NCBI GenBank assembly: GCA_024516035.1
Contig: CM044966.1
Location: 21,797,185 to 21,861,184, forward strand
Direction of reading: 5' to 3'
Length of the DNA: 64,000 bases
Origin: Bactericera cockerelli
Lineage: Eukaryota; Arthropoda; Insecta; Hemiptera; Triozidae
Within the stretch, counting starts at the first letter, position 1; the number at the start of each line of letters is the position of its first letter. The notes beneath the pieces were generated by a model. That model worked only from the letters and a program-made list of their open reading frames with translations, did not search any database and had not been told where the DNA came from. Of this stretch, positions 1-64,000 are shown in pieces. The position numbers and the translations under genes were made by a program.

Positions 1-412
1 AATTCAAAATCTGAAACAATACTAACTTCTAGATGCTATTAAAATGATCTAAATTAGACACGTCACTTATTGACAAAGTTCTGCTAAATTAAACATGTTT
101 TCAGTTTTACTCACACAGCATCAAAATGAATTTTATACATTAAAATGTACACGTGTCTATAGATAGGAAATAGCCACGGGACTTGAAACTTTGTTTGCTA
201 AAGCTGATTATATTGTTCCTTGTTGCCAATTGTTAGTTATAGACGGTGTCGTTATAAACAATTTCTACTGTACTTCTCAACTCCCCATTCACAATGGACT
301 TTCTATAGTTCTTAATAGTAAAACACACTGTAACACATTCACAACAAATTTTGTTAGAGGTCATGATCAAGCTCTTATTTTTCAAGATGCGCTCATTTGA
401 AGTTGATTAATT

Positions 413-1114
413 GAAAAAACACTGCCAATTATGGACACAATACTTCCTCGTGTTTGCTTCACATTGTAAACACGTGCCAATTTTGAGATTTTATAGAAAA
501 TTACTTGTATCTCCAAAACGACTGAACCTATTTTCTTCAAATTTATTTTATATGGTAGAATATTGTTTTTTCTACAATCTAAGTTCCACAAAAAATTCTG
601 TATCGGCAAGTCGTGGTCCTCATTTTTTTACTTTTTTGTCCAAAATTTCGGATTTTCTTATATATCAGAGTCAAATTATAAATAAATATAAATAACCTAT
701 ATTAAATAATAATAATAATATTCTTACAAAATTTCATCGAAATCGGGTGTACCGTTCACGAGATATAAGCGTTTAAGTAAAAAGTTAGTGGTCAGGCGCA
801 TGGTCTCTTTCACCCAGAACCGCTGGTATTAATTCGATTAATTTAAAATGGGACCATCTACAGAATGTCTCCTAGATGTGTGCAAAATTTCATCAAAATC
901 GGTCGAGTAGTTTCCGAGATTTGCGCGTTACAAGGAATCGTTTTAACAGACAGACAGACAGACCGACAGACGGACACAAAACCAAATTTACTCAGTAGGT
1001 TATGAAACGTCCAGAAATATGAAAAAAATTGAAATCGGAGCAAAAAAATATTTTTTTTTTACAAAAACGAACACAATACTTCCGATTTCTAATATTAGAA
1101 ATTTCTCGGAAGTA
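413..1114. mobile_element. Unclassified interspersed element inserted only in copy A
   Basis: Copy B runs straight from the left flank (15064) into the right flank (15066), so B is the empty site. The insert ends in a near-palindrome in which ACTTCCGATTTC faces GAAATTTCTCGGAAGT. It contains the passage on ATTTCATC, GAGATTTGCGCGTTACAAGG and runs of CAGACAGA. Related sequence lies at 55318-55712 and, inverted, at 42830-43020. No coding capacity or superfamily is recognised. Confidence 0.7.
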
Positions 1115-1139
1115 ATAGGACTATTTAGTTTCTAGAACA

Positions 1140-1345
1140 AGTCTTGTATTATTATTATTATTCAACACTTTATTAGATATAAATGGACATAATTATAAAA
1201 AGTGGCTGTATGGACTTATTTTGGTCCACTGCAAAAAAAAAAAAAAATAGACATATATTATGTACAATACAAATAATTATTTTAACAATGAAAAAATGAA
1301 AACAATATATACAATAAAAATGAAAAAAAAATTATTAACAAAATG
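1140..1345. repeat. ATT-ended interspersed repeat ('GGACAT' family), copy 1
   Basis: Starts at an ATT microsatellite followed by CAACACTTTATTAGATATAA and ATGGACAT. Further copies or parts lie at 15100-15330, 28618-28659, 31688-32045, 43018-43177 (inverted), 45040-45086 and 46000-46150. In the longer copies it ends near GGGCGGGGTTATTGCC and TCTTCCACCCAACCC. The polyadenylation-like AATAAAG followed by an ATA-repeat tail in inverted copies suggests the 3' end of a retroposon, but no coding region is present. Confidence 0.65.
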
Positions 1346-1629
1346 AAGTTTTATTTTATTTCGAACTGCTCATAAATCAATGAGGTGCCCAAAGACACAG
1401 TATACAGATCAGACAGGTGTTGTTATTTTTTTATTTTATTTTTCCATTAGTTATTATTTATCATTATTTTTATTTTCAATGTTTTTTTTTTTGTCTTTGG
1501 CCAACACGTTACTCATGTGTACAAAATGTCTATGAACAATATTCAAAGTGTCACGCAGGACAGTCAAGCATAGCTCTTTCAAATGTTTCTTATGGATTTG
1601 ATGTGTTTTGAAGAAGTTGAGAAGTATAG

Positions 1630-3165
1630 GTGAGGCACTTTCCAGTTTTGAATTCCATATTTGTCTATGGTGGGTTCATAGATGGCTTTTTTTCTCATTG
1701 TCTATCATTTGATCTTGATGATCTTCATTGGTTTCCCAGCGCAGTGTAGGGTCAATGATGAGCGCATTGTTGTGCTGTCGATCAATAGCTATGATATCCG
1801 CTCTTCTATTTTGATTCTCTCCCTCACTGGTTACTGCTTCACGGTGAACTTCCTCATGAACTTCCCATCCTTTCTGGCGAAACAGGTCAGCTGTAGTGGT
1901 GCGTATTTTATGGTGGGCAGAATTTCACAACAGCTCAGAGCGAGGACAGATGCCACTGATGTGGGGAATCGTTTCGATTAGGTTTTTCTCTCTGCAAATT
2001 GGGTTTCTGCAGAGGCGATTCCCTTGACTCCTACCACCTGTTCCGCGGTTAGACATCGAGTTCATGGAGAGTTTTAATGCATTTGTCCACTCGCTACTTG
2101 TCAATCCTTGTTTATTAGAAATCCAGTCATTGGTGATTGGGCAGGGTTTGTACCATTTAATTCCTACGCCACGTTGTCTCATTTCTGACCATTTTTTGAA
2201 CTCTTCGTCCCTATGATAGGTCCTCATTGCACGGACTGTTTGTTGTGATGTGATATTTAGGGTGGTTTTACATTTTTGAAATTCTGTTTCACAGCCACGA
2301 GCAAAATGAAGATGAGGATCAGGGATCTTCAAGAGAGTGTGGCAAATGTTTATATGCTGCAGGCTAGCCTCCCATGTCTCACGCAGAATGCCGAGACCTC
2401 GCACGTTTCTGCGGCTGTAGTACACTGGTATCGGAGTGTCTGCAGGTAGTCCAATGATTTCTCTTACGCCTTGTTGGATGATGGAATCTACACGCTCAAG
2501 AAAGGTATTCTCTAGAAGATCCACTGGAGTAGTTTGCAGTGGGTAAACAAGTTTGGGAAAGATGTATTGATCAAGTATGTTGATTTTCTGGTCTCCTCTA
2601 AGATGTGGCGAAGTTATTAGATAACGAAAATCTTTTTCGAAATCAGAAATGAATTTTCTTTGATCAAAAACTACACCACTGGCAAAATTAATTCCAAGAT
2701 AACGGATATTTTCATTTTCAGAGATAAAGCGAATGTTGGATCCATCAGAGACAGATTTTCTTGGAAAAGACAGCCAAGTTTAATATTTATGGCAACTGAT
2801 TTCAGAGGATTAATTGTCATCAAAACTTCACCAAAGCAGGTTTGCAGACATTCAACAAGGATTTTGGCACTTGTTTTGTCTATTGCGATGATAATTGTAT
2901 CGTCTGCAAAAGCTAGAGCCGTCAATTTTTCTAAGTTTGAATCAAGTTCAAATCCATGTTCGGTTGTCACGCTATAGTCAGTAATGAGTTTAAGAATGAA
3001 ATCCTGACACAGATTGAAGATAGTCGGTGATAGCAGCAGGCCTTGAGCTAATCCACAGTGAAGATTGATCGGACAGGATGACTTGTTGTTCAGCTCAATC
3101 TTGGTAGAATTTGTTGTTGCCAGATTGAATATTAAATTTCTGAGACCACATAGAATAGAATATTA
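1630..3165 (-). pseudogene. R2-like non-LTR retrotransposon fragment (RT to endonuclease), copy A
   Basis: On the minus strand, reading from 3165 downward, I see a reverse-transcriptase block (GLAQGLLLSPTIFN followed by AFADDT), a thumb-like region, a zinc knuckle (CRNPICREK...H...C) and a restriction-like endonuclease tail (ADIIAID, then IIDPTLRWE). RT followed by CCHC knuckle and PD-D type nuclease is the architecture of the R2 and other REL-endonuclease clades. The frame is broken by small indels and by a TGA just after the knuckle. The same TGA is in copy B, so the element was dead before the segmental duplication. The 5' half is missing. Confidence 0.8.
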
Positions 3166-3398
3166 TATAGAAAAATATATAAAAACATATGTCCTAACTA
3201 AAGGGCGGAGTTATTGCCTATGGCAATTCTTTTAAAATTTCTAATTGCATGGAGAAAAAAAATAAGAAAGAGACCAAGTACAGCAAAGTTGCTCACAAGG
3301 TTACAACATGCACAAATATTAGGAAAAATATACTATATATTATTTGACAATAACAAAAATATCACGTCCAATTATAAATTATAGGGGTAAAGCCCCCG

Positions 3399-6320
3399 TC
3401 ATGTATGACCATGCAGTTGAAAAATGTTGGACTCTAATAAAACAAAACAAGTGTGAACCAACATATGGCTTTTAAGTTGACCAATTTGTTTAAATGATTT
3501 TTTACATATCTTACAACTGTGAGGCTTTACACCAGGGTGAATTCTCATGTGTTTTTTTAAATTACCTGATTGAACAAATGATTTTTTACAGATATCGCAA
3601 CTGAAAGGTTTTTCACCTGTGTGAATCTTCATGTGATTTTTTGCTGAATAAGACAAAGTAAATGATTTCCTACATACCTCGCAACTGTAAGGCTTCTCTT
3701 GAGGGTGATTTCGCATGTGTTTTTTTAAATTACTTGATTTAGTAAATATTTTTTTACATATCTTACAACTGTAAGGGTTTTTGCAAAGGTGAATTTTCAT
3801 GTGTCTTTTTAAACTACCTGATTCAGTAAATGATTTTTTGCATACATCACAACGGAAAGGCTTTTCACCAGTGTGAATCCTCCTGTGAGTTTTCAATATA
3901 TGTGATCGAGTAAATGATTTTCCACATTCTTCACAACTGAAAGGCCTTTCACCAGTGTGAGACAACAGGTGATTTTTTAAAGCAGTTTTAGAAGTAAATG
4001 ATTTTTTACATACATCACAACTGAAAGGCTTTTCACCAGTGTGAGACAACAGGTGATATTTTAAAGAATCTTTAGAAGTAAATGATTTTTTACATACATC
4101 ACAACGGAAAGGCTTTTCCCCAGTGTGAATCCTATTATGAATTTTTAATAAAATTGATTGAGTAAATGATTTTCCACATTCTTCACAACTGAAAGGTCTT
4201 TCACCAGTGTGAGCCCACAGGTGATATTTTAAATTACATTGTTTATTAAATGTTTTTTTACATACCTCACAACTGAAAGGCTTTTCCCCAGTGTGAATCC
4301 TCCTATGAGTTTTTAATATACTTGATTGAGTAAATAATTTTTTACATACATCACAACTGAAAGGCTTTTCCCCAGTGTGAACCTTCAGGTGTCTTTTTAA
4401 ATTACTTTGTTGATAAAATAATTTTTTACATACATCACAACTGAAAGGCTTTTCCCCAGTGTGAATCCTCCTATGAATTTTTAATATACTTGATTGAGTA
4501 AATGATTTTCCACATTCTTCACAACTGAAAGGCCTTTCACCAGTGTGAGACCACAGGTGATTTTTTAAAGCAGCTTTATAAGTAAATGATTTTTTACATA
4601 CATCACAGCTGAAAGGCTTTTCCCCAGTGTGAACCTTTAGGTGACTTTTTAAATAACTTTGGTTATTAAATGTTTTTTTACATACCTCACAACTGTAAGG
4701 TTTTTCACCCGTGTGAATTATCATATGATATTTTAAATTACTTGATTCAGTAAATGATTTTTTACATACATCACAACTGAAAGGCTTTTCCCTAGTGTGA
4801 ACCTTTAAGTGACTTTTTAAATACCTTTTTTTATTAAATGTTTTTTTACATACCTCACAACTGTAAGGTTTTTCACCCGTGTGAATTATCATATGATATT
4901 TTAAATTACTTGATTCAGTAAATGATTTTTTACATACATCACAACTGAAAGGCTTTTCCCCACTGTGAACCTTCAGGTGTCTTTTTAAATTACTTAGTTT
5001 ATAAAATGATTTTTTACATACATCACAACTGAAAGGCTTTTCCCCAGTGTGAATCCTATTATGAGTTTTTAATAAAATTGATTGAGTAAATGATTTTCCA
5101 CATTCTTCACAACTGAAAGGCCTTTCACCAGTGTGAGACCTCAGGTGATTTTTTAAACCAGTTCTACCAGTATATGATTTTTTACATACATCACAACTGA
5201 AAGGCTTTTCACCAGTGTGAGACAACAGGTGATTTTTTAATATACTTGATTGAGTAAATGATTTTCCACATTCTTCACAACTGAAAGGCCTTTCACCAGA
5301 GTGAGATAACAAATGATTTTTTAAAGCAGCTTTATAAGTAAATGATTTTTTACATACATCACAACTGAAAGGCTTTTCCCTAGTGTGAACCTTTAAGTGA
5401 CTTTTTAAATACCTTTTTTTATTAAATGTTTTTTTACATACCTCACAACTGAAAGGTTTTTCACCAGTGTGAATTCTCATATGATATTTTAAATACCTTG
5501 ATTCAGTAAATGATTTTTTACATATCTCACAATTGAAAGGTTTTTCTACTGAGTGGTTAATAAGATCACTTTTGCCATCTCTATATGAAAATGACATTTG
5601 ATATTCATGTTTTACTTCTTTTTGGAAACATAAATGATTTTTGAGATTGTCAGATACAACCAAAGAGCTTTGACAAGAGTCAAATTCATGTAGCATTCCT
5701 TGCTCATGTTTAATGTTCTCTATCACAAATTCACTATCCTGAGACACATATTGAATATTATCTGTCACAATTTCGCGCTGGGACTCATTATTGGTATTCT
5801 CCATCACATATTCACTGTCTTGTGTCTCACATTTGATGTTTTCTGTCACACATTCAGTGTCATCAAAACTGTCTGTCATAACGAATGAACTTAAACCACA
5901 GTCTTCATGCACTTCATGTTTCTCTGTCATAACTAGTGAACCTAATCCACAGTCTTCATGCACTTCTTGTTTCTCTGTCATAACTAGTGAACTTAAACCA
6001 CAGTCTTCATGCACTTCTTGTTTCTCTGTCATAACAAATGAACTTAATCCACAGTCTTCATGCACTTCTTGTTTCTCTGTCATAACTAGGGAACTTAAAC
6101 CACAGTCTTCATGCACTTCTTCTTTTTTTATAAACCTATGCACTTCTTCTTTCTTTATAAACCTATCGCATACATGTGGATGAGTAAAGATTTCATCTCC
6201 TTCAATACCAGAATGAATATGCACAAGACTTCCCAATGCTGCAGCATTGTTTGCACAAGATGACATCATACCTGACTTGATTTTATCATTCACGTTTTTC
6301 TCTACATTATTTGTTGACAT
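3399..6320 (-). CDS. Poly-C2H2 zinc-finger protein, 25 fingers (copy A)
   Basis: Uninterrupted 973-aa frame, presumably a nuclear DNA-binding transcription regulator; the target is unknown. Residues 1 to about 255 are acidic and contain five tandem 17-aa units (core VHEDCGLSSLVMT, 51 bp each). About residues 255-955 are 25 C2H2 fingers of 28-aa pitch with canonical HTGEKPF linkers, mostly C-x2-C-x12-H-x3-H. A further degenerate finger before them lacks a cysteine (HEFDSCQSS). A short tail ends in LHGHT. The start is the first ATG, shared exactly with the copy at 19167. No KRAB, ZAD or BTB domain is visible. Compared with copy B it has extra fingers in the first half and a fused finger (21) where B has three. 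Fingers match multi-finger proteins in general; orthology to any named gene cannot be claimed. Confidence 0.85.
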   Translation of the reverse strand: MSTNNVEKNVNDKIKSGMMSSCANNAAALGSLVHIHSGIEGDEIFTHPHVCDRFIKKEEVHRFIKKEEVHEDCGLSSLVMTEKQEVHEDCGLSSFVMTEKQEVHEDCGLSSLVMTEKQEVHEDCGLGSLVMTEKHEVHEDCGLSSFVMTDSFDDTECVTENIKCETQDSEYVMENTNNESQREIVTDNIQYVSQDSEFVIENIKHEQGMLHEFDSCQSSLVVSDNLKNHLCFQKEVKHEYQMSFSYRDGKSDLINHSVEKPFNCEICKKSFTESRYLKYHMRIHTGEKPFSCEVCKKTFNKKRYLKSHLKVHTREKPFSCDVCKKSFTYKAALKNHLLSHSGERPFSCEECGKSFTQSSILKNHLLSHTGEKPFSCDVCKKSYTGRTGLKNHLRSHTGERPFSCEECGKSFTQSILLKTHNRIHTGEKPFSCDVCKKSFYKLSNLKRHLKVHSGEKPFSCDVCKKSFTESSNLKYHMIIHTGEKPYSCEVCKKTFNKKRYLKSHLKVHTREKPFSCDVCKKSFTESSNLKYHMIIHTGEKPYSCEVCKKTFNNQSYLKSHLKVHTGEKPFSCDVCKKSFTYKAALKNHLWSHTGERPFSCEECGKSFTQSSILKIHRRIHTGEKPFSCDVCKKLFYQQSNLKRHLKVHTGEKPFSCDVCKKLFTQSSILKTHRRIHTGEKPFSCEVCKKTFNKQCNLKYHLWAHTGERPFSCEECGKSFTQSILLKIHNRIHTGEKPFRCDVCKKSFTSKDSLKYHLLSHTGEKPFSCDVCKKSFTSKTALKNHLLSHTGERPFSCEECGKSFTRSHILKTHRRIHTGEKPFRCDVCKKSFTESGSLKRHMKIHLCKNPYSCKICKKIFTKSSNLKKHMRNHPQEKPYSCEVCRKSFTLSYSAKNHMKIHTGEKPFSCDICKKSFVQSGNLKKHMRIHPGVKPHSCKICKKSFKQIGQLKSHMLVHTCFVLLESNIFQLHGHT

Positions 6321-7189
6321 TGCAACTATTTGTTAAATTTTTTGTATGTTTCTTTATAGCGTGTAGGGAAGGAAACACAAAGAACAAAAGTGAACCAGAT
6401 ATTATCTAGAATTCTAGATGATTGTTATCATCAGGAATACATTCCAAGTATTGCTTCTTGCAGCATATTACATGAAAAGTTTTCCTTACAAGAAGTTCTG
6501 TCTTGGGTGGACTAGTCTTGTTCAATCTGGAATCAAAACAATAGTCTAAATTAGGAGATGTATGCATTTATTTTACCTGATTTTTTTCAATTTTAATATC
6601 AGAAATTTCTTGGAAGTAAAATATACACAAGATTCAAAATTATATGTGCTATGATTGATTGAAACTCTGACTTGAGGGAGGGTCTCTGATATCTTTAATT
6701 TGATCTTGCTCTTTTTGTCGGCCACTATAGTTAAAATATTCATATGTGATCAACATACTCAGTTACTCAGTTTTTTTTTTCAATGGTGGAATTAGACATA
6801 TTTATTTTTTATTACAGGTGAAACACCTCATCCATATTGATATTTGATAGCAAAGAGCCCAATATGCTCAGATAGTTAGATTCTATCTACACTCTTTTGA
6901 TATTCAATTTTTCAATAGAACCCAAATGAGAACCAATCAGAAGTTAGAACATAGATTCATTCAAAAATACCTGAGTCCCTGACTAGGTTGAGAAACAGTC
7001 AATAAACAGTGCTTCTTATTATGGCTGTTTATTCTGTTCCCTTTAAATATGGATAGTAAAATTTGATTAAGTATAGCTTCAACTTCATCAACTACCTTTG
7101 CCTGGTGTCTCTGTCTTACTGACAGGCAATCGTTCATTGAGGAGAGTGTTGGGTGTCCACATTCACTACAGAACTGGATACTAGACCAA
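6321..7189. other. 5' flank of zinc-finger gene A
   Basis: AT-rich sequence shared with copy B (19168-19916). No further coding exon is recognised. No TATA box or initiator can be assigned with confidence. Transcription of the gene would run leftward from here. Confidence 0.5.
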
Positions 7190-7318
7190 AGGCAGAATTA
7201 ATAGACATTTTGGTAATGTCAGTGTGGCATTAAGTCTTGGTCGTCATGGATTGCGTACTGTGTAAGATAGGGAAAACCAACGATTCGAAATGACGAGTTG
7301 TAAATTTGTTTATTAATT
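7190..7318. mobile_element. Degenerate copy of the 129-bp GGGCGGAATTAATAGAC MITE (copy A)
   Basis: Contains diverged GCAGAATTAATAGACATT, then GATTGCGTACTGTGTAAGAT and GGGAAAACC, the landmarks of the intact 129-bp copies at 22860, 57752 and 58085. The terminal repeats have decayed. The homologous place in copy B is 19917-20040. Confidence 0.7.
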
Positions 7319-8062
7319 TGGCACAGTCAAAAAGAAAAGACCTCACTTTAATTTTGGCTTTAGACTTGATACTTCATGAGGAAAATCAAATCCGGATAAC
7401 TTACCGCGCCGTCGACGTTATGAGACCAATAAATATTTTAAATAGTTGCGCCATTAATCAAAGGTGTATTTTTCTTTTTGATAGAAAAAATTCCATTTTA
7501 TTCCATAATTATACTTCCCCACTTTTCGTGAAAGAAACATGCTTTTCGGTAGACGATAAACTTTTAAAGATAAACAATGGACTTGAGCTATAAAAGAACT
7601 GGAAGCAAGAATGTTCTTCTTCCAGTTTGATTAGCAAATATTTTTCATCTTCCAAAAGAATAATGACTTGCTTCCAGTTTGTTCATTCATTTTATTCCAG
7701 TTGCATTCACTTTGGTTAGAAAGAAAAATACGGCTCCATAGTCGAACACTCACAAGTCGTATTTTTCTTTCAAGCCAAAGTGGATTCAAATGGACGAACA
7801 GGAAGAAAGTCGAACAAATCAATCGCCTGTTCATTTAATTATTTGATTTGATTGATATAGTTGGTTAGTAGAAAGATATAAATATACACCTACCATCCCT
7901 TACTTCAAGGAAAAATATGGAATATCCAACTGGGAAGTTCATGGTCTCTGGTTTGGTGTACGAGTTAGTGCTTCATCATCTCTTGTTAATTTATTCAAGA
8001 AACACAACATAAAAAAAGCAGATCCAAGAATTATGCATAACAATTCTCAGACTAGAACGTTA

Positions 8063-8265
8063 TGAATTTCTACCTGTGGGGAAAGGTGAAAAAATAAGCA
8101 CACCGAACCAGGCCGACAGATGTGGAAAATATGAAGGTGCTCATCATTGAGATCTGCCGCAACATCACACCTGAGGAGCTAGACAGAGTTCATGCCACCT
8201 ATCCTGGCAGACTCAGGAAATGTATTACGGCTGCAGCAGAGGGTGGTGTTTTTGATCATCTGTAG
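8063..8265 (+). pseudogene. mariner/Tc-like transposase C-terminal remnant
   Basis: The plus frame reads FYLWGKVKK, a TAA stop, then a stretch containing EICRNITPEELDRVHA and GGVFDHL before TAG. FxLWG...ITPE.L.RV...GG.F.HL is the usual C-terminal pattern of Tc1/mariner-type DDE transposases of arthropods. An in-frame stop and absence of the catalytic part make it a relic. No terminal repeats were found around it. Confidence 0.65.
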
Positions 8266-8269
8266 AGGT

Positions 8270-9502
8270 GAATTACCTACATCGTACATACAAACTTCAG
8301 GCACGGACTCGTGTGATGACTCACGCGCACGGAAATGAACGCATTTCAGAGGTTATTCGTCTGTCATTTTAAGGGGGAAAAAAAAAGTTTATTTTTTTTG
8401 CATTGTATGCTACTAATTTTTTTCTTTTATTTTAAAGAAAAAAAATAGAAGGTCGAATTTAAATTTCTGGACTTTTGGTCTTTTGAAACTGAAAAAAGTT
8501 TATGATCAATTTAAGGACCTATGACTTTCTTAAAGAATAAAAGCAAGTACCTACATCAAATTAAAGAAGAGAACTTTACCTATTTTCCGACATTTTTGGT
8601 TTTTTTTTTTACAACGTTTACCGGGTGCCCGTAATGACTTCCGCAACCTGGGCCTATTTTCTTCTAAAAACCGTGTTTTTTCGTGACTCGAACCAAGAAA
8701 TATTTTTTTCTTTTACTAATGTTACTAATTTGCTTTGCATGTTTTGAAAGTAAAATAAAAAAATATGCATTCCATTTAAAATTCGGGAGAAACGAACATG
8801 TGCCCCCCTGAAAACGCCCTTAGGGGCAGTGGGCGGAGGTTCAAAATATTTTCCCATAAAACTTCAGACTTCATATTGGGGACCAATTTTTTGTTTCAAG
8901 ATCCTAACTCAAACCATTCTCGAGAAAAAGATAGTGGCTGGGTGGTTTCGATCACCCTGTATGTATCTGGGACACCCTGTATACAATCGGTGATAAACAA
9001 TCTAAAACGATTTCTATGCATAGCATGCATGTCAGCCCAATTGATAAGTTGGGCACTTAACGAAAACTTAACTACGGCCCTGATTAAATGTAAACAAGAA
9101 TATTTTTTGATATCATATGGTGTAAAACAATATTTTGAACCTATGTAAATGAAAATTGTACTAAAAAATCGAACTAACGCTGAAATACAGGGTGTAACAG
9201 TTTTGAACCTTGCACGCTACCAGCTCCACCCGTGATAAAGTTTTTGAATTTTTTAAAAGCTCATTATACTCAGCCTAATTTGGGCTTTAACTAACAGGAA
9301 TAAAAAATATAGCATTCCATTTAAAATACGCGAGAAAAATAAAAAAATATGGCCTAAAGGCCGGCCGGGGCCTAAAATAATTATGACCACAGGATGGGCC
9401 ATAGGGCACTTCCTATCCTTAGTATTTTACAGAATAGAAAAATTCCGTCGCGTTCAAAAGTTACGAGGGGGTGGCCAGATTTTCTGAAACATACTGTATT
9501 TA
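8270..9502. other. Repeat-rich spacer without a gene
   Basis: No coding region found. Near 8952-8990 and 9188 there are several CACCCTGTATG / ATACAGGGTG motifs, a short sequence that also clusters at 32225-32775. Short open frames here lack recognisable domains. Confidence 0.5.
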
Positions 9503-9792
9503 TATATACAGGGACTCCATAAAGTCTCAAAATATCAAAAAACGCAAAAAGCCGTATTCCTCTATTTTTAAGGGCATTAATTTTCAGCTAAAAAAATTTT
9601 GCCTACACGGCCCCAGTCAGGCCGGGCATTGCCCAGCCTGACTGGGGCCGTGGCTGACTGGGGCAAAAAATTTTTGGCTGAAAATTAATCCACCTAAAAA
9701 TAAAGGAATACGGGTTTTTGCGTTTTTTGATATTTTAAGTCGTTTTTGAGAAACCCAGGCCTGGGTGAGACTTTATGGATACCCTGTATAAA
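9503..9792. repeat. Foldback element with a perfect GC-rich hairpin core
   Basis: The left arm (about 9505-9605) and right arm (about 9655-9790) are inverted copies: ATACAGGG...CATAAAGTCTCA faces TGAGACTTTATGG...CCCTGTAT, and AATATCAAAAAACGCAAAAA faces TTTTTGCGTTTTTTGATATT. The centre is a perfect 17-bp stem (9606-9622 with 9636-9652) around a 13-base loop. The LTR element is inserted 3-4 bases from its right edge. Confidence 0.85.
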
Positions 9793-9795
9793 TAT

Positions 9796-10367
9796 TGTTA
9801 TGATTTGGTTCAAGCAAGTTGAATACCCCTTTGCTTCAAGCAAGTTGAAAACCCCTGTGAAATGTGTGAGCAATCAGCTGTTGAGAGGGGAAATTAGTTC
9901 GGTGTTTTTAATCATAGAGTGAGCTACAGGTATCGAATCTCGATTTCTCTCGAATTTTCTGAGCGGAATGTGCTGGAGTGTTTTCGCTCTTTTATGTGAG
10001 GTATATAATAATGGTAGCACGGTGTTTGTGCGAGTGAGTTGAAATACTGAGACTGTGCGAGTGATTTGAATTCGAGATTGTGCGATATCGCGATATTAGT
10101 GATTTGTAGTACGATAGTAGTTTCCGCGGATAGTACAGTAGTTTTTCCAGAGTGTATTCGTAAGTGATAAGAGACAGTTAAGCGTGCGTTAAGAGTCAGT
10201 TTAAGCATTAGACTTTGTGTTACGTGATAGTAGAACTGTTATAAGACATATTGTACTTTTCGAGATTTATAATTTTTCATAATAAACTTACTTTTTATTT
10301 TAATTATTTAATAGTAAATTCAAGTGCGTTTTAAACTTTAATCCCCCCGAACCCGTAGCGCGTAACA
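9796..10367 (+). repeat. 5' LTR (572 bp)
   Basis: Starts TGTTATGATT and ends CGCGTAACA. Contains a TATA-like TATATAATA at 10002-10010 and a polyadenylation signal AATAAA at 10281-10286, which suggests the order U3-R-U5. It matches the 3' LTR over its whole length by eye. Confidence 0.93.
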
Positions 10368-10368
10368 G

Positions 10369-10382
10369 TGGTGTCAGAAGTG
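10369..10382 (+). other. Primer-binding site (tRNA-Leu type)
   Basis: TGGTGTCAGAAGTG one base after the 5' LTR. This is complementary to the 3' end of an insect tRNA-Leu ending CACTTCTGACA plus CCA. Assignment rests on remembered tRNA sequence. Confidence 0.75.
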
Positions 10383-10528
10383 ACGATTAAAGTTTTATTT
10401 TATCATTGTTATTATAATTATTATTATTTATTTAAGTTCTACTTTCCGGTTTTCCGCGCGCTCGTGTCGGTTATTTTATTTAATTTATTTTTACATCGTT
10501 ATTTTGCGTGTGAAGTGTTTCTTTCGCA

Positions 10529-11449
10529 ATGCCAGTAAAGAATTTCAGCGAGTTGACCTGCAAAGAACTTTCAGCCCAGCTAAGGAGCCGAGGGCTATCG
10601 ACTTCTGGAAACATGTCGGACCTGAGTTCCCGGCTAGCTGAGGCCTTAAGTCAAGAGGCCATAGACATATCAGAGGTAACATTTGATGTGCCGGATGGCA
10701 CAGATGAAGGTAAGCCTGAAGACGAAAGTAGCGAAAATTCAGACAGTAGTAATTTAGCCATGATGTTTGCTAGTCTGACCCAGACCATTAAAACTCTAAA
10801 TATACAAACCGCTCAACAAATAAACACAGCTAACGAAAAGACTAATAGCCGTGTTCTTGATTTACAGACCAGCTTGGAGTCTAAGATGGATTTGTTTCAG
10901 TCGGAAGTGGACAAAATCAAGCAGGATGTCTCTCAATTAGGCAATAGCGTGGTCGAGATGGAAAGGAGAATTGAAGATCGGGACAAAGAGTTCGAAAGAA
11001 AATTAGCCGAGGTGAGGAGCATCGTAACCCTACCTGTTTCGTCCGAACCTGTCGCTTTCCCTGTTTCATCTCTTCCGGCTGTTTCCTGTGTCCCCACGGT
11101 GTCACCTGCCCATCCTGTTGAGCGAGCTAACCCGATTAAGATGAAACCTCCCGTATTTGATGGCAAGATGGCGTGGTCTATTTTTAAGAGACAGTTCGAA
11201 GCGGCGTGTGCAAGCAACTTATGGGGCGCGAGCGAAAAAGCGACTGCTCTCATGTTGGCGCTCCGTGGACCCGCGGCAGACCTCATCCAGACGCTTCCAA
11301 CCGACAGCCAAGTTACCTATGACGAGTTGGTTCGTGCCATAGAGCTCCGGTTTGGTGATGAACACATGCACCAAGTCTACCGCTACGGAACCGAATGCAG
11401 AAAAGCGGCGAGACTCTACAAGAACTTCAATCAGATGTTGAGAGGCTAG
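10529..11449 (+). CDS. Gag N-terminal region (matrix/capsid), frame broken
   Basis: 306-aa frame. Residues about 5-40 (LTCKELSAQLRSRG...LSSRLAEAL) resemble a SAP-type helix-extended-helix. A Ser/Asp-rich stretch, a coiled-coil-like region (about 100-165) and the start of a Gypsy capsid (KMKPPVFDGKMAWSIFKRQF, about 205 on) follow. Capsid sequence continues in the next frame at 11395 (QKSGETLQELQSD). The switch near 11377-11390 is therefore a frame change of -1 relative to this frame inside the capsid domain. No clear slippery heptamer is seen, so it is probably an indel mutation rather than programmed frameshifting. Confidence 0.8.
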   Translation: MPVKNFSELTCKELSAQLRSRGLSTSGNMSDLSSRLAEALSQEAIDISEVTFDVPDGTDEGKPEDESSENSDSSNLAMMFASLTQTIKTLNIQTAQQINTANEKTNSRVLDLQTSLESKMDLFQSEVDKIKQDVSQLGNSVVEMERRIEDRDKEFERKLAEVRSIVTLPVSSEPVAFPVSSLPAVSCVPTVSPAHPVERANPIKMKPPVFDGKMAWSIFKRQFEAACASNLWGASEKATALMLALRGPAADLIQTLPTDSQVTYDELVRAIELRFGDEHMHQVYRYGTECRKAARLYKNFNQMLRG

Positions 11450-13320
11450 CTCATCTGTCCTATTCTAATGGAAATCCCGAGTTTCTCAGTGAGGTGGCTA
11501 CTGAGGCTTTCGTCAACGCCATCGCAGATCGTGAGATACAGCAAGCTGTTCGCCTGGCTGGAAAGAAAACTACAGCGGAGGCCCTAGCTTATGCTCTTGC
11601 CTTTGAATCAGCGAAGCAAGCATCCCGTAACGCCTTGCGGATCCGTCAAGTGACAGTAGCAGACGAAATGGACCACTATTCCTCATCTACCCAGCGGCGC
11701 GTGAGCACCGAGATCCGTTGTTGGAATTGTAATACTCCAGGACACATTCAGCGGGATTGTAAGAAGAGGAAACGAGCCTCAAATTCATTAGAGTGCTGGT
11801 CCTGTGGCGAGAAAGGTCATTTACAAAGTGATTGCACTAAGCGCCGCCGATCTGAAAGAACACGCTCACGGTACCCCTACACGAGGGGAGAACAAGAAAA
11901 AATCAACTGGCGATCTAAGTCACCAGAGGCGCGGCGCTGTACATGTATGGAAGAGAAGCAGATTGTCACCGAAGTGCGACGTATTACTGTTAGTCCGCAC
12001 TCTGGCTGGACTACTGATGAGTTGCGGAAAGATCAACTTGAAGACAGCGATATCTCTCCCGTCATCACTTGGAAGGAGCGCGAGGTGAAGCCCCAATGGA
12101 AAGACATATCCGACAAGAGTGTAGTAACAAAGAGCTATCTGACGCAGTGGGACTCTTTAGTCCTTGAGTCCGGGATTCTCAAGAGGAAGTGGGAGTCAAT
12201 CAATGGAAGATCCTGTCGACTGCAGATAATATTACCCCAGTCCCGTGTTAGGGAAGTACTCGAAGAGTTACATGGAGGAGCATCCGGAGGTCACCTTGGC
12301 GTAAATAAGACTCTCGATAAGCTACGAGAAAGATTTTACTGGCTACATATGAGACAAGATGTCGAAGACTGGATTCGCCGATGTTCCTGTTGTGCAGGAT
12401 CTAAAGGTCCGCGTACCCGAAGCCGTGGTGAATTACAGAAGTATGTCGTCGGGGCCCCATTTGAACGTGTAGCCATAGATGTTGCTGGACCGTGTCCTGT
12501 AACTGACAATGGGAACCGCTACATTCTTGTAGTGATGGACTATTTCAGCAAATGGCCCGAAGCATTTGCTATACCCAACCAAGAAGCAACCACTGTAGCA
12601 GACTGCCTTGTCAACCATTGGATTAGCAGATTTGGAGTTCCCCTTGAACTTCATTCAGACCAAGGGAGAAATTTCGAATCCCAAATTTTCCAGCAAGTCT
12701 GCTCCACACTTGGAATCAAGAAAACTAGGACAACCCCTCTTCACCCACAGTCAGACGGAATGGTCGAGCGGTTTAATCGCACGCTCCTTGAACACCTGCG
12801 AAAAGTGGTTGATGATCATCAACGAGAGTGGGACAAGCATATACCGCTGTTCCTGATGGCCTACCGTTCTGCGACGCACAATAGCACTGGCCAATCACCT
12901 GCACTGGTCATCTTTGGCAAGGAGATTCGTTTACCCAGTGAACTTAGATTTGGAACTTCACCCAGCGAGGACAGAATCGAGACCAATGACTATGTGGCGG
13001 ACCTTCGTCAAGACCTCAAGGAGATCCACGCCCGGACCCGTGACAGATTGAATTTATCAAGCAACAGAATGAAAACTCGATATGACCAATTATGTAATTC
13101 TGTAGGTTTTCAGGTAGGAGATCTCGTATGGTTGTATAATCCCAAACGACGAAAGGGTCGTTGCCCCAAGTTACAGCAAAATTGGGAAGGCCCTTATCAT
13201 GTAATAACTAGGATAAATGATGTAGTTTATAGGATTCAGAAAGGAATTAGAGGCAAGTTTAAAGTTATTCATCTAGATAGATTAGCTCCCTATTTAGAAC
13301 CTGAGTTGTCCCAAGATTAG
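11395..13320 (+). CDS. Capsid C-terminus, nucleocapsid and integrase in one 641-aa frame
   Basis: Residues 1-100 finish the capsid. Two CCHC knuckles lie at 109-122 (CWNCNTPGHIQRDC) and 134-147 (CWSCGEKGHLQSDC). From about 190 the frame enters the linker that in full Gypsy elements follows RNase H (VRRITVSPHSGWTTDELR). Integrase follows: zinc-binding H293, H300, C330 and C333; catalytic D362 (AIDVAGP), D422 (HSDQGRN) and E458 (VERFNRT), a D-D-35-E spacing; and a C-terminal GPYHVITRI motif. The whole pol segment between nucleocapsid and integrase is deleted in frame. The catalytic residues are intact, so the integrase could be active if expressed. The annotated ATG is internal to capsid and may not be a real start. 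Confidence 0.88.
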   Translation: MQKSGETLQELQSDVERLAHLSYSNGNPEFLSEVATEAFVNAIADREIQQAVRLAGKKTTAEALAYALAFESAKQASRNALRIRQVTVADEMDHYSSSTQRRVSTEIRCWNCNTPGHIQRDCKKRKRASNSLECWSCGEKGHLQSDCTKRRRSERTRSRYPYTRGEQEKINWRSKSPEARRCTCMEEKQIVTEVRRITVSPHSGWTTDELRKDQLEDSDISPVITWKEREVKPQWKDISDKSVVTKSYLTQWDSLVLESGILKRKWESINGRSCRLQIILPQSRVREVLEELHGGASGGHLGVNKTLDKLRERFYWLHMRQDVEDWIRRCSCCAGSKGPRTRSRGELQKYVVGAPFERVAIDVAGPCPVTDNGNRYILVVMDYFSKWPEAFAIPNQEATTVADCLVNHWISRFGVPLELHSDQGRNFESQIFQQVCSTLGIKKTRTTPLHPQSDGMVERFNRTLLEHLRKVVDDHQREWDKHIPLFLMAYRSATHNSTGQSPALVIFGKEIRLPSELRFGTSPSEDRIETNDYVADLRQDLKEIHARTRDRLNLSSNRMKTRYDQLCNSVGFQVGDLVWLYNPKRRKGRCPKLQQNWEGPYHVITRINDVVYRIQKGIRGKFKVIHLDRLAPYLEPELSQD

Positions 13321-13349
13321 CAAGTTACTGTTCGGGACGAACAATTTTT

Positions 13350-13362
13350 AAGGAGGGGATAG
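13350..13362 (+). other. Polypurine tract
   Basis: AAGGAGGGGATAG directly upstream of the 3' LTR, the expected plus-strand primer site. Confidence 0.85.
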
Positions 13363-13934
13363 TGTTATGATTTGGTTCAAGCAAGTTGAATACCCCTTTG
13401 CTTCAAGCAAGTTGAAAACCCCTGTGAAATGTGTGAGCAATCAGCTGTTGAGAGGGGAAATTAGTTCGGTGTTTTTAATCATAGAGTGAGCTACAGGTAT
13501 CGAATCTCGATTTCTCTCGAATTTTCTGAGCGGAATGTGCTGGAGTGTTTTCGCTCTTTTATGTGAGGTATATAATAATGGTAGCACGGTGTTTGTGCGA
13601 GTGAGTTGAAATACTGAGACTGTGCGAGTGATTTGAATTCGAGATTGTGCGATATCGCGATATTAGTGATTTGTAGTACGATAGTAGTTTCCGCGGATAG
13701 TACAGTAGTTTTTCCAGAGTGTATTCGTAAGTGATAAGAGACAGTTAAGCGTGCGTTAAGAGTCAGTTTAAGCATTAGACTTTGTGTTACGTGATAGTAG
13801 AACTGTTATAAGACATATTGTACTTTTCGAGATTTATAATTTTTCATAATAAACTTACTTTTTATTTTAATTATTTAATAGTAAATTCAAGTGCGTTTTA
13901 AACTTTAATCCCCCCGAACCCGTAGCGCGTAACA
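13363..13934 (+). repeat. 3' LTR (572 bp)
   Basis: Same sequence as the 5' LTR, ending in GCGCGTAACA at 13934 and followed by the ATAT target-site duplicate. Confidence 0.93.
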
Positions 13935-13938
13935 ATAT

Positions 13939-14035
13939 TTTTTTGAAGATAAGTGTTTCACAGAACTTTTGATTTCGTAGCCATGAAGCAGCAGCTACTG
14001 AAGACGCTTGTAGTCTGAGTTGCAGAATACGCGTA
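13939..14035 (-). repeat. SINE 3' fragment interrupted by the LTR element
   Basis: Inverted match to the tail of the SINE at 23032-23335: GTAGCTGCT...CATGGCTACGAAAT then GTGAAACACTTATCTTC in minus orientation. The Gypsy element is inserted in its A/T tail. Confidence 0.6.
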
Positions 14036-14079
14036 GATGCCTAGTTGGCTATCAAGTTCGGAAACTTGAAAAAAATAAT

Positions 14080-14640
14080 CCCATTGCAACGTACGGGTTA
14101 ATGACTAGTTAGATATTAGATAAATTTTGTAGCAGAGTACGGGTAGAAGGCAATTAAGGTATAAAACGCAGTAAAAAAAGAAACTCTCGTTACAAAGCAA
14201 GGGTTAACAACTAGTTAGGTATTAGATGAATCTTATAGCAGAATACAGGTAGACGGCTATTAGAGGTATTCTAAGTATTTAAATAAAAAAAAACAGAGCA
14301 AAGTACAGGTTACTGGCTAGTTAGCTATAAGAGGAATCTTGTAGGGATGCCTGGGCCATTTGTCCCTTTAACTGATTTTGTTATGCAGAGACGTTTGTTT
14401 GAAGCGTCTGTGCGCATGCGCATTCAGATGTTTCTTTAATAAATAACTGTCAAGGTCAAAATATTCCCTATAGCAAGCTCGGTCTAACCCTACAGTGAAC
14501 CCTATAGGGACAACAAAAACGTCTCTGCATACCAGCCCTAAAAAAAGTAAGAGCAAAGTACGGGTTAACGACTAGTTAACCATGAGAGAAATCTTATAGA
14601 AGTGTACGGGTGGACAACTAATAAAACCTGTAGTACATAC
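14080..14640. repeat. Array of Helitron-like 3' ends
   Basis: Repeated pieces of the form GCAAAGTACGGGTTAACGAC then CTAGTTAG occur near 14092, 14190, 14305 and 14555, with weaker units between. The pattern (short hairpin of CCC/GGG, 10-12 bases, then CTAGT) is that of the Helitron end at 28895. A separate MITE (14341-14539) is inserted inside the array. Confidence 0.55.
14341..14539 (+). mobile_element. About 200-bp MITE with subterminal inverted TATGCAGAGACGTTT
   Basis: Ends resemble each other inverted (TAGGGATG and CCAGCCCTA). TATGCAGAGACGTTT near the left end faces AAACGTCTCTGCATA near the right end. A second copy in opposite orientation is at 21275-21476. No coding capacity; the superfamily is not recognised. 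Confidence 0.7.
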
Positions 14641-15659
14641 ATGATCCACTAATTCAAAATCTGAAACAATACTAACTTCTAGGTGCTATTAAAATGATCT
14701 AAATTAGACACGTCACTTATTGACAAAGTTCTGCTAAATTAAACATGTTTTCAGTTTTACTCACACAGCATCAAAATGAATTTTATACATTAAAATGTAC
14801 ACGTGTCTATAGATAGGAAATAGCCACGGGACTTGAAACTTTGTTTGCTAAAGCTGATTATATTGTTCCTTGTTGCCAATTGTTAGTTATAGACGGTGTC
14901 GTTATAAACAATTTCTACTGTACTTCTCAACTCCCCATTCACAATGGACTTTCTATAGTTCTTAATAGTAAAACACACTGTAAAACATTCACAACAAATT
15001 TTGTTAGAGGTCATGATCAAGCTCTTATTTTTCAAGATGCGCTAATTTGAAGTTGATTAATTGAAAATAGGACTATTTAGTTTCTAGAACAAGTCTTGTA
15101 TTATTATTATTATTCAACACTTTATTAGATATAAATGGACATATAAAAAGTGGCTGTATGGACTTATTTTGGTCCACTGCCAAAAAAAAAAAAAAAAAAA
15201 AAAAAAATTGACATATATTATGTACAATACAAATAATTATTTTAACAATGAAAAAATGAAAACAATATATACAATAAAAATGAAATTTTTTTTTTAAACA
15301 AAATGAAGTTTTATTTTATTTCGAACTGCTCATAAATCAATGAGTTGCCCAAAGACACAGTATACAGATCATCAGACAGGTGTTGTTATTTTTTTATTTT
15401 ATTTTTCCATTAGTTATTATTTTTTATTTTCAATGTTTTTTTTTGTCTTTGGCCAACACGTTACTCATGGGTACAAAATGTCTATGAACAATATTCAAAG
15501 TGTCACGCAGGACAGTCAAGCATAGCTCTTTCAAATGTTTCTTATGGATTTGATGTGTTTTGAAGAAGTTGAGAAGTATAGGTGAGGCAGACCGCGAACA
15601 CCAAACCATAGACCATGCACTTTCCAGTTTTGAATTCCATATTTGTCTTTGAAGTAAGG

Positions 15660-16480
15660 TATGGTGGGTTCATAGATGGCTTTTTTTCTCATTGTCTATC
15701 ATTTGATCTTGATGATCTTCATTGGTTTCCCAGCGCAGTGTAGGGTCAATGATGAGCACATTGTTGTGCTGTCGATCAATAGCTATGATATCCGCTCTTC
15801 TATTTTGATTCTCTCCGTCACTGGTTACTGCTTCACGGTGAACTTCCTCATGAACTTCCCATCCTTTCTGGCGAAACAGGTCAGCTGTAGTGGTGCGGAT
15901 TTTATGGTGGGCAGAATTTCACAACAGCTCAGAGCGAGGACAGATGCCACTGATGTGGGGAATCGTTTCGATTAGGTTTTTCTCTCTGCAAATTGGGTTT
16001 CTGCAGAGGCGATTCCCTTGACTCCTACCACCTGTTCCGCGGTTAGACATCGAGTTCATAGAGTTTTAATGCATTTGTCCACTCGCTACTTGTCAATCCT
16101 TGTTTATTAGAAATCCAGTCATTGGTGATTGGGCAGGGTTTGTACCATTTGATTCCTACGCCACCAAAGCAGGTTTGCAGACATTCAACAAGGATTTTCG
16201 CACTTGTTTCGTCTATTGCGATGATAGTTGTATCGTCTGCAAAAGCTAGAGCCGTCAATTTTTCTAAGTTTGAATCAAGTTCAAATCCATGTTCGATTGT
16301 CACGCTATGGTCAGTAATGAGTTTCAGAATGAAATCCTGACACAGATTGAAGATAGTCGGTGATAGCAGCAGGCCTTGAGCTAATCCACAGTGAATATTG
16401 ATCGGACAGGATGACTTGTTGTTCAGCTCAATCTTGGTAGAATTTGCTGTTGCCAGATTGAATATTAAATTTCTGAGACC
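15660..16480 (-). pseudogene. R2-like retrotransposon fragment, copy B with internal deletion
   Basis: Same fragment as 1630-3165, but the RT block (TALAFADDTTIIAID...TCFG) is joined directly to the pre-knuckle part (VGIKWYKPCPITNDW). The junction (about 16164) falls at a CCA present at both ends of the missing segment in copy A (2172 and 2831), a microhomology deletion. The shared TGA after the knuckle is retained. Confidence 0.8.
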
Positions 16481-16731
16481 ACATAGAATAGAATATTATA
16501 TAGAAAAATATATAAAAACAGATGTCCTAACTAAAGGGCGGAGTTATTGCCTATGGCAATTCTTTTAAAATTCCTAATTCCATGGAGAAAAAAAATAAGA
16601 AAGAGACCAAGTACAGCAAAGTTGCTCACAAGGTTACAACATGCACAAATATTAGGAAAAATATACTTTATATTATTTGACAATAACAAAAATATCACGT
16701 CCAATTATAAATTATAGGGGTAAAGCCCCCG

Positions 16732-19167
16732 TCATGTATGACCATGCAGTTGAAAAACGTTGGACTCTAATAAAACAAAACAAGTGTGAACCAACATATG
16801 GCTTTTAAGTTGACCAATTTGTTTAAATGATTTTTTACATATCTTACAACTGTGAGGCTTTACACCAGGGTGAATTCTCATGTGTTTTTTTAAATTACCT
16901 GATTGAACAAATGATTTTTTACAGATATCGCAACTGAAAGGTTTTTCACCTGTGTGAATCTTCATGTGATTTTTTGCTGAATAAGACAAAGTAAATGACT
17001 TCCTACATACCTCGCAACTGTAAGGCTTCTCTTGAGGGTGATTTCTCATGTGTTTTTTTAAATTACTTGATTTAGTAAATATTTTTTTACATATCTTACA
17101 ATTGTAAGGATTTTTGCCAAGGTGAATTTTCATGTGTCTTTTTAAACTACCTGATTCAGTAAATGATTTTTTGCATATTTTACAACTGTAAGGCTTTATG
17201 CCAGTGTGAACTCTCAAGTGTTTTTTTAAATTACCTGATTCAATAAATGATTTTTTACAGATATCGCAACTGAAAGGTTTTTCACCAGTGTGAATCTTCA
17301 TGTGTTTTTTTGCTGAATTTGACGAAGTATACGATTTTCCACAAATCTTGCAACTGAAAGGGTTTTCACCAGTGTGAATCCTCCTGTGAGTTTTCAATAT
17401 ATGTGATCGAGTAAATGATTTTCCACATTCTTCACAACTGAAAGGCCTTTCACCAGTGTGAGACAACAGGTGATTTTTTAAAGCAGTTTTAGAAGTAAAT
17501 GATTTTTTACATACATCACAACTGAAAGGCTTTTCACCAGTGTGAGACAACAGGTGATATTTTAAAGAATCTTTAGAAGTAAATGATTTTTTACATACAT
17601 CACAACGGAAAGGCTTTTCCCCAGTGTGAATCCTATTATGAATTTTTAATAAAATTGATTGAGTAAATGATTTTCCACATTCTTCACAACTGAAAGGTCT
17701 TTCACCAGTGTGAGCCCACAGGTGATATTTTAAATTCCATTGTTTATTAAATGTTTTTTTACATACCTCACAACTGAAAGGCTTTTCCCCAGTGTGAATC
17801 CTCCTATGAGTTTTTAATATACTTGATTGAGTAAATGATTTTTTACATACATCACAACTGAAAGGCTTTTCCCCAGTGTGAACCTTCAGGTGTCTTTTTA
17901 AATTACTTTGTTGATAAAATAATTTTTTACATACATCACAACTGAAAGGCTTTTCCCCAGTGTGAATCCTCCTATGAATTTTTAATATACTTGATTGAGT
18001 AAATGATTTTCCACATTCTTCACAACTGAAAGGCCTTTCACCAGTGTGAGACCACAGGTGATTTTTTAAAGTAGCTTTATAAGTAAATGATTTTTTACAT
18101 ACATCACAGCTGAAAGGCTTTTCCCCAGTGTGAACCTTTAGGTGACTTTTTAAATAACTTTGTTTATTAAATGTTTTTTTACATACCTCACAACTGTAAG
18201 GTTTTTCACCGGTGTGAATTCTCATATGACATTTTAAATACCTTGATTCAGTAAATGATTTTTTACATATCTCACAATTGAAAGGTTTTTCTACTGAGTG
18301 GTTAATAAGATCACTTTTGCCATGTCTATATGAAAATGACATTTGATATTCATGTTTTACTTCTTTTTGGAAACATAAATGATTTTTGAGATCACCAGAT
18401 ACAACAAAAGAGCTTTGACAAGAATCACATTCAAATGACATTCCTTGCTCATGTTTAATGTTCTCTATCACAAATTCACTATCCTGAGACTCATATTGAA
18501 TATTATCGGTCACAACTTCACACTGGGGCTCATTATTGGTATTCTCCATCACATATTCACTGTCCTGTGGCTCACATTTGATGTTTTCTGTCACACGTTT
18601 AGTGTCATAAAAACTGTCTGTCATAACGAATGAACTTAAACCACAGTCTTCATGCACTTCTTGTTTCTCTGTCATAACTAGTGAACCTAATCCACAGTCT
18701 TCATGCACTTCTTGTTTCTCTGTCATAACTAGTGAACTTAAACCACAGTCTTCATGCACTTCTTGTTTCTCTGTCATAACTAGTGAACTTAATCCACAGT
18801 CTTCATGCACTTCTTGTTTCTCTGTCATAACTAGTGAACCTAATCCACAGTCTTCATGCACTTCTTGTTTCTCTGTCATAACTAGTGAACCTAATCCACA
18901 GTCTTCATGCACTTCTTGTTTCTCTGTCATAACTAGTGAACTTAACCCACTGTCTTCATGCACTTCTTCTTTTTTTATAAACCTATGCACTCCTTCTTTC
19001 TTTATAAACCTATCGCATACATGTGGATGAGTAAAGATTTCATCTCCTTCAATACCAGAATGAATGTGCACAAGACTTCCCACTGCTGCAGCATTGTTTG
19101 CGCAAGATGACATCATACCTGACTTGATTTTATCATTCACGTTTTTCTCTACATTATTTGTTGACAT
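16732..19167 (-). CDS. Poly-C2H2 zinc-finger protein, 18 fingers (copy B)
   Basis: Uninterrupted 811-aa frame, paralogue of the gene at 3399-6320 with the same start and the same LHGHT end. The acidic N-terminus carries seven rather than five 17-aa VHEDCGLSS units. One degenerate finger (FECDSCQSSFVVSGDLKNH, second His missing) precedes 18 regular C2H2 fingers from about residue 290 to 793. B has three consecutive fingers (FSCKICGKSYTSS, FSCDICKKSFIES, YSCKICKKSFTES) where A has one chimaeric finger, and lacks about nine fingers present in the first half of A. Likely a nuclear DNA-binding protein; binding site and regulation unknown. Confidence 0.85.
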   Translation of the reverse strand: MSTNNVEKNVNDKIKSGMMSSCANNAAAVGSLVHIHSGIEGDEIFTHPHVCDRFIKKEGVHRFIKKEEVHEDSGLSSLVMTEKQEVHEDCGLGSLVMTEKQEVHEDCGLGSLVMTEKQEVHEDCGLSSLVMTEKQEVHEDCGLSSLVMTEKQEVHEDCGLGSLVMTEKQEVHEDCGLSSFVMTDSFYDTKRVTENIKCEPQDSEYVMENTNNEPQCEVVTDNIQYESQDSEFVIENIKHEQGMSFECDSCQSSFVVSGDLKNHLCFQKEVKHEYQMSFSYRHGKSDLINHSVEKPFNCEICKKSFTESRYLKCHMRIHTGEKPYSCEVCKKTFNKQSYLKSHLKVHTGEKPFSCDVCKKSFTYKATLKNHLWSHTGERPFSCEECGKSFTQSSILKIHRRIHTGEKPFSCDVCKKLFYQQSNLKRHLKVHTGEKPFSCDVCKKSFTQSSILKTHRRIHTGEKPFSCEVCKKTFNKQWNLKYHLWAHTGERPFSCEECGKSFTQSILLKIHNRIHTGEKPFRCDVCKKSFTSKDSLKYHLLSHTGEKPFSCDVCKKSFTSKTALKNHLLSHTGERPFSCEECGKSFTRSHILKTHRRIHTGENPFSCKICGKSYTSSNSAKKHMKIHTGEKPFSCDICKKSFIESGNLKKHLRVHTGIKPYSCKICKKSFTESGSLKRHMKIHLGKNPYNCKICKKIFTKSSNLKKHMRNHPQEKPYSCEVCRKSFTLSYSAKNHMKIHTGEKPFSCDICKKSFVQSGNLKKHMRIHPGVKPHSCKICKKSFKQIGQLKSHMLVHTCFVLLESNVFQLHGHT

Positions 19168-19916
19168 TGCAACTATTTGTTAAAATTTTTGTATGTTTCT
19201 TTATAGCGTGTAGGGAAGGAAACACAAAGAACACAAGTGAACCAGATATTATCTAGAATTCTAGAGGATTGTTATAATCAGGAATACATGCCAAGTATTG
19301 CTTCTTGCAGCAGATTACATGAAAAGTTTTCCTTACAAGAAGTTCTGTCTTGGGTAGTTGGGTGGACTAGTCTTGTTCAATCTGGAATCAAAACAATAGT
19401 CTAAATTAGGAGATGTTTGCATTTATTATACCTGATTTTTTCCGATTACTAATATTAAAAAAAATTTGGAAGTAAAATATACACAACAAGATTCAAAATT
19501 ATATGTGCTATGATTGATTGAAACTCGACTTGAGGGAGGGTCTCTGCTATCTGTAATTTGATCTTATTCTTTTTGTCGGCCACTATAGTTAAAATATTCA
19601 TATGTGGTCAACATACTCAGTTACTCAGATTCTACTTTTGATAATCAATTTTTCTAAGGCAAATGAGAACTATTCAAAAGTTAGAACATCCATTCATCCA
19701 AAAATAACTGAATCCCTGACTAGGTTAAGAAACAGTCAATAAACAGTGCTTTTTATTATGATGTTTATTCTGTTCCATTTAAAAAAAATTGATTAAGTAT
19801 AGCTTCAACTTCATCAACTACCTTTGCCTGGTGTCTCTGTCTTACTGACAGGCAATTGTTCACTGACGAGAGTGTTATGTGTCCACTTTCACTACAGAAC
19901 TGGATACTAGACCAAG

Positions 19917-20040
19917 GGCAGAATTAATAGACATTTTTGTAATGCTTGTGTGGCGTTCAGTCATGGATTGCGTACTGTGTAAGATGGGGAAAACCGATGA
20001 TTAGAAATGACTTGAGTTGTAGAATTAATTCATTTGGCAG
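19917..20040. mobile_element. Degenerate 129-bp MITE (copy B)
   Basis: Contains GCAGAATTAATAGACATTT and GATTGCGTACTGTGTAAGAT, homologous to 7190-7318; terminal repeats are eroded. Confidence 0.65.
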
Positions 20041-20385
20041 ATTCAAAAGTTTGGCATTAATTTGGCAGACTCACATTTCTTTTGGCTTTAGACTTGACTA
20101 ATATTCCATGAGGAAAATCAAATCCGGCTTCTCAAATTACAAAACGGCGAACGCGGCATCGACGTTATGAGACCAGTAAATTTTTAAATAGTTGCGCCAT
20201 TAACCAAAGGGGTATTTTTTTTGTTGATAAAAGAATTCCATTTTAGCTTTTCTTTCACGAAAATGGAAAAATTTGGAAATACCGAACCTGGAATTTTTTT
20301 TCCAATAGAAAAACACGGCTGCACTTAGCTTCCACACTATTCATGAAAGAAAAATGCGTTTGGCTACTTAATAAAAGGAATGTTA

Positions 20386-21086
20386 AAGCGGTTTTTTTTA
20401 TGTGAACGAAGCGAACCGAAGCTGACCTGGTCACTGAAATTCACTTTTTTTTATTTGACCGGACCGAAAAATCCTGAACAAAGTGGACCGGCTCGTTCGT
20501 TCGGTCATGGGTTTTGGTTCGGTAAGAAGAAGAAGAAGTGGATAAAAAATCATAATATTATTATTTTATTTTCACCCATTTTTTTTTTCAAAACTCCCTG
20601 TTATGTGAAGAGTTTTATTGAGACACCTACACTAAGCAATAAGTTTAGACATTTTATTTTCTCTTGACTTTTTATTCTCTACTGATTCCTGTATCTTTAT
20701 TTAGTGCTAGTTATAATTTTATTTTATCCATATTACTTTTGTCATATTACATGGTCACTTGATGGATATAAGTTTATATAGAGTAAAAAACATAGGTAAT
20801 CAGTTTTTTTTATGAGATTGGGGTTTTCATATATGTAGATTGTTGGGTAATTAAAGTTTAAGGAATTTTAAGGTCCAATGTAATTTGATTAATTGAATAA
20901 AATCAAAATGAAATACAACAGTCGCTTGTTTTCATTTTCATTTCAAAAGCAAAATGTAAACACACACCGAAAATGTAAATAAACCAGAGTCCCAAAATCA
21001 CTTTTTTTTATTCTTCAAATCTTGGTTGACCAGAGTTGACCGAGCGGTCTCGGTCAGGCTTTTCGTTCACATAAAAAAAACCGCTT
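20386..21086. mobile_element. 701-bp TIR element with TTA target duplication
   Basis: AAGCGGTTTTTTTTATGTGA at the left faces an inverted copy at the right (TCACATAAAAAAAACCGCTT); about 25 bp of inverted repeat. Flanked by TTA on both sides (20383-20385, 21087-21089), as expected for PIF/Harbinger-like elements. Copy A of the segmental duplication lacks it. No transposase frame is recognised. Confidence 0.8.
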
Positions 21087-21274
21087 TTAGTAGGAGGAAT
21101 TTTATAAATCCATTTTGGTCAACCAAACTGGAAGATTTTTTCCTCTTCCAAAAGAAAAATGACTTTCTTCCAGTTCGTCCATTTTATTCCATTTGAACCC
21201 ACTATGGTTAGAAAGAAAAATACGGCTTTTGAGAACCCCTGTGATTTGACCCAAGGAGGTGAAAATCACAGAGG

Positions 21275-21476
21275 CCTAGGCTGGTATGCAGAGACGATTT
21301 TGTAATCCCTATAGGGTTCAGTGTAGGGTGGACCCGAGCTTGCTATAGGGAATACTTCGACCTTGACAATTTGTTTATTAAAGAAACGTCTGATTGCACA
21401 TGCGCACAGACGCTTTAAACAAACGTCTCTGCATAACAAAATCAGCTGAAGGGACAAATGACCCAGGCATCCCTAC
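21275..21476 (-). mobile_element. Second copy of the TATGCAGAGACG MITE
   Basis: Inverted relative to 14341-14539, with the same ends (CCCTAC at the right; CTGGTATGCAGAG at the left) and the same CCCTATAG motifs inside. Confidence 0.7.
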
Positions 21477-22021
21477 CAGTGAGGACTCTGCATACAACCC
21501 CTAGAGAAAAAATACTTGATAATTGAAGCTGAAAACAGTCACCATTATTATATTGTACGGCTTCTTTCTTTTCACTTCCCTTATCCTATAATAAGGAAAG
21601 TAATGGAATCACCCAGAATTTTCGATATTAGTCAGTTTTCAGTGCCAAAACACGTTTTAGGGTCCCCAGACCCTAAATCCAAATCAGCCATTGGTCCAAG
21701 TGTCTGTTTGAGTATCTGTAAACAAAATATCTCAAAAACTGCCTAGAGAATTGAAATCGTACAGAGGTCATAAAAATATAGAGGACCCAGCACGAAACTT
21801 TAGAAAAAAATCGGTGCCGCCAATGGCGGGGGGGGGGGGGTGGGGGGGGCGCTTTGACTAACTTTTTTTATTATTCATCCTAGATGGGGGTTGTGACGTA
21901 TCAAATCCAATGATTTTGAGGTGCTATTTACGAATTTGGCATTCGTTTTTTTGCTATCTGTTACCGTCCAGTCACCAGTGGCGGAATTCGACTTATATCC
22001 GCGGGGATGAGGAAAGTCATG
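21477..22021. other. Gene-free stretch with a G-rich run
   Basis: No gene is recognised. 21828-21849 is almost pure G (two runs broken by one T), a G-quadruplex candidate on the plus strand. Confidence 0.5.
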
Positions 22022-22205
22022 TTTTTCTTTAATTATCAGCTCGTGTTGACCCAGCACCTAAATGGGAAGTACTGTGTCACTTTTAGGCCATCAGAAGTAA
22101 GGCATAATAGGGGATGGACAAGCTACAAAACACAAATGTTACAGTAGCTGCTTTTTCATGGCTACGAAATAAAAAAACGCTGTGAAATACTTTAAAAGGA
22201 AAAAG
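22022..22205 (+). repeat. 5'-truncated SINE
   Basis: Matches the body of the SINE at 23032-23335 (CAGCACCTAAATGGGAAGTA, CATCAGAAG...GGCATA, CAGTAGCTGC) and its A-rich tail. The tRNA-like head is missing. Confidence 0.7.
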
Positions 22206-22417
22206 TTGTTTGGTGTCATCATTGAGAAATTGAATACAGGTTTTATTGATTATTAGAAAAAATCCCCGGAACTTTGTTGCCGTTATGTATTTTCCGTGTG
22301 ACTGATGTCGTCCTACTAATCCTACTTGATTGAAATGTCAGTCAAATAAATGAACTGAAGAGACTAATGTTATAATGAAATGTTGGAACACTGGATACTG
22401 GCCACTACAGGAGGGTT

Positions 22418-22690
22418 TCGAAGGTGTTACCATAGAATTAGAAAGTGTGGAAACCACCCCCCCCGGCCTACATCGTGGCGTCCTCAGCGCTAGTATCGCA
22501 AAGGAGTCTTCTCTCCTCGTCCCTCACCCGTATCAAATGTAAACATAAACATATCAAAATGTAAACATAAATGGACCGCGAGAAATATTCTACTCCTCTG
22601 CGATGGTGTCGCGCTATGTGGCGTTTCCATGCAACTGGGGTTCGCTTCCACACTTCTTAATTCTACACGCCATGGTGTTAGTCTCAAGGA
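22418..22690. repeat. Short foldback/MITE-like element
   Basis: TAGAATTAGAAAGTGTGGAA near 22435 faces TTCCACACTTCTTAATTCTA near 22649. No coding content; classification is uncertain. Confidence 0.45.
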
Positions 22691-22859
22691 AGACAATTGA
22701 CAATTTCGGACTTTTGAAAGTTTTTCTCCAACCGTACAAAAAATCTACTTGGGGTCATTTCATCGTCAAGGTTTTGCTATCTCTTACCATTTCACCTACA
22801 CAATGCGGACGCTCAAAGATACATACAAAGTCAGTCCATATTTCTCTTTTATACATTAA

Positions 22860-22988
22860 GGGCGAAATTAATAGACGTTTTTATAATACCTCTGTGGCGC
22901 TAAGTCACGGATTGCGTACTGTGTAAGATAGGGAAAACCGACGCTTAGAAATGACTTAAGTTATCGATGTTGTCTAATAATTCCGCCC
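22860..22988. mobile_element. 129-bp MITE, TAA target duplication
   Basis: Begins GGGCGAAATTAATAGAC and ends AATTCCGCCC, flanked by TAA on both sides (22857-22859, 22989-22991). Same length and internal sequence as 57752-57880 and 58085-58213. The three-base TAA duplication suggests PIF/Harbinger-type mobilisation. Confidence 0.85.
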
Positions 22989-23031
22989 TAAGACTCTACT
23001 TCATTCTAGCAAATGCTTGGTAAAACGAGCG

Positions 23032-23335
23032 CACGATTAGCTCAGTGGTTAAGCACTTGCTTGCCATGCGGAAGGTTCCGGCTTCGATCCCCCGTGCCGA
23101 CAAAAAATTATATTCTTAATTTGGTTACGATTGTTTGCAAGGGATACCTTCCGGTGCGCTCGTGTTGATCCAGCACCTAAATGGGAAGTATTGTGTCACT
23201 TCTCGCCCATCAGAGGGGAGGCATACTACGGGATGGGTAGGCTACAACACAGACCACAAGCGTCTACAGTAGCTCCTGTTTCATGACTATGAAATAAAAA
23301 CGGCTGTAAAACACTCATCTTTTTTTTTATATAAA
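23032..23335 (+). repeat. tRNA-derived SINE (Gly-like head)
   Basis: The head contains an A-box-like TTAGCTCAGTGGTTAAG and a B-box-like GGCTTCGATCCCC with CTTGCCATG between (GCC anticodon position). A non-tRNA body (CAGCACCTAAATGGGAAGTA...CAGTAGCTCCTGTTTCATG) and an A-rich tail follow. It is read as a SINE, not a tRNA gene, because the body recurs at 22022 and 13939 and the acceptor stem is imperfect. Confidence 0.8.
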
Positions 23336-23624
23336 AAAAACTCTCGCACAATAGAAATGCATTGGGTACAACAATTCGAAAAGAGTTTTGTTTGAGATAT
23401 TGAACATATTCCATCAGTTGCTTGATATATCATCACTAGAACTCTTAATTGTCTTTTCTTACTTTCCTTATCCTATAATATACGGAAAGTATTGTATTTC
23501 AATCATCATGAAAGCACAATTTATTTATTTTTCCATCATTTATTTCTTAATTTTATACTGTAAATACTATATACATTACTTTCTTTTCCCTAAAAAAAGA
23601 TAATGTCGAAAATACTCGCAATAA

Positions 23625-23965
23625 AAATCCATTTGTGACAAATTTTTGTAGGACCAATATTTCTCAGAACCATCCTATCAATAGGAGTATACGTTTATGG
23701 AATATAATATCTAATCCACCCTATAATTTGAACATCTATGAAGAATCAGTTAACTCTTTGAGAGATAAACTTCTCAAACTATCACATGTTCCACTGAGCA
23801 AAGTTTTTATTTTTATTAAGAGATTTTTTTCAATTTTCAATTTTTTTTTTTTTCAAGGTAGGATATTTCTTATTATATTAAGATTGTAGTGTTAAGTAGG
23901 GAAAACTTGTATAAATGGGTAGTTCCCGTAAGTTAATATAAAATTTTAAAAAAAAATTAAAAAAA
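23625..23965 (+). pseudogene. Non-LTR retrotransposon C-terminal remnant and 3' UTR
   Basis: The frame around CRTNISQNHPINRSIRLWN...SVNSLRDKLLKL has the R..IR.WN..P...SL..F...L pattern that ends many non-LTR polyproteins. It is followed by GGGAAAACTTGTATAAATGG, a 3' sequence shared with 48990-49050. Only the end of the element is present. Confidence 0.6.
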
Positions 23966-24038
23966 AACATTAAAAAATAAATAAATAGACATTCATGCAT
24001 TGGGGAGAATCGGACTAGATGTGGGGTGGGGAGTGGTT

Positions 24039-24200
24039 TCAGAGCTTGAACACGGGGTAGCAGGCGTGGACGCCGAAGTGGAACTGAACGGAGCGCGGGG
24101 GGCGGGAGGCAGAGTCTACCCCCCTCACCCCCCCCGAGCCTGTGGCGAACAGTTTCACCACCACGAAGTTGGTCTTAGCGATGCGGATCAAGTCCAGTAC
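24039..24200 (-). CDS. NAA35: NAA35 exon 12 (terminal)
   Basis: Acceptor CTCACCAG; encodes [19 protein letters not shown], a short Gly/Arg/Ser-rich segment, then [16 protein letters not shown] and TGA. 162 nt. The YxPVxKL ending matches the family C-terminus. Confidence 0.92.
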   Translation of the reverse strand, partial: VLDLIRIAKTNFVVVKLFATGSGGVRGVDSASRPPRSVQFHFGVHACYPVFKL

Positions 24201-27200
24201 CTGGTGAGAGAGATGTATTATTATTATAGTATTTTTTTTTTTTTTAATGGACATAACATCATTTAGAACTTTAATACTTTAAAGTAATCTAAACGACAAT
24301 ACTAATGTCCTAACAAGGCATACAAACTAAGGGTTATAAACTTAACTTTAACATTTTATACAGACATTCCCTGCTCACATTCCAGCCGGAACAGATCACC
24401 AGAGAGATTATTATTCAACAATTTAGATCAATCTTTATTTACATTTTTTTATATACAGGTACAGTCAAAAGGTATAATTAATTAAATATAAACAAAGTTT
24501 GATCAAGGGTGGTGATAATGCCTTTGGCATTCTCTTCCGAATGAGAGATTATAGTGATTATCAGAGATTATAGATAGTGACCATGGTCCGGCTGAAGTGT
24601 GTTGCAGAGTGTCATGGCTCTACTTATTGGCGCTTCTTGCAGTTTAGTAAATTGGGGATCAGGAACCTGAAATAGTATGCTTGAAGTTGGTCTTGGCGAT
24701 GTGGATCAGGTCCAGGACATGGCGAGAGAGAAGTATTATTATTATTATTATTATTATGTTGTTATTGTTGTAGCCAAATTGGCTACAGCTGGAGGGGTGA
24801 GTGATGGTCTCCAGCTAACTTTATTTCAATGTTGGCTCGTCCTGAACCACATATGTCTATGTGCGATTAACCATCATGAGGACTTGGACTTTTGTAAGCC
24901 ATTAAACCCTTAGGAAACTGCAAGCTAGCCTGGCTTGTAAGGTTTGGCTGGTCTGTTCTCTGTTTATAGTCTTCTAGCAAGACACTGGTCTTCTCTCTGT
25001 TTAAAGTCCCCCAGCCAGACTGAATGATAAATTATCATTATAGTATGCTTTATCTTTATTAGGTAGAACAAAAATATATAGAATAGAATAGAATAGAATA
25101 TACCTTGTTTATACTGCCGAGGTAAGACTGAAAAGTCCCTTTACTCCAGCAGTCAAACGGGTCTTATATATTTTATAGGATAAATATTTTACAATTTAAT
25201 ATATAAAAAAACCATGTTTATTTTTTAAAAAATCTGAAAAAGTAAAAAAAAAAAAAAAAAAAAAATTAGATTACAGTGTAAAATACAGTAATATATTAAA
25301 GTAAAATACAATGAAATTATAAAGAAAAATTAAAATACTAAATAGATCGAACAAAGAAACAAGAACAAAAAAGAGAAAGAAGCTAAAGTCCCACCTAAGG
25401 GCGGGGTTATTGCTGTGACAATCTCTTCCACCCAACCCTTTTGAAAGCGTAACTAAAAATAATGTAAGAGATAGAAGAAAGAAAGAAATAGAAAAAAAAA
25501 AAAAAAAAAAAAAAAATAGAAGTTTTTTTAACAATAAATATATACATCATTGAGGTTGTATTTTTTTTTATTATCAAGTCCAGAACCTGGAAAGAAAAAA
25601 AATACATCACTGAGCGTGCGTGCTTGTTTTTTTTTTTTTTTTTGAACAAGTCAAGAACCTGGCAAGAAAAATATAAATCATTGATTTTTTTCACTGTGTT
25701 ACTTGTGGGTCTAGGTTATGTTACCTGTGGGTCTGGGTTGTGTTAAATGTGGGTCTGGGTTGGGTTACCTGTGGGTCTGGGTTGGGTATGGACTCGAGGA
25801 TAGTGCGGGCGCTGTGGAAATGCTTGCAGGCAGCTATGTAGAGTCCCACCACCGCGTCGCTGCTGTTATCTGGGGGAACAAATAAACAACAATTTAGGAC
25901 CACTCCTAGGAATACTACTAGAAACCAAAATCCATTACATGAAACACTTGTACAAAAAACTATATCTTTTTGTCCGTCCCGGTTGCTCAGTGGTAAAGGC
26001 GGCACTCTGTGAATCCAGAGATTCCAGAGGTCGCGGGTTCGAAACCAAGCCGGGACGTGAGAAGTTGAGAAGTTATCCTCCCATTTGGAATTTTTACCAA
26101 TAATATGTATTGTCTTGGGCTTACTGCTGGAATAATGGGACTATAAATAGTCCTAATTGGGCAGTATAAATAAGGCGATATTATTATTATTATTATTCTT
26201 TCTTCAAGCCCTTCAATCGTTTTATATTTCTTAAATTTTTTGGAATATTGTTCAACATTTTTGGGATTTGATGTTTGGTTAGCCTTTCGATATAATTGTT
26301 GTTATTAGTTATTATTATACACAGAGGTAATGCTGTGAGTACTGGAGGAACTTTCCCGACCTCTCAAAAATTGGAAGAAATCTTTTATTTGTAAGATGTT
26401 CGTTATCTCAAATTTAAAACTAAACTAAATTAATAAAAAATTTTTTGTTAAATGTGGGTGTTATATATTTTGTTTGTCTTGTATTGTAACTATTTAAACT
26501 ATTTTCAATAAGGTCGATGACCTCACCTGGTAGCAAGTGAGATATGCTGTCGAGGAAACTCGTTGTACTGCATGTGAGGGGGGGGGGGGTGGTGACTAGG
26601 TGGGAGAGGGGGGGGGGGGGGAGACTCACCTGGTAGCAGGTGAGATATGCTGTCGAGAAACTCGTTGTACTGCATGTGAGGGGGGGGTGGGTGGTGACTA
26701 GGTGGAGAGGGGGGGGGGGGGGGAGACTCACCTGGTAGCAGGTGAGATATGCTGTCGAGAAACTCGTTGTACTGCATGTGAGGGGGGGGGGGGGTGACTA
26801 GGGGGGGGGGGGGGAGACTCACCTGGTAGCAGGTGAGATATGCTGTCGAGGAACTCGTTGTACTGCATGTGAGGGGGGGGGGGGTGACCAGGTGGGAGAG
26901 GGGGGGGGGGGGGGGGGGAGACTCACCTGGTAGCAAGTGAGATATGCTGTCGAGAAACTCGTTATACTGCATGTGAGGGGGGGGGGGGACTCACCTGGTA
27001 GCAGGTGAGATATGCTGTCGAGAAACTCGTTGTACTGCATGTGAGGGGGGGGGGGGGGGGGAGACTCACCTGGTAGCAGGTGAGATATGCTGTCGAGAAA
27101 CTCGTTGTACTGCATGTGAGGGGGTGACTAGGGGGGGGGGAGACTCACCTGGCAGCAGGTGAGATATGCTGTCGAGGAACTCGTTGTACTGCATGTGAGG

Positions 27201-30200
27201 GGGGGGGGGAGACTCACCTGGTAGCAGGTGAGATATGCTGTCGAGAAACTCGTTGTACTGCATGTGAGGGGGGGGTGACTAGGGGGGGGGGGAGACTCAC
27301 CTGGCAGCAGGTGAGATATGCTGTCGAGGAACTCGTTGTACTGCATGTGAGGGGGGGGGGGGGGGGGGGGGGGGGGGGAGACTCACCTGGGAGCAGGTGA
27401 GATATGCTGTCGAGGAACTCGTTGTACTGCATGTGAGGGGGGGTGTGACCAGGTGGGAGAGGGGGGGGGGGAGACTCACCTGGCAGCAGGTGAGATATGC
27501 TGTCGAGGAACTCGTTGTACTGCATGTGAGGGGGGGTGACGAGGTGGGCGAGGGGGGCGAAGCGGTGCTCGTAGCGGACCCGCTCCGAGGAGAACTCGGG
27601 ATGGGGGGGGGAGGGGAGTTTGCCCTCCGCGCTGAACCCGAGCAGAGCCTGGAACATAACCAGGGGGGGGGGGGGGGGTTACACATGATGCAGTTAATGG
27701 GGGGGGGGGGGGTATTTTTATTATTCAACATTCAACTGGAAGAAGGAAAAGGAAAAAATTCCTCCTTCAAAAAAAAAATGACTTGCTTCCAGTTTGTTCA
27801 TTTTATTCCAGTTGCATCCATTTTGGTTAAGGTAGGATCACACTATATGGCACAGATGCCATATTTTCTATGGCGATAAAAAAAAACGAATGGCACATAT
27901 AATATATGGCACTCACACGATGCCATATAATGTGGCAAAAAACTCTATGGCATTGTATGTCTTCCCCCTTGCCATAGACAAGCCCGTCAGTCGTCACCAT
28001 ATCATATTGTAGACCATGTGTGTGATGAAGCACTCACACGAATGCCATAGATCCTGCCATACGTCTATGGCACCAAAGAAAAAACTTGTCGCCATAAACC
28101 CAAATAGTTCTATGGTCATGTAAACAAAGACCGATTACACGCTATGGCCGTCTGGCTGGAGGACGTTAAACAGGGAGAAGACCAGTGTCCCGCTAGAGGA
28201 CTATAAACAGAGAACAGACTAGGCAACCCTTACTAGCTTGCAGTTTCCTAAGGGTTTAATGGCTTGTACAGTAAAGTCCAAGTCCTCATGATGGTTGATC
28301 GCACATAGAAATATGTGGTTCAGGACGAGCCAACTTTGAAATGAAGTTGGCTGGAGACCATCACTCACCCCTCCAGCTGTAGCCAAGCTGGCTACAACAA
28401 CAACAACAAAGATTTCACTCGTTTATTTAAGGTATATATACATACATAGGTTTTATTATTTTAAGTTTTCATATTTGTGTTAATCACTTTCGTGACACTA
28501 CACAAACTCGCTTTACTAAATCTACGCTGAAACCGGGACTTGAACCACCGACCTCCAGGTTACAAGTCCGCCGCCTTATTGATCAAGCTACATTTATTTA
28601 AGGTATACATACATAGGTTTTATTATTATTAAACACTTTATTAAACATAAATAGACATATCTCTATATATAAAACAGAAAAAAGGACTACCTACCTATGT
28701 TTGTTTGTCCGGAGTTGTTCAGCCAAAACGGTAAGAGGTAGCGAAAAATGTCTCAGAATTGACCCCCCCAAAACCATTATCGCTTTGTCCAGAAAAATTA
28801 TAAAAACTTCAAAAAGGCATTGCTGTCCAGCAGTACGGCCATACCTTAGTAAATTTGAAATTTAGTCCCGTTGCAAAGCACGGGCAAACGGCTAGTGTAC
28901 AATACAATTCCAGGTTCGGTATTTTCAAATATTTCCATTTTATCCCATGGGCAAATGGTCAACTTCACCATATTCGTGAAAGAAAAATGCGTTTCGGTAC
29001 TTTTAAAGATAAACAATGGACTCAACCTATAAAAGAACAGCTGGAAGTAAGAATTTTCTACTTCCATTTTGGTTAACCAAACTGGAAGTAGGAAGAAGAA
29101 AAATTTCCTCTTCCAAAAGAAAAATGTCTTGCTTCCAGTTTGATCATTTTATTCCAGTACTTACTTTCCGAGTCCATGTGTCATGGTGGTGGAAGGATTA
29201 ATATGGGTGAACCCTTTGGACACCCAGAACTATTGTTCTGGGCTCCTTCCGTGTCCAGTGTGTAGTGTATGGTGTATGAGTAGTTTGTTGAAATTATGCA
29301 CTTAAAACTGATAGTTAAAAAAAAAATTATTGTTGTTGTTGTAGCCAGCTTGGCTACAGCTGGAGGGTTGAGTGATGGTCTCCAGCCAACTATATTTCAA
29401 AGTTGGCTCGTCCTGAACCACATTTTTCTATGTGCAATCAACCATCATGGGGACATAGACTTTTCTTTATAAGCCATTAAACCCTTAGGAAACTGCAAGC
29501 TAGCCTGGCTTGTAAGGGTTGGCTAGTCTCTTCTCTGTTTTTAGTCCTCTAGCGAGACACTGGTCTTCTCTCTGTATAGCTACAAGCTAGCCTGGCTTGT
29601 AAGGGTTGGCTAGTCTGTTCTCTGTTTATAGTCCTCTAGCGAGACACTGGTCTTCTCTCTGTATAACTACAAGCTAGCCTGGCTTGTAAGGGTTGGCTAG
29701 TCTGTTCTCTGTTTATAGTCCTCTAGAGAGACACTGGTCTTCTCTCTGTATAACTACAAGCTAGCCTGGCTTGTAAGGGTTGGCTAGTCTGTTCTCTGTT
29801 TATAGTCCTCTAGCGGGACACTGGTCTTTTCCCTGTTTAACGTACCCCAGCCAGACTAGACGTATGGTGTATGTGTAGTTTGTTGAAATTATGCACTTAA
29901 AACTGACAGTTTATTTTATTCCAGTTGCATGCACTTTGGTTAGAAAGAAAAATACGGCATTTGATTAATAAGACTTGATAGGAGAAATTTATTTATAAGA
30001 TAAAAATTTATTGTCTTTTTTCTATGTATCTTAACTATATTTCTATGTATTTTAACCATATATATAATATATATATTAATATCAAATAAACATGGGTTTA
30101 CCCAGTCAATTTACGAAAATTAAAATTAAAAGACTCACCTTGAAGTAGTCCCCGCACAGGTTCTGTACATCAGAATCTCTAGCAAGACTCACCTTGAAGT

Positions 30201-31767
30201 AGTCCCCGCACAGGTTCTGTACATCAGAATCTCTAGCAAGACTCACCTTGAAGTAGTCCCCGCACAGGTTCTGTACATCAGAATCTCTAGCAAGACTCAC
30301 CTTGAAGTAGTCCCCGCACAGGTTCTGTACATCAGAATCTCTAGCAAGACTCACCTTGAAGTAGTCCCCGCACAGGTTCTGTACATCAGAATCTCTAGCA
30401 AGACTCACCTTGAAGTAGTCCCCGCACAGGTTCTGTACATCAGAATCTCTAGCAAGACTCACCTTGAAGTAGCCCCCGCACAGGTTCTGTACATCAGAAT
30501 CTCTAGCAAGACTCACCTTGAAGTAGCCCCCGCACAGGTTCTGTACATCAGAATCTCTAGCAAGACTCACCTTGAAGTAGCCCCCGCACAGGTTCTGTAC
30601 ATCAGAATCTCTAGCAAGACTCACCTTGAAGTAGCCCCCGCACAGGTTCTGTACATCAGAATCTCTAGCAAGACTCACCTTGAAGTAGCCCCCGCACAGA
30701 TTCTGCAAGGTCTGACTAGTCTGTTCTCTGTTTATAGTCCTCTAGCGAGACACTGGTTAGTTGCATGCACTTTGGTTAGAAAGAAAAATGCGGCTATTGA
30801 CTAACAAGACTAACGGGGTTAAGTGGCAGAGAATGCCCAAGGCATTAACTTCGCCCCGGATTACAAAAAAAACAATTGTAATAAAAATTAATATTTCTTT
30901 TTGTACATATTTCTAAGTTTTTTTTTTTTTTTTTTTAATTTATTGTTATATTTTTTGTTGTTGATGATGATTGTTTTGTAAAAAAATAAAGTGTAAATAA
31001 ATAAATAAATAAAAAAGAGCACACTGAAGAAAAAGACGTGTTGAATGAAATATATTATATCGTTTGAAAAAAAAAAAAAAAAAAAAAACATTTTAGGAGG
31101 TCGATCGCAACGATTTTCTGAAAATTCGGGCAGCCAATTCCAAAAATAAAATAAAATAAAATAAAAAAATAAATAAAATAATTCTCACCTTGAAGTAGCC
31201 CCCGCACAGATTCTGCAGTGCCTGGTACATCAGAATCTCGCGTGAGCTCCCCCCCGCGCCGCCCCCTTCTTCTTCCCCTTGCCCCCGCCCTTGCTCCCCC
31301 GCCGCCCCTTGGTGCCACCCCCCCCACCGGGTGCCGCCGCCGCCTGGGCGTCCTGCTCCGCCAGGAAGTTGTCCGCCCGTGTGAGCGCCGAGATGAGCCA
31401 GGCGTACAGGAACTCGTACAGATACCTGGCGGTGGGGCAATTTTTTCAATTCAATTCAATTTATTTATTTATTGTGCAAAAATTTCAATACAAAAAGTAT
31501 GTGTTTCACATTAAAAAGATTATAGAAATATAGAAATTATATAATCTAGAAAGAAATTATTAAAAGAAAACAATGCTTAACTTAAAACAAAATAAAATAA
31601 AATGATTTCCTTTACTTATTATTGTCTGACCTGGTTGTAGTGTTTTCAGTGAAACCCTTGCAATTAACTCTGTTGACCTAATTAGATCTATCATTATTAT
31701 TATACAACGCTTTTTTAGATATAAATGGACATTACGTACATACCTACAAATAATTATTTTAAAAATG

Positions 31768-31802
<35 letters not shown>

Positions 31803-34800
31803 AAACAATATTCTACAATAAAAATGAAAAATAATAGAAAATATATAAAAAACATATAAATAAATAAAATAAAATAGCCTTTATTGAAGAGTTAATCATT
31901 TAAAGAAATTTACAAACATAGGTAAGGGTTTCAAAATATACTAAAGTTATCTCTTTTCAGCCTAGGTGGCAAAATAGGTAGTAACATATGTCCTAACTAA
32001 AGGGCGGGGTTATTGCCTATGGCAATCTCTATTCTTTTTCATTTCGTTTAAAATCAAAGGGAATGATTTCTTTTACTTATTATTGTCTGACCTGGTTGTA
32101 GGGTTTTCAGTGAAACCTCCTTACAATAATTAACACTGTTGATCTAATAAGATCTATTGTGACCAGTTATTCATTCAATTTGTTTAGAATAGAACATAAT
32201 GATATTTTTACTGCTCATTTTAAATACAGGGTGTCCCACCAAAGTTGGACACCTCAAATTACTCGGCGCCTGAAAGAGTTTTTGAAAAATAAAAAATCCA
32301 ATAGTACATGCCCTAATTATGCGGTTTCAATCATGATTTTTTTTTTTATACAGGTTGGTTCAAAAGTCAGAAATTGAGGCGTCAACTTTCGATTTTTAAA
32401 TGGATCTACTTGAATTTTATTTGATAATAATTATACTTCTAAATGGTTTTGAGTACTTTTTTTAACTAAAATATTACATACAGGGTGGTTTTTTTTACCA
32501 TTTTTTTTTCTTAATCTCGAATAACTCGATTTCGTTTAATTTTTTTCGATAACAAGAATAGAGGTGTTTGTGTAATGAAAACATGCACTTTCAATTGGCA
32601 GCAACTTTTTTATACAGGGTGGTTCATTAGTGAAATAAATACTTGATTTTTTTTTTTTAAACGAGTTTAACAAAAAAAATATTACAAATTAATAATTTTC
32701 GCCTTATTTTACACATTTTTCGTATTGCAAAATAAAACTAACATGTTGTACAGGGTGAGACATAATTTTTTTGCAACACTCTGTATGTGGGCAATCAAAG
32801 AGACGTAGAATTGAACATAAAAACTATAAATATGCAAGAAAAACTTCGATTTTTTGTGAAATTAAGAAGTTATGGTGTTTAAACTAATATTGTGACTACT
32901 CAAAGTTGTATAGATTTCAACGAAGATTTCGAATCGGGGGGAAAAAACAGATACATGGAGATGATGCGGAGAGTATAGTAGAGAATCCAGGTATAATAAT
33001 AATAACTAGTTACCAGTAGATATAGTAGTACTCATGCTGGCTGTAGAGTTCCAGCTCAAAGCCAGCTAGCAGATACATGGAGATGATGCGCAGAGTGTAG
33101 TACAGGATCCAGGTATAATAATAATAACTAGTTACCAGTAGATATAGTAGTACTCATGCTGGCTGTAGAGTTTCAGCTCAAAGCCAGCTAGCAGATACAT
33201 GGAGATGATGCGGAGAGTATAGTACAGGATCCAGGTATAATAATAATAATAACTAGTTACCAGTAGATATAGTAGTACTCATGCTGGCTGTAGAGTTCCA
33301 GCTCAAAGCCAGCTAGCAGATACATGGAGATGATGCGGAGAGTATAGTTGAGGATCCAGGTATAATAATAATAAAACTAGTTACCAGTAGATATAGTAGT
33401 ACTCATGCTGGCTGTAGAGTTCCAGCTCAAAGCCAGCTAGCAGATACATGGAGATGATGCGGAGAGTATAGTGCAGGATCCAGGTATAATAATAATAATA
33501 ATAATAACTAGTTACCAGTAGATATAGTAGTACTCATGCTGGCTGTAGAGTTCCAGCTCAAAGCCAGCTAGCAGATACATGGAGATGATGCGGAGAGTAT
33601 AGTACAGGATCCAGGTATAATAATAATAATAATAACTAGTTACCAGTAGATATAGTAGTACTCATGCTGGCTGTAGAGTTCCAGCTCAAAGCCAGCTAGC
33701 AGATACATGGAGATGATGCGGAGAGTATAGTGCAGGATCCAGGTATAATAATAATAATAATAATAACTAGTTACCAGTAGATATAGTAGTACTCATGCTG
33801 GCTGTAGAGTTCCAGCTCAAAGCCAGCTAGCAGATACATGGAGATGATGCGGAGAGTATAGTGCAGGATCCAGGTATAATAATAATAATAATAACTAGTT
33901 ACCAGTAGATATAGTAGTACTCATGCTGGCTGTAGAGTTCCAGCTCAAAGCCAGCTAGCAGATACATGGAGATGATGCGGAGAGTATAGTACAGGATCCA
34001 GGTATAATAATAATAACTAGTTACCAGTAGATATAGTAGTACTCATGCTGGCTGTAGAGTTCCAGCTCAAAGCCAGCTAGCAGATACATGGAGATGATGC
34101 GGAGAGTATAGTGCAGGATCCAGGTATAATAATAATAACTAGTTACCAGTAGATATAGTAGTACTCATGCTGGCTGTAGAGTTCCAGCTCAAAGCCAGCT
34201 AGCAGATACATGGAGATGATGCGGAGAGTATAGTACAGGATCCAGGTATAATAATAATAACTAGTTACCAGTAGATATAGTAGTACTCATGCTGGCTGTA
34301 GAGTTCCAGCTCAAAGCCAGCTAGCAGATACATGGAGATGATGCGGAGAGTATAGTACAGGATCCAGGTATAATAATAATAACTAGTTACCAGTAGATAT
34401 AGTAGTACTCATGCTGGCTGTAGAGTTCCAGCTCAAAGCCAGCTAGCAGATACATGGAGATGATGCGGAGAGTATAGTGCAGGATCCAGGTATAATAATA
34501 ATAATAATAACTAGTTACCAGTAGATATAGTAGTACTCATGCTGGCTGTAGAGTTCCAGCTCAAAGCCAGCTAGCAGATACATGGAGATGATGCGGAGAG
34601 TATAGTACAGGATCCAGGTATAATAATAATAATAATAACTAGTTACCAGTAGATATAGTAGTACTCATGCTGGCTGTAGAGTTCCAGCTCAAAGCCAGCT
34701 AGCAGATACATGGAGATGATGCGGAGAGTATAGTAGAGAATCCAGGTATAATAATAATAATAATAACTAGTTACCAGTAGATATAGTAGTACTCATGCTG

Positions 34801-37800
34801 GCTGTAGAGTTCCAGCTCAAAGCCAGCTAGCAGATACATGGAGATGATGCGGAGAATAGTAGGATCCAGGTATAATAATAATAATAATAGTTCCAGTAGA
34901 TATAGTAGTACTCATGCTGGCTGTAGAGTTCCAGCTCAAAGCCAGCTAGCAGATACATGGAGATGATGCGGAGAGTATAGTAAGATCCAGTATAATAATA
35001 ATAATAACAGTTACCAGTAAATATAGTATACTCATGCTGGCTGTAGAGTTCCAGCTCAAAGCCAGCTAGCAGATACATGGAGATGATGCAGAGTATAGTA
35101 AGGATCCAGGTATAATAATAATAATAACTAGTTACAGTAGATATAGTAGTACTCATGCTGGCTGTAGAGTTCCAGCTCAAAGCCAGCTAGCAGATACATG
35201 GAGATGATGCGAGATATAGTAAGATCCAGGTATAATAATAATAAAACTAGTTACCAGTAGATATAGTAGTACTCATGCTGGCGTAGAGTTCCAGCTCAAA
35301 GCCAGCTAGCAGATACATGGAGATGAGCGGAGGAAGTAAGGATCCAGTAAATAATAATAAATAGTTACAGTAGATATAGTAGTACTATGCTGGTGTAGAG
35401 TTCAGCTCAAAGCAGCTAGCAGATACATGGAGATGATGGGAGTATAGTAAGGACAGTAATAATAATAATAAACTAACATAGAATAGTGTATCATCGGTGT
35501 AGAGTTCGCTCAAAGCAGCTACAGATACATAATGATGCGGAGTATAAGACAGTATAAATAATAATAATAGTTACAGTAGATATGTAGTACTCATGCTGGT
35601 GTAGAGTTCAGCTCAAGCAGCTAGCAGATACATGGAGATGATGCGGGTATGTAGGAATCCAGGTATAATAATAATAATAACTAGTTACAGTAATAGTAGT
35701 ACTCATGCTGGCTGTGAGTTCAGCTCAAGCAGCTAGCAGATACATGGAGATGATGCGGAGTATGTAAGGATCCAGGTTAATAATAATAATTTACAGTAGT
35801 ATAGTAGTATATGCTGGCTGTAGAGTTCGCTCAAGCCACTAGCAGATACATGGAGATGATGCGGAGGAAGTACAGATCAGTATAATAAATAATAAAATGT
35901 TACAGTAGATTAGTAGTACTCATGTGGCTGTGAGTTCCAGTCAAGCACTAGCAGATACATGGAGATGATGCGGAGAATAGTACAGTCGGTATAAATAATA
36001 CTAGTTACAGAGAATGTAGTACTCATGTGGTGTAGGTCAGCTCAAAGCCAGCTAGAGATACTGGAGATGATGCGAGGTATAAGATCGTATAATAATAATA
36101 ACTAGTTACAGTAGATATGTAGTACTATGTGGCTGTAGAGTTCGCTCAAAGCAGCTACAGACATGGAGATGATGCGGAGGTATAGTAAGATCCAGGTATA
36201 ATAAAATAACTAGTTACCAGTAGATATAGTAGTACTCATGCTGGCTGTAGAGTTCCAGCTCAAAGCCAGCTAGCAGATACATGGAGATGATGCGCAGAGT
36301 ATAGTAAGAGATCCAGGTATAATAATAATAATAACTAGTTACCAGTAGATTATAGTAGTACTCATGCTGGCTGTAGAGTTCCAGCTCAAAGCCAGCTAGC
36401 AGATACATGGAGATGATGCGGAGAGTATAGTACAGGATCCAGGTATAATAATAATAATAACTAGTTACCAGTAGATATAGTAGTACTCATGCTGGCTGTA
36501 GAGTTCCAGCTCAAAGTCAGCTAGCAGATACATGGAGATGATGCGGAGAGTATAGTACAGGATCCAGGTATAATAATAATAACTAGTTACCAGTAGATAT
36601 AGTAGTACTCATGCTGGCTGTAGAGTTCCAGCTCAAAGCCAGCTAGCAGATACATGGAGATGATGCGGAGAGTATAGTACAGGATCCAGGTATAATAATA
36701 ATAATAACTAGTTACCAGTAGATATAGTAGAACTCATGCTGGCTGTAGAGTTCCAGCTCAAAGCCAGCTAGCAGATACATGGAGATGATGCGGAGAGTAT
36801 AGTACAGGATCCAGGTATAATAATAATAACTAGTTACCAGTAGATATAGTAGTACTCATGCTGGCTGTAGAGTTCCAGCTCAAAGCCAGCTAGCAGATAC
36901 ATGGAGATGATGCGGAGAGTATAGTACAGGATCCAGGTATAATAATAATAATAACTAGTTACCAGTAGATATAGTAGAACTCATGCTGGCTGTAGAGTTC
37001 CAGCTCAAAGCCAGCTAGCAGATACATGGAGATGATGCGGAGAGTATAGTACAGGATCCAGGTATAGTAATAATAATAACTAGTTACCAGTAGATATAGT
37101 AGTACTCATGCTGGCTGTAGAGTTCCAGCTCCAAGCCAGCTAGCAGATACATGGAGATGATGCGTAGAGTGTAGTAGAGAATCCAGGTATAATAATAATA
37201 ACTAGTTACCAGTAGATATAGTAGTACTCATGCTGGCTGTAGAGTTCCAGCTCAAAGCCAGCTAGCAGATACATGGAGATGATGCGTAGAGTGTAGTAGA
37301 GAATCCAGGTATAATAATAATAACTAGTTACCAGTAGATGTAGTAGTACTCATGCTGGCTGTAGAGTTCCAGCTCAAAGCCAGCTAGCAGATACATGGAG
37401 ATGATGCGGAGAGTATAGTACAGGATCCAGGTATAGTAATAATAATAACTAGTTACCAGTAGATATAGTAGTACTCATGCTGGCTGTAGAGTTCCAGCTC
37501 AAAGCCAGCTAGCAGATACATGGAGATGATGCGGAGAGTATAGTACAGGATCCAGGTATAATAATAATAATAATAACTAGTTACCAGTAGATATAGTAGT
37601 ACTCATGCTGGCTGTAGAGTTCCAGCTCCAAGCCAGCTAGCAGATACATGGAGATGATGCGTAGAGTGTAGTAGAGAATCCAGGTATAATAATAATAACT
37701 AGTTACCAGTAGATATAGTAGTACTCATGCTGGCTGTAGAGTTCCAGCTCAAAGCCAGCTAGCAGATACATGGAGATGATGCGTAGAGTGTAGTAGAGAA

Positions 37801-40800
37801 TCCAGGTATAATAATAATAACTAGTTACCAGTAGATGTAGTAGTACTCATGCTGGCTGTAGAGTTCCAGCTCAAAGCCAGCTAGCAGATACATGGAGATG
37901 ATGCGGAGAGTATAGTTGAGGATCCAGGTATAATAATAATAATAATAATAACTAGTTACCAGTAGATATAGTAGTACTCATGCTGGCTGTAGAGTTCCAG
38001 CTCAAAGCCAGCTAGCAGATACATGGAGATGATGCGCAGAGTATAATAGAGAATCCAGGTATAATAATAATAACTAGTTACCAGTAGATATAGTAGTACT
38101 CATGCTGGCTGTAGAGTTCCAGCTCAAAGCCAGCTAGCAGATACATGGAGATGATGCGGAGAGTATAGTACAGGATCCAGGTATAGTAATAATAATAACT
38201 AGTTACCAGTAGATATAGTAGTACTCATGCTGGCTGTAGAGTTCCAGCTCAAAGCCAGCTAGCAGATACATGGAGATGATGCGGAGAGTATAGTACAGGA
38301 TCCAGGTATAATAATAATAACTAGTTACCAGTAGATATAGTAGTACTCATGCTGGCTGTAGAGTTCCAGCTCAAAGCCAGCTAGCAGATACATGGAGATG
38401 ATGCGGAGAGTATAGTACAGGATCCAGGTATAATAATAATAATAATAATAATAACTAGTTACCAGTAGATATAGTAGTACTCATGCTGGCTGTAGAGTTC
38501 CAGCTCAAAGCCAGCTAGCAGATACATGGAGATGATGCGGAGAGTATAGTACAGGATCCAGGTATAATAATAATAATAATAATAATAACTAGTTACCAGT
38601 AGATATAGTAGTACTCATGCTGGCTGTAGAGTTCCAGCTCAAAGCCAGCTAGCAGATACATGGAGATGATGCGGAGAGTATAGTACAGGATCCAGGTATA
38701 GTAATAATAATAACTAGTTACCAGTAGATATAGTAGTACTCATGCTGGCTGTAGAGTTCCAGCTCCAAGCCAGCTAGCAGATACATGGAGATGATGCGTA
38801 GAGTGTAGTAGAGAATCCAGGTATAATAATAATAACTAGTTACCAGTAGATGTAGTAGTACTCATGCTGGCTGTAGAGTTCCAGCTCAAAGCCAGCTAGC
38901 AGATACATGGAGATGATGCGTAGAGTATAGTATAGGATCCAGGTATAATAATAATAATAACTAGTTACCAGTAGATATAGTAGTACTCATGCTGGCTGTA
39001 GAGTTCCAGCTCAAAGCCAGCTAGCAGATACATGGAGATGATGCGGAGAGTATAGTACAGGATCCAGGTATAGTAATAATAATAACTAGTTACCAGTAGA
39101 TATAGTAGTACTCATGCTGGCTGTAGAGTTCCAGCTCAAAGCCAGCTAGCAGATACATGGAGATGATGCGGAGAGTATAGTAGAGGATCCAGGTATAATA
39201 ATAATAACTAGTTACCAGTAGATATAGTAGTACTCATGCTGGCTGTAGAGTTCCAGCTCAAAGCCAGCTAGCAGATACATGGAGATGATGCGGAGAGTAT
39301 AGTAGAGAATCCAGGTATAATAATAATAATAACTAGTTACCAGTAGATATAGTAGTACTCATGCTGGCTGTAGAGTTCCAGCTCAAAGCCAGCTAGCAGA
39401 TACATGGAGATGATGCGGAGAGTATAGTAGAGAATCCAGGTATAATAATAATAATAACTAGTTACCAGTAGATATAGTAGTACTCATGCTGGCTGTAGAG
39501 TTCCAGCTCAAAGCCAGCTAGCAGATACATGGAGATGATGCGCAGAGTTTAGTACAGGATCCAGGTATAATAATAATAATAACTAGTTACCAGTAGATAT
39601 AGTAGTACTCATGCTGGCTGTAGAGTTCCAGCTCAAAGCCAGCTAGCAGATACATGGAGATGATGCGCAGAGTTTAGTAGAGGATCCAGGTAAAATAATA
39701 ATAATAATAATAACTAGTTACCAGTAGATATAGTAGTACTCATGCTGGCTGTAGAGTTCCAGCTCAAAGCCAGCTAGCAGATACATGGAGATGATGCGCA
39801 GAGTGTAGTAGAGGATCCAGGTAAAATAATAATAATAATAATAACTAGTTACCAGTAGATATAGTAGTTCTCATGCTGGCTGTAGAGTTCCAGCTCAAAG
39901 CCAGCTAGCAGATACATGGAGATGATGCGCAGAGTGTAGTAGAGGATCCAGGTATAATAATAATAATAACAACTAGTTACCAGTAGATATAGTAGTACTC
40001 ATGCTGGCTGTAGAGTTCCAGCTCAAAGCCAGCTAGCAGATACATGGAGATGATGCGCAGAGTGTAGTAGAGAATCCAGGTATAATAATAATAATAATAA
40101 CTAGTTACCAGTAGATATAGTAGTACTCATGCTGGCTGTAGAGTTCCAGCTCAAAGCCAGCTAGCAGATACATGGAGATGATGCGGAGAGTGTATAGTAC
40201 AGGATCCAGGTATAATAATAATAATAACTAGTTACCAGTAGATATAGTAGTACTCATGCTGGCTGTAGAGTTCCAGCTCAAAGCCAGCTAGCAGATACAT
40301 GGAGATGATGCGGAGAGTATAGTAGAGAATCCAGGTGCCAAAGCAGGCGAGGTGAGAGCGGGGGGGGTCACACTTCTGAGCCAGCGTGTGGAGATATGCG
40401 TCCACGCGCTCAGCCTGGGAATCAATACAACATAAAATAGTACATTATATTTATTCCTTATTCTCCTTCCTCCTCTTTCCCCTTATGCTACCGTACCTGG
40501 TGTGAATGTGTGATTGAATGTGATTTTTTTTTTCTCACTACCATTATTATTTCTACTATTCTTATATTGTCTTGTACTATTATTTCCTATCTTGTTTTCT
40601 ATCATATTTAGCTCTAATTGTTATTTTATTTACATTGTATCTATACTCAAATAAATAAAGAGGTGCTTTGTAAAACTGTTGGCATAATGGGACTACCTAT
40701 CTTGCGCTGACAGTCTAAATAAAGCACTACTTATACATTACAGTAGAATACAGTATAAAAAACTGACTGGTTCTATCCATTAAAAAAAAAGATGAGTGTT

Positions 40801-43800
40801 TCACCACCTTTTTTTATTTCGTGGCAATGAAACTGTCCTGATTTGAGACATTCATTTTAGCCTCCATTCTCTGGGAATCGTACTAGCAACGCACATTAAC
40901 CTCACCCAGCCTGGGTTGGGTCGGAAATGCCAGGCTCACGTGGTTTTTTTTTTACTCTGGAGAGACATGATTTTTTTTAAAAAGAATATAGATAACGAAC
41001 CTGGATATAAGAGAACTCAAGGGACCGCTTTTCTCTTGAATCCAGGTTTCTCTTATAAGGAGGTCATTTTTCCTTATAGAGAGCTAAATTGGACCTGAAA
41101 ATTGTTCTCTTATGTGTACGTTTCTCTTATATCCATGTTTAACAGGTATTCAACGCGGCAATGCAGCCTGTATGCTTGGAAATCTACCACATGTCAGTGG
41201 TATGGATCAAATATACAACCTTCATTAGATGTGTTATATTTAAACAATTCATATTTATCGGTCACCGTGCCCGAGTGAGTTAGCGCGCTAGGCATTGCAC
41301 TCACGTTGACCTGGGTTCGATTCCCAGCGGACCAGGAATTTTTCTGCTCTGTACTTGGATGTTCGGGGTCCACTCATACCTCGTGAGGAAAAATGAGTAG
41401 TTACTTGTATGAGTAACGACCACTGGCGGCATTACCAGAGTAAAAAGAAATTAATATAATATATTTTATAAACACCCGCCACCAGCTTTCAGCTAACGCT
41501 CGTGGCGGGTGTCAGGGTTGTTTAAAAATACATTTTTTGCCATAATTATATTTGTGAATGTAGTAAAGTAACGAATAAAGAAAAAAAAAAATAATAATCG
41601 AAAAGGACAGGAGGCTCTTAGTAATGCTGCGCTACTCACAAAAATTGTGAAAAGGCCTTGTGCATCACCACAAATAAAACCATACATACAACAATTTATA
41701 TTTATCTGTATTTATTTGATTCAAAGATTTTTCTAAATTCGAAAAAGGGCCGCCCGCCCGCCTCACCTCGTCCTGGAGGGCCGCAAACTCCTCGAGCAAC
41801 GAGGCCAGCCGGTCGCGCTGCCTCGCCCTGTTGTGGCCCAGCATCTGGATGAGGCCCACGAAGGGCCGCACACAGTGGCCCAGGAAGGTGTCGACGGCCT
41901 CGCGGGGACTAGTGGTGGAGGACGCGGCGGCCCCCGGGCCGGGGGGGCCCCCACCGCCGGGGCCGGGGGGAGGCAGGAAGCTGCTGAGCTTGGAGGAGCA
42001 GAGGGCGGGCGGCGAGATGAAGGCGCGGGCCGTCTCGCGGAGGACCTGGGGGGGAGGAGGGGGGGGCAGGGGGGTTGTTCCAATTGAAATAAATATATAA
42101 TGCAGTGTAATGCAGCACTATCCCACAAAACAAGAAAATCACTGATTTTCTTAGTGTGGGTAGTTTAGGACATGTTATGTGAGTTAATATGTTATCTATC
42201 TAGTATCTAAGTTTTTGAAGGCGTATTTGGAATTAGGAATAGACATTTGACAAATTTTATTGAAAAAATCTTCTCTTTTATTTCCTTTAAATATATTTAT
42301 AGTTGATAAATCATCGTACAAAGGCCTCTTCGAGCCCTTGGTTGACAGGAAATGTGCCAAGTATGGCCGCCGCATTGCCTCTTTGGACGGCCATAGCAAG
42401 TCTCTGTTTTAAATAATATCCAGATTTTATGTCGCCTATCACTTCATACGTAAATACGTAAATACGTAAGATTAACGTATTTAAGTTAATCTTACGTACC
42501 TATTGTAAAAATGTATTTTCAATGTATTGTCAACATCAATAAAAATAAAAAAAAAAATACAACAGAAATCGTTTATAAAGAACTTCAAAGGGGCCGGACT
42601 GATTTGTTCCTTATAGCCGATTTTCACTATAACCGATAAATCGGCTATAAGGAACAAGTTCACTATATCCTATATGTATCACTTGTAGAGAACAATGTAC
42701 GCTATAAGGAAACTTCGTAAGATGTGAAAAATGTACAATTATGTATGTACGACATGTACATATGTATGTGGTAAAATTGTATATGCATATTATTGTTATA
42801 CAAAGGCTATTTATATTTATTTTTTAGTTACTAATGATTTAACTCTGATATTTAAGAAAATCCGAAATTTTGGACAAAAAAGTCAAAAAAATAAGGTCCA
42901 GGACTTGCCGATACAGATTTTTGTAGAATTTAGAATGTAGAAAAAATAGTATTCTACTATATGTATAAAACGAATTTGAAGAAAATCGGTTAAGCAGTTT
43001 TGGAGATTTAGTTAGGACATATGCTTTTTTTTATATATTTTCTATTCTTTTTCATTTTTATTGTATATCTTATTTCCATTTTTTTTTTTCATTGTTAAAA
43101 TAATAATTTGTATGTACATAATGTCCATTTATATCTAATAAAGCGTTGTATAATAATAATAATAATAATAATAATAGTTACCTGTAGGAAGGGCAGGGTG
43201 CCTAGGATCAAGTGAGGATAGTTACCTGTAGGAAGGGCAGGGTGCCTAGGATCATGTGAGGATAGTTACCTGTAGGAAGGGCAGGGTGCCTAGGATCATG
43301 TGAGGATAGTTACCTGTAGGAAGGGCAGGGTGCCTAGGATAGTTACCTGTAGGAAGGGCAGGGTGCCTAGGATAGTTACCTGTAGGAAGGGCAGGGTGCC
43401 TAGGATCATGTGAGGATAGTTACCTGTAGGAAGGGCAGGGTGCCTAGGATAGTTACCTGTAGGAAGGGCAGGGTGCCTAGGATAGTTACCTGTAGGAAGG
43501 GCAGGGTGCCTAGGATAGTTACCTGTAGGAAGGGCAGGGTGCCTAGGATAGTTACCTGTAGGAAGGGCAGGGTGCCTAGGATAGTTACCTGTAGGAAGGG
43601 CAGGGTGCCTGGGATAGTTACCTGTAGGAAGGGCAGGGTGCCTAGGATAGTTACCTGTAGGAAGGGCAGGGTGCCTAGGATAGTTACCTATAGGAAGGGC
43701 AGGGTGCCTGGGATAGTTACCTGTAGGAAGGGCAGGGTGCCTGGGATAGTTACCTGTAGGAAGGGCAGGGTGCCTGGGATAGTTACCTGTAGGAAGGGCA

Positions 43801-46800
43801 GGGTGCCTAGGATAGTTACCTGTAGGAAGGGCAGGGTGCCTAGGATAGTTACCTGTAGGAAGGGCAGGGTGCCTAGGATAGTTACCTGTAGGAAGGGCAG
43901 GGTGCCTGGGATAGTTACCTGTAGGAAGGGCAGGGTGCCTAGGATAGTTACCTGTAGGAAGGGCAGGGTGCCTAGGATAGTTACCTGTAGGAAGGGCAGG
44001 GTGCCTAGGATAGTTACCTGTAGGAAGGGCAGGGTGCCTAGGATCATGTGGGGGCGGGGCATGTACACTAGTTGCATGATGGAGCGGGAGATGAGGCAGG
44101 GGTGACAGCGGGACATCTCCACGAACACGTCCTGAGGGATACAAGTCAAGATTTACACCCATCAGCATGGGGACACAAATACAATGGGGGGTTTTTTTTA
44201 TTATTATTATCTGACCTGGTTGCAGGGTTTTCAGTGAAACCCTTACAATTAACACTGCGACCTAATTAGATCTATTGTGACCAGTTGATTCTATTTGGTT
44301 TTAACGTCCTGACTGAGATAGATAGTCAGGACGGGGGTTTTACCCTCCATTCGCTGCGAATCGTACCAGCTACCCACATTAACCTCACCCAGCCTGGGTA
44401 GGGCCGGAAATGTCAGCCTCACGTGTTAGGATGGAACAGAATTTTCGTCGAAAAGTCTGCTCCAACCGGTAGTTGAACTCGGGAACTCTGGACTAGGGGC
44501 AGTAGTCACAACCATTACGCCACGGAGGCTGGACAATACAATGGGGTTCGGTGGAAGAGAAAGCCACAGGCTAAACCTCGCCCCTTGGTTCACTACATAT
44601 TCTATTGTGTTCTTTTTTTTTCATGTAATATTTTGTTGAATGTATCATGTAGTTGACCAATAAAGTGTTAAATAATAATAATAACAAGACAGGTGATTTT
44701 CAAAGAAAATCGTCTATAACGGGTTTCTTTTATAAAGAATTTATTTTCCCTTATAGAGAGGTAAATTTAACCCGAGAATTCTGTTCTTTTATATCCAGGT
44801 TTCTCTTGAAAAAAGGTTATTTTCCCTTATAGAGAGGTAAATTTAACCTGAGAATTTTGTTGTCTTATATCCAGGTTTCTCTTAAAAAAGAGGCTATTTT
44901 CCTCTATAGAGAGGTAAATTTAATCTGAGAATTTTGTTTTCAGGTTTGACTGAATCTAAAATCAATTCGTTCGTTCATCCGCGCCTAAATAATTCGGGAT
45001 TCAGTAGGGGGTCACCAACGAGGACGCTGGCCAATACCCTATTATTATTATTTATTTATTTATTTACACTTTATTAATAGGACATATGAGGCCTTCCACA
45101 GAAAAACTCGCTCATGACCACCTTAGACTTTTTTTTAGTTATGGGCATCACTGGAAAGAGCGCGCTGAGGGCTACAAGGAAATGAAAGAATAACGTGGAA
45201 AAAAGCATTCGATGCCATAAAAGAACTGCATAGGAATAACGTGTTTGCTGCAAAACTTGTTCATTCCATCCACAGTTCCCTGTAAAAACTAGCTAATTCC
45301 AAACAACCAATCAGAATGCAGCATTACATCACGTGACCTCCTTTGTTTACATCGCAGAGTGAAGCTAAATTTTGAATTTTATGGAAAGGAAAATGAGATC
45401 CTTTTTATCCTATGTTAACTCTTAAAGTTTCCCTTTTTGTTTTCATTTCATGGGTCAAGATCTAAAACCATAATAATAATGATGATAATAAAAAATACCT
45501 ACCCAATTTGTTTTGGCATCAATTAAAATAAAATTGGTCTTACTACCTACAACTTTTTATTCAATTTCAGCCTACTATAATGCAAATCTTTTTCAAATTT
45601 ATATAGGTCACCCACCTATGTGTCTATAGACCTTTAATGTTGCTTTACTCTAATGTTAGGCTATACAATACAAGGGTAAAATCTGGTTTGTATATCAGGT
45701 GAAAACTAAGAGTGTTTGTGTAAAAACTGATTCATTCCAAAAGCTTCCGTTGCAAAACTTGCTCAAAACTTGCAATTCTGTGTCAAAACTCACTCATTCC
45801 AAAATTAAACTTAAATAAACTTATTTAAGGTAGAAAAAAACTTTTTGGAACCTGTTACAGCAATTTTCTTATAATCATAGCTTTCATTTTTAAAAAAAAT
45901 AATGGAAAAATATTAATTCCTTCAATAGTTATTAGTTTTTTTTAGTTCCTGAAAAATCATCTTACATGGAATGAACCAGTTTTTCAGGCGAACGCCTCAT
46001 ATTATATACAATACAAATAATTATAAATTAAAATACAATACAATAGAAGAAAAAAATAAAGAAAAAATAAATAAATATATACATAATATATGTCCTAACT
46101 AAAGGGCGAGGTTATTGCCTTAGGCAATCTCTTCCACCCAACCCTTATCTCTTCCACCCAACCCATTATTATTATACCCTACACCCTAAACTCAAATTGA
46201 TGAGGAAAAATTCATGCACTCGGTGGGATTCGAACGCACGGATCCCTACGCTACCTGGATTACCAGACTAGCGCGTAAAACACTTGACCAAATCGAATTT
46301 GCGAGTTTCAATTAGTTTGATTGTTTTTTTAACGTCACTTTCAACTGCATGGTCATTTTTGGTCATATCGGGGGTGTTATACCCTCCATTTGTGGAAAAA
46401 TCACAAATCAGCTACTCAAATTTAATATTACCAGTGCACTATAACCCTGCCTACTTACTATTCTTAAATCTTTATCTCTCTCTTTCTCTTTATTTTTTTT
46501 TTTTGCCCACTTGTTTAGATTTAATTACCTTTTTAACTTTTATTGTATATAATTTAGTATGTATTGACTTTGTACAACATTCACCTGAATATTTACTTAA
46601 GTACAAATAAAACGTTAACACGTATGAGACGGGTCCTATTTTCTATAGTTTGTACGCTGGGACGGCTTCAAATTAGGGTATGTGTTCCAAATATGAACAT
46701 CTTCCTAATTATGATGAGTCTGACCTCATTGACTTTAACCACTGCCAGTTCACCGAGCAGGAGGTTTTCAAAGCACTATCTTCACTTCCCCCTAAATATT

Positions 46801-49800
46801 CTAGTGGACCAGATAACGTTCCATCATATGTTTTGCGAAAATTTGCCGCTCTTCTGTCGGATCCTCTTTGTCTTCTTTTCAACAGATCCTTATCTTCTCA
46901 TGTTTTTCCTGCTTGCTGGAAGTTGAGCTATCTAATTCCAATTTTTAAGTCGGGAAACAGATGTGATGTTGGTAATTACCGCGGTGCATGTATCCAATCC
47001 GCTATTCCCAAAGTTCTCGATAAGTTAATTACCACCCATCTGACTTTTTCCTGCAAACATTTCATTGCAGACCAGCAGCATGGTTTCACATCGAAGAGAT
47101 CTACAGTGACAAATCTCCTATGTTACCAGCATGACATCATTCAGTCTTTTCAAACGTGTTCCACTGTTCATTCTGTCTACACTGATGTTGCTAAAGCTTT
47201 TGACAGGGTTGATACTGACTTCCTATTGTCTAAGCTAAAATCGTATGGCATTGGTGAATCCTTTCTAACTTGGTTGTCTTCTTATTTTTCTGGTAGGACC
47301 CAAGCCGTACGAGTTGGAGACAGTCTTTCTCAACCTATTCAGGTTACCTCTGGAGTCGGTCAGGGGAGCCATATTGGTCCATTGCTCTTTTCTTTATTCT
47401 TCAATGACTTGCCTCGTGTCATAAAGCACTCCTCAGTCTTGCTATTTGCAGACGATGTCAAACTCTATAAGACCATTAAATGTTTCACCGACTGTCATCT
47501 TCTTCAAAATGACATTTCTTCCTTTCATCAGTGGCTCTCTTGTAATGGGTTAAATCTTTCACTCCACAAATGTTTTGTTGTTGAATTCTCAAGGAACAAA
47601 TCCTTGGACTTCACCTACAACATTGATGGAGGTACGCTTGTCCGTGTAGAGGAGATCAAAGACTTGGGTATCACTCTTGATCGGAAGCTCTCCTTTATTT
47701 CTCATACATCAAGTCTTTCAATGAGATGTCATCGTATCTTAGGATACATATGGAGAAATTCCAAGGGTTTATCTTCCCATGCTTTCATTCTCTTATACAA
47801 GGCCCTTGTCAGATCCCTTTTGGAATATAGCTGCGTAGTCTGGTCCCCCCATTACGATATCCATGTTAAAGTCCTTGAGCGTGTTCAGAAGAAGTTCATG
47901 TGGTATTTTAATTTCCGTTACCCGAATGTTGATCTTGACCTACCGTCACTTAGGGATCGCAGGCTCACTGCCGACGATGCTTTCTTAAGAAAGTTGATTG
48001 TTGGTGACATTGATTGTTCTCGGTTACTCGAACTTATTAAATTAAACTGCCATCGCCGCTTACGCAATAATAGAACTTTTCTTATAGATCAGTGTTCGAC
48101 AAATTATTCTTATTACTTGCCCCTCAATAGAATGATGAGAGCCGCCAACTCTTGACATGCAAGATAAATATCTTGCAAACATTTGTATATAGTTGACATT
48201 GTACAGTTATTGTTTTACTTCATGAACTTTTATCATGTTTGTTGTTCTAATTTTAAACTTATTATTCTTTATAATTATTTCTTGTTTCATTCTAGTCCCT
48301 TTCTTAAAAAAATTTACTGTGATAATTTTGACTTTTGAATTTTTCAATTACTTGTAACTTGTAAGCTTTTATTTTACTGTTTATACTTGTCTATTAATTG
48401 TAACTATGTATAAAGGGCTTGACCCGTAATTATACGTCCGTTCTGCGGATTATTATTATTATTATTATTATTATAAATATGACAAGAAAAAAAAAATTGG
48501 GACGGGCGAGTACAAAAATATATTAATAATAGCATTATCTGTGCCCACCGGTGGGTCCCGTTACAAGGGAAATTGAAGAAAAAAACGTGACCCACCGGTG
48601 GGCACGCCGTCTCATATGTATGGTGTTAAATTAAATTAAATTAAAATTAAATTAAAAATACTCACCAAGCTGGTCTGATAGTTGCTGGTGACATTGGTGA
48701 TTTTGCAAACATGTTTAGATTTAATTACCTTTTTAACTTTTATTGTATATAATTTAGTATGTATTGACTTTGTACAACATTCACCTGAATATTTACGTAC
48801 AAATAAAACATTAAATTAAATTATTTTAAATTAAATTAAAATACGTAATTAAAATTACATTCTTTATATTTTTTACTCTACTAAATTACTGGATTTTTTT
48901 TATTTTTTCATCACCTTCTTTAGCATTAAGCCTTAGTTCTACGCTTTTTTAGTTTAAGCTTTTTTAGTTTTACGCTTTAGTTTTACGTTTTAGATAGGTT
49001 AGGGAAACTTGTAAAATGGGTATCTCCCGTCAACTTATAAATAATAATAATAATAAAAATACTCACCAAGCTGGTCTGATAGTTGCCGGTGACGTTGGTG
49101 ATTTTGCAAACGTGTTTCAGTCGGGTCAGGGTCTCGTTCAGGTACTCATAGGCCTCCCCCCGGGGCCGGATCTTGGTGAAGCGGGGGAAAGTGGGGGGCA
49201 GCAGGCGCTGGTTGATCAGGGGGTCGAAACCCACCATTTTCTATACGAGAAGAGAGGTTACAATTAGAATGGGCGACCTTTTTTTTTTTTAAATAAAATT
49301 AGAATGGGCGACCTTTTTTTTATATAAAATTAGAATGAGCGACTCTTTTTTTAGATATAAAATTAGAATGGGCGATTTTTTTTAGATATAAAATTAGAAT
49401 AGTTCAGGGTCTCGTTCAGGTACTCGTAGGCCTCCCCCCGGGGGCGGATCTTGGTGAAGCGGGGGAAGGTGGGGGGCAGCAGGCGCTGGTTTATGAGGGG
49501 GTCGAAACCCACCATTTTCTATACGAGAAGAGAGGTTACAATTAGAATGGGCGACCTTTTTTTTTTTTTAATAAAATTAGAATGGGCGACCTTTTTTTAT
49601 ATAAAATTAGAATGAGCGACTTTTTTTTTAGATATAAAATTAGAATGGGCGATTTTTTTTAGATATAAAAAATGTTTCAGACGTGTTTCAGTCGGGTCAG
49701 GGTCTCGTTCAGGTACTCGTAGGCCTCCCCCCGGGGGCGGATCTTGGTGAAGCGGGGGAAGGTGGGGGGCAGCAGGCGCTGGTTTATGAGGGGGTCGAAA

Positions 49801-52800
49801 CCCACCATTTTCTATACGAGAAGAGAGATTACAATCAGAATAATAATAATAATATCGCCTTATTTATACTGCCCGATTAAGACTATTAAGCCCCATTATT
49901 CCAGCAGTAAGCCCAAGACGCATTATTATGTGGTAAAAATCCCAAATGGGAGGATCACTTGTCATGTCCCGGATGGGTTTCGAACCCACGACCTCTGGAA
50001 TCTGTGGATTCATAGACCGTCGCCTTTACCACTGAGCTACCGGGAATGTTAAATTAGAAGAGAAGACGAGAAGAGAGGTTGCAATTAGAAGAGAAGACGA
50101 GAAGAAAGGTTACAATTAGAAGAGAAGACGAGAAGAGAGGTTACAATTAGAAGAGAAGACGAGAAGAGAGGTTACAATTAGAAGAGAAGACGAGAAGAAA
50201 GGTTACAATTAGAAGAGAGGTTACAATTAGAAGAGAAGACGAGAAGAAAGGTTACAATTAGAAGAGAAGACGAGAAGAAAGGTTGCAATTAGAAGAGAAG
50301 ACGAGAAGAGAGGTTACAATTAGAAGAGAAGACGAGAAGAAAGGTTGCAATTAGAAGAGAAGACGAGAAGAGAGGTTGCAATTAGAAGAGAAGACGAGAA
50401 GAGAGGTTACAATTAGAAGAGAAGACGAGAAGAGAGGTTACAATTAGAAGAGAAGACGAGAAGAAAGGTTACAATTAGAAGAGAAGACGAGAAGAAAGGT
50501 TACAATTAGAACAGAAGACGAGAAGAGAGGTTACAATTAGAAGAGAAGACGAGAAGAAAGGTTACAATTAGAACAGAAGACGAGAAGAGAGGTTACAATT
50601 AGAAGAGAAGACGAGAAGAGAGGTTACAATTAGAAAAGAAGACGAGAAGAGAGGTTACAATTAGAAGAGAAGACGAGAAGAAAGGTTGCAATTAGAAGAG
50701 AAGACGAGAAGAGAGGTTACAATTAGAAGAGAAGACGAGAAGAGAGGTTACAATTAGAAGAGAAGACGAGAAGAGAGGTTACAATTAGAAAAGAAGACGA
50801 GAAGAGAGGTTACAATTAGAAGAGAAGACGAGAAGAAAGGTTACAATTAGAAGAGAAGACGAGAAGAAAGGTTGCAATTAGGAGAGAAGACGAGAAGAGA
50901 GGTTACAATTAGAAGAGAAGACGAGAAGAGAGGTTACAATTAGAAGAGAAGACGAGAAGAAAGGTTACAATTAGAACAGAAGACGAGAAGAGAGGTTACA
51001 ATTAGAAGAGAAGACGAGAAGAGAGGTTACAATTAGAAGAGAAGACGAGAAGAAAGGTTACAATTAGAAGAGAAGACGAGAAGAGAGGTTAAAATTAGAA
51101 AAGAAGACGAGAAGAGAGGTTACAATTAGAAGAGAAGACGAGAAGAAAGGTTACAATTAGAACAGAAGACGAGAAGAGAGGTTATAATTAGAAGAGAAGA
51201 CGAAGAGAGAGGTTACAATTAGAAGAGAAGACGAGAAGAAAGGTTGCAATTAGAAGAGAAGACGAGAAGAGAGGTTACAATAGAGAAAGACGAGAAGAGA
51301 AGACGAGAAGAGAGGTTACAATTAGAAAAGAAGACGAGAAGAGAGGTTACAATTAGAAGAGAAGACGAGAAGAAAGGTTACAATTAGAACAGAAGACGAG
51401 AAGAGAGGTTACAATTAGAAGAGAAGACGAGAAGAGAGGTTACAATTAGAAGAGAAGACGAGAAGAAAGGTTACAATTAGAAGAGAAGACGAGAAGAGAG
51501 GTTACAATTAGATGAGAAGACGAGAAGAGAGGTTACAATTAGAAAGAAGACGAGAAGAGAGGTTACAATTAGAAGAGAAGACGAGAAGAGAGGTTACAAT
51601 TAGAAGAGAAGACGAGAAGAAAGGTTACAATTAGAAAAGAAGACGAGAAGAGAGGTTACAATTAGAAGAGAAGACGAGAAGAAAGGTTACAATTAGAACA
51701 GAAGACGAGAAGAGAGGTTACAATTAGAAGAGAAGACGAGAAGAGAGGTTACAATTAGAAGAGAAGACGAGAAGAAAGGTTACAATTAGAACAGAAGACG
51801 AGAAGAGAGGTTACAATTAGAAGAGAAGACGAGAAGAGAGGTTGCAATTAGAAGAGAAGACGAGAAGAGAGGTTACAATTAGAAGAGAAGACGAGAAGAG
51901 AGGTTACAATTAGAAGAGAAGACGAGAAGAGAGGTTACAATTAGAAGAGAAGACGAGAAGAAAGGTTACAATTAGAAGAGAAGACGAGAAGAGAGGTTAC
52001 AATTAGAAGAGAAGACGAGAAGAGAGGTTACAATTAGAAGAGAAGACGAGAAGAAAGGTTACAATTAGAAGAGAAGACGAGAAGAGAGGTTACAATTAGA
52101 AGAGAACGAGAAGAGAGGTTACAATTAGAAGAGAAGACGAGAAGAGAGGTTACAATTAGAAGAGAAGACGAGAAGAAAGGTTACAATTAGAAGAGAAGAC
52201 GAGAAGAAGGTTATAGATGAAATTTAAGTTTTTTTTAAGGAATGTATTTTTTTTTTTTTTTTTTTTCCGTTGGTTCAAATTTTTTTTTTTAATTTTAATA
52301 CAGTTTATTTATTTATTTATTAAATTGATCAATTTTAAAATCCACCATTTTCTAGACAGATGAAATTTATAGATGAAATTTCAGTTTTTTTTTAGGAATG
52401 TATTTTTTTTTTTTTTTTTTTTTTTCCGTTGGTTAAATTTTTTTTATTTAATTTTAAATACAGTTTATTTATTTATTAAATGGATCAATTTTAAAATCCA
52501 CCATTTTCTAGACAGATGAAATTTATAGATGAAATTTAAGTTTTTTTTAGGAATATATTTTTTTTTTCCCGTTGGTTCAAATTTTTTTTTTAAATTTTAA
52601 ATACAGTTTATTTATTTATTAAATTGATCAATTTTAAAATCCACCATTTTCTAGACAGATGAAATTTATAGATGAAATTTAAGTTTTTTTTTTAGGAATG
52701 TATTTTTTTTTTTTTTCCGTTGGTTCAAAAAAATTTTTAAATACAGTTTATTTATTTATTAAATTGATCGATTTTAAAATCACAGGAATGTATTTAATTT

Positions 52801-54709
52801 CATTATACAATTTTTTCATTACAATCCCCTTGAAGTACAATATCTTTTGTACTTTTAGGGGGTAGAGAGGTTACAATTAGTAGAGAAGACGAGAAGAGAG
52901 GTTACAATTAGAATGGGCGACCTTTTTTTTATAAGGAACCATACTAAGTTTCAGCTCAATTGGACTTATTATTATTATTATAGTATGACTTATTAGGTAA
53001 GACAAAAATATAATCTATTTATTTTTTCTTTATAATTTTATTGTATTTTACTGTATAAAGGGGTTCGAAGCCCACCATTTTCTAGACGAGAAGAGAGATT
53101 ACAATTAGAATGGGTGACCTTTTACTATATAAAAAAACCATACTAAATTTCAGCTCAATTGGACTTGTTCTTTTTTATACGTGAATATCTCAATTAGTCA
53201 ACATTTTCCTCTGTCTTTCTTTACACATATATGTATCTATCTAGTCAACCTCTTACTACATTTCAATACTTATGTTCTCCTCATTTTATTATCTTCATTT
53301 ATTGTCTTTAAAATAAGTAAATATATTATATTCAAGTTAGTTTTAAGACTAGATATAAGAAAAGACTAGATATAAGCATGACAATCCAGCGAGGTAATGC
53401 TGCCAGTGTGTTGGGAGCATTGCCATCAGAAGAACTGACATCCATATTCTATCTGTAAATTTTAATAAAATATACCTTATATTAGATTTAGAAAATTATA
53501 TACACCGTAAGGTAAACCAACAATAAAAATAAATGATGAATAAGAAAAAAGGTTTAGTTCCTCACCCCATGATGGGCGGGTACGCCGAGGGGTACACTGG
53601 CAATGATGCCCGGCACCAGATCACTGCACGTAGCCAGAATCTTCTGGATCTCTCCCACAGACGGGTTCTCCTGGATCCGGTTGAAAGCGAGGAAGCACTG
53701 GTACAGAAGCCGGGAGAATTTGAGACGCAGCGTCAGGGCCCTCATATGATCCTCACTCTGAAATAATAATAATACTAAAAGTTATCATACTTGTGTTAAT
53801 CACTTTCGTGATATCACAACTACTCAAACTCGCCTTACTAAATCGACGCTGAAACCGTGACTTGAACCACCGACCTCCAGGTTAAAAGTCTGCCGCCTTA
53901 TCGATCAAGCTACTGAGGTCGGTGAAAAATAATACTAATAATAATAACACTCTTCTGGTTGAAAGCAAGGAAGCACTGGTAGAGAAGGCAGGAGAACTTC
54001 AAGACGTGTGCCCTCATCTATATCTATAAAAGAAAGCTGTCTGTATGTATGTATGTGTGTATGTATGTATGTGTGTATGTATGTATGTGTGTATGTATGT
54101 TCTTTATACAAATCCACACCGTTTGACCGAGAAACCTGAAATTTTGCACATAGGTCCGCTTGGATCAGGAAATTCTTCTAGGCTAGATTATATCTCCCTG
54201 AGGTTAAGCTACAATGAGTAAGGATAAAAATGGATGGGTGACGCAAAAAAAATGCACGTTTTTTGACATAAATGACATTTTTTCTCGAAATTTGTCGCGA
54301 CGACCTATCAACTCAAAGCGAGAAAGTTTTAGGCAAGGGTTTGAGCTTTCAATTGACATATCGATCGCGAATTTCTGATGAGCCGTTCTTGAGCTACGCC
54401 GGGTAAGGTAAAAAAATGGATGGGTAACATGTAAAATATTCACGTTTTTTGACCTAAATGACATTTTTTCTCGAAATTTGAAGTGACGACCTATCAACTC
54501 AGAGCGAGAAAGTTTTAGGCAAGGGTTTAGGCTTTCATTTGACATATTGATCGCGAAATTCTGATGAGCCATTCTTGAGCTACGCCGGGGAAGGCCAGAA
54601 AATAGATGGGCGACAAAAAATATTCAGGTTTTTTTTCAAACCTAAATGACATTTTGTGTGTGTGTGTGTGTGGTTTGTGTGTGTGTAGGGTTTTGTGTGG
54701 TGTGTTGTG

Positions 54710-54749
<40 letters not shown>

Positions 54750-57294
54750 TGTGTGGTGTGTGTGTGTGGTGTGTGTGTGTGTGTGTGGTGTGTGTGTGGT
54801 GTGTGTGTGTGTGTGTGGTGTGTGTGTGTGGTGTGTGTGTGTGTGTGTGGTGTGTGTGTGTGGTGTGTGTGTGTGGTGTGTGGTGTGTGTGTGTGTGTGT
54901 GGTTGTGTGTGTGTGTGTGTGTGTGGTGTGTGTGTGTGGTGTGGTATGTATGTATGTTGTGTGTGTGTGTGTGTGGTGTGTGCGTGTGTGTGGGTGTGTG
55001 TGGATGTGTGTGTGTGGGTGGGTGTGTGTGTGCGTTGTGTGTGTTTGATGGGCTGGCGAAGCGGCGGGTGTAACCCGCTAGTATGATATATGAGGGCACA
55101 CAAATAAAACTCTGAAATACCTACTCATAGATTTAGATGATAGATAACAAACTCTGGTCGAGAACTGAAGCATCCCTTTTGCATAGGAAATAGCATACAA
55201 CTACCTCGAAAGAAAATGGCGGACACCATACTAATAGCATATGGTTTCCGCCATTTTCTTTTATTCATACAGGGTGTTATTGAAGTAAAGAAAATAATAT
55301 GCATATTATACATTATACATACAGAATTTCATGAAAATCGGGTGTACCGTTCACGAGATATAAGGGTTTAAGCAAAAAGTTAGTGGTCAGGCGCATGATC
55401 TCTTTCACACAGAACTGTTAGTACGAATTTTATGAATTTACAGATCGTCTCCTACAGATTGTCTTCTATATGTGTGCAAAATTTCAACAAAATTCGTTCA
55501 GTAGTTTCTGAGATTTGCGCGTTACAAGGAATATTTTTAACAGACCGACAGACGGACACAAAGCCAAAGTTGCTCAGGAGGTTATGAAACGTCCAGAAAT
55601 ATGAAAAAAATGTCCAGAAATATGAAATCGGAGCAAAAAAATATTTTTTTTTTTACAAAAAAGAACACAATACTTCCGATTTCTAATATTAGAAATTTTT
55701 CGGAAGTAATTGTGCACATTCCAGAAGTATAAATGTAGGGATAAAAGATCATCCGGGCAGTATTGACTTACCTTATTGCCGGCCAGTTTATTGTTCAGAC
55801 TATCCTCCAGCTCTCGCAACATGGCCACAGTTTTCTGCGGACACACATCTGGGTTTAGGCGATAGCCGTACATCATTGGCTGAAAGTCCTCCTCCTCATA
55901 TACCACTCCTGATGGGAAAATAAAATAACAGTAAAAATTAATTAACACATAAAATAATAATAAAATAAATAAACAAATAAAATAAATGAACAAATAAAAA
56001 ATTAAAATAAAATAATTGATTTTTTTAAATGTCTATTTAACATCTATGACCTGTTGAATACAACACCTGCTCTTCTAGTGTCACTGAAACTAAGCATTGT
56101 TCAGCCAGGTTAGAACATATAAGTTTAAGTAACTACTTAATAATATTATACATATTTATATGTATAATGGGTTATACCCATAATGTGTAGCAAAATATAT
56201 ATTAAAAAAACTATAGAATTCCATACACATTCTGTATATTATTATAATTTTTAATAAGTAGGTACCTGGATGCAGTTATAATTTGATTTATTTTACCTCG
56301 ATTGACAAAGTCTCGTATGATTTCAATAACTTTGTGCATGAGTATTGCAAAGGCCCGCATTGTAGGGGCTTCAATACTGTGGGGCTTGTGTAGGTAGATG
56401 TTGGTAAACAGAGTTTGGGCAAGCGAGTGTCCTCCGAGCCATGACACAAGACAGGAGTAGGTCTCATCTATGATACCTGAGAGAAAAAGAAATAGTTTAT
56501 TTCTTAATTAACAATAAAACTAAGTCAACATTTTTGCTCAATTCTAAAAGTACACAGCAATATTATTTTTGTCCTGGTTGCAGGGTTTTCAGTGAAACCC
56601 TTACAATTAACACTGTGATCAAATTAGATCTATTGTGACCAGTTGATTCTATTCAGTTTTAATGTCCTGATTTGAGATAGATAGTCAGGATGGGGTTTTA
56701 CCCTCCATTTGCTGGGAATCTTACAAGCTACCCACATTAACCTCACCCAGCCTGGGTAGGGCCGGAAATGCCAGCCTCACATGTTTGGAGGGGACAGAAT
56801 TTTCTTTGAAAAGTCTACCCCAACCGGGAGTCGGACTAAGTACACAGCATACTAATTAGTAAAACAATCAGTTATTTTTTCTTTGATTCCTTGATTTCTT
56901 TTCATTCTTTGAAAGAACAGTGATTATCTACAAAATGATATGTAGGTGTAGATTATTTTTCTACCTATAACATGAAAAATAATAAATTAAAAAAAAAACA
57001 AAATTTACCAATCTGCACATCAAATGGGATATCTTTGATCTCAATCACTCCGGATGCAACAGCCTTATCAAAGGTCATCACATTTCCACTTCCACGGTTA
57101 CACAACATCCCAGCATCCATCTTTGGATCCATCATCTCGATAGCTGACATGGCCTCAAACAGTCCAAAGAATTCATCGTGGACTAATTCTCCTAAGTGCA
57201 AATACTTGATTGATTCAAAGAAGTCTCCTGTGATATCTACCCAGTTGTAGTTGGCTTCTGTACTCACAGGATTACCACTTGGGTAGTTGCTCAT
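24039..57294 (-). CDS. NAA35: NAA35/Mak10, NatC acetyltransferase auxiliary subunit (12 coding exons)
   Basis: Non-catalytic scaffold subunit of NatC, which acetylates N-terminal Met followed by hydrophobic residues on nascent chains at the ribosome. Exons on the minus strand: 57009-57294, 56297-56476, 55772-55908, 53566-53757, 49067-49240, 44018-44131, 41767-42045, 40236-40414, 31189-31425, 27480-27648, 25769-25869, 24039-24200. All junctions are GT-AG and phases chain to 737 codons if one base is restored in exon 9; human NAA35 is about 725 aa. Diagnostic stretches: [90 protein letters not shown]. Introns 4, 5, 8, 9, 10 and 11 are swollen by tandem copies of the gene's own splice junctions. 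Divergent from NDUFB6. Upstream of the ATG an AG at 57336-57337 may end a 5' UTR intron. Confidence 0.93.
24683..24745 (-). repeat. Partial copy of exon 12 with its acceptor region
   Basis: Minus strand reads [12 protein letters not shown] preceded by TTCTCTCTCGCCAT; the acceptor AG has become AT, so it is unlikely to be used. Confidence 0.8.
24757..25021 (+). repeat. TTG-ended dispersed repeat (GCTACAGCTGGAGG family), copy 1
   Basis: Begins TTGTTGTAGCCAAATTGG and ends near CCCAGCCAGACTG. Copies at 28147-28410 (inverted) and 29328-29857 share TGGTCTCCAGC, CATCATG and GACACTGGTCTTCTC. The CAA-repeat end in the inverted copy suggests a retroposon tail. Unclassified. Confidence 0.7.
25571..25610 (-). 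repeat. Second extra copy of the exon 12 acceptor
   Basis: Minus strand CTTTCCAG followed by codons for VLDLI; the AG is intact. No donor or stop-free extension follows. Confidence 0.7.
25644..25685 (-). repeat. Third extra copy of the exon 12 acceptor
   Basis: Minus strand TTGCCAG followed by codons for VLDLF, then a T/A-rich run; AG intact. Confidence 0.65.
25698..25785 (-). repeat. 22-bp tandem array at the exon 11 donor (4 units)
   Basis: Units at 25698, 25720, 25742 and 25764, each built from the end of exon 11 (CCCAGACCCACAG) plus GTAAC of the intron. Donors are kept in three units and lost in the third (TTTAAC). Confidence 0.85.
25769..25869 (-). CDS. NAA35: NAA35 exon 11
   Basis: Acceptor CCCCCAG; encodes [20 protein letters not shown] and [10 protein letters not shown], donor GTAACC. 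101 nt, ends in phase 0. The conserved family motif is VAASKHF...ILENIPNPD. Confidence 0.9.
25975..26165 (+). repeat. tRNA-derived SINE (GTCCCGG head)
   Basis: tRNA-like head with a perfect 7-bp acceptor stem (GTCCCGG / CCGGGAC), A-box TTGCTCAGTGGTAAAGG and B-box GGGTTCGAAACC; body with CATTTGGAATTTTTACC and TACTGCTGGAATAATGGGAC; ATT-repeat tail. A second copy, inverted, lies at 49848-50045. The body and tail make it a SINE rather than a tRNA gene. Confidence 0.85.
26523..27479 (-). repeat. Tandem array of the exon 10 donor (11 extra units)
   Basis: Each unit holds the end of exon 10 (CAGTACAACGAGTT...CACCTGCTACC), the donor AG/GTGAGTCTC and a C-rich intron piece. Units start near 26523, 26626, 26727, 26818, 26923, 26991, 27066, 27147, 27213, 27297 and 27383. 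Unit length varies because of the poly-C (poly-G on plus) runs, the longest at 27350-27378. Confidence 0.92.
27480..27648 (-). CDS. NAA35: NAA35 exon 10
   Basis: Acceptor TGTTCCAG; encodes [10 protein letters not shown]...[14 protein letters not shown] and [15 protein letters not shown], donor GTGAGT, phase 1. Its last about 49 nt are repeated 11 more times downstream. Confidence 0.9.
27661..27834. other. G-run and dispersed CTTCCAG repeat
   Basis: Poly-G runs at about 27665-27678 and 27700-27712 precede a piece of the CTTCCAGTTTG repeat (27735-27832). No gene. Confidence 0.5.
27835..28146. repeat. Element dense in TATGGCA / TGCCATA motifs
   Basis: About 310 bp with more than ten occurrences of ATGGCA or TGCCAT in both orientations, bounded by related GATCACACTATATGGC and GATTACACGCTATGGC. 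Short motif clusters of this kind are typical of subterminal transposase-binding repeats. No terminal inverted repeat could be fixed. Confidence 0.5.
28147..28410 (-). repeat. TTG-ended dispersed repeat, copy 2
   Basis: Inverted copy of 24757-25021, from GTCTGGCTGGAGGACG to ACAACAACAACAAA. Confidence 0.75.
28490..28602 (-). repeat. tRNA-Lys-like SINE head, copy 1
   Basis: Inverted tRNA-like sequence (CGACCTCCAGGTT...CCGCCTTATTGATCAAGCT) shared with 53790-53925. It is embedded in repeat DNA, not a free tRNA gene. Confidence 0.6.
28660..28895 (+). mobile_element. Short non-autonomous Helitron
   Basis: Begins TCTCTATATATAAAAC and ends in a hairpin (CCCGT-TGCAAAGC-ACGGG) followed by CAAACGGCTAG. 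It lies between A and T. The flanks rejoin a repeat whose other copies are continuous here (GACATA then TGTACAATAC), an independent confirmation of both ends. 236 bp, no coding capacity. Confidence 0.88.
28915..29170. repeat. CTTCCAGTTTGG dispersed repeat
   Basis: Contains GTGAAAGAAAAATGCGTTTC, AAAGATAAACAATGGACT and inverted CTTCCATTTTGG / CCAAACTGGAAG. Parts recur at 7500-7830, 20215-20350, 21100-21232, 27735-27832 and 29905-29960. Unclassified. Confidence 0.6.
29328..29857 (+). repeat. TTG-ended dispersed repeat, copy 3, with an 87-bp internal tandem array
   Basis: The segment CAAGCTAGCCTGG...GTATAACTA is repeated at 29496, 29583, 29670 and 29757 with an 87-bp period; the other two copies of the family have it once. 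Confidence 0.85.
30119..30712 (-). repeat. 54-bp tandem array of the exon 9 donor (11 units)
   Basis: Exactly 11 units of 54 bp. Each carries the end of exon 9 (AACCTGTGCGGG...TACTTCAAG) and the donor GTGAGTCTTG. The five units nearer exon 9 read CGGYFK, as in the exon; the six farther units read CGDYFK. The array lies 476 bp inside intron 9. Confidence 0.93.
30713..31188. other. Intron 9 spacer
   Basis: Between exon 9 and its donor array. Holds a fragment of the TTG repeat (30720-30755), an inverted GGCATTAACTTCGCCCC piece, and long A and T runs. No coding content. Confidence 0.5.
31189..31425 (-). CDS. NAA35: NAA35 exon 9 (one-base frame problem)
   Basis: Acceptor CCGCCAG; completes Trp, then [18 protein letters not shown], a Gly/Lys-rich stretch ([16 protein letters not shown]) and [18 protein letters not shown], donor GTGAGA. 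237 nt. The start and end are in different frames; the switch is needed at the run of seven C (31249-31255), where one more base would restore phase. Confidence 0.85.
31688..32045. repeat. 'GGACAT' interspersed repeat, longest copy
   Basis: Runs from ATTATTATACAACGC through a long poly-A stretch to AAAGGGCGGGGTTATTGCCT and ATGGCAATCTC. Fragments of the tRNA-SINE 3' end (TTTTCAGTGAAACC...GATCTAT) flank it at 31625-31690 and 32085-32170. Confidence 0.65.
32225..32775. repeat. Cluster of ACAGGGTG-ended fragments
   Basis: ATACAGGGTG or variants occur at about 32225, 32350, 32480, 32613 and 32752 at roughly 130-bp spacing, each followed by T-rich sequence. No gene. Confidence 0.55.
32948..40235 (-). 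repeat. About 122-bp tandem array of the exon 8 donor (about 60 units)
   Basis: Each unit contains the last about 100 nt of exon 8 ([10 protein letters not shown]...EYYYIYW) and about 21 nt of intron (GTAACTAGTT and a TTA repeat of three to nine units). The highest-coordinate unit is the functional exon. No unit has a proper acceptor, so they can act only as extra donors; using any but the first would add an immediate in-frame TAA. Units are near-identical except in 34,860-36,190, where single-base deletions are dense. Confidence 0.95.
40236..40414 (-). CDS. NAA35: NAA35 exon 8
   Basis: Acceptor TTCCCAG; encodes [15 protein letters not shown] to [12 protein letters not shown] plus two bases of Trp, donor GTAACT. 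179 nt. Its last about 100 nt seed the 7.3-kb array downstream. Confidence 0.92.
40415..40850. other. Intron 7, LINE-like 3' UTR sequence
   Basis: No gene. AT-rich with AATAAATAAAG near 40652 and AATAAAGCAC near 40720, which look like retroposon 3' ends. Confidence 0.4.
40855..40945 (-). repeat. SINE core fragment
   Basis: Contains the conserved block CATTAACCTCACCCAGCCTG and CGGAAATGCC...GCTCACGTG shared with SINEs at 44190, 56560, 58500 and 63306. Confidence 0.7.
41148..41228 (+). pseudogene. Non-LTR retrotransposon C-terminus (IQRGNAA type)
   Basis: Reads [14 protein letters not shown]...MDQIYNLH and stop. The same ending is found at 42311-42397 and 53378-53458; QRGNAAxxLG...E..F is common at the end of insect LINE polyproteins. 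Confidence 0.55.
41268..41440 (+). repeat. tRNA-derived SINE (CCGTGCCCGAG head)
   Basis: The head has an A-box-like GAGTGAGTTAGCGCGCTAGG and a B-box GGGTTCGATTCCC. A short body contains CTCATACCTCGTGAGG and GGCGGCATTACCAGAG. Confidence 0.7.
41767..42045 (-). CDS. NAA35: NAA35 exon 7
   Basis: Acceptor CCCCCAG; encodes [15 protein letters not shown], a Pro/Gly/Ala-rich insert, then [20 protein letters not shown] and [11 protein letters not shown], donor GTGAGG. 279 nt, phase 0. The GC-rich insert is not conserved in the family as I recall it. Confidence 0.92.
42311..42397 (-). pseudogene. Non-LTR retrotransposon C-terminus (VQRGNAA type)
   Basis: Minus strand reads [20 protein letters not shown]...EEAFVR and TGA, followed by a short 3' UTR with AATAAAA. 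Confidence 0.6.
42604..42657. repeat. Perfect 18-bp hairpin
   Basis: TTGTTCCTTATAGCCGAT (42604-42621) faces ATCGGCTATAAGGAACAA (42640-42657) across an 18-base loop. Probably the core of a small foldback element. Confidence 0.7.
42830..43177. repeat. Fragments of two interspersed repeats ending in an ATA microsatellite
   Basis: 42830-43020 matches, inverted, the start of the 413-1114 insertion (AAAATCCGAAATTTTGGAC). 43018-43177 is the inverted GGACAT repeat ending AATAAAGCGTTGTATAATAA. Confidence 0.6.
43178..44017 (-). repeat. 33-bp tandem array of the exon 6 donor (about 24 extra units)
   Basis: Contiguous with exon 6. Each unit is 19 nt of exon end (CACCCTGCCCTTCCTACAG) and 14 nt of intron (GTAACTATCCTAGG). 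A few units near the low end have an extra ATCATGTGAGG. 33 is a multiple of three and the unit has no stop in the NAA35 frame (repeat [11 protein letters not shown]). Confidence 0.95.
44018..44131 (-). CDS. NAA35: NAA35 exon 6
   Basis: Acceptor CCCTCAG, then [20 protein letters not shown] and a short end GTLPFLQ, donor GTAACT. 114 nt, phase 0. Aligns with the human FCEFSEQSPCVLSRSLLQ region. Its last 19 nt seed the contiguous 33-bp array. Confidence 0.9.
44190..44534 (-). repeat. Full-length tRNA-headed SINE with core domain
   Basis: Flanked by a 12-bp target-site duplication AATACAATGGGG (44178-44189, 44535-44546). On the minus strand: a tRNA-like head (TGGCGTAATGGTTGTGACTA, GAGTTCAACTACC), the shared core (CCAGGCTGGGTGAGGTTAAT), a distal part with GGTTTCACTGAAAACC and a tail of TAAT repeats and A. 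It sits 59 bp upstream of the exon 6 acceptor. Confidence 0.88.
44700..44945. repeat. Three imperfect tandem units with CTTATAGAGAGGTAAATT
   Basis: TTTTCCCTTATAGAGAGG...TTTTATATCCAGGTTTCTCTT recurs about every 85 bp. A related single stretch lies at 41000-41130. No coding content. Confidence 0.6.
45087..45999. mobile_element. 913-bp TIR element with TA target duplication
   Basis: Starts TGAGGCCTTCCACAG and ends GGCGAACGCCTCA, flanked by TA on both sides. The interrupted host repeat resumes exactly (GACATA then TTATATACAA), confirming the ends. Inside, phrases like AAAACTTGTTCATTCC recur. TA duplication suggests Tc1/mariner-type mobilisation; no transposase frame. Confidence 0.8.
46184..46290 (-). 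repeat. tRNA-like SINE head (inverted)
   Basis: GGGATTCGAACGCACGGATC...CTGGATTACCAGACTAGCGCG is an inverted tRNA-like head related to the one at 62822-63012. The SINE-core beginning TTTTTTTAACGTCACTTTCA follows at 46325-46410. Confidence 0.6.
46619..48625. mobile_element. TTAA-flanked element carrying a 5'-truncated LINE
   Basis: Flanked by TTAA on both sides (46615-46618, 48626-48629), with ends CACGTATGAGACGGG and CCGTCTCATATGTATGGTG. The pre-insertion sequence is preserved nearby at 48712-48812 (ACAAATAAAACATTAAATTA), so the whole 2 kb is an insertion. Two palindromes containing CCCACCGGTGGG near 48545 and 48590 resemble those of the TTAA element at 60222-60343. Confidence 0.75.
46680..48155 (+). 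CDS. Non-LTR retrotransposon reverse transcriptase (5'-truncated)
   Basis: Open 491-aa frame. RT motifs in order: [77 protein letters not shown] and a C-terminal thumb/tail ([20 protein letters not shown]). The catalytic aspartates are present ([12 protein letters not shown]). The N-terminal endonuclease is missing. After the stop there is a 3' UTR ending in ATT repeats at 48450-48475. It looks like a Jockey/CR1/L2-type LINE; the clade is not resolved. Opposite in orientation to the host gene NAA35, inside intron 5. Confidence 0.88.
   Translation: MCSKYEHLPNYDESDLIDFNHCQFTEQEVFKALSSLPPKYSSGPDNVPSYVLRKFAALLSDPLCLLFNRSLSSHVFPACWKLSYLIPIFKSGNRCDVGNYRGACIQSAIPKVLDKLITTHLTFSCKHFIADQQHGFTSKRSTVTNLLCYQHDIIQSFQTCSTVHSVYTDVAKAFDRVDTDFLLSKLKSYGIGESFLTWLSSYFSGRTQAVRVGDSLSQPIQVTSGVGQGSHIGPLLFSLFFNDLPRVIKHSSVLLFADDVKLYKTIKCFTDCHLLQNDISSFHQWLSCNGLNLSLHKCFVVEFSRNKSLDFTYNIDGGTLVRVEEIKDLGITLDRKLSFISHTSSLSMRCHRILGYIWRNSKGLSSHAFILLYKALVRSLLEYSCVVWSPHYDIHVKVLERVQKKFMWYFNFRYPNVDLDLPSLRDRRLTADDAFLRKLIVGDIDCSRLLELIKLNCHRRLRNNRTFLIDQCSTNYSYYLPLNRMMRAANS
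48659..48713 (-). repeat. Partial copy of exon 5 (3' end and donor)
   Basis: Minus strand: GCAAAATCACC...CAGACCAGCTTG then GTGAGTATTTTT, matching exon 5 and its donor with a few substitutions. It has no acceptor, but could compete as a donor. Confidence 0.88.
49067..49240 (-). CDS. NAA35: NAA35 exon 5
   Basis: Acceptor CGTATAG, then [18 protein letters not shown]... to NYQTSL, donor GTGAGT. 174 nt, phase 0. It is the only copy with both splice sites; partial copies at 48659, 49405 and 49681 lack one or the other. Confidence 0.92.
49405..49518 (-). repeat. Partial copy of exon 5 (acceptor side), copy 2
   Basis: Repeats the first about 114 nt of exon 5 with the acceptor CGTATAG intact; ends before the donor. 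Confidence 0.9.
49681..49811 (-). repeat. Partial copy of exon 5 (acceptor side), copy 3
   Basis: Repeats the first about 130 nt of exon 5 with the acceptor CGTATAG intact; no donor follows. It is the acceptor-bearing exon 5 copy nearest to the 31-bp array. Confidence 0.9.
49848..50045 (-). repeat. tRNA-derived SINE (GTCCCGG head), copy 2
   Basis: Inverted copy of 25975-26165, with TCCCGGTAGCTCAGTGGTAA and GGGTTCGAAACCC in minus orientation. Confidence 0.85.
50046..52213 (-). repeat. 31-bp tandem array of the exon 5 polypyrimidine tract (about 70 units)
   Basis: The minus-strand unit TAATTGTAACCTCTCTTCTCG plus TCTTCTCTTC repeats the 22 nt immediately 5' of the exon 5 acceptor AG. The unit contains no AG, so the array is about 2.1 kb of branchpoint-like TTGTAAC and pyrimidine tract without any acceptor. 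Confidence 0.93.
52208..52800 (-). repeat. About 150-bp tandem array, four units, containing the exon 5 acceptor
   Basis: Units start near 52208, 52366, 52514 and 52665. Between them GTCTAG followed by AAAATGGTGGATTTT repeats the acceptor and first codons of exon 5. The remainder is T-rich. Confidence 0.85.
53056..53110 (-). repeat. Further copy of the exon 5 acceptor and first codons
   Basis: Minus strand TCTCGTCTAG then codons KMVGFEP, followed by non-exonic sequence. Confidence 0.8.
53378..53458 (+). pseudogene. Non-LTR retrotransposon C-terminus (IQRGNAA type)
   Basis: Reads [20 protein letters not shown]...FYL and stop, followed by AATAAAATATACC. Confidence 0.55.
53566..53757 (-). CDS. 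NAA35: NAA35 exon 4
   Basis: Acceptor TTTCAG; encodes [20 protein letters not shown] to GVPAHHG, donor GTGAGG. 192 nt, phase 0. A displaced partial copy of its 5' half lies at 53952-54016 in intron 3. Confidence 0.92.
53790..53925 (-). repeat. tRNA-Lys-like SINE head, copy 2
   Basis: Minus strand: TAGCTTGATCGATAAGGCGG, CAGACTTTTAACCTG (TTT at the anticodon position) and GGTCGGTGGTTCAAGTCA. Shares the downstream body with 28490-28602. Confidence 0.65.
53952..54016 (-). repeat. Partial, frame-preserving copy of exon 4
   Basis: Minus strand reads [20 protein letters not shown], matching exon 4 ([20 protein letters not shown]) with a 6-nt in-frame deletion. It has neither acceptor nor donor and is cut by the Helitron on its 5' side. 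Confidence 0.85.
54023..55081 (+). mobile_element. Helitron-like element with a long GT microsatellite
   Basis: Begins TCTATAAAAGAAAGCTGTCT after an A and ends in a hairpin (GCGGGT-GTA-ACCCGC) running into CTAG before T. The middle has a twice-repeated unit of about 190 bp (GAGCTACGCCGGG, ATTTTTTCTCGAAATTTG). 54653-55050 is (GT)n with interruptions. No RepHel coding sequence, so non-autonomous. Confidence 0.75.
55318..55712. repeat. Copy of the 413-1114 element, 3' half
   Basis: Shares GTACCGTTCACGAGATATAA, GAGATTTGCGCGTTACAAGG and the terminal near-palindrome CTTCCGATTTC...GGAAGTAAT. It lies 60 bp downstream of exon 3 in intron 3. Confidence 0.75.
55772..55908 (-). CDS. NAA35: NAA35 exon 3
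   Basis: Acceptor CCATCAG at 55909-55910. Encodes [17 protein letters not shown]...NNKLAGNK and ends in phase 0 before GTAAGT. 137 nt. Confidence 0.92.
56297..56476 (-). CDS. NAA35: NAA35 exon 2
   Basis: Acceptor CTCTCAG before GTATCATAGATG. Encodes [20 protein letters not shown] through RDFVNR, donor at 56295-56296 in GTAAAAT. 180 nt, phase 1 to 1. Confidence 0.93.
56560..56837 (-). repeat. SINE with shared core, 12-bp target duplication
   Basis: Flanked by AAGTACACAGCA (56548-56559, 56838-56849). Contains TTTTCAGTGAAACCC, the core CATTAACCTCACCCAGCCTG and a truncated head ending near CAACCGGGAG. Same family as 44190-44534. Confidence 0.88.
57009..57294 (-). CDS. NAA35: NAA35 exon 1
   Basis: Starts at the ATG at 57294. 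Encodes the conserved WVDIT...[16 protein letters not shown] and MDPKMDAGM blocks and ends ...FDVQI plus one base before GTAAAT (phase 1). Confidence 0.93.
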
Positions 57295-57751
57295 TGTGAG
57301 GTTTAAACTCTACAAGAATAGTTCAGTCAAGATCTCTGTAAATGAAAAGTAGATAATAAAAAGTTAAATAGAATAGTGTTTTGCACTTACTCATATCAAT
57401 ACATCATGAATTTTGATTTTCACATCAAATAATTTCTAGTGTATATAAAAATAATCCCAATTGTTTTCCATATTTTTGGACCAAATCACTACACATCCCG
57501 GTCTATCTACCTACACTAATTTCACTTTTTTTCACTCTGGTGACAACCATTCTATCCAACAAACATTTGTCAGTGATCTCTGTGTAATTTCACTATGTTA
57601 ACTTGACAGACAGACAGATTAAAAAAAAAAAAAATATGCACCATAATGTAAAGTCTCACCTTGTTACTTTACCAGGTTGACAGGTTTTTAGAAAAAATAA
57701 AAAATGACTGTGCACATAGAATTTGTTTTCATTGCAATCATGGCAGACTCA

Positions 57752-57880
57752 GGGCGGAATTAATAGACAACATCAATAACTTAAGTCGTTGGTAAGTGTC
57801 AATTTTCCCTATCTTACACAGTACGCAATCCGTGACTTAGCGCCACAGAGGTATTACAAAAACGTCTATTAATTCCGCCC
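57752..57880. mobile_element. 129-bp MITE, TCA target duplication
   Basis: GGGCGGAATTAATAGAC at the left faces GTCTATTAATTCCGCCC at the right, flanked by TCA (57749-57751, 57881-57883). Inverted relative to 22860. Confidence 0.88.
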
Positions 57881-58038
57881 TCAGTTTTTTCTAAGTATAT
57901 ATTTAAAAAAAAAAAAATATTTTTGAAGTTTCTGGTTTCAACACTGCTGTGATAAAGTTTTTTTTTTAATTTAATTAAGGTGATAACTTGATAGAATATG
58001 TATTTAAGTCAATAGAAAATACAAAATTGAGAACTTAA

Positions 58039-58301
58039 GAGCAAAACTAATAGAAGTTTTGGTGATATACCTGTGTGGCACTAAGGGCGGAATTAATAGA
58101 CGTTTTTGTAATACCTCTGTGGCACTAAGTCACAGATTGCGTACTGTGTAAGATAGGGAAAACCGACGCTTACCAATGACTTGTGATATAGAATTTGTCT
58201 ATTAATTCCGCCCTAAATCTTCAATTGTGTACTGTCTTAGATGGGGAAAACTGATGCTAAGCAATGACTTAAGTTATCAATTTTGTGTATTAATCCTGCC
58301 C
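58039..58301. mobile_element. Older MITE copy split by a younger one
   Basis: Diverged ends (AGAGCAAAACTAATAGAAG and GTATTAATCCTGCCC) of the 129-bp family, interrupted at its own CACTAA by the intact copy at 58085-58213. Confidence 0.8.
58085..58213. mobile_element. 129-bp MITE nested in the same family, TAA duplication
   Basis: Intact ends GGGCGGAATTAATAGAC and GTCTATTAATTCCGCCC; TAA at 58082-58084 and 58214-58216. Confidence 0.9.
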
Positions 58302-58499
58302 TAAATTTTTAATCAAATATTATTATTATTAGCAGGGGTTTGAAATCACATTCAAACTATCTGTCAATCTAAAAATATTTTTTTTTTAAATAACTAGATT
58401 CAAAATTTACATATCTGAGGGCACAAAATCTAGACATCAAGATTAAAGATGTTCTAAGTTTTAATAAAGTATAAAGAAGAAGAAGAAACAGCTAGGTCA

Positions 58500-58660
58500 T
58501 TTCGAAAAGGGGGTGTTACCCTCCATCCGCAGGAACCTCAAAAACCCGCTACCCACATTAAACTCACCCAGCCTGGTTTGGGCCGGAATGTTAGCATCAC
58601 AGATCTTCACCTCGCTGGACGTTGTTTAACTTCGGACACCTTGGTGATCTAAATTCGACT
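58500..58660 (-). repeat. 5S-headed SINE remnant
   Basis: Core TTAAACTCACCCAGCCTG next to a decayed 5S-like head; the minus strand reads CCGAAGTTAAACAACGTCCA then GCGAGG. Older relative of 63306-63574. Confidence 0.65.
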
Positions 58661-59211
58661 TGAATTCTTGAAAATTAAATATTTGTAAATTTGCGCCATT
58701 ATTGAAATAGTTATTCATCCTAAAAGAGAACCCTATTTTTTCCTCCATAATTAAAAAAAATAGAACCCTTAATTAGTTCTGACTCACATTTTGAGAACCC
58801 CTGATTTTTGAGCCAAGGAGGTTAAAATCTCAATAATTGAGGCAGAAAACCTAGCCACCATGTTTTTCTGTACGCCTTTTTATTACCCACAGTATTACTT
58901 GAATGAAAGAGAAACTTGATAAAGAATTAAAGAAACCAGTTCGATTGACTATAAAAAATTTAAACAAGATCAACTAAATTGTAAATTTGTTGCTCAAAGC
59001 GTCGCGTTGTGATAGAAAAAGTGGCCAAAAAACTACGACCCATACCGACTTTTTTTTATCAATCAGCTGATACCGATCGATATATTAAAGGTTATGTTTA
59101 TTGTGAAAAAACAAATTATATCTTATCATTCATTTTCATTCTAATTTTCTAATCTAATACAAATCTAGGTACTACTGTTAGTAAAGCTTGACTTTTAGGG
59201 ATCATTATCAC

Positions 59212-59394
59212 TCAGTTGAACCTTCCAGGCTCCCGAAACAGGTTAGTGGGGTCGGTAATAGCAGATTCAAACTGTGATAAGACTGATAAGATATAATTCA
59301 AAACTTGGAGAATTTCCCAAAGATCCTGATCTTCTAGATATCCGGAAGCAATGTCATTGGAAGAACTCTTCACCCAAGACTTTTTGTGGACCAT
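59212..59394 (-). other. Unrecognised 60-aa open frame
   Basis: Hydrophobic/acidic sequence with DLWEILQVLNYILSV and a stop after EPGRFN. Not recognised. It could be a chance frame or a terminal exon of an unseen gene; there is no splice or neighbour support. Confidence 0.15.
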
Positions 59395-59850
59395 TATTCT
59401 TTCAGTAGACCAAAGTCTTTTTGTCCTTGGTAGACTGAAGTCTTCTTTGGTCTGTTTGATGTGCCACAGGCTCTACCCTAGGGTCAATCTTCCAATAGGG
59501 CTCCATTGTTTTCAACGTGGTACCATGTAAAATAATCTAACAATGTTATCAATTGTAAGCGGCCTCAACAGAGTCCAGAAAATCATCTATATCAAGCTCT
59601 AGGTACCAGGGTCTGGGGTTGAGGGTATAGGGAGGGTGCTCTGTTGTATTTGTGTACTAGAAGTTTAAATAGCAACTACTGAACTGTAACAGAATACCTG
59701 TTGCAATTTAGCCTATATATCACCCAAATACTATTGGGCATATGAACCTCCAGTGAAATCTACTGGTCTCTTGGCTGTTGTTATAGTCACTATAAGTCCA
59801 CATTAATTATTTCCATTTTTTGCTGTATTTCCATTTGATTAGATACCATC

Positions 59851-60120
59851 ATGGGTGGAGGAGGTCGCAAAGGTTACAACTCGGACACCGGAGGTATTGT
59901 CCCAATGAACATTGGAGGACGCTTGATCTACGAGAGGGAACGTTTGTTTGGAATGACAGATGATGAGAGAGCATGGAGAGCCAAGTTTGTGAAGGATCAA
60001 CATTTGTCACCCCATGAGCCTGTTGAGGTTCCACAAGCATACAAGGAGCTTCACAATCCAATTCGTCGGTTTTATCGTGCTCCTGGGGAAAATTTTCAGA
60101 AGTGGCTGAATCCTCGAGTT
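59851..60120 (+). CDS. NDUFB6: NDUFB6 exon 1
   Basis: 90 codons from the ATG; ends ...FQKWLNPRV before GTAAGT. Confidence 0.92.
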
Positions 60121-62016
60121 GTAAGTTAACACACCCTCTCACTTTTAGATATGATGATTCTTTAATGGGAAGCTAAGGTGACAGACACAAATATCTCTAC
60201 AATTTTATTTTTTTATTTTAACACTTCTCTTGTGGGACCGGCAATAATACGGCTCTCCAACATTGTGTACCACCGGTGGTACACCTGGTCCATTCCATAC
60301 GAACGTGCGTGTACCACCGGTGGTACACCCGGTCGTCTAAGTGTTAAAGAAGTAAAAAAATCATAATTTTGTATGAGTCTACTAATTTCACCCTAAGCTG
60401 GAGAAAGATAGATTGATTTTTTTTTTTAATTGAAAATGCAAAAAAAGTCCCAAACTCCATGAAGCATAAGGTTGGCTATCAGAGTAGGTTGATTTAGATC
60501 AACATCATGCATTGTAGGTTCTGATACACCTGCACACCACATGAGCTCAGCTCAATCTGTCGCGTCATTCTATGTTGATCATGGCCTCTTTTAATTAAAC
60601 CACCTTTCTTTCAGTTTAAAGCATGGACCATGCTATAACTATTATCCCTGCATCCATCACAGGTTTAAGGCATGTTCTCAAGCTCAAGTCCATATCTCAA
60701 GGAAAGGCTGTCTCTAAACTGCAAATCAGTGAGATCTGGTCTGTCTGCAGAATGGCAAGAATGGTTAACCACTGTGAAGACTTTTTATCAATAGCTCTTT
60801 TTACACTTTTCTGATAGCTTTGGTAATACATATTTCTAAACATACTTTTTTTCTCTTTTGTTTCCTGGCCTGAGAAATTATTTGTAGAGCATGACAGTTA
60901 TGATAAGCAATATTGAGTGTTGCCAGTAATGATGCTTTCCACAAGTGAAGCATTGGCTTGTATTGATGTCTCACATGAAAGCACTGAACTTAATACGGGA
61001 TCTTTAATGGCCAAACCACCCAGCCTGAATTCAATTTGTTCATAAGAATCAATGTAACAAATACATTTGAATCTCTAGCATACTAGCCAGTGTTCTGACA
61101 TTATATTTCTCTCTTTAGGTATATATATTTTATTAGTCTCTTAAGTTGTGATTGTGTGTGTATGTTAGTTCAGTTAAGTCCCATTGCAAAGTACAGGCAA
61201 ACAGCTAGTTAGCTAGAAAAATAATGAAAACCTTCTTGTTTCTCAATTTCAGGGAGCTAAGTGGGCGGAATTCATCCGGTATGCAATTGGAAAGGGGTCT
61301 CTCGTGGTTCTTGGAATCTACTGTGGAGTGTACTACATGAAGTACAATACCAATGTGAGTTTTGCCTTTAGTTTCAATTTAAAAAAGAAAGAAAGGAAAA
61401 AAAAAAAGAAAAAAAAAAAGATAGTTGTGCCCTGTAAGCACTTCTGCAGTACTTCAGGGTACTTTACCTTTACATCCATGTCAGTACGGTAGCAGAAAAA
61501 GTCAGTTAGAATTTTCAGCATCTACCTACTCTTGGGGTGCATTTATGAACTGTCAAACTATTTCATCAATCAATTTTAGCTATGGATAGCTTCCAGGTAG
61601 CATCTATAAATTAATAAACTAAATAATTAATTAAGGATTAAGTTATTGAAGGTTATCTGACCTAGTTGTAGAGTTTCAGTTGATGCTCGAATGAGATCTA
61701 TTGTGACTAGTGGTTTCTTCACAGTCTCATGGCCATGCAACAGCATCTACTGTCAACATCTGTGGTATATGTTGTAGCTTGTGCATCCCATAGTATGCTT
61801 TAACTTCTTTTTATGAATACAGCGCAATGATTTTGGTTCATTTGCATTTTCTATGATTTTCAGTCTTGGGAACAACACAACGCAGTGCGTGTGTACTCAA
61901 ATAAACCCTACGTTTTACCGGGAGACCCACGCTACCCACTGCCCAACCTGGACCACCCACCCAGCTTCTACGTTGATAGAGCCAGAGGTTTTACTGATGC
62001 TGTACCGGACCTTTAA
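59851..62016 (+). CDS. NDUFB6: NDUFB6 (ND-B17), mitochondrial complex I accessory subunit, 3 exons
   Basis: Supernumerary inner-membrane subunit of NADH:ubiquinone oxidoreductase. Exons 59851-60120, 61253-61354 and 61864-62016 give 174 aa; insect homologues are roughly 160 aa and vertebrate ones about 130. Family signatures: IGGRLIYERERLFGMTDDER near residues 21-40, LHNPIRRFYRAP near 70-81, and one hydrophobic segment SLVVLGIYCGVYYM in exon 2. All introns are GT-AG in phase 0. The start is the first ATG after a possible 5' UTR acceptor. The C-terminal Pro/Tyr-rich part (YVLPGDPRYPLPNLDHPPSF) ends at TAA. Polyadenylation signal at 62740. Divergent to NAA35. Confidence 0.92.
60222..60343. mobile_element. 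122-bp TTAA MITE with two ACCGGT palindromes
   Basis: Flanked by TTAA (60218-60221, 60344-60347), with inverted ends CACTT / AAGTG. Two copies of GTGTACCACCGGTGGTACAC lie inside. TTAA duplication suggests piggyBac-type mobilisation. In NDUFB6 intron 1. Confidence 0.8.
60348..61252. other. NDUFB6 intron 1, remainder
   Basis: No gene. Ordinary AT-rich intron; a decayed Helitron-like 3' end (GCAAAGTACAGG...CAGCTAGT) is at 61185-61211. Confidence 0.5.
61253..61354 (+). CDS. NDUFB6: NDUFB6 exon 2
   Basis: 34 codons, acceptor ATTTCAG, GAKWAEFIRYAIGKG then the membrane segment, donor GTGAGT. Confidence 0.92.
61864..62016 (+). CDS. NDUFB6: NDUFB6 exon 3
   Basis: Acceptor ATTTTCAG; encodes SWEQHNAVRVYSNKPYVLPG to GFTDAVPDL and TAA. 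Confidence 0.92.
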   Translation, partial: SWEQHNAVRVYSNKPYVLPGDPRYPLPNLDHPPSFYVDRARGFTDAVPDL

Positions 62017-62739
62017 GCAATTCAAGATTTTCAATTATTGTATGGGAGTGTAGTTTTTTTGGCGTTGTTTGAGAAAGCATTCTCACTTTAAAAATCCAGA
62101 AATCCCCTCTCATTTTCTTATTTAGGTTCTTTAACCTTGTCAATTTATAGGTTTTTCACACTAACATCTCCCTTTCAAAAATGAAATTTTGTTTGAATAA
62201 TTCCTACAGAGGGTGTGTGTTATCTGAATGAAATTTGATGATCGAAAGGAAAATTTGGGGATTGTAGGAGTGAATGCTTTCTGGAATGGGGCTCTTCTGT
62301 CCATGGTTGAGGTTATTCCCTCCTCCTAGTACATGAAGGTTTAGGTTTGGTATTTATCAACCACTTGTCTTTTCAGACAAGCTGTAATTTGTGTTTTTGC
62401 TAGTTATCTGTTAAACCTTATGAAGAAAAAATATTAAATGTATTAATCTGTTGCTATGTTTGTGCTAATCAAGTTTTTCATTTAGCGTCTGTTTTGCAAT
62501 AGTGGAAAAATATTATGTACTTACGTTACAAGATGTCTGAGTGGTTGAATCATTCATCACTGGGTGGCGTCATCGTGAACAATGGTAGTTTCGTTTTAGT
62601 CTTGTAAAAACAAAACCTGCTAAATCTTGAAAATATAGAATTGTTTCAATTTTTAGATAATATATTACAACTTTTGTCTGTCTTCTGAATTGTTTTATCA
62701 AAGGTTTTCTTTAAATTTCACCCTGATTCAATAACAATT

Positions 62740-62745
62740 AATAAA
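62740..62745 (+). terminator. Polyadenylation signal of NDUFB6
   Basis: AATAAA about 720 bp after the stop, the first canonical signal downstream. Confidence 0.6.
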
Positions 62746-62821
62746 CACGGTGAAGCTTTTTTTTTTTTGAGTGATTTAGGATGATAAAAAACTCATTTTA
62801 GGCTTTTGATAGTAATAATAC

Positions 62822-63012
62822 CTTTTAGTGGAAGGTAACCACCGGGCGAGGTTATTGCTGAATTCATTTTCTACCACCTAACCCTCAGAGTATTATTATC
62901 ATGTGGTCACAAACTCAAATGAATGAGGAAAAATTCATGCAATGGTTGGGATTTGAACCAACAGATCCCAACACTACCTGGATTACCAGACTAGCACGTT
63001 AACCACGTTCTT
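62822..63012 (-). repeat. tRNA-derived SINE (inverted)
   Basis: The minus strand has TGGTTAACGTGCTAGTCTGG and GTTGGTTCAAATCCCAACC as A- and B-box-like parts, then CATGAATTTTTCCTCATTCA and an ATAATAATA stretch. Related to 46184-46290. Confidence 0.7.
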
Positions 63013-63047
63013 TTACTGACTTTCTTGTCCACCATCTTTTCTTGGTA

Positions 63048-63141
63048 CAGTAGAACCCCGTTATTATGAACTAATTGGGACCAGGGGTAGTCAATAATAG
63101 CGGGGTTCAATGTAAAAGTTCATAATAACGGGGTTCTACTG
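63048..63141. mobile_element. 94-bp pogo-like MITE
   Basis: CAGTAGAACCCCGTTATTAT at the left faces its inverse ATAATAACGGGGTTCTACTG at the right, flanked by TA on both sides. CAGTA termini with TA duplication are typical of the pogo/Tigger group. Confidence 0.85.
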
Positions 63142-63305
63142 TATTGCTTAAATTTAAGTAAGAACACAACATGTGCAATAGTGCATATGCCATCGCAACA
63201 ATGCGGGTGATTAATGAGGAAAACCTTGTCAATTTTAAGTAAGTTAGTCACCTTGCTTAACTTTAGTGACATCTGACATAGCTTGTAGCACCCACTGACA
63301 TGTTA

Positions 63306-63574
63306 TTTTTTATTTTTTTTTAAGTGGGGTTTAACGTCGCTTTCAACTGCCATGGTCATATCACGACGGGGGTTTTACCCTTCATTTGCAGGAAACTCAC
63401 AAACCTGCTACTCACATTGACCTCACCCAGCCTGAGTGGGGCCGGGAAAAGCAAGCGTCACGAGAATTAGAATTTGAATGGTCACCCATCCAAGTCTTAA
63501 CCTCGCTGGATGTCGCTTAACTTCGGTGTTCTGAAGGGAACCGGTGTATTCAACATGCCATCGACGCTGGGTCG
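63306..63574 (-). repeat. Full-length 5S rRNA-headed SINE
   Basis: Flanked by an 11-bp target duplication CTGACATGTTA (63295-63305, 63575-63585). The minus strand begins with 5S rRNA-like sequence (ATGTTGAATACACCGGTTCC, CACCGAAGTTAAGCGAC, GACTTGGATGGGTGACC), then the core CAGGCTGGGTGAGGTCAATG, GGGTAAAACCCCC and an A-rich tail. Confidence 0.9.
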
Positions 63575-63585
63575 CTGACATGTTA

Positions 63586-64000
63586 ACTAAATAAAAATTA
63601 TAGTTCACCACGGCAAATCTCATGTTAGAGGGAGATTGATTAGAAAAACCATGTCAAATTTGAGTAAGACATTTGTCACCTATTTTTTTCGGTGTTGCTT
63701 TACTTTATTCACATCTAATCCAACCTATAGCACTCACTGTTAAATAAACTGGTGAGACACCACACAACTTTCCTTATCACTCAAAATAAGTCAAATTCTA
63801 CCACTGCTGACTCAATGGTAACAGTTAGCTGAAAATCAGTATCAAATGCTTAATCAAATATCCCATCTAGTGTGAACAGTAAAAACGTTAGTCCAAGGGG
63901 ACCCCCCAAATTACCGTTAAATTGGGCTGGGTTCCAAATGTCAAGATATCAATAAAGAAAAATGATCAGAATAGACACCTATATTTTTGTCATCACAAGA
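63586..64000. other. Gene-free right edge
   Basis: AT-rich; no feature recognised. Confidence 0.5.

Follow-up and report, generated by a model that had tools for sequence, protein, structure and literature searches.

Local copies of its own splice junctions in the introns of a psyllid NAA35 gene

In a 64,000-nucleotide stretch of Bactericera cockerelli DNA (hereafter the window), the introns of the gene NAA35 were found to carry copies of the gene's own splice junctions. Local copies spanning an exon edge together with the adjoining intron edge were detected by blastn and TRF at 8 of the 22 NAA35 junctions. Six donors (exons 5, 6, 8, 9, 10 and 11) and two acceptors (exons 5 and 12) are copied, and the copy number per junction ranges from a single displaced copy to about 50–60 at the exon 8 donor. 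The arrays share the anatomical features of the "mirages" described in amphioxus, and NAA35 is an extreme, unusually dense insect case of this rare and little-studied pattern.

Minus-strand translations from the window match human NAA35 (7mx2_B), the auxiliary subunit of NatC, and 12 coding exons bounded by standard GT/AG sites were assigned to positions 57294 to 24039 (Table 1). The closest relatives of the translation of exons 1–8 plus part of exon 9 were an unnamed protein (82% identity) and a protein from Diaphorina citri (78%), followed by proteins from Cacopsylla melanoneura and Cyamophila willieti (76% each), all three species being psyllids; the rest of the 120 matches listed showed at most 57% identity. 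In the assembled sequence exon 9 has a net one-base frameshift in its G-rich middle, after which exons 10–12 can be read without interruption in the new frame. In the protein model of Cyamophila willieti, the G-rich stretch of exon 9 likewise seems to be out of register. Cases like this one warn that errors are easily made in gene models and assemblies close to such arrays.

Table 1. NAA35 exons and copies of exon and junction sequence, in window coordinates.
Feature	Position	Strand	Evidence and remarks
NAA35 exon 1, coding start	57009–57294	-	homology to human NAA35 (7mx2_B) and splice sites; no junction copies
NAA35 exon 2	56297–56476	-	homology and splice sites; no junction copies
NAA35 exon 3	55772–55908	-	homology and splice sites; no junction copies
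NAA35 exon 4	53566–53757	-	homology and splice sites
NAA35 exon 5	49067–49240	-	homology and splice sites
NAA35 exon 6	44018–44131	-	homology and splice sites
NAA35 exon 7	41767–42045	-	homology and splice sites; no junction copies
NAA35 exon 8	40236–40414	-	homology and splice sites
NAA35 exon 9	31189–31425	-	homology and splice sites; net one-base frameshift as assembled
NAA35 exon 10	27480–27648	-	homology and splice sites
NAA35 exon 11	25769–25869	-	homology and splice sites
NAA35 exon 12, coding end	24039–24200	-	homology and splice sites
Displaced copy from within exon 4 (positions 37–82 of the exon)	53954–53999	-	blastn, 87%, E 1e-10
Older displaced exon 5 acceptor copy (exon positions -41 to +23)	53059–53123	-	blastn, 92%
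Array with TAGAAAATGGTGGA motifs resembling exon 5 acceptor (resemblance only)	52211–52781	-	TRF; 143 bp x 3.3
Array from exon 5 polypyrimidine/branch region	50048–52213	-	TRF, blastn; 31 bp x 69; 80% pyrimidine
Two upstream copies of exon 5 acceptor plus about 115–130 bp of exon 5 start	49404–49841	-	in TRF array 49125–49841, period 278
Displaced exon 5 donor copy	48637–48716	-	90% over 80 bp
Exon 6 donor array	43174–44044	-	units of 33 and 44 bp; 23 exact copies of the donor besides the true one
Exon 8 donor array	32948–40336	-	units about 122–134 bp; 50–60 copies; 7.4 kb
Exon 9 donor array	30130–30705	-	54-bp unit; 11 exact donor copies
Exon 10 donor array	26522–27536	-	TRF periods about 68–104 bp, poly-C between units; 11 exact donor copies
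Exon 11 donor array	25695–25784	-	22-bp unit, TRF 4.1 copies; weakest array
Stretch with two weak exon 12 acceptor pieces	25556–25672	-	scores 31 and 23
Displaced exon 12 acceptor copy	24683–24763	-	84% over about 80 bp

Junction copies were sought by same-strand blastn of each exon, extended by 60 bases per side, against the window with an E-value cut-off of 1e-3. As the exons are placed, the copies sit inside introns, beyond the real exon edge. No junction copies of exons 1, 2, 3 or 7 were found within the window, and for exon 4 the same search returned an exon-internal copy only. The initial annotation had named seven boundaries as duplicated, and all seven do have extra copies of exon edge plus intron edge, at uneven strength. 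It had also pointed to displaced pieces of exon 4 and of the exon 5 donor; both are present, the former as the exon-internal copy and the latter as an eighth copied junction. Its claim of separate arrays with differing unit sizes is supported as well, and the sizes it gave agree with ours wherever they can be assigned. Only its unit of "about 150" bp has no clear match; the exon 5 acceptor shows a period of 278, and the intronic array at 52211–52781 one of 143. An NDUFB-like gene (labelled by the look of its protein) adjoins NAA35 with three exons at about 59851–62017. None of its four junctions has exon-edge copies, and its sole match elsewhere is the A-rich intron flank of the second exon.

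At the exon 8 donor, TRF counted 60.4 copies, while 59 exon-derived copies were found and 50 were recovered with a mid-exon anchor. The motif GGTAAC is retained in 48 of these 50, a count with no neutral expectation alongside it. A further apparent sign of donor conservation in this array (0 of 384 sites changed) was discarded as evidence because the donor is itself part of the motif by which the units had been delimited. Exon 8 copies used as donors would hit a stop at once, and 33-bp exon 6 copies used in the same way would add in-frame units of 11 residues. The part of the exon 8 array at 36222–34779 is indel-rich with many single-base gaps, like uncorrected long reads, and these gaps may be assembly noise; its roughly ten copies make up units of 963 and 480 bp, which enter the site counts mainly as insertions. 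Further downstream, the exon 9 array begins about 480 bp beyond the true donor. The exon 11 donor has one further exact copy and two with up to one mismatch, and its array was seen by TRF only, with no blastn match at E 1e-3. For exon 12, the two weak acceptor pieces exceed the maximum score of 21 among 5201 other windows.

The 2166-bp array upstream of the exon 5 acceptor contains zero AG dinucleotides on the gene strand. Selection was weighed as a reason for their absence, but the idea was put aside because the unit itself lacks AG and the copies share descent. Intron 5 also contains, on the opposite strand, a reverse-transcriptase-like ORF of 492 aa (46677–48155; LINE type by look).

Arrays are not restricted to the junctions. 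Intron-only examples lie at 29491–29841, 44722–44938, 52211–52781 and 54218–54634, which makes junctions a preferred location but not the sole one. The placement of arrays was evaluated with 14 TRF arrays in the gene (score at least 100, period at least 15, overlapping rows merged). A TG-rich array within the gene at 54655–55044, for which TRF also lists a period of 43, was omitted as a dinucleotide repeat. Five of the 14 physically span a junction (the donors of exons 6, 8, 10 and 11 and the acceptor of exon 5), compared with 0.69 expected when units of the same size are placed at random (P(≥5) = 2.4e-4, for a gene picked for its pattern). With a microsatellite and two nested arrays removed, the expectation for this same hand-picked gene is 0.66 (P = 1.6e-4). 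It falls to 0.49 (P = 2.3e-5), with the same selection of the gene, when two arrays taken for TE-derived are set aside as well, namely 29491–29841, with dispersed copies in the window, and 54218–54634, so classed by look alone. The initial annotation had argued for a bias of tandem duplication towards splice junctions; this stands as an excess over random placement within NAA35, though not an exclusive one, given the intron-only arrays. The within-gene excess is nominally strong, for a gene that was selected as striking from a genome of many genes.

Differences between the copies and the exons were largely synonymous. Among distinct codon differences, taken from copies readable in the frame of the exon, 34 of 55 (62%) are synonymous. 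This count leaves out ten nonsynonymous calls in exon 10 (codons 12, 15, 30 and 32–37), changes to proline or beside poly-C that were put down to the alignment. The two synonymous calls made at codon 35 stayed in, and the displaced exon 5 donor copy (2 synonymous, 1 nonsynonymous) was added by hand. With nothing dropped, there are 34 synonymous and 31 nonsynonymous differences (n = 65). About 26% synonymous changes are expected if only unconstrained copies drift (0.24–0.30 per exon), and about 41%, derived by hand from 0.26, under equal-time divergence in which the exon accepts synonymous changes alone. Both values are exceeded by the observed share (P = 2e-8 and 1.5e-3, respectively; 5e-6 and 4e-2 with nothing dropped), with the caveat that a variant passed on to several copies is not a fully independent event in each. 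Variants common to at least two copies comprise 18 synonymous and 7 nonsynonymous changes. Singletons comprise 16 and 14, and taken alone they lie above the model of drift in the copies only (P = 1.3e-3) but not above the equal-time model (P = 0.12). At exon 5, for example, all five differences found in both of two copies are synonymous, while the five single-copy differences divide into two synonymous and three nonsynonymous. Much of the copy-exon difference thus seems to have arisen in the functional exon rather than in dead copies, and the copies, with their mostly synonymous differences, seem to preserve a series of states through which a constrained exon has passed.

Two further observations concern the age and exchange of copies. 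In the displaced copy of the exon 5 donor, a Ser codon stands in place of the Gly codon of the exon in the window. At that residue the four closest relatives have Ser in two cases (Cacopsylla and Cyamophila), Asn in one and Met in one, and the copy may retain an older state of the exon. In the exon 8 array, variable sites across 48 units number 97 of 1152 at unit positions 25–48, 1 of 1536 at positions 49–80 and 10 of 2160 at positions 81–125. Similarly, eight of the variants shared among 59 copies fall in codons 28–33 and three in codons 34–59. Variation is crowded nearest the exon-side breakpoint of the duplication, a pattern that conversion from the exon might leave, as might other causes. 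The synonymous excess and the patchy exon 8 variation would fit concerted evolution by conversion or re-copying. Either the copies preserve earlier states of the exon, as their look suggests, or exchange with the exon has corrected them, and a new element here is the hint that constrained exons renew their own intronic copies.

Precedents exist for such arrays, contrary to the initial annotation, which knew of no named system: the amphioxus mirages (PMC3087553, PMC3902484) and a human minisatellite in IFI6. In amphioxus, mirages are tandem repeats across exon-intron boundaries of Adh3, the globins BflGb6 and BflGb9, and TnC, to which PGBD5 is likened; they occur at 5' and 3' boundaries, with many copies carrying AG/GT signals (PMC3087553, PMC3902484). 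The same papers give units of 10–72 bp for Adh3, 60 and 108 bp for PGBD5 and 150–160 bp for the globins, and report length instability in Adh3 and BflGb6 and no disturbance of regular splicing (PMC3087553, PMC3902484). As in mirages, NAA35 repeat units span the boundary at the donors of exons 6, 8, 9, 10 and 11 and at the acceptor of exon 5 (displaced in the case of exon 9 and seen by TRF only for exon 11), and both types of boundary are duplicated. NAA35 differs from them in its insect host, in the involvement of eight junctions of one gene, in the roughly 50–60 copies at one donor and in the presence of displaced single copies. Turri is said to have described in 1995 a minisatellite of the human IFI6 (6-16) gene that provides a single transcript with more than one donor site. 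According to a later source, two downstream repeat units of IFI6 are used as donors (PMC4526556). NAA35 resembles this case in having a tandem repeat that carries multiple donors, whereas IFI6 involves one junction and its downstream donors are used in alternative transcripts. Among the matches listed in our literature searches, which lay mostly outside subscription journals and were judged by title or the start of the abstract, no insect or psyllid report of arrays across existing junctions was recognized. A term search of one psyllid genome paper likewise found no report of such arrays.

The explanation that we favor, and regard as fairly probable, is that these are mirage-type minisatellites seeded by junction-crossing duplications, tolerated since the outer copy splices, and renewed from the exon. 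The process would begin when a short tandem duplication happens to run from an exon into the intron beside it. Such an event would leave the exon and its first donor intact and add intron sequence only, with acceptors as the mirror case, and in most cases the array would then grow by slippage or unequal exchange. The outermost copy would still give a normal splice site, and splicing would remove the remainder, as the anatomy suggests. Exon-internal duplications would usually break the protein, so that selection would purge them and retain the junction-crossing ones. The constrained exon would serve as a permanent seed, and over time copies could be remade from it or adjusted to it by gene conversion. 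An array confined to an intron would lack a protected seed of this kind, which would go some way towards accounting for the local surplus at junctions. Junction-directed cutting machinery would not be required, though it may also be at work.

Several observations bear on this explanation. In its support, the eight copied junctions have different unit lengths, and five spanning arrays were observed where 0.5–0.7 are expected. The largely synonymous differences from the exons, the possibly older state of the exon 5 donor copy, the uneven variation along the exon 8 unit and the like architecture of amphioxus, with its reportedly normal splicing, also speak for it. Normal splicing across the arrays is predicted, and no array-like insertions were seen at these joins in the aligned proteins of relatives, which may lack the arrays. 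Tolerance of splice-removed duplications, an option that the initial annotation also listed, explains why the surviving exon-bearing arrays cross junctions, but tolerance alone fails to explain why intron-only arrays are not far commoner. Other points count against the explanation: the synonymous share surpasses the equal-time expectation only modestly, exon 7 has no copies despite being the GC-richest, the exon 9 array lies apart from its donor, and the exon 5 donor and exon 12 acceptor are represented by displaced copies rather than arrays. A more far-reaching reading, which we entertain only tentatively, is that junctions in the psyllid lineage are genome-wide hot spots of tandem duplication, with exons acting as master templates that re-seed or convert intronic copies. 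If it were true, earlier versions of exons would be preserved in introns as a fossil record, and introns would lengthen in the process.

Two alternatives are compatible with seeding and tolerance, and both appear unlikely to us. The first is a mutational mechanism of the lineage that favors junctions, through breaks or R-loops at donors or through slippage where a GC-rich exon meets an AT-rich intron. The predominance of donors (six against two acceptors) would agree with it, as would base composition: GC content is 0.43–0.50 in exons 1–3 and 0.54–0.74 in exons 4–12, junction copies are confined to exons 5–12, and the exons that have them lie at 0.54–0.69, compared with 0.46–0.52 in the NDUFB-like gene. 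In addition, (ATT)n tracts follow the exon 5 and exon 8 donors and the last exon 6 donor copy, and an AT-rich tract follows the exon 9 donor. On the other hand, exon 7 (GC 0.74) lacks copies, exon 4 (0.58) lacks a junction copy, and the case consists of a single gene chosen after the fact. The second alternative is chance combined with the selection of a striking window, such that arrays are common in the genome and NAA35 is the tail of a distribution. Per-gene P values of 2e-4 to 2e-5 are not extreme against many thousands of genes, and both the intron-only arrays and the uncopied neighboring gene would be in keeping with chance. However, the copied junctions, displaced ones included, number eight and so exceed the five arrays tested, and their unit sizes differ.

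We consider it highly improbable that the arrays represent steps in the gain of introns through tandem duplication of segments carrying AGGT (the Rogers model and its variants). The units do bear AG|GT or similar, and the amphioxus authors suggested such a route. There are also precedents: a tandem duplication of an intron-exon boundary in potato RdRp (PMC4974935), and some novel Drosophila introns, whose proposed origin is tandem duplication of exonic proto-splice sites within coding sequence (PMC2891723). NAA35 shares with these intron-gain cases (ATP2A1, potato RdRp and some Drosophila introns) a tandem duplication with splice signals, but its copies sit within introns, whose far ends they do not make up. 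The next acceptors are outside the donor arrays, hundreds to thousands of bases off and in unrelated sequence. In the Rogers-type arrangement the intron is the duplicate and ends at the duplicate's AG; this reading was put aside because the far intron ends in NAA35 are not duplicates. An assembly artefact, as the indel-rich part of the exon 8 array and the exon 9 frameshift might suggest, is hardly credible for copies that occur in several separate places, include old diverged ones, and differ in unit length and by patterned, mostly synonymous substitutions.

In the literature covered, junction-spanning minisatellites are known from amphioxus and one human gene, and a dense insect case would indicate that they are not confined to chordates. 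The arrays would make it possible to study in nature how the spliceosome picks one of dozens of nearly identical donors. Their copies of older exon sequence would allow the direction of duplication or conversion to be measured. How important the phenomenon is hinges on the genome-wide frequency of junction arrays.

Elsewhere in the window, a large direct duplication (1–7500 and 14651–20245) carries in each copy a single-exon C2H2 zinc-finger ORF, labelled by look. The two ORFs encode 977 aa (3399–6332) and 815 aa (16732–19179) and differ in their numbers of 84-bp finger units and 51-bp N-terminal repeats. Between the duplicates lies an LTR-type element (9792–13934) with gag- and integrase-like ORFs, also labelled by look, flanked by 576-bp direct repeats. 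It is probably a recent insertion, since these repeats are 99.8% identical.
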